A DNA stretch of 64,000 nt from Polytrichum commune. Taxonomy: Eukaryota; Streptophyta; Polytrichopsida; Polytrichales; Polytrichaceae. A program made the translations under genes and the position numbers. Of this stretch, positions 1 through 64,000 are shown piece by piece (the stretch's first letter is position 1; every line of letters begins with the position of its first letter). The notes under the pieces are model-generated. The model was given only the letters and a program-made list of their open reading frames with translations, had not been told where the DNA came from and searched no databases. The DNA lies in NCBI GenBank assembly GCA_950295325.1, contig OX485807.1, positions 2,482,501-2,546,500 on the forward strand, written 5' to 3'.

Positions 1-600
1 ACCCAAATCTCAGAAGGGTCAGACTAGACCCCCCCCCAACACTAGTGAAGGGGTTTGGGTCGACCGACCCAAACCTCAGAAGGGTCAGACTAGACCCCCC
101 CCCCCCCCAAACACTAGTGAAGGGGTTTGGGTCGACCGACCCAAATCTCAGAAGGGTCAGACTAGACCCCCCCCCCAACACTAGTGAAGGGGTTTGGGTC
201 GACCGACCCAAATCTCAGAAGGGTCAGACTAGACCCCCCCCCCCAACACTAGTGAAGGGGTTTGGGTCGACCGACCCAAACCTCACAAGGGTCAGACTAG
301 ACCCCCCCCCCCCAAACACTAGTGAAGGGGTTTGGGTCGACCGACCCAAACCTCACAAGGGTCAGACTAGACCCCCCCCCCAACACTAGTGAAGGGGTTT
401 GGGTCGATCGACCCAAACCTCACAAGGGTCAGGCTAGACCCCCCCCCAAACACTAGTGAAGGGGTTTGGGTCGACCGACCCAAACCTCACAAGGGTGAGA
501 CTAGAACCCGCCCACACTAGTGGAGGGGTTTGGGTCGACCGACCCAAACCTCACAAGGGTCAGACTGAAACCCGCCAACACTAGTGTCGACCGACGTATA
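1..600 (-). repeat. Palindrome array in the 5' intron of a transposase gene remnant (element I)
   Basis: Tandem units of about 61-70 bp. Each holds one copy of the family palindrome TTTGGGTCGNNCGACCCAAA (centre AC in seven, AT in one) plus a spacer with a C-run of variable length and CACTAGTGAAGGGG. Eight full palindromes are visible, at about 51, 121, 188, 258, 326, 394, 462 and 525, with a partial one at each edge. The array sits directly downstream (minus strand) of a promoter matching those of the two T genes further right, where equivalent arrays occupy the first intron. The transposase exons themselves would lie left of the window. Reading frames through the array are translations of the repeat, not genes. 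Confidence 0.85.
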
Positions 601-960
601 ATACAGCGTATAATGCGGCGTATAATGCAGCGGATATTGAGAGGTGTGTGGAATTTCATCTCATTGCAAAGTTCACTGCGGACTTGCATGCTGTGAATAG
701 GTCCTCATGAACAACAGCGTGAACGAACCTCGAAGTACAGCTCCAACTAAGAGTTCTCTCTACGAATTCAGGAGTGGGAGAAGAGCAAAAAAGAACCAAC
801 TTTTGGGGGGTGCGCCCCTTTATACTATCCACCTCCACTTGCCCGACTTCCTCATTGGATGCCTTTCCCGCCTTGTTATTTCAAACCTCCTGACAGAATT
901 CCCCGTTTTCTGTTTATTGTAGAAAATGCGCATCTTTCAATGCCCCTCTCATACCCCAGC
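601..960 (-). promoter_or_regulatory. Promoter and 5' leader of the element I transposase gene
   Basis: Read on the minus strand, this stretch matches the region upstream of T-B (56490-56760) and T-A (17300-17700). Shared features are a purine-rich block containing GGCGGGAAAGGCATCCAA, a TATAAAG box (818-824 here; 17512-17518 and 56641-56647 in the others), and a leader containing TTGGAGCTGTA and TTCATGAG. The three copies have diverged clearly but keep the TATA box and the order of blocks. No coding sequence is seen. Transcription start and first donor are inferred only. Confidence 0.65.
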
Positions 961-1234
961 CGTCATATGTCTTAGTCTATGATATTTAATCTTTTTTTGG
1001 TTTTGTGTGTATATGACATACGACATTGGGAGGAAGGGTGGCGGCCACATTAATTTTTTCAAGTGTCACAACGGTATATTTTAACCAATATGTATACCCA
1101 ACCACAACTCCATTCAATGCTTTCAAGTGCAAACCTATTTAGGTGGGGTTGGGGCCATTTGGAGGTTGCAATTATGAGAGAGTTTCCAAGGCTTGAGGCC
1201 ATTGTCATGATGAATAAAATTATTTATTTGTCTC

Positions 1235-1254
1235 CCCTAAACCCTAAACCCTAG
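1235..1254. repeat. Interstitial telomeric repeat (CCCTAAA)
   Basis: Nearly three CCCTAAA units in a row. Comparable short arrays lie in the same spacer of the other element copies (2001-2027, 19171-19216, 37153-37180), so this is part of the element rather than a chromosome end. Confidence 0.85.
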
Positions 1255-2000
1255 AACATTGCGGCTCTGTTATCTCGCATGGAAGTGTGGCAATGATAAA
1301 CGTATGTGGACGTTGTTAAGGGGATACTAACTAGCAATGTCGCTTTTTGGTTCAATCTTTTAATGTTATTTCAATCCATCCTCAAGTTCACTTCAAGTTT
1401 ACTAATGTGTGTGACCAAAACATCCAAAGTTGGACCCTAAACCCTTATAACATCCACAACATGAAATACGTATTGACAAAATACAAAACCAATTAGTATA
1501 TCATGTTTAAACGTCCCAAATAACATATTAACATGATCAAGATTGTATTTACTATAACCTTCCTATTAGACTCTTCTTCATATTATGCAAACAATATCTG
1601 TTATATCTTTCTCCATTATCCAATACATGTGGAGGGAACAATGAATAAGAACATGATTGCGTGAATGGCTTCATTTGATGTTGTGCTTCTCTTATTTACT
1701 TTTGCATCACATTCCATATATTAAATACATCATGAACCATGGTTTATTGGCGACTATGTGATTCCCTAAAGTGAGCAAAACATCCAAAGTTGAACCCCTT
1801 ACCCCTAATAACATCCACAACATTTCATGTTATTTGAATAAACACAAGACCATTCACTATATCACGTTTAAACGTCCGTAATAACAAATAAACATAATCA
1901 AGATCGTCTTTTCTATTACCTTCCAGTAAAAACCTATTCTCACCAGTAAGTCAATGTTATATGTTAATATTGGATAGATTAATATGTTATAAACCTAACT

Positions 2001-2027
2001 CCTAAACCCTAAACCCTAAACCCTAAA
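2001..2027. repeat. Interstitial telomeric repeat (CCCTAAA)
   Basis: About four CCCTAAA units inside the T-M spacer of element I. Confidence 0.85.
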
Positions 2028-3379
2028 TACAAAAATTCGTAGTTGTTCACTGCTACCTCCACATACAAACAACATGAACTTTATCTTGCGCCATTATGTA
2101 ATATACGTGGAGGGAACATTCAATAACAACATGATTGCGTCAAAGGGCTTCATTTGATGTTGTGGTTCTCCGATTTACTTTTATATCACATTCGAAGTAC
2201 ATATATCACGATCCATGGTTTATTGGCGACTATGTGATTCATTCAAGTGAGTATGTAAGGGATTTACTAAAAACTTGAGCATGTTAGCATTTCGACATAA
2301 GGATCATGCAATTCCAAACCCTGAGAAAATGCTCTTGGGGAAGGTATACATTTAGCAAACACATTCAAATATCCTAAATTTCCGAATTTCATGTTGGGGG
2401 ACGGGGGTTATATTTTTTATTCATTGCATATTGTGTGAGTTCTTGGCATCATTGGTAAAGTCTAAATGTCAACGATTACATTGTTAAATGTCACGCAATT
2501 GTATTATTTTTCTAACTTGCTCAAACAAAAGAGAAACCAATGATTTCAACTTGTTTGGGAAATTTAGGTTATGGTGTCATGTGAGTAGGGGTTAAGTCTT
2601 AGTTTTAGCATAACGTTGCGTTGTAAAAATGCATTAGTTGTATAAATGGTTTCATTTTGTAGAATACCGCATTTGATGTGCACCTTATGGGGCATTCCCA
2701 CTTGACATTAGTTAGAAGTAGTATTAGTCTAAATGCGGTTTTAGTTATCTAGGTTTCACACATATGGCTCTTTTTAGTGCCGAGCCTAGGTGGCAAATGA
2801 TGTGGCATGGCTTAAAAGTGGAGGTTTTAAGCCTCAACCACCGACGCTCCCATCGGTACCTAAACATTAGGCAAGAATATAGGAATTTTAAAAGTGTCGC
2901 CTCCCACCCTTGTGATTGGTTGCTTTTTAGTCTTAGCTATGAGGGCACGAGGAGCTTCATTAACAAAAACCGATGGTAAGATAGGTGAGTAGTAAGGCAT
3001 TTGGGGATGGGACAAAAACTACCCAACATTCATTGCTTGGTAGATAAAACCATGAACATGTGTGAAAGCTACTTAACTAAAACCTACTTGAAAATCTCCG
3101 GAGCAAGTTCTTGTAGGTGCATTGGGATAGTTGGATGCCTCCGCTATAACCGAGGGAGCTTTACCCGGTCTTTATAAAATAGTGAGGGTCTTAACTAAAG
3201 TCAAGTGGGAATGCCCCATTAGGGTACTCCAAAGTGTCTTGAAAATACTAATGCCCGCTAAGGGTTTACAGTTTGGCTTTAGGATTTAGGGTTCCCCGTA
3301 ATCCTAATTCCGTTGGTGCCCTAATCCCGTTGGCACCCTATTCGTGCGGTTGGGGGCCAATTCCCGAGGCATACAAAAC

Positions 3380-4231
3380 CCCAGCCATCACAACTTTTCG
3401 CTCTTTCTCTCTCTCTCTGCGCCAAGCATTCGCTCCGCGCCTCTTGTGGAAGCGCCGCCTCTCCTGAAGCGCCGCTTTCGCGAAGCGCCGTGGCGATTCA
3501 GGGTGGCGATTTTCTTCTCTTCCCTCCCTTCTTGTTGCTTTGGCGCCTACTGATTCTTCTCCTTCCCTCCCTTCTCTTGCTGTAGAAGTTAGGAAGTGTT
3601 TGCAATAGAACAGAAACCTAAGGAGAGAGTTTTAGAGTGCGTGAGAGTTAGTAGAGTGATTGTTGTAGAGTGAAGTAAGTAGAAGATTGTTGAAGGGTTT
3701 TCCAACATTCTAAGCTTGCGGGTTTTGGAGGCTGTATTGTAGTTGGAGAGTTTGTGAGATTTAGGAGTTCTATAAGATAATCAGGAGGTGTTTGAGAGAT
3801 ACAAAAGTCATTTGAGAGAGTCAGTCATTGTTTTGAGAGATTCACTTGTTCTTAGGGATTCAGAGGTTGTTTGAAACACTCAATTGTTGTTTGAGAGATA
3901 CAAAAGTCATTTGAGAGAGTCAGTCATTGTTTTGAGAGATTCACTTGTTCTTAGGGATTCAGAGGTTGTTTGAAACACTCAATTGTTGTTTGAGAGATAT
4001 CTAAGTCATTTGAGAGAGTCAGTTATTGTTTTGAGAGATTCACTTGTTCTTAGAGATTCAGAGGTTGTTTGAAGTATTGAATTGTTGTTTGAGAGATTCA
4101 AAAGAGATCTAGGAGTTGTATGAGAGATTGTGGATTTGTGTGAGAGGTTACATTCAACTGTTTCTGTGTTATTGGAAGAAGAACACCTGTTCTAAAGCAA
4201 CTGTTTACAACAACTGCTACATACAACAAAG
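3380..4231 (+). promoter_or_regulatory. 5' untranslated first exon of M1
   Basis: A CT-rich stretch followed by GCGCC-rich sequence (about 3400-3500) resembles the starts of the M2 (20830) and M3 (42077) leaders. From about 3790 to 4086 the leader contains three tandem copies of a 99-bp unit (GTTTGAGAGAT...). The leader ends at a likely donor, CAAAG|GTATTT (4231/4232). The homologous donors are CAAG|GTGATT in M2 (21528/21529) and CAAG|GTAAGC in M3 (42679/42680). No TATA box was identified. Confidence 0.5.
3790..4086 (+). repeat. Three tandem 99-bp repeats in the M1 leader
   Basis: The motif TTGAGAGATA recurs at 3792, 3891 and 3990, an exact 99-bp period, with near-identical sequence between. 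The repeat is absent from the M2 and M3 leaders, so it arose after the copies separated. Confidence 0.8.
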
Positions 4232-4279
4232 GTATTTTCTTTTATTATATGCAATAAGTGTTTGTCAATTGAAGGTATT

Positions 4280-4315
4280 GTAGCATACACAACGCATAAG
4301 CATTGTATATGCTAC
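4280..4315 (+). promoter_or_regulatory. Conserved hairpin in the leader intron of M1
   Basis: Inverted repeat of 16-nt arms around a 4-nt ATAA loop, ending GCATTGTATATGCTAC. The outer 8 pairs are perfect and the inner 8 have two mismatches. The same hairpin lies just inside the leader intron of M2 (21575-21610) and M3 (42735-42764). In all three it is followed about 35-60 bp later by a GACGACCCAAAC half-palindrome. Function unknown; it could act as DNA or RNA. Confidence 0.75.
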
Positions 4316-4347
4316 GTGCCAACTTTTAAAAATTACATTAAAATAGG

Positions 4348-4735
4348 AAAGTTTGGGGAGACGACCCAAACACGGCCACAGGTTTGGGTCGGTCGACCCA
4401 AACACAGCCTCTTGTTTGGGTCGACCGACCCAAACACAAAACAAAGCATCATGTTTGGGCCGAACGACCCAAACAACGTCTTCTAATTATAAACTCATAA
4501 AGAAATCCATGATTTTTGCATCAATATAAAATTCACATCCACTAAAAAATAATAATCAAGGAATGTATCAAGGAAAAGTATCAAGTAATCCTGCATGTCA
4601 CAAACAATATAAAATGCAAATCCACCCAATAATCAAAACATTCTTATTATCAATACAAATGATGCTGAAATATATAAATATACAATCCACCTAAACCTAT
4701 TCATGTCGTAGATGTTTGGGTCGAACGACCGAAAC
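4348..4735 (+). repeat. Palindromes in the leader intron of M1
   Basis: Contains the asymmetric GACGACCCAAAC half-site near 4360, palindromes near 4382 and 4415, and a decayed one near 4453. At 4714-4735, just before the acceptor, is the variant GTTTGGGTCGAACGACCGAA. That last copy carries the same right-arm change (CGACCGAAAC for CGACCCAAAC) at the same place in M2 (about 22377-22398) and M3 (about 43873-43894). It is therefore inherited by position rather than freshly amplified. Confidence 0.8.
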
Positions 4736-6086
4736 TAACATTGCACATTATTTTCTTACAGATGGCTCCAAAGAAAAGACCCGGCGAAAGGTGGTTCATG
4801 CCTGCGCCGGACATGTTGTGGCAGGAGCACGAAACCCCGCAGGATGACTCCTATTCCCCTAAGGACGGGCTTGTCCTCGCTTGGTCTATACAAGTGGTTA
4901 AGGGTTCGCAATACAAAATGATTTTTGTTGTGAAGGTTGGGACCGTGGAGAAGCACACATGGGCTACTCTTACGGGGTGGGAGGTGGCATCGGTTCAGTC
5001 TCTTGGAGACTACGTGGATGTCATCCTCGAGAACAACGCTGTCCAGAACGCGCATATGTTTATGCACCAGTTCTCCGAACCCTTTGACGCTATCTATGCA
5101 AAAGAAACATGTGTAGAACCAGACGTCATCAAACCGGAGTCCATATTCATCGATAACAGTACATCGAACACAAAGGTGTCGAGCAGATTCACGAACTAAA
5201 GCATGCAATCAGCGTGCTCAACAAAGCCCTGCAGAGCAAAACCAAGTCTCAGCAACCCGTGAGGCGGAAAGCAACCACAGAGGAAGGAGCAGGGTCGTCA
5301 AGACCTCAATCGGTGAGGAAGCCGCGACCAGTACCGGCTGACTCGCGGAGGACCACTCCCTCCCAAACACCTGCGGATAGCGAGACGCCTACACCTTCTG
5401 GGAGCCGTCAAACAACTCCATCCAAGAGGGGGAGAGAGTCATCTGTGATGACTGACGAGCCAGTCTCACCGGAGTTGCGCATGCCGAAGCCCGGCGAAGA
5501 GGTGGATGCAGGGGAGCTGCAGAAAATCGTGAACAATTTCACGACGAAATGCTCCCACTGTTTTTTCATGGGCAGGGAATTTAAGTTCGACGTGAACATC
5601 AGCCAGTGCCATCTAGCGCCACCGGAGAAGTGTGTCCGGGCAAAGGAGGACGCCTACGTTGACTGGATAATCGCGCAGATCGTTTGCGAGCAGTTTAAAG
5701 ACGACAGGCAAACGATAGTAGTGATGCCACAGGGTCTCAAGAAAATGCCTACACCTGAAATGTGGCCCACAATTCAGAAGGGCGATTTTTGGCTCATAGA
5801 CGGCCAGCATAGCGTGGAGGCATCCAAGAAAATCCAACTCATGAATGAGTGGGATGATCCGAACAATCAGAAGGAAAAGCTGAAGGTTTGGAAGGCATTG
5901 GTGGTGTGGTCTGACAACGAGACCAAGCTCAGCGACATCTCCCGGTACTTCAATATGGGAAATAAGAAGAGGGCCTACCAAGCTTCCTGGATAAGGAATA
6001 TCATGGCCTCGCGGGAGGTGTGGGAGTTCTATGGTAGGCCTCCCAAGGAGAGGGAGAATGCGAAGGACAAGAATCCCAAATGGGAG

Positions 6087-6390
6087 GTGAGTATTGTTTA
6101 GGTCGACCGACCCAAACTCCTGATGCAGCCTTGTTTATTTAGTTTGGGTCGACCGACCCAAACTCCTGATGCAGCCTTGTTTATTTAGTTTGGGTCGACC
6201 GACCCAAACTCCTGATGCAGCCTTGTTTATTTAGTTTGGGTCGACCGACCCAAATTCCTGATGCAGCTAGTTTATTTAGTTTGGGTCGATCGACCCAAAC
6301 TGTTGTTGCAGATGTTGGTCATGATATGGGTTGGAAATCACATGTACATATCTAACACGCATTCAAATGTTCTGTTTTGTGGACGTGCAG
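6087..6390 (+). repeat. Intron 1 of M1 with a palindrome array
   Basis: Phase-0 GT-AG intron (GAG|GTGAGT to GTGCAG|GAT). It holds five near-identical units of about 58 bp (family palindrome, centre AC or AT, plus a spacer containing CTCCTGATGCAGCCTTG). The introns at this position in M2 and M3 carry the same palindrome with unrelated spacers. Confidence 0.9.
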
Positions 6391-7721
6391 GATTTCAAAT
6401 ACCAAATGATCAACAAATTCTCCTCCATTGATAATTCGAGCCACAAGCAGAAGAAATACAGCGACCTCAAGGGGGAGATTTACTTGATTACAGCATCTGA
6501 CTCAGTTTGGAGGAAGTGGAAAACCGTGTTTGAAAAGCACGAGACGGGGGATTTGATCGACCCCGACACTGGCATTTTCTTCAGCCAACCTCGCGCTTCA
6601 AGCAGATGAAGCCTCTCGTGAGAGAGTTCTTTAGAACTCTTCAAGGGCTGTCAGAGACGGAGGTGGAGAAGGCGGCATCTCACATCCTGCACGTGGCACC
6701 CACGGCGAAGAGGTGTTGGGTGCACCCGAAGATTGTCTTCCAAAAGCCCAAATCCTTCGTTCCTTCATGCTACACCATGAAGGAATGGACGGATAACAGG
6801 AAAAAGAAGACGACTATCGTGCAGGAGCTGCATAAACTAGTGCCAGAGAGGAATATTGTCGTGGACGGCGAGGTCCATGAGGCTAACTGGAGAGCATTCA
6901 AAGCTGAATATAAGTTCACCAGTGCCTCCATGGCGGCTCTAATAAGGGAAGCGGGGGACGACTTCTTGCGGGCCAAGATGGTGAAGGGTGGGAAGAACCG
7001 GGCGCTTCCGGATCACACAGCGCGTGCGTTCTCGAACTTCATCAAGGAGAAGAAGATTGTCCAGTTTGAAGGGGAAGCGTACTTCAACCTTGTCACCGCC
7101 GACCCGTTCAAAATTCAGGGCTGGCCAGGTCAAGACGCCAGAATGGCGATAAGGACGAAAGCAAGGGACCGCTTTCCTTTTGGGATGATTGATTTCAGGA
7201 ATATTCTTGGAAACTCATTTGAGGGCACGATGAGCACCCTCTTCTATGACCCCTTCCTATCTAAGTTCGTCGATTATGCAAGCCCTAAGTTCAGGGAGGT
7301 AGATATCTGGCTTTGGATAGTCGAGGATAGGAGGGCGGAGCAGGTGTACGAGCTTGTCCGGAAACTGCAGCCGGAGTATGCAGTCTCCAAGTCTCACTAC
7401 ATCGCCGCACCGGCGGAGGGAGCTTACACGACGTTGAGGGACAAGAAGACCAAGTTCGTCAACGTCTTGTGTTTGTACTTCGTGTACAAAGCGGAGTTGC
7501 TGAAGGTGCCGAACCACCCTATATCCCGGATGGACAAACTCTTCCAAGTTCCAGAAGGGTTGGGTGTCAACAAGTGCCTCTACGACGAGGCTAAATACGC
7601 GAACTATCCTTTAGATGAGCTGCGGATGGAATTTTACGTGAGAATGATGAGGACGCTGACGAGGAGAGGGGATTGCATCTTCAACGTCTTCGGAGGCTCT
7701 AAACCTATCTATGCTGCCATG

Positions 7722-7949
7722 GTAAGCGACTTTCTATAACTCGTGCGCAGTTTGGGTCGATCGACCCAAACTAGGCTCTTTGTTGGTTTGGGTCGATCGA
7801 CCCAAACTAGTCTCTTTGTTGGTTTGGGTCGATCGACCCAAACTAGGCTCTTTGCACGTTTGGGTCGATCGACCCAAACTACACATTGTACTTGGTCTTG
7901 TTTATGTCCCTCGCCTAATTCTAATGTCTATATAACTTGGATTGTGTAG
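7722..7949 (+). repeat. Intron 2 of M1 with a palindrome array
   Basis: Phase-0 intron (ATG|GTAAGC to TTGTGTAG|ATG). It contains four palindromes, all with centre AT, separated by short spacers such as CTAGGCTCTTTG. The M2 equivalent has five palindromes with centre AG or CT; the M3 equivalent has one. Confidence 0.9.
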
Positions 7950-9063
7950 ATGTCGGGGCTGAGTATATACTCCTACATAGAGGATGGCGATCTGCCATTT
8001 TACAGGACGCAGAGATCGTTGGCGAAGAAGATGGACATCCTCGATTGGATCCCGGGTAGCTACGTCGACGAGGTTGTTCAAGGTGGCGAAAACCCTCTTG
8101 ATAGGGTGAGGCGGATCAACCCGGAAGAAATGGCCATGAGGGCCACAACCCAAGAACCCGAACCTCTTGTCGGGTTGCATCCGGGCAATCCGTCCCGCAC
8201 AGAAGGTGGCGATGTCGAGGAGGAGGAGGAAGAAGAGGAGCACGAGGAGGCGGAGAAGGAAGGCGACGTCGAGGAAGGGGCAACGGGCTTCACGCAACAA
8301 TCCGAAGCCCCTCAACGGAAGAAGGCGATGCGGGCGGCAACCCCGCAGAGTAAGCTCGTGCCCGTCCTGACGGTGGACGATGCACGGGACATGTACTCCA
8401 GGGACGCGACCGCCACGTTCAGGGAGAGGAGGAAGATGAAGGGGAAGAAGCTGTATGGCGACTACTCCGTGGAGGAGACCATTGCCATAAGCAGCGAGGA
8501 CGACGATGACATTGAGCTCGCCAAACGGCTAAGATCAGATGCCCCGTCCCTGACAGCGTTCGCTGGCATGGTTAGGGTGAAGCCCGAGTCCTGACTGTGG
8601 AGGAGGCGAACGAGAAGATGAGGAGGGACGAGGAGCAGCGAGTCCACCTGCAGAAGGCTGCCGCGGAAGAACCCTCAATGCGGAACGAGGTAGCAGAGCT
8701 AAGGGCTCTCCTACTGGAGCAGGAACGACAGAGGGCGATGGCCCAACCTCCGTCCCACGCCGAATTGATATCACAAGTGATACAAGGAATGTGGGCGCAA
8801 GGTCTGGTGGTGGCTTCCTCCAGCTCCTTCCCGCACTTGCCCCCCGGCTTCCCTCCGCAGAGCATCCCTCAGCAGCCTGTGCCGCAATCGTCTTTCAGCT
8901 TCCAGCACTTGATTCGGCCCCACCAAGTTCCGTACGCGCCGGTCCAGCAAGTGGATGACCCCAACATCTGGCGCGTCTCTGGAGCCTCCTCCCCTTTGGG
9001 CCCTCCACCACTTCGGCCCCCCATAGTCATGGCGCCCCCTCACCAATCGGACGACCCCAGGAT

Positions 9064-9154
9064 GTTTGGGTCGACCGACCTAAACCCACCATCCACTGGA
9101 GTGTCCGAAGGGCCCTCTCCAGATGCAGGACAGTTTGGGTCGCCCGACCCAAAC
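9064..9154 (+). repeat. Two palindromes inside the M1 coding exon 3
   Basis: At 9064-9085 and 9133-9154 the family palindrome (centres AC and CC) lies in coding sequence and is translated as FGSxDxN. M2 (33919-33940, 33991-34012) and M3 (53303-53324, 53372-53393) keep both copies at the same places, while the sequence between them has diverged. A further palindrome follows the exon 3 donor in all three (near 9463, 34314 and 53676). Confidence 0.85.
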
Positions 9155-10447
9155 CCCGTTGCAGCGCAGTCCTCCCTTGACCAACATGGGTGTCAACTAG
9201 ACACGGCCATGCTAGATGTTGAAGGCCTGCAAGGGCCTGGTGATACCTCTACTCCTAACCAAATCGATGAACGCATGCATGATGCACATGCGGAGATTGG
9301 TTTAGGACAAGGGCCTGATGCCGATCGTTTGCAGGAGAAGGTTCCTGACGTCCTCGGAGAAGGCGGTGGCGAGAGAAGCGGGGCAGCGGGGCAGCGGGGA
9401 CGGTGGAGGCTTCCACATCGTCGAGACATGACCAGGGCGAGGTAATACACTGAGCCCTCCCTAGTTTGGGTCGACCGACCCAAACTTCCTGGGTCATTGT
9501 CTTGTTGGCGTGGTCGTGTCCCCCTTGCTAGGAGGAAATGCACACCCCCTGCCCCCCCCCCATGCTCTACACTTGCTCCCCCCTCCCCCCCTCCCCTTGG
9601 GTTTTGTTTTGTTTCCTTTTTTGCGCCAGCGTTTGGAGCCCTCGATTGAGATCGTCAGCGAATCAAACTTGGGGAGCTTCTTCTACGAGACCGTCTACGA
9701 TGCCGCGTCCACCATCGACTACTCCAAGGAGCCTATCGACTCTGGCGTCGTCGATAGCCCCCCACCCAAGCAAATCTTCCGGCCATCTTTGTCCCCGTCG
9801 CCGCTCAAGGGCATAAATCGCAAATGCGTCCGGACGTCCCCGTCTCGGCCCGGCGGCAGTAGTACACCTCAACGGCGGCTGCGGATGGACGCTCGGCCTA
9901 CGAAGAGTGGCACCCTTCCTATTCCTTTGCGGGACGCATTGCCCCTCCTCGCCGACTCCGACGGGAACGCCCCCGGTGACAAGGTGAACCCCCCCCCCCC
10001 AAAACATGGTTAACCGCGCATTACAATCATCCGGCACTTAAAAAATGAACGTGTGACACGTTTGGGTCTTCCTCCCTAAACTAACACGTGTGTTCTTGCA
10101 TTGACGCGTTGCAGGTTGCTCCCACCCGTAAACCTATGCGGGCTAGTGCATCCGTCGAGTTGGAGCGTTTCTACTCCATGACCAGAAATGCAAGACAGTC
10201 CACTTCATCGTATTCGAATTCTTCGTCGTATAATTCGGGCGGCCGACGGAATCCAAAATATGTTTTTGATGGCGGTCACCCCAAGAATGGCTATAGTCGC
10301 GGGGCGGAGATTTTCGATAATGTTGAAGCAATGCGAGCAAAAGAAGCCGCAGCAAAAGAAAAAGAGGCAAAAGAAAAAGAGGCAAAAGAAAAAAAAGCAA
10401 AAGAAAATGAAGCAAAAGAAAAAGAGGTAGTCTCCGAGGCTAGATAG

Positions 10448-10957
10448 GCCATAGTAGGCGTAGGGTTGTGGGCCATAGGCAAGAACATTTTGGGTCGCAC
10501 TATCCAATGGATGTGTGGTGTTAGCATGCTATGCATTTTACATGCCACACTTTGTATGTTTTTTTTGCAATAATATAAGTGTCACATGATTTCCCCTTCC
10601 ATATGGTCTAAGGTTTGGATTGCCCTACCTAAACCATCACAAATATGAGTTTGGAATATTTTGTATGTTATATTATATTGGTTCACATATTTCCCCTACA
10701 ATATGATCTATGGTTTGGATTGCCCTACCTAAACCATATTCATACAAGTTTTTGTGCGATAATATGAATGTTTTAAGATTTCCCCTTCAACTTGGCCTAA
10801 GGTTTGGATTGCCCACCCTAAACAATCCCAAATATGAGTTATTAATGGGGTTCTTGTTCTAAACACCCGCTTCAAAGTGTTCGCATCTTACAACTTTCTC
10901 CAATATGTGTTCCATTTATCCTTGTTCTTATTTTTGTGAATGTCTCAAAATGCCCAA
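10448..10957 (+). repeat. 3' subterminal region of element I with decayed palindromes
   Basis: Non-coding tail of M1. It contains GTTTGGATTGCCCTACCTAA-type repeats at about 10613, 10723 and 10802. These match the family palindrome at most arm positions and look like degenerate versions of it. The block is shared almost unit for unit with the tails of M2, M3 and M4. M1 transcripts probably terminate here, but no poly(A) signal is certain. Confidence 0.75.
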
Positions 10958-10984
10958 AAAGTCTCAATTTAACGAATATAGTGT
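10958..10984 (+). repeat. Right terminal inverted repeat of element I
   Basis: 27 bp, ending CGAATATAGTGT. It is the exact inverse of the left terminus of element II at 10988-11014, with only TAA between them. Together they form a 57-bp perfect palindrome (28-bp arms, one central base). Confidence 0.9.
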
Positions 10985-10987
10985 TAA

Positions 10988-11014
10988 ACACTATATTCGT
11001 TAAATTGAGACTTT
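10988..11014 (-). repeat. Left terminal inverted repeat of element II
   Basis: 27-bp terminus on the T side. The same sequence ends T-B at 61346-61372. Just inside it, GAGACTTTCTCTAGTCTC forms a short hairpin that is absent from the M-side terminus, so the two ends can be told apart. Confidence 0.9.
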
Positions 11015-11519
11015 CTCTAGTCTCAAATTAATATATGGATCAAACAACATGAAGATGCCTGAAACTATATTGTCAACAATCTCAAATATATTAAATGTTC
11101 TAATATCCCACACCTATGATGTGCGGACATAAGCACATATGGTAGAGCACTCAACACCAACTTCATCAACAAAAACACATTGGGTAGAGCACTCCAAACA
11201 AGTTTTACCCAAAAATATATATATAATGATTTCTATTATTAGCATGCTCCATAGAATATAGACATTGCAACATACAAAGTGCATGTAATAAATGCATATT
11301 TTTTCAATGGACAATTTAGTCCCAAACTTAATAAAAAAATGAACTTCACATTTGTATTGAAATATAGTAAATGGATATTCATCCAACTCCAAAACAATAT
11401 AGTATTCGTAAGTTCTACCCAAACTCTGCCCCAATTTTGAAGAGCACACATATGAGTAATATATGTTCGTAGAATTACTGTTTACACTGTAATCATGCTA
11501 ACACAATCCTACCAACTTC
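11015..11519 (-). repeat. T-side subterminal region of element II
   Basis: Non-coding 3' flank of T-A. On the minus strand it holds GTTTGGAGTGCTCTACCCAA, GTTGAGTGCTCTACC and GTTTGGGTAGAACTT motifs. Each resembles one arm, or both arms, of the family palindrome. The block is conserved downstream of T-B (60844-61345). Confidence 0.65.
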
Positions 11520-14166
11520 TCATTCAACGTGGGTTGCTTCTTCTGCGATCCGAGCAAGGTTGTCTTTTGCAAAAATTATGTACTTTTGAGGGATGGACAC
11601 TGATCCACTATGATTTTTCCGTGGTTTCCATGCTATGAATATGGAATCTGTATCTACCCAAGATGGACCGTGCTCAGAATCCACCTTCCACCGAAAGTTA
11701 GGGTTTGTATCCCAGCCTGTATAATGCCGAATCACATCTTCATTCCTTGCCATCGGTCGGTAGTACTCCACTTGTATTTGTCGAAAATGAGGGCTGGAAG
11801 TTACAAAATTGGGTTTGGACAAAGCTCTTGCCACCCACACTGGCTTCCCATATGTCTCGTCTCCAGGACGCAAAATGAGCATATATCCTTCATGACAATC
11901 CACTGCAATGCGGAAAGATGGTGGCGGACGACTACTAGCAGGCCCCACGTAATGGTCGTCCACATCAAACTCCTCTCGAACCTCTTCATTTCCCAAAAGA
12001 CTAGCCTCTGAAGCTTGTACATCGATTCGTGTTTGTGGCCAAAATCCATGCCTCAAAGTATGAGGGCTATCTTGGTGGAGGTCTACCAAGGCGGCACGAA
12101 CACGTGTCCAATAATGTATCCAACTCCCATAACGATGCCAACATGATCCGCCAACATCCGCTATCTTCAAACTCTCCCAATATTGTATGAAGCCTGATAT
12201 ACCTTTCAAAATATCCTCCAAATTCTTCATGGCTATTGGCTTACAAGGGCTAGGCTCCCCATCCGGTAACATGGTCTTCCCATCCGCATCCACGCGCCAC
12301 ACAAGAAGACCCTCCGGCGGGCTCCAGTCTTGTGTCGTGCACAACAACTTGTATTGCATGGCCGGGACACCATCGTCACGCATGTAGAACCGGAATTGTT
12401 GTGCCTTCGTATGCCCGATCAATCGGTGAGCTCCACTTCGAATATAAGGTTCTATAAATGCCTTGAAGTCTGGCACCTCCTCAATCATATGGGGGATGAC
12501 GGGAACGTTCTCCAAATCCATGTACAACTTCATCAATAATGGGATTGTAGGAAAATCCTCCTCCCGCAACTTCATGCTCCACCGCCTAAAAGATGCATCA
12601 ATATCATCGTGCGTGTGGCCTACCAATAGGAAGGACACAAAAACCTCCTTGAAAATGCCTTTCGCAACCAACAACGACCAATATGCAAATACATATCTGC
12701 TTTTATTGTCCTTGGTACAATTGTCCAATTGGACACGCAAAGTTGGAGGCAACTTCTTGGCAATCACGGGTTCATTGGGTGGCTCGGGCAACGAATGCAA
12801 GCATACATCTTTTCCATCCAACACCGCTTCATATAAAGGTGTTGAACCCGTGTTCTCAAATAACAATCCTGAAGAATAGGCTGGTGGTTTCTCTAAATCA
12901 CGTAAAAGCCTTGCAAATGATCCTATCGTGTGGTTTGAATCCGTTGGATACAAATCAAGAGCATAATGAGCAAACTTGACATCACCGTGTCCATGTGCAA
13001 TCATTCCTGCAATGCCAACCCAACGTGATTAGCATCTATGTATGAATAAACCATTATGAAGGAATCCATGTTCTCCAGTACATCACGGAATAAAAAACCA
13101 CAACATTTAGGGTATGTCATGACATTGTTTCGAAGTTCACCTGTAACCGATACAGGCAACTTAAAAAACCCATCCGTGGCCTTGATTCGATTTGCAAAAC
13201 ATGGGGAGGCTGTTTTGGCATGGTCCATTTTGTCATGGATGACCGTAAGAACCTCCAAGGGCCTGGAGATGGACAAAGCTCTATTTGTGTAGTAATCATT
13301 ACGGTGTGCCTCTTGCATGTTTACGTGCTTGAAATAGTTCAATTGATGCGCTCCATATGACTCGGTACCCATCGTGTGTGCATCCCGGAGGCGCTTCAAC
13401 TTCTCGCAATTAGAGCACCTGGCAAATTTGTCCCCTCGTCTTTTTGTAATGTATTCGCTAAAGTTTTGTTTCTTGATTGCACTTAATTTTGACAATGAAA
13501 TTGGCTCCAACCCAATCTTCTCGCCAACTGCATTCACGTCCAACAATATGTCTTTCCATTTTGTGCCTGTGTGAAGAACTTTCTCCACAACCTTTTCACC
13601 GGTTGTGAGTGTGCGTGTTTTGTGCGGCATTGCATCAGCAAGGGGGACAATGATGGTTGCTAGAGTTGCCGTTGCTTGCCTTGTTGCTTCCCTAGGTTTC
13701 TTTAAACCCACGTTCCCATGGTGACGGGACCGGCGGCCTTCCTTGGCATAAGCAGCTTGTCTATAGAAGTCCGCCTTCGACACACCGTAAATGGTGTACC
13801 ATGCCTTACAACACACGTCTATGCTTTCAATGGTGATGACCTTGCGACCCGTCCCATTCACATGTATTGCCCTATGGACATCAAGTTTTTTTGTGGATCT
13901 TAGACGAAAATCTCCAAGCCACATTTCTTCACGGATGGCCTTCAATTTATCCCTTGGAAACAATTGGCAACAACGATGCACACAACAATCCTTTGTGGCA
14001 ACTTCTCTTATGGACTCCTCCCCAAGCAGCCTTTGACGTTTACAATCAGTTGCAGATGGAGAAGGACGTGCCACAGTATCGTACTTTCTTTGACCCTTGC
14101 GTGGCCGCATGTTTGATTGCATTTCCTTTTCGAGTTGCATGTGTCGTTGCTCATGTTCACGCAAGC

Positions 14167-15771
14167 CAGGGTTGTCTATTGTGTCGTGACGGAGGGTAAT
14201 CCCGGCATAATGTCGTGCCGTCACGACACGTATCCGTCACGACATTATGCCGGATGCTGTCTTTATCCTGACGGACTTGAATTTTACCGATTTTTTTGTG
14301 TAATTACATTAACCCAATTCAGACACGTAGGATTTACAATGTCCACGTGTGATGACATGTCAGCAAAGTAAAGGTAAAGTGGGGAAAAATTTACTAGAGC
14401 CCGTCCGCCCCCCCGTCCGCCCCTGTTCCCGACCCCGTCCGCTCCGTTCCCAACCCCGTTCCCCCCCCGTTCCCCCCCCCGTTCCCCCCCCGTCCGCCCC
14501 TCCGTCCGCTCCCCCGTCCGCCCAAGTTTTTTTTTTTTTTTTTTTTTTCCCCCCCCCCCTTTCCCATCCGCCCCATTTTTTTTAAAAAATTCCCCCCCCT
14601 CCGTCCGCACCCCGTTCCCCCCCCCCGTCCGCCCCTCCGTCCGCTCCCCCGTCCGCCTCAGTTTTTTTTTTTTTTTTTTCCCTTCCCCGTCCGCCCCAAT
14701 TTTTTTAAAAAAAATTTCCCCCCCCTCCGTCCGCTCCCGTTCCCCCCCTGTCCGCCCCGTTCCCAACCCCGTCCGCCCCGTTCCCCCCCGTCCGCGCCCC
14801 GTTCCCCCCCCCGTCCGCCCCCGTTCCCCCCCCCGTCCGCCCCCGTTCCCCCCCTGTCCGCCCCGTTCCCCCCCCCCGTCCGCCCCAGTTTTTTTTTTTT
14901 TTTTTCCCCCCCCCCCCCTTTCCCCGTCCGCCCCATTTTAAAAAAAAAATTCCCCCCCTCCGTCCGCCCCCGTTCCCGACCCCGTCCGCCGCGTTCCCCC
15001 CCGTCCGCCCCTCCGTCCGCTCCCCCGTCCGCCCCATTTTTTTTAAAAAAAAATTCCCCCCCCCCTCCGTCTGCTCCCGTTCCCCCCCGTCCGCCCCGTT
15101 CCCCCCCCGTCCGCCCCGTTCCCCCCCCCGTCCGCCCCGTTCCCCCCCCCGTCCGCCCTAGTTTTCCCCCCCCCCCTTCCCCGTCCGCCCCATTTTTTTA
15201 AAAAAAAATTTCCCCCCCCTCCGTCCGCTCCCGTTCCCCCCCGTCCGCCCCGTTCCCAACCCCGTCCGCGCCCGGTCCCCCCCGTCCGCCCCCGTTCCCC
15301 CCCGTCCGCTCCCGTTCCCCCCGTCCGCCCCCGTTCCCGACTCCGTCCGCTCCGTTCCCCCCCCCCGTCCGCCCCCGTTCCCGACTCCGTCCGCTCCGTT
15401 CCCCCCCCCCGTCCGCCCCCGTTCCCGACCCCGTCCGCTCCGTTCCCCCCCCCCCACCCCCGTCCGCCCCACCCTCGTCCCCCGTCCGCCCCACACCCTC
15501 CTTAGTCGTTTTTTACTACTTTGATTTTAACAAAATGGTAAACAAAATGGCAAAATGATTTACCTGGCGCTAGGCATATCCACGACCACGTCGGCGTTTT
15601 CTGCCACATAGGACGCCACCTTGGCAAGAAGGTAAGTATTTTACCCACCCTAGTCCGTTCCCCCTATGTTGACCCTACGTGGACCCTATTGTGTCGTGAC
15701 GGAGGGGTCCGTCACGACACGACACGACATGACGGCACGACACCGTCATGACGTCGCGATAGACAACCCTG
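14167..15771. mobile_element. hAT-like non-autonomous element inserted in T-A exon 1
   Basis: Ends are CAGGGTTGTCTAT and ATAGACAACCCTG, a perfect 13-bp inverted repeat. They are flanked by an 8-bp duplication ACGCAAGC (14159-14166 and 15772-15779). The CAGGG start and 8-bp duplication are diagnostic of the hAT superfamily. The 1,605-bp element has no transposase. Its ends carry further inverted repeats built on GTCGTGACGG and CCGGCATAATGTCGTG, and its centre is a C-rich satellite. T-B has no insertion at this site, which confirms the empty-site sequence. Confidence 0.92.
14398..15500. repeat. C-rich satellite inside the hAT-like element
   Basis: Over 1 kb of degenerate GTTCCCCCCCGTCCGCCCC units interrupted by T/A-runs (for example 14527-14548 and 15034-15056), themselves repeated every 150-200 bp. 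On the minus strand it is extremely G-rich with runs of 5-9 G, so strong G-quadruplex potential is expected. Gly/Arg-rich open frames here are repeat translations, not genes. Confidence 0.9.
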
Positions 15772-16384
15772 ACGCAAGCTAACTCCATCAGTCGTGACAT
15801 TCCTCAATGGCCACCTGCGGAGGGAGAACCTATGAGTGGGATCCACCTCAGAAGGAACGAGTGACTCCAATATGACAATCCCAACGTCCTCGGTCCCAAG
15901 TGGATTTTGATCAATGCAATCTTGTGGATGGGTGTTACGACAGATACCCTCCGCCACAACAACCCCATTGTCATTAAGAAGTAACACATCCAAATTCACC
16001 CATGAAGCTCTTGAAAGCACGGCACACTCTGGAATGGGACAGTCCGGTACGGAACGCGAAGGTATATCGAAATGCTCTTCATCTGAACTCTCATCCATAG
16101 TAGCCTCCCCGACAATGTCTAGCTCTTCCTCAGATGCAGATGGCCAAGTGGCCATGTCTTCTCCAGACGAATACCCTCTTCCAGTATACCCATCCATTTT
16201 GCCTACACACATGAACATGGAACCTTGTAAAGAATTGACAAAAGCTATAGGGTCCAATAGAAAAACACAGAAACCTTATCATAACACATGTTGTATGAAT
16301 ATTATATCGATGGGTTCCAAAAAGATGGAGCGCACAACAGTTTATTCAGGATCCGTCTATGCACATCCCCATTGTGTGCATGAG

Positions 16385-17305
16385 GGTGGGTTTGGGTCGA
16401 GCAACCCAAACCTCGTGATAGGATGGGCCTGCTAATCCAGGCCCAACCCGTGACAAGGGTGGGTTTGGGTCGCTCGACCCAAACCTCACAATGGAGGTGG
16501 GTTTGGGTCGCTCGACCCAAACCTCACAATGGAGGTGTGTTTGGGTCGAGCGACCCAAACCTCGTGACAGGATGGGCCTGGTAATCCAGACCCAGCCCTT
16601 GATAGGGGTGGGTTTGGGTCGCTCGACCCAAACCTCGTGATAGGATGGGCCTGGTAATCCAGACCCAGCCCTTGATAGGGGTGGGTTTGGGTCGCTCGAC
16701 CCAAACCTCGTGACAGGATGGGCCTGGTAATCCAGACCCAGCCCTTGATAGGGGTGGGTTTGGGTCGCTCGACCCAAACCTCGTGACAGGATGGGCCTGC
16801 TAATCCAGGCCCAACCCGTGACAGGGGTGGGTTTGGGTCGCTCGCCCCAAACCTCACAATGGAGGTGTGTTTGGGTCGTGCGACCCAAACCTCATGACAG
16901 GATGGGCCTGGCAATCCAGGCCCAGCGCGTGATAGCGGTGGGTTTGGGTCGCTCGACCCAAACCTCATAATGGAGGTGGGTTTGGGTCGAGCGACCCAAA
17001 CCTCGTGACAGGATGGGCCTGCTAATCCAGGCCCAACCCGTGACAGGGGTGGGTTTGGGTCGCTCGACCCAAACCTCACTATGGGGGTGGGTTTGGGTCG
17101 AGCGACCCAAACCTCGTTACAGGATGGGCCTGCTAATCCAGGCCCAGCCCGTGAGAGGGGGTGGGTTTGGGTCGAGCGACCCAAACCTCGTGACAGGATG
17201 GGCTTGCTAATCCAGGCCCAGCCCGTGATAGGGGTGGGTTTGGGTCGCTCGACCCAAACCTCACTATGGGGGTGGGTTTGGGTCGAGCGACCCAAACATT
17301 CCGCA
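16385..17305 (-). repeat. Palindrome array in the 5' intron of T-A
   Basis: About sixteen family palindromes with centres CT, AG and TG, separated by spacers built from CCTCGTGACAGGATGGGCC and TAATCCAGGCCCA. The array lies between the T-A promoter and the acceptor before its first coding exon (TGTGTAG|GCAAAATG on the minus strand). Spacers are unrelated to those in element I (1-600) and T-B (56860-57600). Long open frames across it are repeat translations. Confidence 0.9.
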
Positions 17306-17700
17306 AATTCCGCCTTAAATTGCGGTAATCTTCCATATTCAGCTACGTGGATACTAATTGGAAGAATTCAGGCCGTGCATGGCTGTTGTAATTAGCTACT
17401 CATCAACGGATGCATACACGAACCTTGCACTCCACCACTACTTGAGAGAGCTTGCAACCATTTCAGAATGGAGAGATGAGAAAAAAGGAGCAAAGTTTGG
17501 GGGGTTTGGTACTTTATACTACCCGCCTCCGCCTTGGCCTTCCTCTTTGGATCCCTTTCCCGCCCGAACGTAAACCCTAAACCTAAGTTCAAACCTTCTG
17601 ACAGAATTTCCCGCTTCTTGTTGGTAATAGAGCATCCATATTTAGCTTGCCTCTTCGTGGCGCCAACCATCAAATGACCTTGGACAACTAACCTCCTAAT
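17306..17700 (-). promoter_or_regulatory. Promoter and leader of T-A
   Basis: On the minus strand: TTTGATGGTTGG, GAAGCGGGAAATT, GGCGGGAAAGGGATCCAAAG, then TATAAAG (17512-17518) and a leader containing GTGTATGCATCCGTTGATGAG. The order and sequences match T-B (56490-56830) and the element I remnant. Confidence 0.7.
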
Positions 17701-18000
17701 TCCGCTATTAAATAACTACACAAAATATGATGTGTGGATTTGATTATATGTAGTGTTGTTACCACCAGTGTCCGAAAAGTTTTTGAAGTTATTGAGGTTA
17801 ATTGCCTACCTCTTTAAAAGGGCATAGGCTATTTCCCTCATGGCATAGGTTGCATCCTACAATATCAAATTTTTGTAAGTTGAAAACCTTTTGAGTTTTT
17901 AAGTTACCTGCCAATTGCCTTTAAAACTAATTTTTAGTAGGTTAAAATCCTTCATATCTTTTAATGTTGTAGGCTTTAAATTCAAAATTTGAGTACTAAG

Positions 18001-18080
18001 TGGTATCCTTGGCAGGAATTGAACCTGGCTAAGCCCTTCACCATGTTTGAAGGCCAAGGATTAACCAACTCCTTTTTAAA
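18001..18080 (-). other. tRNA-like sequence (pseudogene or SINE head)
   Basis: On the minus strand: GGAGTTGGTTAATCC as a plausible D-arm (A-box-like), then CTTCA-AACATGG-TGAAG as an anticodon-arm-like hairpin with CAT at the anticodon position. Next comes CCAGGTTCAATTCCTGC as a T-arm with a B-box, and CAAGGATACCA at the 3' end. The 5' acceptor strand does not pair in the full-length reading, whereas ATCCTTG next to the D-arm does pair with CAAGGAT. Position 33 is A instead of T. It is unlikely to be a functional tRNA. Confidence 0.3.
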
Positions 18081-19170
18081 GAGTTGATTATAAGTTATGA
18101 AAGGTTGCTAAAATTCAAATGAGTTTAAGGGTGAAAGTCCTCACCATCTTCTGATTCAACCTCTATGCGGTGATGGGGCTTGGGCTGTGGTATTTGTAAA
18201 GATCGACGGGGAGGGAGTCAGGGCTATTATTGATATCCGCCTATGTGCCACTCAAGAGCCCCGAGTATTAGCCTAAAGATATGTACTTAGGCCAACTAAT
18301 TTCCCAATTTGAAGAAGGATGAATGGCTAAAATCCGCTCTTTTAAAAACTTTGTAGGCAAAATTTCCTACATGTTTTTTACCACATAGGTTGATATCCTA
18401 TGTTTTAAAATTGTCCATAGGCTCTTTGTCCTACACTTTCAAAATTTTATAGGCTAAGTCACAAATTTTGTAGGCTGCATTTACACTAGCCTTAGGCTCT
18501 TGGCGGACTATGGTTACCACCCTTACATGCTCAACATTAATTTTCAATCCTATGACAGTTAGTGTTAGAAGTAAATGTGTTGCTACCTTCTACTCTCACG
18601 TATATTTCTTCTTTTCACATCCTTACTAACACTAAATTCAAACATGTCAATGCCACATATTACTATAGCTTATATTTAATGTTTATTACTTTCATATGGT
18701 TATTGATATATTGTGTATTCACTTGTATTTAGTGTATCAAACACTAAATATCATACTTATTGTAGTTGTGTTTTGTACCTATAGTTTTTATTGATTTGGC
18801 TTGCCCAAAAAAATGTAGTCAACTTTATTTGTTTTAACAAATGTTTGATGAAAAATCTAAACATATATAGTTGTATCTATTCAATGCAAGTTGAGCAGAA
18901 CATGTCCTTAAATACATGTTGGTGTGTTCTAGTGTCACTACACTAAATAAGATATTTAGAGATTTATACACTAAATATGAACGCATCTACGACGTAACAT
19001 AACATACATAACAAACATAACATGAAATGTAACCAACGTTCATGTTCATGAATTAGACTATTGTGATATCTATATACATTTGTTTTTAGAACCACAAGCG
19101 ACTTGGCCCCCTCATTTGACCTATGCGCCATTCATTCATGGCTTCGAGTGCAACAAGACACATTTATATA

Positions 19171-19216
19171 CCCTAAACCCTAAACCCTAAACCCTACACC
19201 CTACACCCTACACCCT
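19171..19216. repeat. Interstitial telomeric repeat (CCCTAAA/CCCTACA)
   Basis: Six to seven 7-bp units; the first half is CCCTAAA and the second half CCCTACA. It lies in the T-M spacer of element II. Confidence 0.85.
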
Positions 19217-20829
19217 CGTAGTTGTTCAGGGTTGCTTCCCACGGGTAGGTCACTTAGTGCATTTAAAAAACGACGTGCGGCATAATATAGAGAGGATTGA
19301 AATCATTTGAAATAAAAATTATAAAGGAATTCCAAATAATGAAGGGGCCATTAAATGTAGACAATCCCATTATAAGTAAGTTAGATGGACATAAAATGTG
19401 GGCCATTATTTTTTTGTAAAATTAATATAGGGGCTGAAGATAAGGTTCCTAGAAGGTATGTTTAGTATAATGTTTGCTATGGTCTCCTATGTGTTTTCTT
19501 CATAACTTTGTTTGCAATGATATTATTGTTTGCACCCTTCTTTGTTTCCATGGTTTCCCTTAACAGGAAGTAGATTAGCTTTTATTACTTAAAAGGAATA
19601 TAGAGTACAAAAAATTGCAGTGACTTGGACAATATAAGTAATGGAAGGGTGCAAACAAATGGGCCATTTTTGAAATTCAAGTAATTATAGGGAGGCTTTA
19701 ATTCAACCCTTGAAGGTAAATAGCCCCAAAACAAAAAACCCTGAGCCGCACGTGGTGCACAAAAATGCCTTAGAGTGACCTACCCGTGTGGCTTCCATAT
19801 AGAACACCATCTACTGTAATTTGTGCCTCATTTCCTAATAAGATATGTTGTTTAATATATGTGGAGGGATCATCCAACAACAAAGTGATTGCTTAAATGG
19901 CTTCATATAATGTTGAACTCCACATATTAGTATTTGATAGCTTCATATTTGTATACATGGTGCTTCTCTCATTTACTATCACTATATTCAATATTTGTAG
20001 ACTTTATCTTGTCTCAACTAAATATATGAACAACAACAACATTGTCTAATGTTTGGGTCGTCCTACCTAAACCATCTTCATATGAGTTCTTAATTGGGTT
20101 CTTCAGCAAAAACACCCGCTTCAATATATTTGTATCTCATAAATATGTAAACTTGTAAATAAGTATGTTAATGTTCCATCATGCTATAAATCAAACAACA
20201 TCTTTGTTGCTTTTCGCAAACAACAATGATATTAAGTTGTCAACACTTAATATTGCATAATTCCATATTATAATGAATGACACTACATAAACTTGTATAA
20301 TTAGATTTAGTTCAATGGTATGTGTTAACGGATCCATCGTAGGCTATAGCATTGTCCTTTACCAACAACCTTCATAGATAATTACAATATATAACTCGAA
20401 ACCATTCATTGTGTAAATGGTTACCATAGTTATATTATTCCATTATGTAATTGCCTACGAGGATTGCAATATAATTATTAAATACTCCTCTTAGTCTAGT
20501 ATCTATCATTCTCGATTCATGCATATGTGTAGATTACTAAAATTACAAAACCAATACAGTTTCATTATTTGATATTAGCAAATCCATCGGGGGACCATTA
20601 AATTAAAAACCTTAGGCTATAAAGGTTTTTTAGTATCCTCAAGGATGGTATGGGATAGGTGGCTAAAGGATACCCACCTGCGAGGCCTATCGACCGTCGA
20701 TGGGCCTGGGGCTCTCCAATGGCTCAGATTGTGTATTCGTTTGGGCCATGGAGCGCCCCGTGACACGTGGCGGCCATGAGCCGAACGGACACGAAAGGCG
20801 CCGGCCCGAATGGGTCCCGCCCTTGAGTG

Positions 20830-21528
20830 ACCTTCCCCCTTTCACTCTCCCCTCCGCACTTTCTCCTTCTCTCTCCTCCGCTCCAAGCTCCTCCTCCTTT
20901 GTACGTTCCTCATACTTTCTGGAGGCGCCGCCGCTCTTGAAAGCGCCGCCTCCTCCCTTGCATTCTCTCTCTCCTTGTTGAACTCACATTCCCTCTCTCC
21001 TTCCCTCTTCATCATTATCTCATTCTCTCTTTCACTCCTCCTCTTCTTTTGATCTATTTTGTTGTTCATTGAGTGCGCATTGACCGAGTTCTGAGTGTAG
21101 TATGAGTTTAGGGTTTGTTTTTGTATTAAAGTCTATACATTTTAGCCATTTCAGAACGTCTTTGTTGTTTTGGAGTGTGAGTGTTGTTTCAAAGTGGTTG
21201 TGTCAGTTCCTCCTGGTCTTAGAAACATTCATGTGTGAGTGTAGAGTGATTTCGGAATTAGAATGATTGTTCGAAAATCAGGATGCATGTGTGGCCTTCA
21301 GATAGCTTCTTTGTTCATGTTTGTAAACACTTGTTACATTCAGAGTGAATGTTTGTGAGGGATTGTTTAATTCTGAGTGAATGTTTGTGAAAGCTTCTTC
21401 AATTCAGAGTGAATGTTTTTGAGGCGTTCTTAGTTTTTTGATATCCAATCCTTTCTAGAATCAGCTTCCAAGACTAGCTTGTTAGAACTGCTTCCAACAG
21501 CAGCTTGTTGTGTAGTTTGCAAAGCAAG
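20830..21528 (+). promoter_or_regulatory. 5' untranslated first exon of M2
   Basis: CT-rich start (CTTTCACTCTCCCCTCC), a GCGCCGCC block and a GTGAATGTTTGTGA-rich part lead to a likely donor at 21528/21529 (CAAG|GTGATT). The layout matches the M1 and M3 leaders. The leader intron runs to 22421. Confidence 0.5.
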
Positions 21529-21574
21529 GTGATTTCTTCAACTTCTTTATGTGTGTCAATTTCTTTAGAGTTTC

Positions 21575-21610
21575 GCAGCATCTACAATGCATAAGCATTG
21601 TATATGCTGC
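21575..21610 (+). promoter_or_regulatory. Conserved hairpin in the leader intron of M2
   Basis: GCAGCATCTACAATGC, loop ATAA, GCATTGTATATGCTGC: 7 outer and 8 inner pairs around one mismatch. It matches the hairpins at 4280-4315 and 42735-42764. Confidence 0.8.
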
Positions 21611-21649
21611 GTAAACACATTATAAAGGTCTCTGGAATCAAAAGTGTTT

Positions 21650-22400
21650 CGAGAGACGACCCAAACTTCAGTTTGAAACCCTAAAACACTAAACTCTGCA
21701 GCTGGTTTGGGTAGAGCGACCCAAACTCTCCAGCTGGTTTGGATCGTTCGACCCAAACTCTAAAGATGGTTTGGGTCGTTCGACCCAAACTAGTAGATGC
21801 TTTGGGTCGTGGGCGCCAATCCATCTGCAGAGTTTGGGTCGCTCGACCCAAACCATAAGCATTGTTTGGGTCTAGGGTTTAGCCAAACTCCGCATCAAAT
21901 GTTCATTTATAATTAATTTAATCATCATCTTGGGTGAATATCTAACCCTATCGACCCAATCCATCTGCAGAGTTTGGGTCGTTCGACCCAAACAGCGCAT
22001 GAAATGGTAATTCATAATTTAGGTAATCATCATCTTGGGTATGATCTAAGGCCATAGCCGATCATTCCATACCGCTACAAAGTTTGGGTCGAACAACCCA
22101 AACTCTGCGTAAATTTTTACTGCTTACGAACAATACTTACACTTATAAACAACAACTCAAACACCCAAGCAATAATGAAATGACCCACAACTAGAACAGT
22201 AGCTCGTGATGATTGTTGTATCCATGAACTTAAAGATTGGTTTTCGTAGCCAAATAATATATTATTCATTAGCCATTGTAGGCACAGGTTTGGGTCGTTC
22301 GACCCAAACCTGTGAAAAGTAACCCCATATATAAATGTTACTAAACCCAGACATAAGCCTATATGATTTGAAAGAGTTTGGGTCGCCCGACCGAAACTAA
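21650..22400 (+). repeat. Palindromes in the leader intron of M2
   Basis: About eight full or slightly decayed family palindromes are spread over 750 bp, for example near 21705, 21770, 21832, 21973, 22080 and 22288. The conserved pre-acceptor variant ending CGACCGAAAC lies at about 22377-22398. The first is the asymmetric GAGACGACCCAAAC half-site also seen in M1 and M3. Confidence 0.8.
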
Positions 22401-22668
22401 CATATGTATTTCTACTTGCAGATGCCCCCCAAGAAAAGACATGGAGAACGATGGTTCAAGCCGGCACCAGACGCGATCTGGCAGGAGCACGAAACTCCTA
22501 AAAACCAATCCTACGTAGCAAAAGAAGACCTTGTAATTGCATGGTCCTTTCTTGTAGTAAAGGCAACTCAATTCAAAATCCTCCTTGTTTTGAAGGTTGG
22601 CACGGAGGAGCAACACACATGGGATGCTTTGACGGGATGGGAGGTGGCATCAGTTCATGCTCTAGGAG

Positions 22669-23664
22669 TGTCGCAACCCTTGCTAGCCCTCCTTGACCAT
22701 CTTGCCAATTTTCATTTCCTAGCAAAGGTTACGAGCGCTAACCATTTGCATACCGCCATGCTAATGGTTAGCTCCTCTCACCCCGGACCTTATAGTTCAT
22801 AGGAGGGGAACCAACCCTCCTACTTTGCTTTCGGGACTCACCCCTTCAATCGCTAACCAACCCCTTTAATCGGTAACCAATCCTTAGATGTGGACTTCCA
22901 TCCATGGAAGTCCAATCTTATGTTGATCATCGCGTTGCCCGAGCAACACTACAACAACCCGAACCATACTAGGCAACTATGGCCTCACATTAGGCCAATG
23001 CCAATGGAGGCCGTGCCGTTCGGCCTCGGGTGGGTGAGGCCACACCACCTCACCCATATAAGCCTCTAGGACTTCACGCGGGGCCCCTACCCCACCGTCA
23101 ACCAACCTTTTGTCTCTCTACCAAGAGTTGGGGCCAAGTGGACATTTTCCTTTAGCTGCTGGGCCTAGAACCCCCCAGCAGCTTCAGACCATCATAACTT
23201 CCTTGTTTGATAATGGATCATAACAACAAACCACTCCATCTTCATCTACGTTTCACGTAGATGCCGATGAACTCCTCACTTGCCCCATTCGGGCAAGTTA
23301 TGAGGACGTTATGCCTCTTTGAACCTTGGCAGTCCCGGGAGTCACTCCCAGGCACTGCTGCACCAGGGCGCTGTCCCGGGACAGCGCCCCACTCAAATGG
23401 CCATAACTCCTAGCTCACACCTCCGATTGAGGTGTTCTTGAGCATTCTAGAATCGCCACGCCATGAGCTACGCATAGCTCATGGCCTTACCCTTGTGCCT
23501 CCTAGTCTTCGTGGGTGGGAGGCGTTCCCAACGCCCGGGGCCCTCACCCACACTAGGATCACTTGGGCCCTCTCACCAACGGCGCCACAAGTCCCGGGTG
23601 TCACTCCGGGGTCCCCCTTGTGCCCATGGTGTTTCGGGCACTCCTCATGGAGAGGTGCGCGACA
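22669..23664 (-). repeat. 3' LTR of R1
   Basis: 996 bp, TG...CA ends. The same family of LTR flanks R2 (44112-45082, 48387-49358) in the opposite orientation. Confidence 0.93.
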
Positions 23665-24670
23665 CTCACCCCCACCAAACGGAGTCGATGCCCTCATCGA
23701 CTATGCTTGTAGTCGGCACACCAATTCTCAAGTTGCCATCCTCTATGGTGCGGCATTGTGTTTACCTTAGGGCGCGACCCCCACAATGCATCTTCAAATT
23801 TGGCATAGTCCCAAAGGTGTCGTTCCTAGGCGGTCCGTTAGCGACCTTGGAACTCCTCCAAGGACCTAACCTACAATAGACCCACCTACTTTGAGACTCA
23901 CTTGGGTTGCCCCTCCTTTGGGGCCTCCCCCATTAGGCTTTACTAGCCTAACATGACACATCTAGGCGAGACCTCAACGCTTCCACTAAGTTGTCTCGGT
24001 TGCGACTCCGAGATGGCTTTCCATTGTTAAGCCACGCCTCGATCGCACGGGGGTGATGCCAAGTCCCGCCCGACTCGGTTCCCACTTTGCTCTTTCGAGA
24101 CATGGGTTCATGACTCCCATGCGCCAACTCTCGTTAGCTCGCGGGTAGCACTTTTATGAGCACGCGCCATCACCTTGTCCCCGCCCGGACAAGCCCACAA
24201 CTAAGAAGTTTCTTGATTTTATCCAAGGCCCTTCCAAGCCATAGCCCCCAATTACTCGGCTTACCCAACCTAGTTTGGCATATCTATTCCCCCTCTTCCA
24301 TTAACCAAGCAACAAGTACAAGACTAGGACCTCATCTCATACTTTTCTCTTTGCACCACTAAAGTTTGGACTTTATTCCCTCAAGCCAAAGAACAAGTTC
24401 ATGTTGTGGAGCAATTAACCTCGAAGCTAAGTGTGCTACTAGGGTCTCTCCCGCACTAAAGGAGATTGATGTCCTCATCAATGCCTACGCTTCATTTTAT
24501 TGGAATGTCTAGCCTTACTTTCTTCAAAGTGCTTCACCAATTCCTTGGCGTTCATCATGTCTCTTGCCGCTAGCCAAACGGCTTCATTCTATCCTCACCA
24601 TTTCACCAAGTAGTCCTTTGTACATTTTCTTTCATTTTTACTTGGGCTTCCTACACTTGAGGATGCCCTC

Positions 24671-24877
24671 CTACCTCATGTTCCAAATGACGTCCACAAG
24701 GTGGGGAGGTGGCCTAATCACTTGTTTGTGATCGGGCCACAAGGTGTCGTCCTTAAATGGTTTTAGGAATGAGACATGAAATGTCGGATGCACTTTGATC
24801 TTGGGCGGTAATTCCAACTTATATATGTCGTTGAACACTTGTTCCACAATGGAAAACGGAGCTCCAATTTTGGACAT
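24671..24877 (-). pseudogene. R1 integrase C-terminal fragment
   Basis: The stretch IYKLELPPKIKVHPTFHVSF followed by LKPF is the conserved segment at the end of Ty3/gypsy integrases (KLPP..KVHPVFHVSLLKP in general form). Only this piece is readable; the sequence between it and the LTR is not clearly coding. Confidence 0.8.
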
Positions 24878-25084
24878 GAACTTTGGAGTGAGGCCTTCCG
24901 GCTAGGTGAAGTTGTTCACATTCAACAACACCTTTTGGCCTACCTCATTCTCCACTTCGCGTCTTCCGGCATTGACTTGCACTCCGTAGCACCTTCGGGC
25001 TTTCTCCACCAACAACTTGGTCATCTCCAAGACTTGTTTACGATCCTTGGCCAAGTCCTCACCATCTTGGTTAAACTCTAGTGT

Positions 25085-25890
25085 TCAATGTGCCCCCTCG
25101 AGAGCTAGGTTAATAGGTTGGAGCGCATCCACTTCATAAGCCACCACGAAAGACCACCCCTTGGTAGCCAAGTGTGTGGCTACCTTGCAATTACACTCCG
25201 CTCGACCCACATAGTCCGCCCAATCTCCTTGGTCCGCCCCCACCAAGTTCCTCAAGTATTGCTTCAAGACTCCATTCACACGCTCCGTTTTCCCATCCAT
25301 TTGGGAATGCAAGGCCGTGCTAAACCTTAGTTTCATTCCGACCTCCTTAGAGAAATGCATTGAAAATGCACTTGTGAACTTTGGATCTTGATCCCACACA
25401 ATCACTCTTGGCAACCCGTGGTGCCTCAACCATCCTTTGAGAAAAGGCTATGCGGTCTCCAACGCGGCGGCGGTTCCCACAATCGGCACCATGTGTGCCA
25501 ACTTGGCAAACCGCTCTACCATCAACAAGATGGTATCATACCCATGTGACTCCGGCAAACTTGTGATCAAATCCATGCACATAGTATGCCATGGTGCCAA
25601 CGGGATAGGCAACGGTTGCAAGAAACCGCCTTGCTTTTGGTAAGAGGCTCGGTTCACTTGGCACTTTGTTCACGCCTTCACAAAGTGGGTTATATTCTCT
25701 TTTATGCACCGCCAATGGTACCTCTTTGACACCATTCTATGGCGGCTTTTTCTTTCTCCTCTATGGCCGGCAATAAGACTATCATATTCCTCCTTCAAAA
25801 CCGATAGCCTCAACTTGCCTTGTGTCACATACACCCAACTTTGCTTGCACTTGAACAATCCGTCCACCAACTTAACCTCTTTGAGCACCT
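25085..25890 (-). pseudogene. R1 integrase fragments
   Basis: Broken frames in series: the zinc-binding part (25670-25888, ending in GHRGERKSRHRM), then CMDLITSLPESHGYD (25448-25657), then the catalytic part (25085-25429) with WDQDPKFTS and QMDGKTERVNG. The three catalytic acids of the DD35E core are therefore present but in different frames. Confidence 0.85.
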
Positions 25891-26137
25891 TGCTCTTGCG
25901 AAGCTCACCTAAAAGTTTTTGTGCTTTGGGGTAGTAAATTTACCCCTCCCGTATCTTGCATCACAAGTTTCCTTTGCCGGCACACATTAGCCACAAGGTT
26001 TGGATGGTTCTCATTGCTTGGAACTCTTCCGGTCTACTTCGCGCATCCGGCACCACATTTCCACGGTCCGGTTTGTGGATCAAATCCACCTTCATAAGCG
26101 CCAAACTATCATGCCAACGCAATGACTTGGCGCTCAC

Positions 26138-27089
26138 TTGCGCTTGAATGTCAAAATTCTTTTAGGACACATTGCCCATGTAGACCTTTGCTTTGAGCGA
26201 CCCCAAATAGTATCGCAACATCTTCAAGCAATGCACTACGGCAAAGAAGTTGTTTGGCATGAGTTGGTTGTCTTCTTTGACAACCATCGAGCTTCGTGCT
26301 CCCATATGCAATGGCCATCCATCTTACATCAACAATCCGCCATTGGCAAAGTCATTCACCCCCGTATGCACCTCAAAAGGTTTGTCAAGCTCCGTGAACT
26401 TGAGGACGGGCGGCGAAGAGAACTCGGTCTTAAGCTCCCCAAAGACTCGTGACAAACATCATCCCACTATTGGGATAGCCATTTCTTTCACAAGTCGAAC
26501 CATCGAGCTTCATGCTCTCGTATGCAATGGCCATCCATCTTACATGAACATCCGCCAATGGTAAAGTCCTCGCCCCCCGTATGCACCTCAAAAGGTTTGT
26601 CAAGCTCCGCGAACTTGAACACGGGTGGTAAAGAGGAACTTGGTCTTAAGCTCCTCAAAGACTTGGTGGCAAGGCTCATCCCACTCTTGGGATAGCCATT
26701 TCTTGCACAAGTTGGACAAGCTTCTACAACCATGGAGCTTAATGCTCCCATAAGCAATGGTCCTCCATCTTGGATCAACATCCGCCAATGGTAAAGTCCT
26801 TTGCCTTCATGTGCACCTCAACATGGTCATGAAAACCCGAAACTTAACCACATCTTGTGAAGAGAACATTTTCTTGAGCTCCCCAAAGGCTTGGTGACAA
26901 GGCTCATCCCACTCTTGGGATAGCCATTTTTTCCAACATGTTGACTAAGGTTCTAGCAACCTTAGAAAAACCATGAATGAAGTGGTGGTAGTAGTTGGTT
27001 AGGCCAACAAATGACCTAAGCCCTTTTCTTGAATCAAGGGCCAATTCTCTTCTTGGATTGCCTTGACATTCTTCATGTTTGTCCACCAA
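26138..27089 (-). pseudogene. R1 reverse-transcriptase tail and tandem RNase H-like segments
   Basis: LRSFVGLTNYYHHFIHGFSK (26904-27089) is the typical segment after the reverse-transcriptase palm. It is followed by several repeats of WLSQEWDEPCHQVFEELK and KPFEVHTGGEDFTIGGC, the start of RNase H, each about 200-230 bp. The repeats are nucleotide-level tandem duplications, also seen in R2. The palm with its YxDD motif is missing. Confidence 0.8.
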
Positions 27090-27245
27090 CTTCCTTTGTC
27101 ACCACATACCTCAAGAACTCAATCTCTCGTTGAGCAAAGTTATTTTTCACTCCTTGGCGGTAACTTTTTGGGCAACACATTGGTGAATACATCCTTGTAT
27201 CTCACCAACATCCCACCAATGTGATTTGGAGGAGGCCCATCTTTC

Positions 27246-28110
27246 CTAGCCTCTCCATACATTCCTTGGAGTTGCTCCAATGGAACCACGACCATTATGT
27301 TTTCTATTTTTCAGTTGGTCCATTAAGACCAAATTCACCTTGGGTCCTCCTACCATAGGAGTCCTTGTCAATTTGAACTTCAATTCTTTGCCATTATGAC
27401 ACATCATAATGCACCGCAAGCTCACCGGCTTGCACCTCATATCTATCATGTGAGTTTCAAAGTAGGCGGCCTTCACAATGACATGCATTTCATCTATTTC
27501 ACATGGTGTGAAATTTTGGACAAAAATCCAATGTCCCACATTGAAAGGTTACATGCATCGCAGCCTTCTTTGTCTCATGCGGTTCGCCCTTTCCGAACCG
27601 CACCTTGGTGGGCTTGTTTTCTCTATCAATCGGCAAGCCCCAACTCCCTTGTGAATTTTGGGCTCAAGAAGGAGTGGTAGCCTCTTTGTCAACATATGAG
27701 ACATTTCTCCCATTCATTGAGCCTCAAGGTACAAAAGATTTGGCCTTGGCTTAAGGCTACTAGCCTTGGCCACAATGCCATCGTCTTACATTCGGTCCTC
27801 AGCAACTTGGCTTGGCTTGGTCCGCAAAGCCAACTTTAAACATTTCGTCCGCGGAACAAATTGGTTTGGTGCCACAAAACCAATTTCTAATAGTTTGTCC
27901 GCAAAACAAACATGTTTTGCCTTGGTAGCACAAAGCCACCTTCCCACACTCCGTCCGCGGCACGAACATGAATTGCCTTGATAGGACAAACCCACCTCCC
28001 AACATTCCGTCCGCGGCACAAGTATGATTTGCTTTGGAAGCATAAAGCCACCTTTCAACATTCCGTCCGCGGCTCCAACATGTTTTGCCTAAGTAAAATG
28101 GACCAAACAA
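27246..28110 (-). pseudogene. R1 gag/protease-region remnant with 60-70-bp tandem repeats
   Basis: 27246-27539 is an open frame without a recognisable protease active site (HVIVKAAYFETHMIDMRCKP); the same stretch is present in R2 (46352-46576). 27790-28090 is made of tandem units GCCGCGGACGGAATGTTG...GGTGGCTTTGTGCTACCAAG, with five visible. They are translated in short frames as CWEVGLSYQGN-type repeats. A structural or packaging role is possible but unproven. Confidence 0.55.
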
Positions 28111-28754
28111 TTTGCACTCATTTCTTTGGGACCTACTTTTGCTAAAGCCACTTGTGGTGATGCGCCGCCAAACTTCTCTTTGGGACCATCGGCTTCAATG
28201 CTCTTGCAAACTTGATGGTCCCCACCATGTCCTCAAGAAGCCTTGGGGACTTAAACAAGGCATCCACCACCCGCTTTTAAAACCCCACCTAAAAGGATGC
28301 ATTTCTTAGAAAGTTCGTCCGTTTTAGGTGTATCCTTCATTTGTGCATTTGAATAGCGCACATAGGCCTTAAGAGGCCCCGGGTGCCTCATTAGCACCAA
28401 ATTCATTCCAACATCAATACCTTCCAAGCATTTCGAATTGGAATTTCAATCCAACATTAATGCCCTCCAAGGTTTTGGGTGCTTTCGGTATTCTAGGCCC
28501 CAAATGTTTTTTGAGGTTTGCGGGAGCCCTTTTCAAAGCACTCCTCCATTTTCCTTACCAAATCCACCCTCATGCCCACCATTGTCATTGGAACCAATGG
28601 TATGGTCAAATTCCACTTGCACATGATCCTTGTTCCAATTTGAGCCTCACAACCTTTTGGAAACCCCGGGCTCACCATCATAACCCGCATTTATGATAGC
28701 CATGTTTCCCTCAAAGTGCGAGCTCAAAACTTGGAACCCTGCTCTGATACCAAG

Positions 28755-29750
28755 TGTCGCAACCCTTGCTAGCCCTCCTTGACCATCTTGCCAATTTTCA
28801 TTTCCTAGCAAAGGTTACGAGCGCTAACCATTTGCATACCGCCATGCTAATGGTTAGCTCCTCTCACCCCGGACCTTATAGTTCATAGGAGGGGAACCAA
28901 CCCTCCTACTTTGCTTTCGGGACTCACCCCTTCAATCGCTAACCAACCCCTTTAATCGGTAACCAATCCTTAGATGTGGACTTCCATCCATGGAAGTCCA
29001 ATCTTATGTTGATCATCGCGTTGCCCGAGCAACACTACAACAACCCGAACCATACTAGGCAACTATGGCCTCACATTAGGCCAATGCCAATGGAGGCCGT
29101 GCCGTTCGGCCTCGGGTGGGTGAGGCCACACCACCTCACCCATATAAGCCTCTAGGACTTCACGCGGGGCCCCTACCCCACCGTCAACCAACCTTTTGTC
29201 TCTCTACCAAGAGTTGGGGCCAAGTGGACATTTTCCTTTAGCTGCTGGGCCTAGAACCCCCCAGCAGCTTCAGACCATCATAACTTCCTTGTTTGATAAT
29301 GGATCATAACAACAAACCACTCCATCTTCATCTACGTTTCACGTAGATGCCGATGAACTCCTCACTTGCCCCATTCGGGCAAGTTATGAGGACGTTATGC
29401 CTCTTTGAACCTTGGCAGTCCCGGGAGTCACTCCCAGGCACTGCTGCACCAGGGCGCTGTCCCGGGACAGCGCCCCACTCAAATGGCCATAACTCCTAGC
29501 TCACACCTCCGATTGAGGTGTTCTTGAGCATTCTAGAATCGCCACGCCATGAGCTACGCATAGCTCATGGCCTTACCCTTGTGCCTCCTAGTCTTCGTGG
29601 GTGGGAGGCGTTCCCAACGCCCGGGGCCCTCACCCACACTAGGATCACTTGGGCCCTCTCACCAACGGCGCCACAAGTCCCGGGTGTCACTCCGGGGTCC
29701 CCCTTGTGCCCATGGTGTTTCGGGCACTCCTCATGGAGAGGTGCGCGACA
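28755..29750 (-). repeat. 5' LTR of R1
   Basis: 996 bp. It is preceded on its inner side by the tRNA-Met primer-binding site at 28741-28752. An open frame runs from inside this LTR into M2 exon 1 (29518-31131) by chance of frame; it is not evidence for a fusion gene. Confidence 0.93.
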
Positions 29751-29755
29751 AGGAG

Positions 29756-30837
29756 AGCACGTTGACGTCATCCTGGAAAACTCTTCTCTGGAAAATGTGC
29801 ACATGTTCATGCATGAGCAAGCCGAGCCATTCGATCCGGTATACGTGAAGGAATCCTGCGCTGAGCCAGACATTGTTAAACCGGATACAATCTTCATAGA
29901 TGCGATCATTTCAAACACGAAGGTTGCAACCAGGTTCACTAAACTTAACCAGGCAATCAACGCAATAAACAAGACCCAGCAAAGCAAGTCAAAATCTCAA
30001 CAAGCTGTGAGGCGCAAGGCGACTGCTGAAGAGGGCGCAGGGTCGTCAAGACCTCAAACAGTGAGGAAGCCCCGACCGGTTCCAGCTGACTCGAGGAGAA
30101 CAACACCTACGGCAACTCCTGCTGATAGTGAAACACCGACGCCATCACAAAGCCGGCAGACGACACCATCTAAGAGGCCGAGAGAGTCAGTATCTGCCAT
30201 GACAGATGAGCCTGTTTCACCGGAGCTACGTATGCCCAAGCCCGGGGAAGGAGTGGAGCCATCGGAGATCCAGAAAATACTCAACAATTTCGACACCAAG
30301 TGTTTACATTGTTTTTTCATGGGCAGAGAATTCAAGTTTGATGTCAACATCGCACAATGCCACCTAGCGCCACCAGAGAAGTGCGTTCGGGCAAAGGAAG
30401 ATGCGTATGTTGATTGGTTAATCGCCCAGATGGTGAGCGACCAGTTTAAACATGATAGGCAGACTATTGTTGTCATGCCTCAGGGACACAAAAGAATGCC
30501 TACACCGGATATGTGGCCTTCTATAGAGAAAGGCGATTTTTGGCTGATTGACGGTCAGCACAGTGTTGAAGCTTCAAAGAAACTTCAACTGATGACGGAG
30601 TGGAATGATCCCAATGGTCTAAAGGAAAAATTGAAGGTATGGAAGGTATTGGTCGTGTGGTCGGACGACGAAACCCGGCTGAGCGATATCTCCCGCTATT
30701 TCAACATGAATAACAAGAAGCGGGCATATCAAGCTTCTTGGATTAGGAACATCATGGCATCGCGGGATGTGTGGGAGTTCTACGGCCGGCCTCCCAAGGA
30801 AAGGGAGAATGCAAAAGACAAGAATCCAAAGTGGGAG
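29756..30837 (+). other. ParB/DGQHR-like domain of M2 (rest of exon 1)
   Basis: The first ~85 residues of this part continue an unrecognised N-terminal domain (EHVDVILENSSLENVHMFMH). Then comes a linker with many Thr-Pro and Ser-Pro pairs (VRKPRPVPADSRRTTPTATP) and a conserved fold containing MGREFKFDVNIAQCHLAPPE, VVMPQGHKRMPTP, FWLIDGQHSVEASKK and WKVLVVWSDDETRLSDISRY. The GDFWLIDGQHSVEA segment, followed by a strand and an ISRYFN helix, is what ParB N-terminal and DGQHR domains show (I/V-x-G-x-H/R-R-x-x-A). Ser replaces the usual Arg of DGQHR. Known members bind DNA and, in ParB, CTP; which applies here is not visible. Confidence 0.6.
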
Positions 30838-31162
30838 GTGAGCATTGTTTCTCAAACAGAGTTTGGGTCGCTCGACCCAAACTTTGTGTTTCTTCATACA
30901 GTTTGGGTCGCTCGACCCAAACTTTGGGTTTCTTCATACAGTTTGGGTCGCTCGACCCAAACTTTGCGTTTCTTCATACAGTTTGGGTCGCTCGACCCAA
31001 ACCTTGTGTTTCTTCATACAGTTTGGGTCGCTCGACCCAAACCTTGTGTTTTAGTTTGTGTTTTAGTTTGTGTTTGTCTACGCAGTTTGTTGTTCATCAT
31101 TTTTCTTCTTTGTTTGGAAACAACATATTGAGAATTAACACGCATTCTATGCTCTTGTGCAG
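30838..31162 (+). repeat. Intron 1 of M2 with a palindrome array
   Basis: Phase-0 intron holding five palindromes, all centre CT, separated by TTTGTGTTTCTTCATACA-type spacers of about 18-20 bp. Two short GTTTGTGTTTTA repeats follow. Spacers share nothing with those of M1 or M3 intron 1. Confidence 0.9.
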
Positions 31163-32494
31163 CTTTTCAAATACCAAATGATAAACAAGTTCTCCTCAAT
31201 TGACAATTCAAGTCACAAGCAAAAGAAGTACAATGAGCTAAGAGGAGAGATCTACTTGATTACATCATCCGACATGGTTTGGCAGAAGTGGAAGACAGTG
31301 TTTGAGAAACACGAGACAGGGGATCTCATGGATCCTGACACATGCAACCTCTTCAACTCGTCCTCTCGATTCAAGGCGATGAAGCCTCTCATGAGAGAAT
31401 TCTTTAGAAGTCTGCAGGGTCTTTCGGAGGCGGAAATGGGGAAGGCGGCAACGCACATCTTGCACAACAACCCGACCCCTAAGAGATTTTGGGTGTACCC
31501 CAAAATAGTCTTCACCAAGCCGAAATCCTTTGTTCCTTCATGCTACACAATGAAGGAATGGGCGGAGAATAGGAAGAAGAAAACAACGATCGTCTAGGAG
31601 CTGCAGAAGCTAATCCCGGAAAAGAACATTTTTGTCGATGACGAGGTGAACGAGGTGAACTGGAGAGCGTTCAAGGCTGAATACAACTTCACCAGTGCAT
31701 CCATGGCAGCTCTGATCAGGGAGGCAGGAGAAGACTTCCTAAAGTCAAAACTGGTGAAGGGTGGGAAGAACCTGGCTCTTCCAGAACACTCGACGCGTGC
31801 CTTCTCAAACTTTATAAAGGAGAAGAAGATTGTAAGTTTTGAGGGGGATGCGCATTTCAACCTTGTCGCTTTTGACCCTATTAAAATCCAGGGATGGCCC
31901 GGCCTTGATTCCAGGAAAGAAATACGAGTAAGAGCAGTGGACCGGTTCCCCTTTGGTATAATAGACTTCCGGAGCATTCCTGGGAGTACGTTTGAGGGCA
32001 CAATGGGTACACCCTTCTACGAGCCCTTCATGTCGAAGTTCGTGGAGTATGCAAGCCCTAAGCTTAGGGAGGTCGATATGTGGCTGTGGATAGTAGAGGA
32101 TAGGAGAGCAGAGCAGGTGTATGAAATTGTGAGGAAATTGCAGCCTGAGTATGCGGTGTCTAAGTCTCACTACATTGCTGCACCGGCGGAGGGGGTGTAC
32201 ACGACACTAAAGGACAAGAAAACCAAAGTCATGAATTTGTTGTGCTTGTACTTTGTGTTCAAAGCAACCTTGCTGAAGGTGGAGAACCACCCCATAACCC
32301 GGATGCATAAACTATTCCAAGTTCCAGAAGGCCTGGGCGCAAGTAAGTCCCTCTACGACGAGGCAAAATATGCCATATACCATTCGGACAAGTTGCGGAT
32401 GGAATTCTATCTCCGAATAATGAGGGCCTTGACGAGAAGAGGGGACTGTATATTCAACGTCTTCGGCGGCACCAAGCCCGTCTTCGCTGGCATG

Positions 32495-32788
32495 GTAAGC
32501 TCCTTACCATAATTGTTTTCATAGTTTGGGTCGAGCGACCCAAACTAACACCGATGCTAGTTTGGGTCGCTCGACCCAAACTAACACTGATGCTAGTTTG
32601 GGTCGCTCGACCCAAACTAACACTGATGCTAGTTTGGGTCGCTCGACCTAAACTAACACTGATGCTAGTTTGGGTCGCTCGACCCAAACTATAACCTTTG
32701 CAATTGATATTAGGTCTTGTATGTACTTCCCCTTTTCGGTGGAATCACATGTTATGCCATATAATAACATCTGGTGGGATTTCTGCAG
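32495..32788 (+). repeat. Intron 2 of M2 with a palindrome array
   Basis: Five palindromes (first centre AG, then CT) separated by TAACACTGATGCTA spacers, in a phase-0 intron from ATG|GTAAGC to TTCTGCAG|ATG. Confidence 0.9.
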
Positions 32789-34782
32789 ATGCTGGGGCTG
32801 AACGTGTACAGCTATGTAGACCTTAATGACATCCAATTCTACAAGGCCCAAAAATCATTGGCGAAGAAGATGGATATACTAGACTGGATCCCTGGGAGCT
32901 ACGCCGAGGAGACTGTTGAAGGGGGTGAGAGCCCGCTGGATAAGGCGAGGCGTGTCAACCCTGAAGAATTGGCCATAAGGGTTCCAGTTGCTGTACCAGA
33001 GCCTCTGGTCCAAGTGCATCCAGGCACATCCTCTCGGCGACCGCGTGACGAGGAGGGGGAGGAGGAGGAGGAGGATGAGGAGGTGGAAGAGGAGGAAGAA
33101 GAGGCTAAAGTGGAGGGCGAGGTCGAAGAAGGGGGAACAGGCTTCACTCAGGAATCTGAAGCCCCTCAACGAAAGAAGGCAATGCGGGTAGCAACTCCAC
33201 AAAGTAAGTTGGTGCCCGTCCTGACGGTTGATGATGCCCGCGACATGTACTCCAGGGATGCGACTGCCGCGTTCAGGGAGAGGAGGAAACTAAAAGGCAA
33301 GAAACTCTATGGCGACTATGCCATCGAGGAGACAATTGCCATTAGCAGCGAAGACGAGGACGACATGGAGCTCGCGAAACGGCTCAGGTCGGACCCTCCC
33401 TCTCCAGGTGCCTTCGCAGGGATGGTGAAGGTGAAGCCGGAAGTCCTCACCGTGCAAGAAGCCAACGAGAAGATGTTAAGGGACGAAGAACAACGCGTCC
33501 GCTTGCAAAAGGCCGCTGCTGAAGAACCCTCAGTGCGGAACGAAGTGGCAGAGCTAAGGGCTCTCTTATTGGAGCAAGAGCGACTGCGGGCATTGGCGCA
33601 ACCTCCAACTAGCGCGGACTTGATCACGCAAGTGATTCGAGGCATGTGGGCGCAGGGTTTGGTGGTGGCTCCCCCGGGCTCATTTCCACACTTGCCCCCC
33701 GGCTTCCCTCCCTAGAACATTCCTCCGCAGCCCGTGCCGCAATCCTCCTTCAGCTTTCAGCACATGGTTCCCCCCCACGTCCGTCCGTATCCGCCGGTTC
33801 AACAAGCGGATGACCCCAATATATGGCGCCTTCCCGGGTCTTCTAGACCTGTGACCCCCCCACCACTTCGGCCGCCCCTGGTGATCCCCCCGCCCCATCA
33901 GCAGGACGACCCCCACATGTTTGGGTCGTCCGACCCAAACCCCCCCCCCCCCCTTACAGTGCAACAAGGCCAATCTCATGATGCACGAGAGTTTGGGTCG
34001 GCCGACCCAAACCCCGTTACCGCTCAGTCTTCAATGGACCAGCATGGGTCTGAAAGAGACACACCCATGCCTGATGTTGAAGGTCCTCGAGGGCCTGGTG
34101 ATACCTCTACTCCTATCCCAATCGATGAACCTATGCATGATGCACATGCGGAGGTTGGGTTAGGAGAAGGTCCTGACACTGAGCGCTTGCAGGAGAGGGG
34201 TGCTGACATCGTCGGAGAAGGCGGTGGCGAGAGAGAACGACAAGCGGAGGCGGTGGAGGCTTCCATGGCGTCCAGGCATGACCAGGGAGAGGTAATACAC
34301 TGAGACCTCCTCAGTTTGGGTCGCTCGACCCAAACTCCTGGTCTATTGTCTTGTTGCCGTGGTCGTGTCCCCCCTAGCTAGGAGGAACTGCCCCCACCCC
34401 GTCCATCCGCTCTCGCATCCCTTCAGCCCCCCCCCCCGCGACGATCACTAACGTCGCCCGTCCCACGATTTTACTCGAACTTGGAGGCGTGCACACAATT
34501 TTGTAGATGTTGAATTAGGATAGTTTGAACGGATCGTTCAACGCGGCTTCGCACCCCTAGGCATTTTGTACATAGAGCATTGCAAACAATAAAATTATTA
34601 TTTTGTGCCCTTATGTTTGTTTTCGTGTTCAAATGTATATTTTTTCCTCTTGCCCCCTCTTGCATTTGTATGGCCGCCTATGCATAGTGGTTCTTGTATT
34701 TTTCACAGAAAATATTGTATTCACTTTAAGTGGACATAGCATGACATAGTCTTCCCCCGCCTTATGTCGCTCGTCTCCACAG

Positions 34783-35595
34783 GGATCGGAGCATAGCGTC
34801 GCGGCTCCCCGCCGGGCCTCTCCAAGAAGCGAGGAAGGTAGCGCGATGGTCCCCCCCATTTTACCCGTTCCACCTTTGCCGCCTAAGACCCGGTTCCTGG
34901 TGTTAGACCTCAACGGGGTCCTCGTCCAATGCGTTCATTGCCCGAGGACCCCCACGGTGCCCTTTTGCAAGCCCGAGGACGCGAATTACGACGGGCCGCC
35001 CACGTTCATAAAGAGCAAGCTAGTTCACCTCCGCCCGTGGCTTCGGACCTTCCTCCAGATCGCCCAACAACGATGGTGGGTGGTCGTGTGGAGCTCCATG
35101 AAGGCCGAGAACACCAATGCAGTCGTGGAGTTCATCTTCAAGGGCATCGAGCCCCCCTGCATGGTCCTAGCACAGGAAGCCTGTAGAATATTGTACACAC
35201 CGGACGGCAAAGTCGTCAAAAAACCAAACAACCCCGCTTCCCCCCAATACCTCAAGGTCTTGAAGCCCATTTTTTGGGACCAGCGTCCGTCATTGATAGG
35301 TGTCCCCTACGACGTCCGTCCCACCCGGGAGAACACGCTCATGGTGGACGACAGCGCCGCAAAGAACATGTTGAACCCGACGGCCAACTTAATAGTTTGC
35401 CCTACGTGGACGGTCGAGAAGGTCCGGGACCGATTTTTGTTAGACCTTAGTAAATACCTCCAGGCGCTCAGGGGAAGCGGACTACCTGTAAACAATTTTG
35501 TTAGGAATAATCCGATAGGCGAGAGATACTTGGATCCACGAGACCATTTGTACAGAGAGTTGTTCTCTCACGCGAAATTTAACAAGCTCATTTGA
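34783..35595 (+). CDS. FCP1/NIF-like phosphatase exon of M2
   Basis: Exon 4 starts after TCCACAG and reads in frame from exon 3: GSEHSVAAPRR, a Pro-rich stretch, then the domain. Motifs: FLVLDLNGVLVQC (FCP1-type DxDx signature with the second Asp replaced by Asn), HLRPWLRTFLQIA, WVVVWSSM, KPIFWDQRPSL and LMVDDSAAKNM. FCP1-like enzymes remove phosphate from Ser/Thr-Pro sites, classically in the RNA polymerase II tail. DLNG variants are common in plant relatives, and loss of the acid/base Asp makes activity doubtful. The M protein has its own Thr-Pro-rich linker, so self-regulation is conceivable. The frame ends at TGA 35593-35595 unless the in-frame donor at 35488 is used. The exon is missing from M1. 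Confidence 0.8.
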   Translation, partial: GSEHSVAAPRRASPRSEEGSAMVPPILPVPPLPPKTRFLVLDLNGVLVQCVHCPRTPTVPFCKPEDANYDGPPTFIKSKLVHLRPWLRTFLQIAQQRWWVVVWSSMKAENTNAVVEFIFKGIEPPCMVLAQEACRILYTPDGKVVKKPNNPASPQYLKVLKPIFWDQRPSLIGVPYDVRPTRENTLMVDDSAAKNMLNPTANLIVCPTWTVEKVRDRFLLDLSKYLQALRGSGLPVNNFVRNNPIGERYLDPRDHLYRELFSHAKFNKLI

Positions 35596-35732
35596 GGCAG
35601 CACGTGTGTGTGTGTATGTGTGTATGCGCCCGCCCACTTTGTGTAATATATGCTTCATATGTATCTTGATTTTCACGCGCTCTAGCAAACCCTCTTCCTT
35701 TGGGTTTTGTTTCGTTTCCTTTTTTGCGCCAG

Positions 35733-36524
35733 CGTTTGGAGCCCTCGATTGACATCGTCAGCGAGTCAGACTTGGGGAGCTTCTTCTACGAGACCGTTTA
35801 CGACGCCGCGTCAACCATTGACTACTCCAAGGAGCCTATTGACGCCGGCGTCGTCGATAGCCCCCCACCCAAGCAAATCTTACGGCGATCTCCGTCCCCG
35901 TCGCCGCTCAAGGGCATAAATCGCAAATGCGTCCGGACATCCCCCTCTCGGCCCGGCGGAAGTATTACACCTCAACGGCGGCTGCGGATGGACGCACGGC
36001 CAACGAAGAGTGGAACCCTTCCTATTCCTTTGCGGGACGCCTTGCCCCTCCTTGCCAACTCCGATGGGAACGCCCCCGGTGACAAGGTGAACCCCCCCCC
36101 CCTCTCTAAAACATGGTTAACCGCGCATTACAATCATTTTGCACTTAAAAAATGATCGTGTGACACGTTTGGGTCTTCCTCCCTAAACTAACACATGTGG
36201 TCTTGCAATGACGCGTTGCAGGTTGCTCCCACCCGTAAACCTATGCGGTCTAGTGCGTCCATCGAGTTCGAGCGTATGTACGCCATGACCAGAAATGCGA
36301 GACAATCCACTTCATCGTATTCGAATTCTTCGACGTATATTTCGGGCGGCCGACGGACTCCAAAATGTCTTATGGATGGCGGTCACCCCAAGAATGGCTA
36401 TAGTCGCGGGGCGGAGATTTTCAGGAATGTTGAAGCAATGCGAGCAAAAGAAGCCGCAGCAAAAGAAAAAGAGGCAAAAGAAAAAAAAGCAAAAGAAAAA
36501 GAGGCAATCTCCAAGGCTAGATAG
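35733..36524 (+). CDS. C-terminal exons 5 and 6 of M2
   Basis: Exon 5 (35733-36086, 118 codons) follows the T-rich acceptor TTTTTGCGCCAG and contains SESDLGSFFYETVYDAASTI. Exon 6 (36222-36524) contains ARQSTSSYSNSSTY and ends in Lys/Glu/Ala repeats (AAAKEKEAKEKKAKEKEA), a likely charged helix. No known domain. Exon 5 is 354 nt in all four copies, which argues for a real coding exon. Confidence 0.7.
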
Positions 36525-37044
36525 GCCATAGTAGGCGTAGGGTTTTGGGCCATAGGCAACATCATTTTGGGTCGCACTATCCAATGTATGTGTGGTGTTA
36601 GCATGCTATGCATTTTACATGCCATACTTTGTATGTTTTTTTTGCAATAATATAAGTGTCACATGATTTCCCCTTCAATATGGTCCAAGGTTTGGATTGC
36701 CCTAACTAAACCATCACAAATATGAGTTTGGAATATTTTGTATGTTATATTATATTGGTTCACATAGTTCCCCTTCAATATGGTCTAAGGGTTTGGAGTG
36801 CCCTACCTAAAACATATTCATACAAGATCTCATATTTTGTGTGCGATAATATGAATGTTTTAAGATTTCCCCTTCAATTTGGCCTAAGGTTTGGATTGCT
36901 CATCCTAAACAATCCCAAATATGAGTTATTAATGGGGTCCTTGTTCTAAATACCCGACACAAAGTGTTCGCATCTTACAACTTTCTCCAATATGTGTTCC
37001 ATTTATCCTTGTTCTTATTTATGTGAATGTCTCAAAATGCCCAA
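36525..37044 (+). repeat. 3' subterminal region of element II, M side
   Basis: Contains GTTTGGATTGCCCTAACTAAAC-like repeats (about 36690, 36790 and 36890) that look like decayed family palindromes. Nothing coding. Confidence 0.7.
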
Positions 37045-37071
37045 AAAGTCTCAATTTAACGAATATAGTGT
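37045..37071 (+). repeat. Right terminal inverted repeat of element II
   Basis: 27 bp, perfect inverse of 10988-11014, followed by TAA (37072-37074) as at the left end. Confidence 0.9.
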
Positions 37072-37074
37072 TAA

Positions 37075-37956
37075 TATACATTTGTATTGGAAACTACAAG
37101 CACCAAGGCCCATGTCATTTGACCTATGTGCCATCCAGTTATGGTTTGTGTTGTTTAGGGTTTAGGGTTTAGGGTTTAGGCATCATCAAACATCAAGCTG
37201 AATGTTTAAATGACTTCATATGATATGTGAACTCCATGGGGTTGCAGTAGATACATTTGCAATCATTTGTTTCTCCCATGTACTTCAAATGTGAACTTCT
37301 AAGTACATATATTAATGTTCACTCTAATGCTACTTGTTAGGGTATCCATTATAGACTAGAGCATTGTCCTCTACCAACAACTATCATATAAATTACAATA
37401 CATAATCCTAAACTGTTAACCATGTGAATGGTTACCATATTTATATTATTGCACCGTGTAATTGCCTTTGTGGATTGCAATATAATTATGACTTACTCCT
37501 CTTAGACTTTGTAACACTCTCATATGATTCCATAAATTACATTATTCATACACCAAAACGATAATGGCTACATTCTACGATGTTATCAATTCCAACGGGT
37601 GATCATTCAATTGAACACCATTAAAATATGAGTTGGCAATGGTGTTAATTTTGTGGAATACCTTAGTCCACGTAGGTTTTTGAGTGGTATTGAATTGCCG
37701 CTAATGAATAGCGGGTTAGAAGGCCGGGGCCGGGCGGCCAAGAGAGGCGCCGGCCCTCCTATGTCCCGCACCTAGGGGCAAGGACAACCAGGAAGGCAAT
37801 CTGCCTAGGGTGGCAGGTGTCAACACCACAAGCCTCGCGGGCAACCACCTTAACCAAGGAGATGTCGACACCTGGCAGGGTGTTGGCCCGCGAGGCTTCT
37901 GAGCCGTTGATGGGCCCGGCGCAATCTAATGGCCCGGATTCGAGGGTTTAGGGTGA
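37075..37956. other. Spacer and distal promoter of M3 (element III)
   Basis: No gene seen. It starts in mid-spacer: TATACATTTGTATTGG matches element II at about 19072. The T gene of element III is therefore not on this side. It includes a telomeric array (37153-37180) and, at 37700-37956, GC-rich sequence resembling the region upstream of M2 (20650-20830). Confidence 0.6.
37153..37180. repeat. Interstitial telomeric repeat (TTTAGGG)
   Basis: Four TTTAGGG units in the spacer of element III, at the position corresponding to 19171-19216 in element II. Confidence 0.85.
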
Positions 37957-38588
37957 CCCCTTGTGGGAGTCCAAATTCGACGGAAAGACGGAAATACGGA
38001 AATACCGATTCCATTTCCGTATTTTTCCCTGCTTATCTTAAGGAAATAGGGTCTTTTAGGTTAAAATTAATTGTACTAGGAAATAGAGTATTCTAACCCC
38101 GCCTTGTGCGGTAAAACGACTTAAAATAAGTACTATGACCGGTCCGTCAAATAGGATGGGCGGACCGTGTAATCATGATCCGAACCATTGGTCTGGACCA
38201 AGTAACGGACGCGCCAAGATTACCCAACGGCCCGGAAGTAGCGGTTATAACGGGTTTATGACGGTTGGGGGAAGACCGTCGGAAAACCGTTATAACCGTT
38301 TTCCGTTAACCCAAACGGTAACAGGGGAGGGTTATTTAGGAGTCCCTTCCTTCTCCTTCCCACTTTTTTTTTCTGATTCACAAACGACGAAATTTATGAG
38401 AGAACGAGTGGTGAGGTTGTTGTCATTTCGAGCCGCCAGCAGTTGGATTGCTGGGACTCAGCACTTTTCAGTCACCGGCAGTTGGCTTGCCGGGACCCTG
38501 TAGCAGTAGACGGAAGAGAAGAAATCCGGAAGAGAGAGAGAGAGTTCGCAAGCCGGAAGGTTAGAGGAGAGAGAGAGAGTTCCCGTAC

Positions 38589-40694
38589 TTGAGACGGAGG
38601 TTGAGGAAAGAGAGGAAGATGCAGGAAATACGGGAAGAAGATCAGAGGGAGCTCATCCCGATCCCGCTCAAAGCTCTCATACCTGCAATTCCAAGGGAGG
38701 ACCGGGAATTGCAGGAGTTGGCGGAGGATCTCCGGGTTATGGGCTGTGCGGGATTGCTTGCCAAACCCTGGAACCTCCGCGCGGAAAACACCATCCGGGA
38801 ATTTAAATTTGAGAGAGGTAATCAGTGGTTAGGGACCAAGAGGAGGGATCCGGATAATTGGACTCTGGATGTGTGGAATAGAGTTTATGGATTCCCGAGG
38901 GGAATTGCAGAGGGATGGGCCGGCCGCCGCAATGGCCTATTCACCAGGAAGTTTAGAGGGGACGCGGACCCAAAGGACGGATTCCACCCAGGGAATTGCC
39001 GGAATCTGAGGGAGCGGAGAGTGCTAGAGTTTCTCCTACCCATCCTTAATCCGGACAAGCCAAAGCGGATTAGCCTCACCATGGCTAATACCCTGTTTGG
39101 TGCCATGTCCGGAGTCCGGCCAGTGAACTGGGGGCTGATTATTCAGGAGATAGTAGGACGGGCCCTCCCCCATATAGGCCGGAAACCCTCCTTCCTCTCC
39201 CCCTTCATTCTGCACCTCTATCAGTACTTTGACTGCTTCACGGCCGAGGAGGAGGACCTGCTGACGATAGCGGCGGACGAGGTCACCTACAAGCTCCATC
39301 CGGAAGTTGGGGACTTCGAGACGGAAACTTCCAGCGACCCCGTCATTCCGGAAGCCCTTCCCTCGTCACCCGGAAGCCCGCCGCCAGCCGTCTCGAGGCC
39401 ATTCTCTCCTCCTCCTCCTCCTCACCAACATCCGGAAGCCGGACCCAGCCGGGAAACCCCCTGGCGAAATGTGGACTTATCCGCTTGGGACTTTCCGGAG
39501 AATCCGTTCAAACGGTTCCAGGAGGGGATGGAGGACCTCAAGACCCAGTATTACCGGCTGGAGCACATCGTCAGGGGGGCGAACCATGCTCTGGACGACT
39601 ATGGACCCGGAAACATTCTCCGGGAGTTGGCAAAGAGGGCGGACCGGAAGGAGCTGGAGCAGGCCAAGACGGAGAACGCCCACCTCACCGCACAGGTAGC
39701 GGCCATGACTCAGGAGCTGAGTCAGAAGAGCGAGGAGATCCGGAAGTACCATGCGGAGCAAGCAGTGCTCTTCAGCCGGATCCGGGAGCTGGTGGGTCGT
39801 CCGGCAGAGATCGTCAACAAGGCGCATCTCTACGACCGGATGATGGAGTCCGGAGAACCTGCTTCCACCAGGCAGACCCTCCCCATCCTCGTGAAGTATT
39901 CACGGACGATGAAGGATTTCCTGGCGGAAATCCAAAGGGTGGTTCCGCCAAGCGGAACACCCCGGAGGGTGCTCTATCCGGGTCCGCCAGGGTCACCAAC
40001 CGGAACCCTCTACGAGGTGGTTGGTGAAGTGGCCCTGGTTCAGAATCCGCCGTCCTCTGCAGGACCCAGCCAGCAGGGAGGCGGCTCCCGGCCTGGTAGT
40101 TCCGGAGGGGCTCCGGAAAGGGTCCGTTCTCCCCAGGTGAGGCGGAAGAGCACCGGGTTGGTCCGATCCGGAAGAGGCCAGTCCCCTGTTCCGCGGAACT
40201 CGGATAGGTCCCGGACTCCGGATAGGGCTAGGACGCCGATCCGGCACCAGACTTCTGATCGGGAGGCAACTCCGAGTAGGGGCAAGGCCCCTATGACCCA
40301 CGCCTCGCCATCGTCTCCGCAGGACTGCCAAATGGTGAGTCCCTTTCCTCCGCCACCCTCAAGGGCGGCCTCCAACAGGGATCCGCGGACGGCTTCGATC
40401 TCGGGCGGACGAAATCCGGAGCAGGGCGCCGGAAGCGATCCTTCTCCAGTCCGAAGCATCCGGATGGGGACAACTTCCGGAACCCCAGGGACAGTCTCCG
40501 GAACACCAGGGACCGCGACCCCGCGGACCGAGAGGGCAGCGGATTCGGAGGACGAGGTTGCTCCGTCTCCGAACATGAGAAGGATGCTCACGCGGTTGCA
40601 GAAGGCATCGCCGGCAGGGGGCTCATCCGCCGTCAGCGGGTTAGTGAGTCACTCAAAGGAGGGATCGGCTCCGAAGAAGCACCGGTCTTCTTAG
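38589..40694 (+). CDS. 701-residue protein of the CCGGA-rich element, function unknown
   Basis: An intact single-exon frame. The N-terminal ~235 residues look globular, with PIPLKALIPAIPREDRELQE, NGLFTRKFRGDADPKDGFHP and a helical stretch ANTLFGAMSGVRPVNWGLII. Residues ~255-290 are Pro/Ser-rich. A coiled coil follows at about 345-400 (KELEQAKTENAHLTAQVAAM). The last 230 residues are Ser/Arg/Pro/Gly-rich with many Ser-Pro and Arg-Ser pairs and a basic end (KKHRSS). I do not recognise the family. A globular head, coiled coil and basic tail would suit a Gag-like or nucleic-acid-binding protein, which is only inference. The start at 38589 may be slightly long; an in-frame Met follows at 38619. 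Possible poly(A) signals AATAAA lie at 40768 and 40976. It is the longest undamaged gene in the window. Confidence 0.75.
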   Translation: MRRRLRKERKMQEIREEDQRELIPIPLKALIPAIPREDRELQELAEDLRVMGCAGLLAKPWNLRAENTIREFKFERGNQWLGTKRRDPDNWTLDVWNRVYGFPRGIAEGWAGRRNGLFTRKFRGDADPKDGFHPGNCRNLRERRVLEFLLPILNPDKPKRISLTMANTLFGAMSGVRPVNWGLIIQEIVGRALPHIGRKPSFLSPFILHLYQYFDCFTAEEEDLLTIAADEVTYKLHPEVGDFETETSSDPVIPEALPSSPGSPPPAVSRPFSPPPPPHQHPEAGPSRETPWRNVDLSAWDFPENPFKRFQEGMEDLKTQYYRLEHIVRGANHALDDYGPGNILRELAKRADRKELEQAKTENAHLTAQVAAMTQELSQKSEEIRKYHAEQAVLFSRIRELVGRPAEIVNKAHLYDRMMESGEPASTRQTLPILVKYSRTMKDFLAEIQRVVPPSGTPRRVLYPGPPGSPTGTLYEVVGEVALVQNPPSSAGPSQQGGGSRPGSSGGAPERVRSPQVRRKSTGLVRSGRGQSPVPRNSDRSRTPDRARTPIRHQTSDREATPSRGKAPMTHASPSSPQDCQMVSPFPPPPSRAASNRDPRTASISGGRNPEQGAGSDPSPVRSIRMGTTSGTPGTVSGTPGTATPRTERAADSEDEVAPSPNMRRMLTRLQKASPAGGSSAVSGLVSHSKEGSAPKKHRSS

Positions 40695-42076
40695 TTAAGA
40701 GAGTAGCTAGATTAGTTAGGCAAAATAGAGGTAGGCAGGTAGGACTTAGGAGTTTTTGAAGTCTAGTAATAAAACTTTCCCTTGGGAGTGTCAACGGAAA
40801 ACCCGGATCTTGATCCGGGAAATCCGGGAGACCGGGTGTAGTTAGGGTTTTCTTAAGCGGCGGCCGCTTGGGCCGCCGCCCTCAGTTTAGGGATTTTGAG
40901 CCTCTACTTAAGGCTGAATAAGGAGCTTGAGGAGGGTTCCTTCTCCATTGTTGTATTGTGATTACTCCTACTCCGAATAAATGCCTTTGCTTCTCACTCC
41001 TTGACTCCCCTTGATTGATGTTTGTGTGAATGATCCGGAGATTGTTAGCGGAGGAGAGAGAGAGAGAGCATGAGGGATAGGAGTTCCGGATAGGACATGA
41101 GAGAAGAGACCCGGATCAGATCCGGTTATTGCCTTGTAGATCCTCTCTGAGTGTAGTGGGAGGGAAACCTCACTAATCCGGTGGGTTGGGTAACGTCTAG
41201 GTGGGATAGCCGCTGGGAAGATTGGGTGAGATCCGGAAGGGATCCGGACTTACGCCAATCTGATCTTCTGAAGAGGTCCCACCGCCCTTAGACGGACCTA
41301 TCCGGATAGTGGTACGGATCGCCCAATTAGCTCAGATTGAGTAGAATCCAAGGTAGAGGTAGTTGGACAGATCCGTCGGAAGGAGAAGGGAAGGTCCAGA
41401 TCAGTAAGGATTTCGGATTGGAGGCCACCTCCGGAGTGTAGTAGGAAGAGATCCTCATTGTTTCGGATGTCTGGGTAACATCCCGATGAGATAGCCGTGG
41501 GAGGATTAGGCAAAGGTCCGGAAGGGTTCCGGACTGATCTAATCTTCTAAAGGGGTCTCATTACCGGTGGACGGGACAATCCGGAAAGTGGTACGGGTCA
41601 CCAACTCATCCCGTCGAGTCAGATCTCCGGTCGGAATCCGGACTCTTCTGGTCACTGTGGTCCCAAGAAACAATCCGGATCTCTCTGCGTGACCTGCCAG
41701 GACGGACCTGATCAATCCGGATTGGTTGTGAGGGAGTTTCCAGATTCTAATCTTATCAAGGACGTCTTCACCGGAAGAAACCACCCATTCTAAGAGGGTA
41801 GGCGTAGAGGGGTGAGTAGGAACTATAATTAGGACCTAGAAATACCATCCGGAAAGGCACACTCCGGAAAAAGGCTAAGAGTGCCCCAAAGACCAAAAAT
41901 CTGGAAATTAGGGTTTCCGGAAATTTGGCTAAGGAAGAGGAAATAAGCAGGTACGGAGAGTTTTAGACCTCCTACACTTCATAGAATCCCTGGACGATAC
42001 TAGGGTCATCCGGACAACCCGGATTAGGCACTTAAAACCGCCAATCCGGATATTTTGGTGTTCGCGTGTTCCCACA
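40695..42076 (+). other. 3' region of the CCGGA-rich element
   Basis: Non-coding. It begins with a probable 3' untranslated region. From about 41040 to 41790 it carries two related blocks of about 350 bp (compare GGGTAACGTCTAGGTGGGATAGCC near 41187 with GGTAACATCCCGATGAGATAGCC near 41472). TCCGGA-type motifs continue to the end. Confidence 0.6.
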
Positions 42077-42679
42077 CCCCTTCCGCTCTCTCCTTCTCTC
42101 CCCTCCTTTTTTTTTCTTTCTCTCTTTTTCTTCCTCTCTTCCTCCGCGCCAAACGCCGCTCTTGGAAACACCGCCGCCGCTTTCCATAGCGCCGTGCCAA
42201 GTGCTTCCTTTCGCACCTTTTGCTTTTGTCTTGGTCGCGCCGCTTCCCTTCATTCTTCTTTCTCCTTCATTCCTCTCCTCCTCTCTGATGCTTCTCCTCC
42301 TCTTCTCTCATTCTATTCCTCTTGTTATTGTCTTCCTCTTGTTATTCTCTCTTCTTGGTCCAAAGTGTTAGCTTTGAGTGAGTTCGGAGCGGTTTATTGT
42401 GTTGAACTCCTTACTTGTTTTGTAAATTTCATGCATGGAGTGATTTTAGGTTGAGTAGAAGTGAGCACGGTCGAGTGTGATAGAAAGGTAGAGGTCTTTC
42501 AAATTAGGCCTGAGTTTGCAAGAATCAGGGGGTTTGTGAGAAAGTTTTAGGGTGCTTGAGAGATTCATTGTGTTTCTGAGGTCTTTGTGAGAGTTGTTCT
42601 TTAGTGCCACAACAGAGTTTCTGAGTCTGGTTGTAAGAAGCAGATTGTGAGAGCAGCTTTCAAGAGTTTGAAAGACAAG
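42077..42679 (+). promoter_or_regulatory. 5' untranslated first exon of M3
   Basis: CT-rich start, GCGCC-type block and a GTTTGTGAGAAAG-rich part, ending at the donor CAAG|GTAAGC (42679/42680), the best-scoring of the three M leaders. The 4.1-kb element sits immediately upstream, so expression of this copy may be altered. Confidence 0.5.
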
Positions 42680-42734
42680 GTAAGCAATTTGCATCAGTGT
42701 ACACAATTTGCATCATTCCCTTTAGGTTCCTGTT

Positions 42735-42764
42735 ACATATACAATGCATAAGCATTGTATATGT
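42735..42764 (+). promoter_or_regulatory. Conserved hairpin in the leader intron of M3
   Basis: Perfect 13-bp arms (ACATATACAATGC and GCATTGTATATGT) around ATAA. Homologous to 4280-4315 and 21575-21610. Confidence 0.85.
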
Positions 42765-42794
42765 TGCCCAAGCATTAAACATGCATCTGGAAAC

Positions 42795-43895
42795 ACAGTA
42801 GTTTGGGGAGACGACCCAAACTCATATTAAAATATAATAAATATTTGAATTGTAGCCTAAAATGAACTAAATGTTTGGGTCGTTCGACCCAAACATTGCA
42901 GCCTCTTGTTTGGGTCGAGCGACCCAAACATTGGAGCCTCATTATGTTTGGGTCGCTCGACCCAAACATTACAGGGAGAAGAATTAAACCACATTGTAAA
43001 ATATAAAAGAACTTTGAAAATTAAGTAAATGTTTGGATCGTTCGACCCAAACATTGCAGTCTGAAATGAATGGGTTGAGCTACCTAAATTTGCAGCCTAA
43101 CATGTTTGGGTCGCTCGACCCAAACATTACAAGGAGAAGAACTAAACCACATTGTAAAATATAAAAGAACATTGACAATTAAGTAAATGTTTGGGTCGTT
43201 CGACCCAAACATTGTAGTCTGAAATGATTGGGTTGAGCTACCTAAATTTGCAGCCTAACATGTTTGGGTCGCTCGACCCAAACATTACAAGGAGAAGAAC
43301 TAAACCACATTGTAAAATATAAAAGAACATTGACAATTAAGTAAATGTTTGGGTCGTTCGACCCAAACATTGCAGTCTGAAATGAATGGGTTGAGCTACC
43401 TAAATTTGCAGCCTCATCATGTTTGGGTCGCTCGACCCAAACATTACAGGGAGAAGAACAAACCACATTGTAAAATATAAAAGAACTTTGAAAATTAAGT
43501 AAATGTTTGGATCGTTCGACCCAAACAATGTAGTCTGAAATGATTGGGTTGAGCTACCTAAATTTACAGCCTAACATGTTTCGGTCGGTCGACCCAAACA
43601 TTATACGGAGAAGAACTAAAGCACATTCTAAAATATAAAAGAACTTTGAAAATTAAGTAAATGTTTGGGTCGTTCGACCCAAACATTGCAGTCTGAAATG
43701 AATGGGTTGAGCTACCTAAATTTGCAGCCTCATCATGTTTGGGTCGCTCGACCCAAACATTGCATGGTGACCACCTAAACCACACTTTAAAATCTAAAAG
43801 ATCTTTTAAAACGACTTTGAAAATTAAGTAAATGTTTGGGTCAATCCTCCAAATGTTAAATGCACATTGCAATACTTTGGGTCGATCGACCGAAA
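42795..43895 (+). repeat. Palindrome array in the leader intron of M3
   Basis: About fifteen family palindromes, mostly ATGTTTGGGTCG with centre TT or CT. Much of the array consists of ~158-bp units, each with one TT-centred and one CT-centred palindrome (TT-centred copies near 43187, 43345 and 43503). Each unit also has a weaker GGGTTGAGCTACCTAAA motif that looks like a decayed palindrome. It ends with the conserved variant CGATCGACCGAAAC before the acceptor. Confidence 0.85.
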
Positions 43896-44111
43896 CTCAC
43901 AGTTTCGATTTCTTGGATTGCAGATGACCCCTAAAAAGTGACCAGGTGAAAGGTGGTTCATGCTCGCGCCAGACCACCTTTGGCAGGAGTATGAAACTCC
44001 ACAGGACGATTCTTACGTCCCAAAAGATGGCGTCGTTCTGGCATGGTCCGTTCAGGTGGTGAAGGCATCCATGTTCAAGCTGCTATTCGTGGTGAAGGTG
44101 GGGACCCACGA

Positions 44112-45082
44112 TGTCGCACACCTCTCCATGAGGAGTGCCCGAAACACCATGGGCACAAGGGGGACCCCGGAGTGACACCCGGGACTTGTGGCGCCGTTGG
44201 TGAGAGGGCCCAAGTGATCCTAGTGTGGGTGAGGGCCCCGGGCGTTGGGAACGCCTCCCACCCACGGAGACTAGGAGGCACAAGGGTAAGGCCATGAGCT
44301 ATGCGTAGCTCATGGCATGGTGATTCTAGAATGCTCAAGAACACCTCAATCGGAGGTGTGAGCTAGGAGTTATGGCCATTTGAGTGGGGCGCTGTCCCGG
44401 GACAGCGCCCTGCTACAGCAGTGCCTGGGAGTGATTCCCGGGACTGCCAAGGTTCAAACAGGCATAACTTCCTCAGCACTTGCCCGAATGGGGCAAGTGA
44501 GGAGTCCATCGGCATCTACGTGAAGCGTACATGAAGATGGAGTGGTCAAGTGTTGCATTCAACATCATACAAGGAAGTTATGATGGTCTGAAGCTGCTGG
44601 GGGCTTCTAGGCCCAGCGGCTAAGGGAAAGTGTCCACTTGGCCCCAACTCTTGGTAGAGAGACAAGAGGTTGGTTGACGGTGGGGTAGGGGCCCCGCGTA
44701 GAGTCCTAGAGGCTTATATGGGTGAGGTGGTGTGGCCTCACCCACCCGAGGCCGAACGGCAAGGCCTCCATGGGCATTGGCCCATTGTGAGGCCATAGTT
44801 GCCTAGTATGGTTCGGGTTGTTGTAGTGTTGCTCCGGCAATACGATGATCAACATGGGATTGGACTTCCATGGATGGAAGTCCACATCTAGGAATGGGTT
44901 ACCGATTAAGGGGTGAGTCCCGAAAGCAAAGTAGGAGGGTTGGTTCCCTCCTATGAACTATAAGGTCCGGGGTAGGAGGAGCTAACCATTAGCATGGCGG
45001 TATGCGAAGGGTTAGCGCTCGTAACCTTTGCTAGAAACGAAAATTGGCAAGATTGCTAAGGGGGCTAGCAAGGGTTGCGACA
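44112..45082 (+). repeat. 5' LTR of R2
   Basis: 971 bp, TGTCGC...GCGACA, followed after 2 bp by the tRNA-Met primer-binding site. Confidence 0.92.
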
Positions 45083-45769
45083 CGTGGTATCAGAGCAGGG
45101 TTCCAATATTTGAGCTAGCACTTTGAGGTAGACATGGCTATCAAAAATACGGGTTGTGATGGTGAGCCCGGGGTTTCCAAAAGGTTGTGAGGCTCAAATT
45201 GGAACAAGGATCATGTGCAAATGGAGTTTGACCATACCATTGATTTTAATGGTAATGGTGGGCATGAGGGTGGATTCGGTGAGGAAAATGGAGGTGTCCT
45301 TTGAAAGGGCTCCCGCAAACCTCAAATAGTATTTGGGGCCTAGAATACCGAAAACACCCAAAACCTTGGAGGGTATTAATGTTGGATTGAAATTTCAATT
45401 CGAGATGCTTCGAAGGTTCGGATGTTGAAATGAACTTGGTGCTAATGAGGCACCCGGGGCCTCTTAAGGCCTATGTGCGCTATTCAAACGCACAAATGAA
45501 GGATACACCTAAAACGGACGAGCTTTCTAAGAAATGCATCGTTTTAGGTGGGGTTTTAAAAGCGGGTGGTGGATGCCTTGTTTAAGTCCCCAAGGCTTCT
45601 TGAGGACATGGTGGGGATCAGAAAATTTGCAAGATCATTGAATCCGATGGTCCCGAAGAAAAGTTTGGCGGCGCATCACCACAAGTGGCTTTAGCCAAAG
45701 TTGGTCCCAAAGAAATGAGTGCAAATTGTTTGGTTCATTTTACTTAGGCAAAATATGTTGGTGCCGCTA

Positions 45770-46580
45770 ACGGAATGTTGAAAGGTGGCTTTATGCTTCC
45801 AAGGCAAATCATACTCATGCCGCGGACGGAATGTTGGAAGGTGGGTTTGTCCTACCAAGGCAATTCATGTTCGTGCCGCAGACGGAGTGTGGGAAGGTGG
45901 CTTTGTGCTATCAAGGGAAAACATGTTTGTTTTGTGGACAAATTATTGGAAATTGCTTTTGTGGCACTAAACCAATTCGTCCCACGGACGGAATGTTAAA
46001 AGTTGGCTTTGCGGACCGAGCCAAAACATATTGTTGCGGTGGACCGAGAATTAGATGGTGGCTTTGTGGCCAAGGCTAGTAGCCTTAAGCCAAGGCCAAG
46101 TCATGTATACCTTGAGGCTCAAATGAATGGGAGATATGTCTCATGAGTTGTCAAAGAGGCAACGGACTCTTTCATGAGCCGAAAGCTCACAAGGGGGTTG
46201 GGGCTCGCGGACGGGTAGAGCCGGCAAGCCCACCAAGGTACGGTTTGCAAAGGGCGAACCGCATGAAGCAAAGGACGCGGCGATGCATGTAACCTTTTGA
46301 TGTGGGACATTACATTTTTGTCAAGATTTCACTCTATGTGAAATAAATGAAGTGCATGTCATTGGAAAGGTCACCTTCTTTGAAACTCACATGAGAGATG
46401 TGAGGTGCAAGCCGGTGTGCTTGCGGTGCATTATGATGTGTCATAATGGCAAAGAGATGAAGTTCAAATTGATAAGGACTCCTATGGTAGGAGGACCCAA
46501 GTTGAATTTGGTCTTAATGGACCAAATGAAAAATGGCCAACATAATGGTCGTGGTTCAATTGGAGCAACTCGATAGAACT
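45770..46580 (+). pseudogene. R2 gag/protease-region remnant
   Basis: 45775-46060 holds the same tandem GGAATGTTG...GGTGGCTTTG units as R1. 46352-46576 matches the R1 frame at 27246-27539 (VIGKVTFFETHMRDVRCKPV). No protease signature found. Confidence 0.5.
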
Positions 46581-46733
46581 TATGGGGAGGCTAGGAAAGA
46601 TGGGCCTCCCTTAAACCACTTTGGTGGGATGTTGGGGAGATACAATGATGTATTCACCAATATGTTGCCCAAAAGTTACCGCCAAGGAATGAAAAACAAC
46701 TTTGCTCAACAAGATATTGAGTTCTAGAAGAAT

Positions 46734-47560
46734 GTGGTGAAAAAGAAAGTTGGTGACAAACATGAAGAATATCAAGGCCATCCAAAAGGAGAATTGGTCC
46801 TTGACTCAAGAAAAGGGCTTAGGTCATTTGTTGGCCTAGCCAACTACTACCACCACTTCATTCGAGGTTTTTCTAAGGTTGCTAGGACCTTAGTCAATTT
46901 GTTGAAAGAATGGCTATCCCAAGAGTGGGATGAGCCTTGTCACCAAGTCTTTGGGAAGCTCAAGAGCAAGTTCCCTTCACAAGATGTGGTTAAGTTTCCG
47001 GGTTTTCATAAGCATTTTGAGGTGCACATGGAGACGAAGGACTTTATCATTGGCGGATGTTGATCCAAGATGGATGACCATTGCTTATGAGAGCATTAAG
47101 CTCCATGGTTGTCGAACGTTGTCCGGCTTGTGCAAGAAATGGCTATCCCAAGAGTGGGATGAGCCGTGCCACCAAGCCATTGGGGAGCTTAAGAGCAAGT
47201 TGTCTTTGCCGCCCGTGCTCAAGCTTGCGGAGTTTGCCAAACCTTTTGAGGTGCATACGGGGGCGAGTGACTTTATCATTGGCGGATGTTGATGTAAAAA
47301 AAAAGGATGGCCATTGCATATGGGAGCATGAAGCTCGATGGTTGTCCAACTTGTCAAACAAATGGCTATCCCAAGAGTGGGACTAGCCTTGTCACCAAGT
47401 CTTTGGGGAGCTTAAGAGCAAGTTCTCTTCGCCACCCGTGCTCAAGTTCGTGGAGTTTGACAAACCTTTTGAGGTGCTTACGGGGGCGAGTAACTTTGCC
47501 AATGATAGATTGTTAATGTAAGATGGATGGCCTTTACATATGGGGGCTTGAGGCTCGATG
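46734..47560 (+). pseudogene. R2 reverse-transcriptase tail and tandem RNase H-like segments
   Basis: LRSFVGLANYYHHFIRGFSK is followed by repeats of WLSQEWDEPCHQVFGKLKSK (near 46910, 47139 and 47360) and PFEVHTGASDFIIGGC. As in R1, the palm with YxDD is absent and the segment is tandemly duplicated. Confidence 0.8.
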
Positions 47561-47699
47561 GTTGTCAAAGAAGACAACCAACTCATGACAAAGAACTTCT
47601 TTGCCGTAGTGCATTGCTTGAAGATGTGGCGACATTATTTGGGATCGCACAAAGCAAAGGTCTACATGGAAAATGTGTCCTAAAAGTATTTTAACATAT

Positions 47700-48386
47700 A
47701 CAAGCGCAAGTGAGCGCCAAGTCATTGCGGTGGCATGATAGTTTGGCGCTTATGAAGGTGGATTTGGTCCACAAACCGGACCATGGAAATGTGGTGCCCG
47801 ATGCGCTAAGTAGACGGGAAGAGTTCCAAGCAATGAGAACCATCCAAACCTTGTGGCTAATGTGTGCCGGCGAAGGAAACTTGTGATGCAAGATACGGGA
47901 GGGGTAAATTAACTACCCCGAGGCACAAAAACCTTTAGGTGAGCTTCGCAAGAGCAAGGTGCTTAAAAATGTTAAGTTGGTGGACGGATTGTTCAAGTGC
48001 AAGCAAAGTTGGGTGTATGTGCCACAAGGCAAGTTGAGGCTATCGGTTCTGAAGGAGGAATATGATAGTCCTATTGCCGGCCATAGAGGAGAAAAAGAAA
48101 ACCACCATAGAATGGTGTCAAAGAGGTACCATTGGCGGTGCATAAAGTAGGATATAACCCACTTTGTGAAGGCGTGAATAAAGTGCCAAGTGAACTGAGC
48201 CTCTTAGCAAAAGCAAGGCGGTTTCTCGCAACCGTTGCCTATCCCGTCGGCGCCATGGCATAGTATGTGCATGGACTTGATCACAAGTTTGCCGGAGTCA
48301 CATGGGTATGATGCCATCTTGTTGATGGTAGAGCGGTTTGCCAAGTTGGGACACATGGTGCCGATTATGGGAACCGCCACCGCGTT
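47700..48386 (+). pseudogene. R2 truncated integrase
   Basis: VLKEEYDSPIAGHRGEKENH (zinc-binding part, 47959-48150) and CMDLITSLPESHGYDAILLM (from 48235) are readable. The sequence then runs straight into the 3' LTR at 48387, so the second and third catalytic acids are missing. Confidence 0.8.
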
Positions 48387-49358
48387 TGTCGCGCACCTCT
48401 CCATGAGGAGTGCCCGAAACACCATGGGCACAAGGGGGACCCCGGAGTGACACCCGGGACTTGTGGCGCCGTTGGTGAGAGGGCCCAAGTGATCCTAGTG
48501 TGGGTGAGGTCCCCGGGCGTTGGGAACGCCTCCCATCCACGAAGACTAGGAGGCACAAGGGTAAGGCCATGAGCTATGCGTAGCTCATGGCGTGGTGATT
48601 CTAGAATGCTCAAGAACACCTCAATCGGAGGTGTGAGCTAGGAGTTATGGCCATTTGAGTGGGGCGCTGTCCCGGGACAGCGCCCTGCTACAGAAGTGCC
48701 TGGGAGTGATTCCCGGGACTGCCAAGGTTCAAACAGGCATAACTTCCTCAGCACTTGCCCGAATGGGGCAAGTGAGGAGTGCATCGGCATCTACGTGAAG
48801 CGTACATGAAGATGAAGTGGTCAAGTGTTAGCATTCAACATCATACAAGGAAGTTATGATGGTCTGAAGCTGTGGGGGCTTCTAGGCCCAGCGGCTAAGG
48901 GAAAATGTCCACTTGGCCCCAACTCTTGGTAGAGAGACAAGAGGTTGGTTGACGGTGGGGTAGGGGCCCCGCGTAGAGTCCTAGAGGCTTATATGGGTGA
49001 GGTGGTGTGGCCTCACCCACCCGAGGCCGAACGGCAAGGCCTCCATGGGCATTGGCCCATTGTGAGGCCATAGTTGCCTAGTATGGTTCGGGTTGTTGTA
49101 GTGTTGCTCCGGCACCGCGATGATCAACATAGGATTGGACTTCCATGGATGGAAGTCCACATTGGGGAAATGGGTTACCGATTAAGGGGTGAGTCCCGAA
49201 AGCAAAGTAGGAGGGTTGGTTCCCTCCTATGAACTATTGGTCCGGGGTAAGAGGAGCTATCCATTAGCATGGCGGAATGCGAAGGGTTAGCGACTCGTAA
49301 CCTTTGCTAGAATTGAAAATTGGCAAGATTGCTAAGGGGGCTAGCAAGGGTTGCGACA
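48387..49358 (+). repeat. 3' LTR of R2
   Basis: 972 bp, TG...CA, followed by the CACGA duplication and the remainder of M3 exon 1. Confidence 0.92.
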
Positions 49359-50501
49359 CACGAGCAGCACACCTCGGCAACGCTGACGGGATGGGAGGTT
49401 GCGTCCGTCCAGTCTCTCGGGGACTACGTAGACGTCATACTGGAGAACTCCGCCGTGCAGAACGTCCACCTGTTCATGCACCAGTTCTCCGAGCCCTTCG
49501 ACCCCCTGTACGTCAAGGAGACCTGCGTCGACCCTGAAACCATACAACCGGAGGCCATATTCATAGATGGCAGTGTAACCAACACGAAGGTTGCGAGCAG
49601 GTTCACGAAGTTAAAACAGGCCATCACGGTTCTAAACAAGGCGCTGCAAAGCAAACCCAAGACACAGCAGCCTGTGAGGCGGAAGGCAACGACGGAAGAA
49701 GGCGCAGGGTCCTCAAGACCACAAACTGTGAGGAAACCACGGGCGGTCCCTGTGGAGTCGAGACGGACAAGTACTACAACAACGCCGGCTGACAGCGAGA
49801 CGCCAACGCCATCAACAAGCCGTCAAACGACCCCTTCCAAGAGGGGAAGAGAGTCATCGGTGATGACTGACGAGCCTGTTTCCCCGGAGCTCCGGATGCC
49901 GAAGCTTGGCCAAGAGGTGGATGCAGGCGAAATACAAAAAATAAACACCAACTTTGAAACAAAATGCCTGCACTGCTTCTTTATGGGCAGGGACTTCAAG
50001 TTCGAGGTCAACATTGCGCAGTGCCACCTTGCGCCACCCGAGAAATGTGTCCGAGCCAAGGAGGACGCCTACGTCGACTGGATGGTCGCTCAAATCTTGG
50101 GCGGGCAGTTCAAGGACGACAGGCAGACGATTGTTGTCATGCCACAAGGGTTGAAGAGAATGCCGACGCCTGATATGTGGCCGACAATCTCCAAATGAGA
50201 GTTTTGGTTGATTGACGGGCAGCACAGTGTGGAGGCATCAAAAAAAATCCAGCTGATGACCGAGTGGAACGACCCGAACAACCAGAAGGAGAAACTAAAA
50301 GTTTGGAAGGCTTTGGTGGTTTGGTCGGACAACGAGACGGTCCTCAGCGACATCTCCAGGTTCTTCAACATGGGGAACAAAAAGAGGGCCTATCAGGCAT
50401 CGTGGATCAGAAACATCATGGCCTCGAGGGAGGTGTGGGAGTTTTATGGCAGGCCTCCCAGGGAAAGGGAGAATGCTAAAGATAAGAACCCCAAATGGGA
50501 G

Positions 50502-50707
50502 GTGAGTATGTTTGGGTCGACCGACCCAAACTCTTTCATTGTTTTATTGTCTTCAACAATTTCATAGTTTGGGTCGGTCGACCCAAACTCTTGCATGACT
50601 TTGTTGTCTTTACCAGGTTTATAGTTTGGGTCGATCAACTCAAACTGCTGTTACATTTGTTATTCCATGAGATGTTGTCTAACATGAATTGTTGGCTACG
50701 TGTACAG
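50502..50707 (+). repeat. Intron 1 of M3 with three palindromes
   Basis: Palindromes with centres AC, GT and AT (the last decayed, TCGATCAACTCAAAC), with spacers such as TCTTTCATTGTTTTATTGTC. Phase 0, GAG|GTGAGT to GTACAG|GAC. Confidence 0.9.
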
Positions 50708-52039
50708 GACTTCAAATATCAGATGATCAATAAATTCTCCTCGATAGACAATGCTAACCACAAGCAAAAAAAGTATAACGAGTTGCGAGGAGAAATATAT
50801 TTGATCACCGCGTCCGACTCCGTGTGGGGAAAATGGAGGAGTGTTTTTGAGAAACACGAGACGGGGGACCTTATGGACCCCGACACCGGCATGCTCTTCA
50901 ACCAGAGTACGCGCTTCAAGCAAATGAAGCCTCTGGTGAGGGAGTTCTTCAGAGCGCTTCAAAGTCTTTCCGAGACAGAGATGGGAAAAGCGGCGTCCCA
51001 CATCCTACACGTGGAGACGACGGTGAAGAGATGCTGGGTCCACCCTAAGATCGTCTTCACCAAACCCAAGATCTTCGTCCCTTCATGCTACACCATGAAC
51101 GAATGGACGGAGAACAGGAAGAAGAAGACGACCATCGTCCAGGAGCTGCACAAGCTGGTGCCTGAGAAGAAGCTCATCGTGGACGGGGAGGTCCAAGAGG
51201 CGCACTGGAGGGCCTTCAAAGCCGAATATAAGTTCACCAGTGCGTCCATGGCGGCACTCATGAGGGAGGCGGGAGACGACTTCCTCAGATCCAAGCTCGT
51301 GAAAGGGAGGAGGAACCGGGTGCTTCCCAAACACTCAACGCGGGCCTTCTCCAACTTCATAAAGGAGAAGAAGATCGTCAGTTTCGAAGGCGATGCGCAA
51401 TTCAACATGGTCACCGTCGAGCCTCTCAGGATCCAAGGTTGGCCGGGCTCTGAGTCCAGGAAGGCGATCAGGACTAAAGCCGGGGACCGCTTCCCCTTCG
51501 GAATGATAGACTTCAGGAATATCCCTGGAGCCTCATTCGAGGGGACTATGAGCACCCTTTTTTACGATCCTTTCTTGTCGAAGTTCGTGGACTACGCCAA
51601 CCCCAAATTCAGGGAGGTCGACGTCTGGCTCTGGATTGTCGAGGACAGGAGAGCAGAGCAGGTTTACGAGATCGTGTGCAAATTGCAGCCGGAGTATGCC
51701 GTCTCGAAATCTCACTACGTTGCTGCACCGGCGGAGGGGGCGTACAGCACGTTGAAAGACAAGAAGACGAAGATCATCAACGTGTTGTGCTTGTACTTCG
51801 TGTACAAAGCTGATCTACTTAAGGTGCCCAACCATCCTATAGCCAGGATGGAAAAGCTCTTCCAAGTCCAAGAAGGGTTGGGTACCAGCAGGAGCTTGTA
51901 TGACGAGGCGAAGTACGCCAACTACCCCGCGGATGAGCTGCGCATGGAGTTCTACCTGCGGATGATGAGGACCCTCACCAAGAGAGGGGACTGCATCTTC
52001 AACGTTTTTGGGGGATCCAAACCGAATTTTGCAGCAATG
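50708..52039 (+). CDS. DNA N4/N6-methyltransferase-like exon 2 of M3 (best preserved copy)
   Basis: An open 444-codon exon. The C-terminal part reads DELRMEFYLRMMRTLTKRGD followed by CIFNVFGGSKPNFAAM. This aligns with the end of beta-class amino-methyltransferases (L..R.I...T..GD.VLDPFxGSGTT..AA): the F-x-G-S of the SAM-binding loop is kept, but DP becomes NV and the final G becomes K. Upstream, FPFGMIDFRNI lies where the DPPY catalytic motif is expected, and EVDVWLWIVEDRRAEQVYEI resembles the helix and strand that follow it. No DPPY or NPPY is present. I infer a methyltransferase-derived domain, possibly inactive. ParB-methyltransferase fusions are known in phages and bacteria. Homologous exons are 6391-7721 (one base deleted) and 31163-32494 (one stop). 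Confidence 0.6.
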
Positions 52040-52178
52040 GTAAGCAAAGAACCCTGAAGGCCCTATACGGACGGTTTGGGTCGAGCGACCCAAACTAACT
52101 ATTCTTATTTTGTTTTGGATGTCATTTTTCCTTACTCTTCATTAGTTGATACTAATACTATTGATTTGGATTGTGCAG
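52040..52178 (+). repeat. Intron 2 of M3 with one palindrome
   Basis: A single AG-centred palindrome near 52074. M1 has four and M2 five at this position. The branch-point-like ATACTAATACTATTG precedes TTGTGCAG. Confidence 0.85.
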
Positions 52179-53654
52179 ATGTCTAGGTTGAACATCTACT
52201 CCTATGTGGAGGATGCCGATGTTCAATTTTACAGGACCCAGAAGGCACTGGCCAAGAAAATGGACATCCTCGACTGGATACCCGGATCCTACGTTGAAGA
52301 GATAGTCGAGGGGGGCGAGAATCCTTTGGATATGGCGAGGCGAATCAACCCGGGTGAATTCGCCATGCGTGCCCCCGTTCAATTGCCAGAGCCGCTCATC
52401 GGGTTGCATCCGGACAATCCGTCGATGGGAGCAGGTGGCGAGGTTGGGGAGGAGGGGGAGGAGGGGGAGGAGGAGGAGGAGGAAGCAGAGAAAGTGGAGG
52501 GGGAGGTGGAGGAAGGGGCAACAGGATTCACTCAAGAATCCGAGGCCCCTCAGCGGCAGAAGGCCATGCGGGCTGCCACGCCGCCAAGCAGGCTGGTGCC
52601 CACGTTGACGGTGGACGACGCGAAGGACATGTACTTGAGGGACGCGACGGCCACCTTCAGGGAGCGGAGAAGGATGAAAGGGAAGAAGCTGTACGGGGAC
52701 TATGCAGTGGAGGAGACGATCGCAATAAGCTCCGAGGACGAGGACGACATGGAACTCGCCAAGAGGCTGAGGTCTGATCCTGCCTCCCCTAGAGCGTTCG
52801 CCGGGAATGTGAGGGTGAAACCGGAGGTCCTCACCGTGGAAGAGGCGAACGCAAAAATGCTCCGAGACGAGGAGCAGCGTGTGCGACTGCAGAGGGCTGC
52901 CGCCGAGGAACCCTCGGTCCGCAACGAAGTCGCGGAGTTGAGGGCTCTCTTGTTGGAGCAGGAGCGGCAAAGGGCGATGGCCCCACCTCCGTCCCAGGCG
53001 GAGCTTATCACGCAAGTGATCCAGGGCATGCTGGCGCAGGGATTGGTGATGGCTCCCCCGAGTTCATTCCCGCACTTGCCCGCAGGCTTCCCACCACAGG
53101 ATATCGCCCCACAGCCCACGCTGCAGCATTCCTTCAGCTTCGCACAGTTGCTGCAGCCGCACGCCCATCCTTACGCGCCCGTCCAGCAGGTGGACGACCC
53201 CAACCTTTGGCGCGTCCCCGGAGCGTCCAGCTCGTTGGCGCCCCCGCCGCTCCGGCCTCCCATCCTCTCGCCCCCACACCACCAGCGGGACGACCCCCAC
53301 ATGTTTGGGTTGTCCGACCCAAACAGTGCCGACGTTGCAGCGTCCCAGAGCGACGCTCGCCAAGCAGCAGGGTTTGGGTCGGCCGACCCAAACCCCGTCC
53401 CCGACCAGACCCCGGTGGACGAGCCCATGTTAGATGTTGAAGGCCCGCAAGGGCCTGGTGATACCTCTACTCCTAACCTAGTCGATGAACCAATGCATGA
53501 TGCGCATGCGGAGGTTGGGTTGGGACAAAGGCGTGACAGTCAGCCTTTGCAGGAGCAGGTTGCGGCTGACGTCGTCGTCGGAGGCGGCGGTGACAGAGGT
53601 GGGGCAGCGCACGCGATGCCGGCATCAACGTCGTCAAGGCACGACCAAGGCGAG
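52179..53654 (+). CDS. Exon 3 of M3: acidic, coiled-coil and Pro-rich region
   Basis: 492 open codons. The conserved start SRLNIYSYVEDADVQFYRTQ continues the methyltransferase-like domain. An acidic run (EEGEEGEEEEEEAEKVEGEV) follows, then KKLYGDYAVEETIAISSEDE, and a coiled coil with NEVAELRALLLEQERQRAMA. A Pro-rich part contains two palindrome-encoded FGLSDPN/FGSADPNP motifs. The end TSSRHDQGE is followed by GAG|GTAATG; without splicing it stops after VMH. The LxxLL-type leucines and heptads suggest dimerisation. Confidence 0.7.
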
Positions 53655-54162
53655 GTAATGCACTGACCCCACTCAGTTTGGGTCGGTCGACCCAAACTCC
53701 CTGGGTCTTTGACTTCTTGCCTTGGTCGTGTCCCCTAGCTAGGACGAACTTAGGCCCCCCCCCCCCCGGCACTCGCGCCCTTCGCCACATCCCCCCGACC
53801 ATTCGTTCGTCTACCTACCCCAGCTTGTGACGAAGTCTTCATCACGGCGGCCCGTCTTTTCAAATTTTTCTAGATGTAGAAGTAGGCTAGTTTGAACGCA
53901 TCGTTCAATGTGGCTCCCCCCAATCAAGATGTACATAGAGCATTGTATACAATACAATCACCATTTTTGACTCCTATATACTTGTATATTGTGTTTGAAT
54001 GTATTTTGTATGCTCTTGTCTCTCTTGTATCCCTTGTTGCACCCCCCTCCAAAATGAATCAATTGGTTTTGTGTTTGCACCAAGAATACTCGTTTCGTTA
54101 ATGCTTCGTTTGGACATAGCATGACATAAGTCGCCCCCGTTTTCTCTCGATCGTATCCGCAG
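53655..54162 (+). other. Intron 3 of M3
   Basis: 508-bp intron with one GT-centred palindrome near 53676 shortly after the donor, a C-run near 53757, and the acceptor GTATCCGCAG. Homologous to M2 34292-34782. No gene inside. Confidence 0.65.
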
Positions 54163-54975
54163 GGCTCGGAGCATAGCATAGCGGCTCCCCGACGCTCTTC
54201 TCCAAGGAGCGGAGAGGGCAGCACGGCGGCCCCCCCGGTTTTACCCGCCCCGCCCCCGCTGCTGAAGAAACGATTCCTGGTGTTAGACCTGAACGGTGTC
54301 CTCGTGCAGTGCGTTCATTGCCCTAGGGCCCCCACAGTGCCCTTTTGCAAGCCCGAGGACGCTAATTACGACGGGCCGCCCACGTTCATAAAGAGCAAGC
54401 TAGTTCACCTCCGCCCGTGGCTTCGGACCTTCCTCCAGATCGCCCAACAACGATGGTGGGTGGTCGTGTGGAGCTCCATGACGGCCGAGAATACCAATGC
54501 GGTCGTGGAGTTCATCTTCAAGGGCATCGAGCCCCCCTGCATGGTCCTAGCACAGGAAACATGTAGAATATTGTATAGACAGGACGGCAAAGTCGTCAAA
54601 AAACCAAACAACCCCGCTTCCCCCCAATACCTCAAGGTCTTGAAGCCCATTTTTTGGGACCAGCGACCGTCCTTGATAGGCGTCCCCTACGACGTCCGCC
54701 CCACCCGCGAGAACACGCTCATGGTGGACGACAGCGCCGCAAAGAACATGTTGAACCCGACGGCCAACTTCATAGTGTGCCCTACGTGGACGGTCGAGAA
54801 GGTCCGGGACCGATTTTTGTTAGACCTTAGTAAATACCTCCAGGCGCTCTGGGGAAGCGGACTTCCCGTAAACAATTTTGTTAGGAATAATCCGATAGGC
54901 GAGAGATACTTGGATCCACGAGACCATTTGTACAGAGAGTTGTTATCTCACGCGAAATTTAATAAGCTCATTTGA
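54163..54975 (+). CDS. FCP1/NIF-like phosphatase exon of M3
   Basis: Reads GSEHSIAAPRRSSPRSGEG, then FLVLDLNGVLVQC and LMVDDSAAKNM, over 90% identical to the M2 exon. In-frame donor CCC|GTAAAC at 54867/54868, or stop TGA at 54973-54975. The first catalytic Asp is present and the second is Asn, as in M2, so the change was present before these copies separated. Confidence 0.8.
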   Translation, partial: GSEHSIAAPRRSSPRSGEGSTAAPPVLPAPPPLLKKRFLVLDLNGVLVQCVHCPRAPTVPFCKPEDANYDGPPTFIKSKLVHLRPWLRTFLQIAQQRWWVVVWSSMTAENTNAVVEFIFKGIEPPCMVLAQETCRILYRQDGKVVKKPNNPASPQYLKVLKPIFWDQRPSLIGVPYDVRPTRENTLMVDDSAAKNMLNPTANFIVCPTWTVEKVRDRFLLDLSKYLQALWGSGLPVNNFVRNNPIGERYLDPRDHLYRELLSHAKFNKLI

Positions 54976-55122
54976 GACAGTACGTGTGTTTGTATGTGTG
55001 TGTGTGTGTGTGTATGCGCCCGCCCATTTTGTGTAATTTACGCTTCATATGTATCTTGATTTTCACGCGCTCTATCTCCCCCCTTTTCCTTGGGTTTTGT
55101 TTTGTTCCAATTTTGGCTCCAG

Positions 55123-55923
55123 CGTTTGGAGCCCTCGATTGACATCGTCAGCGAGTCAGACTTGGGGAGCTTCTTCTACGAGACCGTTTACGACACCGCG
55201 TCAACCATTGACTACTCCAAGGAGCCTATTGACGCCGGCGTCATCGATAGCCCCCCACCCAAGCAAATCTTCCAGCGATCTGCGTCCTCGTCGCCGCTGA
55301 AGGGCATAGATCGCAAATGCGTCCGGACGTCCCCCTCTCGACCCGGTGGCCATATTATACCTCAACGACGGTTGCGGATGGACGGTCGGCCTACGAGGAG
55401 TGGCACCCTTCCTATTCCTTTGCGGGATGCCTTGCCCCTCCTCGCCAACTCCGACGGAAACGCCCCAGGTGACAAGGTGAACCCCCCCCCCCAAACATGG
55501 TTATCCGCGCATTACAATCATTTTGCACTTAAAAAATGAACGTGTGACACGTTTGGGTCTTACTCCCTAAACTAACACATGTGTTCTTGCATTGACGCGT
55601 TGCAGGTTGCTCCCACCCGTAAACATATGCGGGCTACTGTGTCCATCGAGTTGGAGCGTTTCTACTCCATGACCAGAAATGCAAGACAGTCCACTTCATC
55701 GTATTCGAATTCTTCGTCGTATAATTCGGGCGGCCGACGGAATCCAAAATGTGTTATTGATGGCGTTCACCCCAAGAATGGCTATAGTCGCGGGGCGGAG
55801 ATTTTCAGGAATGTTGAAGCAATGCGAGCAAAAGAAGCTGCAGCAAAAGAAAAAGAGGCAAAAGAAAAAAAAGCAAAAGAAAATGAAGCAAAAGAAAAAG
55901 AGGTAGTCTCCGAGGCTAGATAG
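55123..55923 (+). CDS. C-terminal exons 5 and 6 of M3
   Basis: Exon 5 is 55123-55476 (354 nt) and exon 6 is 55606-55923, separated by a 129-bp intron with ACGCGTTGCAG as acceptor. Both are open and end in KENEAKEKEVVSEAR, the M1-like form of the charged tail. Confidence 0.7.
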
Positions 55924-56442
55924 GCCATAGTAGGCGTAGGGTTTTGGGCCATAGGCAAGAACATTTTGGGTCGCACTATCCAATGGATGTGTGGTGTTAG
56001 CATGATATGCATTTTACATGCCACACTTTGTATGTTTTTTTTGCAATAATATAAGTGTCACATGATTTCCCCTTCCATATGGTCTAAGGTTTGGATTGCC
56101 CTACCTAAACCATCACAAATATGAGTTTGGAATATTTTGTATGCAATATTATATTGGTTAACATATTTACCCTTCAATAAGATCTATGGTTTGGATTGCC
56201 CTACCTAAACCATATTCATACAAGCTCTAATATTTTGTGTGCAATAATATGAATGTTTTAAGGTTTCCCCTTAAATGTGGTCTAAGATTTGGATTGCCCA
56301 CCCTAAACCATCACAAATATGAGTTATTTATGGGGTTCTTGGTCTAAACACCTGCTTCAAAGTGTTCGCATCTTACAACTTTCTCCAATATGTGTTCCAT
56401 TTATCCTTGTTCTTATTTATGTGAATGTCTCAAAATGCCCAA
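55924..56442 (+). repeat. 3' subterminal region of element III
   Basis: Non-coding tail of M3 with decayed palindromes GTTTGGATTGCCCTACCTAA near 56090 and 56192, and GATTTGGATTGCCCACCCTA near 56286. Confidence 0.7.
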
Positions 56443-56469
56443 AAAATCTCAATTTAATGAATATAGTGT
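56443..56469 (+). repeat. Right terminal inverted repeat of element III
   Basis: Matches the 27-bp terminus except for G-to-A and C-to-T changes (AATCTC, TTAATGAA). This makes it the most decayed terminus in the window. It is followed by TAT and then the promoter region of T-B. Confidence 0.8.
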
Positions 56470-56474
56470 TATAT

Positions 56475-56835
56475 GTTGAATTATTCCTTTGATGGTTGGG
56501 GCAACGAAGAGCCAAGCTAAATATACATTGTCTATTATTGACAAGAAGCGGGAAATTGAGTTAGAAGGTTTGAATTAACGTCCAAAGGAGACCAGGCGGG
56601 AAAGGCATCCAAAGAGGATGCCCAAAGCGGAGGCGGGTAGTATAAAGAGCCCAACCCCCCCAAATGCTAGTTCTTTCCTTCATGTCCCAATCTTGAGATT
56701 GCTGCAAGCTCTCTAAGTTGGAGCTGTAATACACGGTTTGTGTACGCTTCCATTCATGAGCAGCTAATTACAACAAGCATCTACGAGTTCAGTTGTTCTA
56801 AATAAGTTATATATAGATTAATAGAGAATCACCCG
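56475..56835 (+). promoter_or_regulatory. Promoter and leader of T-B
   Basis: TTTGATGGTTGGGG, GAAGCGGGAAATTGAG, GGCGGGAAAGGCATCCAAAG, TATAAAG (56641-56647) and a leader containing TTGGAGCTGTA and CATTCATGAGCAGC. Collinear with the T-A and element I promoters. Confidence 0.7.
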
Positions 56836-56859
56836 AATAAATAGGCGGATTTTGCGGAA

Positions 56860-57605
56860 TTGTTTGGGTCGGTCGACCCAAACCCAGCCTTACAGTGTGG
56901 GTGCTCTCTGTTGTGAACCTGAACCCATCCTGCCTCAAGGTTTGGGTCGATCGACCCAAACCTAGCCCTACAGTGTGGGTGCTCACTGTTGTGAGCCTGA
57001 ACCCATCCTGCAAAAAGGTTTGGGTCGCTCGACCCAAACCCAACCCTCTAAGTGTGGGTGCTCTCTGGAGTGACCCTAAACCCATCCTGCCAAAAGGTTT
57101 GGGTCGCTCGACCCAAACCCAGCCCCTAAGTGTGGATGCTGTCTGTAGTGAGCCTGAACCCATCCTGCCTCAAGGTTTGGGTCGATCGACCCAAACACAG
57201 CCCTACAGTGTTCAGGCTCACTGTCGTGACCCTAAACCCCCTCTGCCAAAAGGTTTGGGTCGGTCGACCCAAACCTAGCCCCTAAGTGTGGATGCTGTCT
57301 GTAGTGAGCCTGAACCCATCCTGCCAGAAGGTTTGGGTCGATCGACCCAAACCCAACCCTACAGTGTGGGTGCTCACTGTTGTGAGCCTGAACCCATCCT
57401 GCCAAAAGGTTTGGGTCGCTCGACCCAAACCCAACCCTCTAAGTGTGGGTGCTCTCTGGAGTGACCCTAAACCCATCCTGCCAAAAGGTTTGGGTCGCTC
57501 GACCCAAACCTAGCCCCTAAGTGTGGATGCTGTCTGTAGTGAGCCTGAACCCATCCTCCCAAAAGGTTTGGGTCGCTCGACCCAAACCCAGCCTCCAAGT
57601 GTGGA
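56860..57605 (+). repeat. Palindrome array in the 5' intron of T-B
   Basis: Ten palindromes about 75-80 bp apart (centres GT, AT and CT) in spacers built from AGTGTGGGTGCTCTCTG and CCTGAACCCATCCTGCC. The unit order also shows a ~235-bp higher-order repeat. Spacers are unlike those of the T-A and element I arrays at the same gene position. Confidence 0.9.
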
Positions 57606-57800
57606 TGGGATCTGGATGCCAGTGTGGCCACTGGCCTTCCGAAACCTTTACAAACCCAATGGCATAGCAGTCATATGAACTTGTATGAGCACTGAGTATT
57701 TGCAATTTTGTTTATATATGATGGTTTTTGTGTTCTTCGATTTGAACCTACAATTTTTGTGATTTTTTGACAATGTTCAATGTTCATGTGTGTAGGCAGA

Positions 57801-60800
57801 ATGGATGGGTTTAGTGAAATAGGGGATTGGTCATCTGATGACATGGCCACTTGGCCATCTGCATCTGATGATGACCTAGACATTGTCGGGGAGGCTACTA
57901 TGGCTGACAGTGCGGATGAAGATCATTTGGATTTACCTTCGTCTTCCGTACCGCAGTGTCCCATTGTTGAATGTACGGGACTTTCAAGGGCTTCGTGGGT
58001 GAATTTGGAGGTGATACTTCTTAACGATAGTGGAGTTGTTGTGGCGGAGGGGATTTGCCGTAACACCCATCCGCAAGATTGCATTGATGAAAACCCGCTT
58101 GGCACCTAGGACGTTGGGGTTGTCATATTGGAGTCGGTCGTTCATTCCGAGGTGGATCCCACTCATAGGTTCTCCCTCCGCAGGTGGCCATTGAGGAATG
58201 TCACAATTGATGGAGTTAGCTTGCGTGAACATGAGCAACGACACATGCAAATCGAAAAGGAGGTGCAATCAAACATGCGGCCGCGCAAGGGTCAAAGAAA
58301 GTACGATACATTGGCACGTCCTGCTCCGTCTGCAACTGATTGTAAACGTCAAAGGTTGCTCGGGGAGGAGTCCATTAGAGAAGTTGCCACAAAGGATTGT
58401 TGTGTGCATCGTTGTTGCCAATTGTTTCCAAGGGATAAATTGAAGGCCATCCGCGAAGAAATGTGGCTTGGAGATTTTCGTCTAAGATCCACAAGAAAAC
58501 TTGATGTCCATAGGGCGATACATGTGAATGGGACGGGTCGCAAGGTCATCACCATTGAAAGCATAGACGTGTGTTGTAAGGCATGGTACACCATTCACGG
58601 TGTGTCGAAAGCGGACTTTTATAGACAAGCTGCTTATGCCAAGGAAGGCCGCCGGTCCCGTCACCATGGTAACGTGGGTTTAAAGAAGCCTAGGGAAGCA
58701 ACAAGGCAAGCAACGGCCAATCTAGCAACCATCATTGTCCCTCTTACCGATGCAATGCCGCACAAAACACACACACTCACAACCGGTGAAAAGGTTGTGG
58801 AGAAAGTTCTTCCCACAGGCACAAAATGGAAAGACATATTGTTGGACGTGAATGCAGTTGGCGAGAAGATTGGGTTGGAGCCAATTTCATTGTCAAAATT
58901 GAGTGCAATCAAGAAACAAAACTTTAGCGAATACATTACAAAAAGACGAGGGGACAAATTTGCCGGGTGCTCTAATTGCGAGAAGTTGAAGCGCCTCCGG
59001 GATGCACACACGATGGGTACCGAGTCATATGGAGCGCATCAATTGAACTATTTCAAGCACGTAAACATGCAAGAGGCACACCGTAATGATTACTACACAA
59101 ATAGAGCTTTGTCCATCTCCAGGCCCTTGGAGGTTCTTACGGTCATCCATGACAAAATGGACCATGCCAAAACAACCTCCCCATGTTTTGCAAATCGAAT
59201 CAAGGCCACGGATGGGTTTTTAAAGTTGCCTGTATCGGTTACAGGTGAACTTCGAAACAATGTCATGACATACCCTAAATGTTGTGGTTTTTTATTCCGT
59301 GATGTACATGAGAACATGGATTCACTCAAAATGGTTTAGTTATATCTAATCACGTTGGGTTGGCATTGCAGGAATGATTGCACATGGACACGGTGATGTC
59401 AAGTTTGCTCATTATGCTCTTGATTTGTATCCAGCGGATTCAAACCACACGATAGGATCATTTGCAAGGCTTTTACGTGATTTAGAGAAACCGCCAGCCT
59501 ATTCTTCAGGATTGTTATTTGAAAACACGGGTTCAACACCTCTATATGAAGCGTTGTTGGATGGAAAAGATGTATGCTTTCATTCGTTGCCAGAGCCACC
59601 TAGTGAACCCGTGATTGCCAAGAAGTTGCCTCCCACTTTGTGTGTCCAATTGGACAATAAAAGTAGATATGTATTTGCATATTGGTCGTTGTTGGTTGGG
59701 AAAGGCATTTTCAAGGAGGTTTTTGTGTCCTTCCTATTGGTAGGCCACACGCACGATGATATTGATGCATCTTTTGGGCGGTGGAGCATGAAGTTGCGGG
59801 AGGAGGATTTTCCTACAATCCCGTTATTGATGAAGTCGTACATGGATTTGGATAACGTTCCGGTCATCCCCCATATGATTGAGGAGGTGCCAGACTTCAA
59901 GGCATTTATAGAACCTTATATTCGAAGTGGAGCTCACCGATTGATCGGGCATACGAAGGCACAACAATTCCGCTTCTATATGCGTGACGATGGTGTCCCG
60001 GCCATGCAATACAAGTTGTTGTGCACGACACAAGACTGGAGCCCGCCGGAGGGTCTTCTTGTGTGGCGCGTGGATGCGGATGGAAAGACCATGTTACCGG
60101 ATGGGGAGCCTAGGCCTTGCAAGCCAATAGCCATGAAGAATTTGGAGGATATTTTGAAAGGTATATCAGGCTTCATACAATATTGGGAGAGTTTGAAAAT
60201 AGCGGATGTTGGCGGATCATGTTGGCATCGTTATGGGAGTTGGATACATTATTGGACACGTGTTCGTGCCGCCTTGGCAGACCTCCACCAAGATAGCCCT
60301 CATACTTTGAGGCATGGATTTTGGCCACAAACACGAGTCGATGTACAAGCTTCGGAGCCTAGTCTTTTGGGAAATGGAGAGGTTCGAGAGGAGTTTGATG
60401 TGGACGACCATTACGTGGGGCCTGCTAGTAGTCGTCCGCCACCATCTTTCCGCATTGCAGTGGATTGTCATGAAGGATATATGCTCATTTTGCGTCCTGG
60501 AGACGAGACATATGGGAAGCCAGTGTGGGTGGCAAGAGCTTTGTCCAAACCCAATTTTATAACTTCCAGCCCTCATTTTCGACAAATACAAGTGGAGTAC
60601 TATCGACCGACAACAAGGAATGAAGATGTGATTCGGCATTATACAGGCTGGGATACAAACCCTAACTTTCGGTGGAAGGTGGATTCTGAGCACGGTCCAT
60701 CTTGGGTAGATACAGATTCCATATTCATAGCATGGAAACCACGGAAAACCCATAGTGGATCAGTGTCCATCCCTCAAAAGTACATAACTTTTGCAAAAGA

Positions 60801-60843
60801 CAACCTTGCTCGGATTGCACAAGAAGCAACCCACGCTGAATGA
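57801..60843 (+). pseudogene. T-B: DDE transposase-like gene (DUF7869-like), one nonsense codon
   Basis: Exon 1 is 57801-59298 and exon 2 is 59372-60843, with a 73-bp intron (CC|GTGATG to TTGCAG|GAATG). Together they give 989 codons plus the stop. The acceptor TGTGTAG lies just before the first ATG, so the leader is spliced as in T-A. One TAG (58107-58109) replaces the GAG of T-A. Five codons (CTKDN) directly after the second acidic motif VQLDN are missing relative to T-A, which probably disables catalysis even apart from the stop. The Cys cluster (KDCCVHRCCQLFP), IHDKMDHAKT and GHTHDDIDASFGRW are all present. The right 27-bp terminus follows 503 bp downstream. Confidence 0.75.
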
Positions 60844-61345
60844 GAAGTTGGTAGGATTGTGTTAGCATGATTATAGTGTAATATGTAATTCGACGAATAT
60901 AAATTACACATATGTGTGCTCTTCAAAATTGGGGCAGAGTTTGGGTAGAACTTACGAATACTATATTGTTTGGAGTTGGATGAATATCCATTTACTATAT
61001 TTCAAAAAAAATTGAAGTTCATCTTATTATTATGTTTGGGACTATATTGTCGAATGAAGAAATATGCATTTATTACATGCACTTTGTATGTTGCAATGTC
61101 TATATTCTATTGAGCATGCTAATAATAGAAATTATTTTATATGTTTTTTGGGTGAAACTTGTTTGGAGTGCTCTACCCAAAGTGTTTTTGTTGATGAAGT
61201 TGGTGTTGAGTGCTCTACCATATGTGCTTATGTCCGCACATCATAGATTTGGGATATTAGAACATATAATATAATTGAGATTGTTGACAATATAGCTTCG
61301 GGCCTCTTCAAGTTCTTTGATCCATATATTAATTTGAGACTAGAG
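60844..61345 (+). repeat. T-side subterminal region downstream of T-B
   Basis: Homologous to 11015-11519. Contains GTTTGGGTAGAACTTACG, GTTTGGAGTGCTCTACCCAA and GTTGAGTGCTCTACC. No gene. Confidence 0.65.
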
Positions 61346-61372
61346 AAAGTCTCAATTTAACGAATATAGTGT
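61346..61372 (+). repeat. T-side terminal inverted repeat of the T-B element (V)
   Basis: Perfect 27-bp terminus preceded by the GAGACTAGAGAAAGTCTC hairpin of the T side. The next base begins LRR gene sequence (GCAAGTCG). Confidence 0.9.
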
Positions 61373-62349
61373 GCAAGTCGATTGGCATTGAGCCAGTTAA
61401 GAAGTTTCCACTCAAGTCCCTGGAGAGCAAAGGCACAGCCAGATCAGCACCATGAGTTATAAAGAATTTTTCTCAATATTGTGAAATATGTCAATTTATA
61501 TGGCAGACTAGATTGGACACCCCTTTGCACTTCAGGAATTGCTGGGAGGTTCGGGTTCCTGCAACAATGTATGATCTTAAATTCTGGAAGAATTCGAGAG
61601 TTACATTGCTTTTCAACCCACTAAAATTAGTGTAAAACAGGTGGACGGTTAACATGATTGATTGACACGAGTTGGTGACTTCCAAGTCACTTTCTGTCAA
61701 TCGGTCATGTCAAACCATCCACCTATTTTCAACGGGTGAACATCACAACACCTACAGAGGGGGACAACGATCCAAGGGAGGTGGTGAAAATGTTGATTAT
61801 TATAATAGCTACTTTGAGTTAAAATTATCCCTGAGTCAAGGTCAAAGACCGTGAAGTAGTCTAGTGAGCTTAAGAAGGAATGAATCAACAACCAACCTAT
61901 AGGCAGTCCATTTCTACTATTAATTCATTGGTAGGTGTTAGCAACCAAACTGGTTTTTGACTAATAACCTTTCACGACAAATTCACTCGACGACGACATG
62001 TGAATACTGCGCTACAAAGTCAGACTGTTTTTCAAGGTAGATTACAGATTTTGAAGAAATTTCAATTGCTGCAGCTCTTCCGGTATTGGTCCTGTGAATC
62101 CGTTGTCGTGCAGGTCCCTGTTTTTTAGCCATGGCCACACAAATCAAGACACTATCAGTAATGTCAGTAACTTCTGATGCATGGTATGTGTGTCAGATAC
62201 GCATCATTCTTGTGCCATGGAAAATATCGACACACACAAAAAGTAGAATCTACTTGGACATGAGAATGCGGTTACCGATCCGTACAGGATGTAAGCATTG
62301 GTTAGGTTTCCGAGCTCTGGAGGAAGCGTTCCATTGAGCTTTGGATTTC
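61373..62349 (-). pseudogene. Leucine-rich-repeat gene fragment (receptor-kinase type), truncated by element V
   Basis: Three LRR exons are readable on the minus strand. 62349-62276 encodes PKLNGTLPPELGNLTNAYIL. 62117-62046 is exactly 72 nt with AG/GT borders (AACAG|GGACC, AATCT|GTAATC) and encodes DLHDNGFTGPIPEELQQLKF. 61419-61373 encodes DLSGNFLTGSMPIDL and breaks off after 47 nt at the transposon terminus. The LxxLxxNxLTGxIPxxLGNL pattern and 72-nt phase-2 exons are typical of plant LRR receptor kinases. No kinase or membrane segment is present in the window. The remaining sequence (61420-62045, 62118-62275, 62350-62514) appears intronic. This is probably the only host gene visible; whether another intact copy exists cannot be told. 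Confidence 0.7.
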
Positions 62350-62516
62350 CTGTCAGCGATCTGGACATTAGCATCCAGGATCTTGTATCAGCAGCCCATT
62401 ATAAGATTCCATAGGGATGCATGCATTCAAGATTCCAAGCAGTACTGATTATCATTATACTTTAGAGTGATTAGGTTTGGAGTTGATTGAACAAGTAAAC
62501 CTTGAAAACGGGCATA

Positions 62517-62543
62517 ACACTATATTCGTTAAATTGAGACTTT
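62517..62543 (-). repeat. M-side terminal inverted repeat of element IV
   Basis: 27 bp, identical to the right terminus of element II when read on the minus strand. Confidence 0.9.
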
Positions 62544-63063
62544 TTGGGCATTTTGAGACATTCACATAAATAAGAACAAGGATAAATGGAACACATATTG
62601 GAGAAAGTTGTAAGATGCGAACACTTTGTGTCGGGTATTTAGAACAAGGACCCCATTAATAACTCATATTTGGGATTGTTTAGGATGAGCAATCCAAACC
62701 TTAGGCCAAATTGAAGGGGAAATCTTAAAACATTCATATTATCGCACACAAAATATGAGATCTTGTATGAATATGTTTTAGGTAGGGCACTCCAAACCCT
62801 TAGACCATATTGAAGGGGAACTATGTGAACCAATATAATATAACATACAAAATATTCCAAACTCATATTTGTGATGGTTTAGTTAGGGCAATCCAAACCT
62901 TGGACCATATTGAAGGGGAAATCATGTGACACTTATATTATTGCAAAAAAAACATACAAAGTATGGCATGTAAAATGCATAGCATGCTAACACCACACAT
63001 ACATTGGATAGTGCGACCCAAAATGATGTTGCCTATGGCCCAAAACCCTACGCCTACTATGGC

Positions 63064-64000
63064 CTATCTAGCCTTGGAGATTGCCTCTTTTTCTTTTGCT
63101 TTTTTTTCTTTTGCCTCTTTTTCTTTTGCTGCGGCTTCTTTTGCTCGCATTGCTTCAACATTCCTGAAAATCTCCGCCCCGCGACTATAGCCATTCTTGG
63201 GGTGACCGCCATCCATAAGACATTTTGGAGTCCGTCGGCCGCCCGAAATATACGTCGAAGAATTCGAATACGATGAAGTGGATTGTCTCGCATTTCTGGT
63301 CATGGCGTACATACGCTCGAACTCGATGGACGCACTAGACCGCATAGGTTTACGGGTGGGAGCAACCTGCAACGCGTCATTGCAAGACCACATGTGTTAG
63401 TTTAGGGAGGAAGACCCAAACGTGTCACACGATCATTTTTTAAGTGCAAAATGATTGTAATGCGCGGTTAACCATGTTTTAGAGAGGGGGGGGGGGTTCA
63501 CCTTGTCACCGGGGGCGTTCCCATCGGAGTTGGCAAGGAGGGGCAAGGCGTCCCGCAAAGGAATAGGAAGGGTTCCACTCTTCGTTGGCCGTGCGTCCAT
63601 CCGCAGCCGCCGTTGAGGTGTAATACTTCCGCCGGGCCGAGAGGGGGATGTCCGGACGCATTTGCGATTTATGCCCTTGAGCGGCGACGGGGACGGAGAT
63701 CGCCGTAAGATTTGCTTGGGTGGGGGGCTATCGACGACGCCGGCGTCAATAGGCTCCTTGGAGTAGTCAATGGTTGACGCGGCGTCGTAAACGGTCTCGT
63801 AGAAGAAGCTCCCCAAGTCTGACTCGCTGACGATGTCAATCGAGGGCTCCAAACGCTGGCGCAAAAAAGGAAACGAAACAAAACCCAAAGGAAGAGGGTT
63901 TGCTAGAGCGCGTGAAAATCAAGATACATATGAAGCATATATTACACAAAGTGGGCGGGCGCATACACACATACACACACACACGTGCTGCCTCAAATGA
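63064..64000 (-). CDS. M4: C-terminal exons of a fourth M gene copy (partial)
   Basis: Exon 6 is 63366-63064 and exon 5 is 63855-63502. The stop of the FCP1-like exon frame is at 63995-63993 and the window edge lies just beyond it. All visible frames are open and identical to M2 (KQILRRSPSPSPLKGINRKC). Since M2 and M4 are so similar, M4 may tell what M2 was before the R1 insertion and the two stops. Confidence 0.75.

Follow-up and report, generated by a model that had tools for sequence, protein, structure and literature searches.

A DUF7869 transposon family of Polytrichum commune pairs a transposase-like gene with a second giant gene and carries lineage-specific palindrome arrays

To our knowledge, few transposons are known whose own proteins lift silencing from their DNA. 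For the VANDAL/VANC system of Arabidopsis, PMC5735166 describes a lineage-specific motif whose tandem copies lie upstream of the transposase gene and within introns of the other genes, a motif and a protein lineage that change together, and DUF1985 and DUF287 as the named domains of VANC. According to PMC10398659, the En/Spm element encodes a protein, TnpA, that has been connected with the activation and demethylation of that element. The family described here, which is known from sequence alone, resembles VANDAL/VANC, as portrayed in PMC5735166, in being a DNA transposon with a transposase-like gene (T) and a putative regulator gene (M), and in having arrays of a lineage-specific motif beside the former and in the introns of the latter. 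VANDAL transposases are of the MULE type, whereas T is a DUF7869 protein; in addition, the four M exons of copy E06 had no match to DUF1985 or DUF287 at E values up to 10, and the motif is a spaced palindrome of 20–22 bp and not, as in VANDAL, a 9-bp non-palindrome. No mention of DUF7869 and no eukaryotic transposon with an adenine methyltransferase and ParB were found in the literature searched; the titles and abstract openings of the moss and bryophyte transposon literature revealed no such element, and passages of PMC7466625 on Physcomitrium transposable elements name none. Likewise, a search outside subscription papers and Repbase found no published description of the element.

The window (the whole stretch analyzed, 64,000 nt of P. 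commune contig OX485807.1; host genome, 408 Mb) contained six copies of the terminus ACACTATATTCGTTAAATTGAGACTTT, at positions 10958, 10988, 37045, 56443 (two mismatches), 61346 and 62517, with an expected count of 0 (100 shuffles of the window), and approximately 2,100 termini were found across the genome in a search with this terminus. Inverted termini of 27 bp, with further copies at the first and last three of these positions, had been proposed in a sequence-only reading of the window; all of the positions were recovered, and the terminal inverted repeat was found to be 28 bp long (AACACTA...TAGTGTT), since its frame is fixed by 4-bp target duplications. The latter were identical in 20 of 20 inward-facing genomic pairs versus 4 of 380 cross-pairs. 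The 3-bp TAA duplication proposed for the copy between 10988 and 37071 (copy B) was not borne out: in the 28-bp frame its flanks are GTTA (10983–10986) and AATA (37073–37076), which do not match, so that copy B shows no duplication, and the TAA letters, although present at its ends, are partly composed of element bases. The two T pieces and the four M pieces, divergently arranged, were all present in 10 of 10 whole copies chosen solely by the spacing of the terminal inverted repeats; T1 (minus strand) and M2 (plus strand) of copy B are also divergent, as had been read. Together with the matching flanks, this upholds the core claim of a DNA transposon with a T and M pair. The best explanation of the family, whose members are 16–18 kb long, is an autonomous cut-and-paste DNA transposon with 28-bp inverted repeats and a 4-bp target duplication, in which a transposase is accompanied by a giant second gene.

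The CACTA (En/Spm) elements have CACTA ends and a 3-bp duplication, and the letters CACTA also occur within the terminus studied here; however, its ends read AACACTA, the palindromes are not subterminal, there was no Pfam match to a CACTA transposase, and CACTA membership was rejected because all 20 pairs have a duplication of 4 bp. KDZ elements, with an 8-bp duplication and a KDZ transposase, were rejected on the same duplication length and on the lack of a KDZ match in T. Mos1/mariner elements duplicate TA and had no sequence match to T. Sola, among other superfamilies, makes 4-bp duplications, and the present element fits these in duplication length, the one character compared.

Five copies lie in whole or in part within the window (Table 1). 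The 26 kb of copy B are inflated by the LTR retrotransposon in M2 and the C-rich insertion in T1. The homology of the M ends stops at a terminus, in agreement with the earlier observation on M2 and M4. Copy C appears to be inserted in copy D, because the homology of D to B extends to approximately 20 bp from the end of C. The sequence 62515–64000 (copy E) is identical, in inverted orientation, to 35588–37073 of copy B. The T gene of copy A is expected to the left of the window start. An ORF of 709 aa at 38565–40694 was rejected as a gene of the family, having no match in the 10 whole copies or in copy B.

Table 1. Features of the transposon copies, insertions and palindrome arrays in the window (positions within the window).
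Feature	Position	Strand	Remarks
Copy A, M1 side	1..10985	+	right terminus 10958-10985
Copy A palindrome array	54-548
M1 of copy A	4678-10013		NIF exon deleted
Copy B left terminal inverted repeat, 28 bp, T side	10987..11014	+	terminus search; frame from 4-bp duplications
T1, DUF7869 transposase-like gene of copy B	11520..16275	-
C-rich insertion breaking up T1	about 14167-15771		absent from copy D
Palindrome array upstream of T1	16391..17296		16 sites at <=1 mismatch
Palindrome cluster upstream of/just before M2 coding start	21706..22396		8 sites at <=1 mismatch
M2 gene region of copy B	22397..35595	+	exon limits approximate
M2 exon 1 (ParB-like motif)	~22397-22667 + 29751-30850	+	split by retrotransposon
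LTR retrotransposon inside M2, 7.1 kb	22667-29750		998-bp LTRs 100% identical; foreign to element
Palindromes in M2 intron 1	30862..31041		5 sites
M2 exon 2 (methyltransferase fold)	~31163-32512	+	fold taken from M4 exon
Palindromes in M2 intron 2	32525..32688		5 sites at <=1 mismatch
M2 exon 3	~32768-34303	+
Palindromes in/after M2 exon 3	33920..34334		33920 and 33992 in exon (coding FGS.DPN), 34315 just after
M2 exon 4 (NIF domain)	~34750-35595	+
Copy B right terminal inverted repeat, 28 bp, M side	37045..37072	-	terminus search
Copy C, M4 side	37073..56470	+	right terminus 56443-56470; T side outside window
Copy C palindromes	42874-43895, plus M4 introns and exon 3
LTR retrotransposon splitting M4 of copy C	44112-49359
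Copy D, T2 side	56471..61373	+	terminus 61346-61372
Copy D palindrome array	56863-57586
T2 of copy D	58110-60843		lacks five residues just after QLDN
Copy E, M-side end alone	62516..64000	-

The T1 protein matched DUF7869 (Pfam, E = 8.1e-43), which was the sole Pfam match above the cut-off for the T pieces and a moss relative. Its predicted structure was RNase H-like and nearest to Mos1, a weak match slightly above the background of such searches; this model lends weak support to the earlier proposal that T mobilises the unit, i.e., that T is a transposase. Comparison of T with PDB sequences gave no convincing relative (best E = 0.22), and no T relatives were found in viral contigs.

The M gene has four exons and encodes a protein of about 1,600 residues, in which an N-terminal ParB-like DGQHS motif is followed by a beta-class amino-methyltransferase fold, a probably disordered stretch and an NIF/FCP1-like domain. 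The ParB assignment itself was not supported: neither the E06 exon nor a moss relative matched ParB in Pfam, even with E values as high as 10 admitted, and the ParB-like exon of M1 had no convincing relative among PDB sequences (best E = 0.62). According to the structure predicted from the M4 exon, exon 2 shows the beta-class fold, in which motif IV takes its place ahead of motif I, as in CcrM, M.BceJIV and MTA1 (motif positions read by eye from the alignment). The catalytic motif IV of beta-class DNA amino-methyltransferases is (D/N/S)PP(Y/F/W); in M, by contrast, DPPY is replaced by DFRxIP, and M is element-borne and has an NIF domain. In an alignment of 71 rows, motif IV reads DFRxIPG at D267, and the D is the sole invariant among these residues. 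Thus, of the methyltransferase proposed earlier, the fold is supported and an active enzyme is not. In the FCP1-like part, the NIF domain matches PF03031 (E = 1.6e-15; 8.4e-14 for the E06 exon), and the phosphatase motif DxDx(T/V) is replaced by LDLNGVLV in M2, M4 and E06. Both enzymes of M may therefore be inactive, since motif IV lacks PPY and the NIF motif reads DLNG.

Both T and M are under purifying selection, as judged from coding-sequence comparison, with a median dN/dS of 0.03–0.20 across six coding pieces. The copies retained, of 11, were 7 for T_c, 11 for T_n, 7 for M_mt, 10 for M_parB, 10 for M_nif and 5 for M_post; pieces with a stop or with coverage below 93% were dropped, so that the sample favours open copies. 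The medians refer to pairs with computable dS above 0.15 alone (T_c, 12/21; T_n, 30/55; M_mt, 16/21; M_parB, 21/45; M_nif, 31/45; M_post, 7/10). Some M pairs were saturated in this comparison.

Arrays of the palindrome TTTGGGTCG-NN-CGACCCAAA lie ahead of both T and M, on their upstream sides, and in the introns of M, with 91 sites in the window at no more than one mismatch and 0 expected (100 shuffles). These arrays were absent from the sequence-only reading. The 10 whole copies had 13–38 perfect palindromes each, and this was their only recurrent perfect 9+2+9 palindrome. Genome-wide, it was found 9,731 times (clade A of M), while other palindromes, inferred first from translated introns and afterwards found in DNA, occurred 3,737 and 1,310 times for two further lineages of M in this genome, with 0 occurrences in reversed controls in every case. 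Among the first 100 clade A palindromes listed, 19 had no exact terminus within 20 kb among the matches listed, and viral contigs contained 0 stretches with this palindrome. A blind scan of all 8-nt half-sites in translated introns (tails of at least 6 residues; P0161 in neither clade) recovered TTGGGTCG for clade A (11 of 25 tails, against at most 1 after shuffling) and TACGAACG for clade B (16 of 28 tails, against at most 2); neither palindrome was seen in 29 of the 42 proteins of clade A and 18 of the 35 of clade B, in many cases owing to a short tail. In the M tree, which took in proteins of 430–560 residues alone, 11 A-labelled and 15 B-labelled rows fell on separate, fully supported sides. 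At the DNA level, of the 20 best clade B loci, 18 had the TTACGAACG palindrome and none had that of clade A. The two clade B loci without it count against recognition by M, as do the proteins with neither palindrome and the 19 palindromes without a listed terminus nearby. For clade B2 (7 tails), the blind scan yielded ties at 2; the TTACGGACG site was picked as second in the clade B scan (11/28) and then tested in DNA, with the 1,310 occurrences given above. The codons of TTACGGACG overlap with TTACGAACG. Among the matches listed on contig C1, the own-lineage palindrome lay no more than approximately 100 bp from the M exon in 2 of 2 P0174-type and 3 of 3 P0185-type cases. The T and M pair recurs in a second lineage, in which a divergent M lay within 25 kb of T in 59 of 83 T matches, a convergent one in 0, a same-strand one in 2 and none, among the matches listed, in 22; with shuffled M places, a mean of 0.93 of the 83 (maximum 4) had any M nearby.

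A palindrome that differs between lineages points to recognition and regulation of an element's DNA by a protein that the element itself encodes, which indirectly supports the earlier proposal that M regulates or shields the element. We consider it fairly probable that T moves the element and that M, possibly with T, binds the palindromes of its own lineage and thereby controls or de-silences the element. T, with its predicted RNase H-like core, would catalyse the movement, and M would regulate by self-recognition: as a dimer, or together with T, it would bind the two 9-bp arms of the palindrome of its lineage and mark the DNA of its own family, so that the marked DNA would stay expressed despite host silencing, or the dose of transposition would be set. 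The proposed effect is anti-silencing, and the layout matches that of VANC targets; the mild CpG depletion, which was much the same with palindromes masked, does not by itself demonstrate escape from methylation.

It is rather unlikely that M instead represses its own element or limits its copy number, or that it modifies the adenine or cytosine of the arrays: the degenerate motif IV speaks against a modifier, and strong purifying selection across high-copy lineages would be harder to square with a dedicated repressor. A model in which T binds the palindromes and uses them as internal enhancers or as points of assembly for transposition, with M an accessory that follows the same lineages, appears unlikely. 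T may be a binder, because its lineages track the palindromes too: a TTACGGACG array lay 2.1–2.3 kb upstream in 3 of 3 P0002-type T exons among the matches listed on contig C1, T lineage and palindrome agreed also in the one clade B1 locus probed, and the arrays start just upstream of T, which in 7 of the 10 copies places them approximately 3.8 kb from the end on the T side and in three farther away. However, the outer 3.7 kb (T side) and 2.6 kb (M side), where synapsis sites would be expected, were site-free in the 10 copies except for one weak, asymmetric site with 3 mismatches 480–650 bp from the M-side end; sites are regular in the introns and exon 3 of M; and T is more conserved between lineages (65% identity of the P0002 type to the window T) than M (approximately 36% for clade B).

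Array lengths and spacings vary among copies and the central NN tends toward homogeneity within them, as would be seen if the palindromes were tandem repeats without a function, or a small parasitic repeat, and had multiplied in tolerant non-coding DNA through slippage and conversion. This explanation is nevertheless improbable, since in four copies (two of them, E06 and E10, from one subfamily) the arms were 98% alike between arrays, versus 37% for the central NN and 34% for the flanks, the arms differ symmetrically between lineages, and none of the 91 window sites lies in the two LTR retrotransposons, T coding sequence or the 37.6–42.7 kb insert. RNA hairpins acting in splicing, stability or small-RNA control are highly improbable in spite of the many sites in M introns, given the large arrays upstream of T and M outside coding parts, the same symmetric site in coding exon 3 and a 2-nt centre, which makes a poor RNA loop.

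Returning to recognition by M, we regard as evenly balanced the broader proposal, drawn from sequence comparison, of a plant transposon superfamily with its own addressing system, in which a giant protein with a methyltransferase fold would read lineage-private spaced palindrome arrays and each lineage would recognise and activate or modify its own copies alone. If true, the VANC principle would have arisen independently in wholly unrelated proteins with a parS-like palindromic code; this could explain the persistence of high-copy 17-kb elements under host silencing, the presence in one genome of three palindromes and as many protein lineages would open the co-evolution of a DNA-binding protein with its target to direct test, and the proteins would be a source of new sequence-specific DNA-binding and epigenome-editing modules. 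DUF7869, an unnamed protein family, gains a context from this transposon family as well. Relatives of T with 40–51% identity were found in the mosses Physcomitrium and Ceratodon, and Physcomitrium has two relatives of M, in one of which a GQHS motif precedes the methyltransferase part. The tails of the moss-like clade C (P0234 and P0242 left out) hinted weakly at CAGCTCGA/TAGCTCGA around a 1-nt centre, in 3 and 2 of 23 tails, respectively.

The 27-bp terminus reported in the sequence-only reading was present six times in the window, at the places named there, with 0 expected. In the searched genome (408 Mb, 64 contigs; the window is C5:2482501-2546500), 1,053 forward and 1,054 reverse termini were found at ≤3 mismatches (reversed control 0), and every one of the 100 matches listed was exact. 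Ten inward-facing pairs 16.0–18.1 kb apart were read whole, and the ends only were read in ten more (4.8–17.3 kb). All 20 pairs were bounded by AACACTA...TAGTGTT, with 4-bp flanks identical on the two sides; among 380 unrelated left-right pairings used as a control, the flanks matched in 4. The expectation of paired termini with matching flanks and with T (DUF7869 transposase-like gene) and M (giant methyltransferase-fold/NIF gene) between them was borne out (20/20 and 10/10, respectively), except that the duplication is 4 bp. The TAA duplication proposed for copy B was a coincidence of frame: in the 4-bp frame its flanks are GTTA and AATA, which do not match, so that B is not the clean insertion it had been taken for.

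Self-comparison of the window revealed five element pieces, A–E. Reverse-strand homology between D and B extends to ~20 bp from the terminus of C; on the evidence of one end of each, C appears to have inserted into D.

Element pieces and associated features of the window
Feature	Position	Remark
A	right end 10985	
B	10987-37072	
C	right end 56470	
D	right end 61372/3	
E	left end 62516	
LTR retrotransposon inside M2 of B	22667-29750	7.1 kb; 998-bp LTRs identical
LTR retrotransposon interrupting M4 of C	44112-49359	related to that of B; LTRs 97% identical
Palindrome GGGCGCTGTCCCGGGACAGCGCCC (example)	23366-23389	perfect, 24 bp; in each of the four LTRs
C-rich low-complexity block	14167-15771	1.6 kb; breaks T1 frame
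Open frame in C	38565-40694	709 aa
Inverted identity	35588-37073 = 62515-64000	1,486 identical bases, reaching window's edge
NIF exon absent from M1	9549-9587	present in M2 and M4

The two retrotransposons are opposite in orientation and occupy almost the same exon in M2 as in M4, as though the spot attracted them. Copies D and E06 (the latter one of the ten whole copies) are without the C-rich block; the long open frame of C is absent from B and from all 10 whole copies, and matched no Pfam family above the cut-off. The inverted identity may have arisen in assembly, or the M end may have been copied very recently; M1, which is without the NIF exon, indicates that a deletion derivative persists.

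Each of the ten whole copies carried the full set of pieces, two of T and four of M, with T and M divergent. All exons were open in at least one copy. Between copies (pieces with a stop or <93% coverage dropped), the T pieces had median dN/dS values of 0.17 and 0.14, and the M pieces had values of 0.03, 0.06, 0.15 and 0.20. In a second lineage, query P0002 gave 1,865 T candidates, of which 83 matches were scored, and query P0185 gave 1,191 M candidates, with 91 matches (62–66% identical to the query). A divergent M lay within 25 kb of T in 59 of the 83 cases (median gap 9.7 kb); after shuffling of places, the mean number with any M nearby was 0.93. M was convergent in 0, on the same strand in 2, and absent among the matches listed in 22. 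At one locus of a further lineage, 4 adjacent probes of 11 contained T, divergent from M.

The palindrome TTTGGGTCG-NN-CGACCCAAA of clade A, the M lineage of the window, occurred at 91 sites in the window at ≤1 mismatch (0 expected), namely, 24 in A, 37 in B, 20 in C and 10 in D; E, the gap, the insert at 37.6-42.7 kb, the T coding sequence and the LTR retrotransposons were free of them. The sites occupied the regions upstream of both T and M, the first two introns of M and its exon 3, as well as the DNA beyond that exon. Whole copies contained 13–38 perfect palindromes each, and a search of the ten for perfect 9+2+9 palindromes of any sequence returned this one only, apart from a single other site in one copy. 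Comparison of the arrays of four copies gave an agreement of 98% in the arms, 37% in the centre and 34% in the flanks; sites were picked at ≤3 mismatches, which biases toward the arms, and the centre, ignored in the choice, resembled the flanks. The genome contained 9,731 such palindromes (reversed control 0). Among the first 100 listed, 63 lay within two whole copies, and 18 had one listed terminus at a distance of 6–16 kb. The other 19 were in stretches without any listed exact terminus within 20 kb, which may be copies whose ends have changed or been lost, or may lie outside elements.

Two protein searches gave 81 and 43 relatives of M exon 2, with one common to both. Their protein often continues into the next intron, so that intron sequence can be followed in translation. 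The clade A palindrome was found in 13/42 clade A proteins (60–91% identity) and the clade B palindrome in none; in clade B, which includes other M lineages of the same genome (about 36% identity), these values were 0/35 and 17/35. A blind scan of the translated intron tails (all 65,536 half-sites, centres of 0–3 nt, 20 shuffles) again ranked these two sites first, both with a 2-nt centre, in 11/25 and 16/28 tails, respectively (shuffled maxima 1 and 2). In a 90-row tree, one fully supported side held all 11 A-labelled rows and another held all 15 B-labelled ones; since near relatives cluster easily, the weight rests on the two different symmetric sequences and less on the tree. The DNA loci of clade B confirmed the palindrome inferred from peptides: P0174-type M had at least 92 matches in the genome, and TTACGAACG-NN-CGTTCGTAA was present at 18 of the 20 best loci, the clade A palindrome at none of them. 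In the part of contig C1 listed for this palindrome, both P0174-type M exons had B sites within ~90 bp on both sides; the genome count was 3,737 (reversed control 0). A third palindrome, the one-step symmetric variant TTACGGACG-NN-CGTCCGTAA, ranked second in the clade B scan and occurred 1,310 times (reversed control 0). In the part of C1 listed for this variant, it lay within ~80 bp of 3/3 P0185-type M exons, and its array began 2.1–2.3 kb upstream of 3/3 P0002-type T exons; the P0174 and P0185 matches listed on C1, compared by eye, had no place in common. A third M clade (P0195–P0243, moss proteins included) showed weak signs of TAGCTCGA or CAGCTCGA with a 1-nt centre.

Arms that are conserved and change symmetrically around a centre left free are the pattern selected by a dimeric DNA-binding protein. 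According to PMC5735166, VANC target motifs of Arabidopsis VANDAL transposons stand in tandem arrays ahead of the transposase gene and within introns of the remaining genes, and change between lineages together with the protein. VANC causes methylation loss in its own family. The motif-array layout is the same in both systems, whereas the transposase and the regulator differ; the T and M element would thus work like VANDAL/VANC without belonging to it. By analogy with VANC, the DNA of the element's own family is most likely marked by M, perhaps together with T. Either protein may be the binder, and the outcome may be de-silencing, repression or DNA modification. Among the papers searched, Repbase and subscription journals aside, none described DUF7869 or a pairing of genes of this kind, so the element may already be catalogued as an unexplained repeat.

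The palindromes avoid both element ends, which argues against a role in end synapsis; they are crowded around the T and M starts and within M introns. In the ten whole copies, a half-palindrome recurs 480–650 bp from the M-side end (10 occurrences; TTTGGGTCG whose partner arm has diverged), and GTTTGGATTGC repeats lie 180–390 bp from it; both are candidates for T sites.
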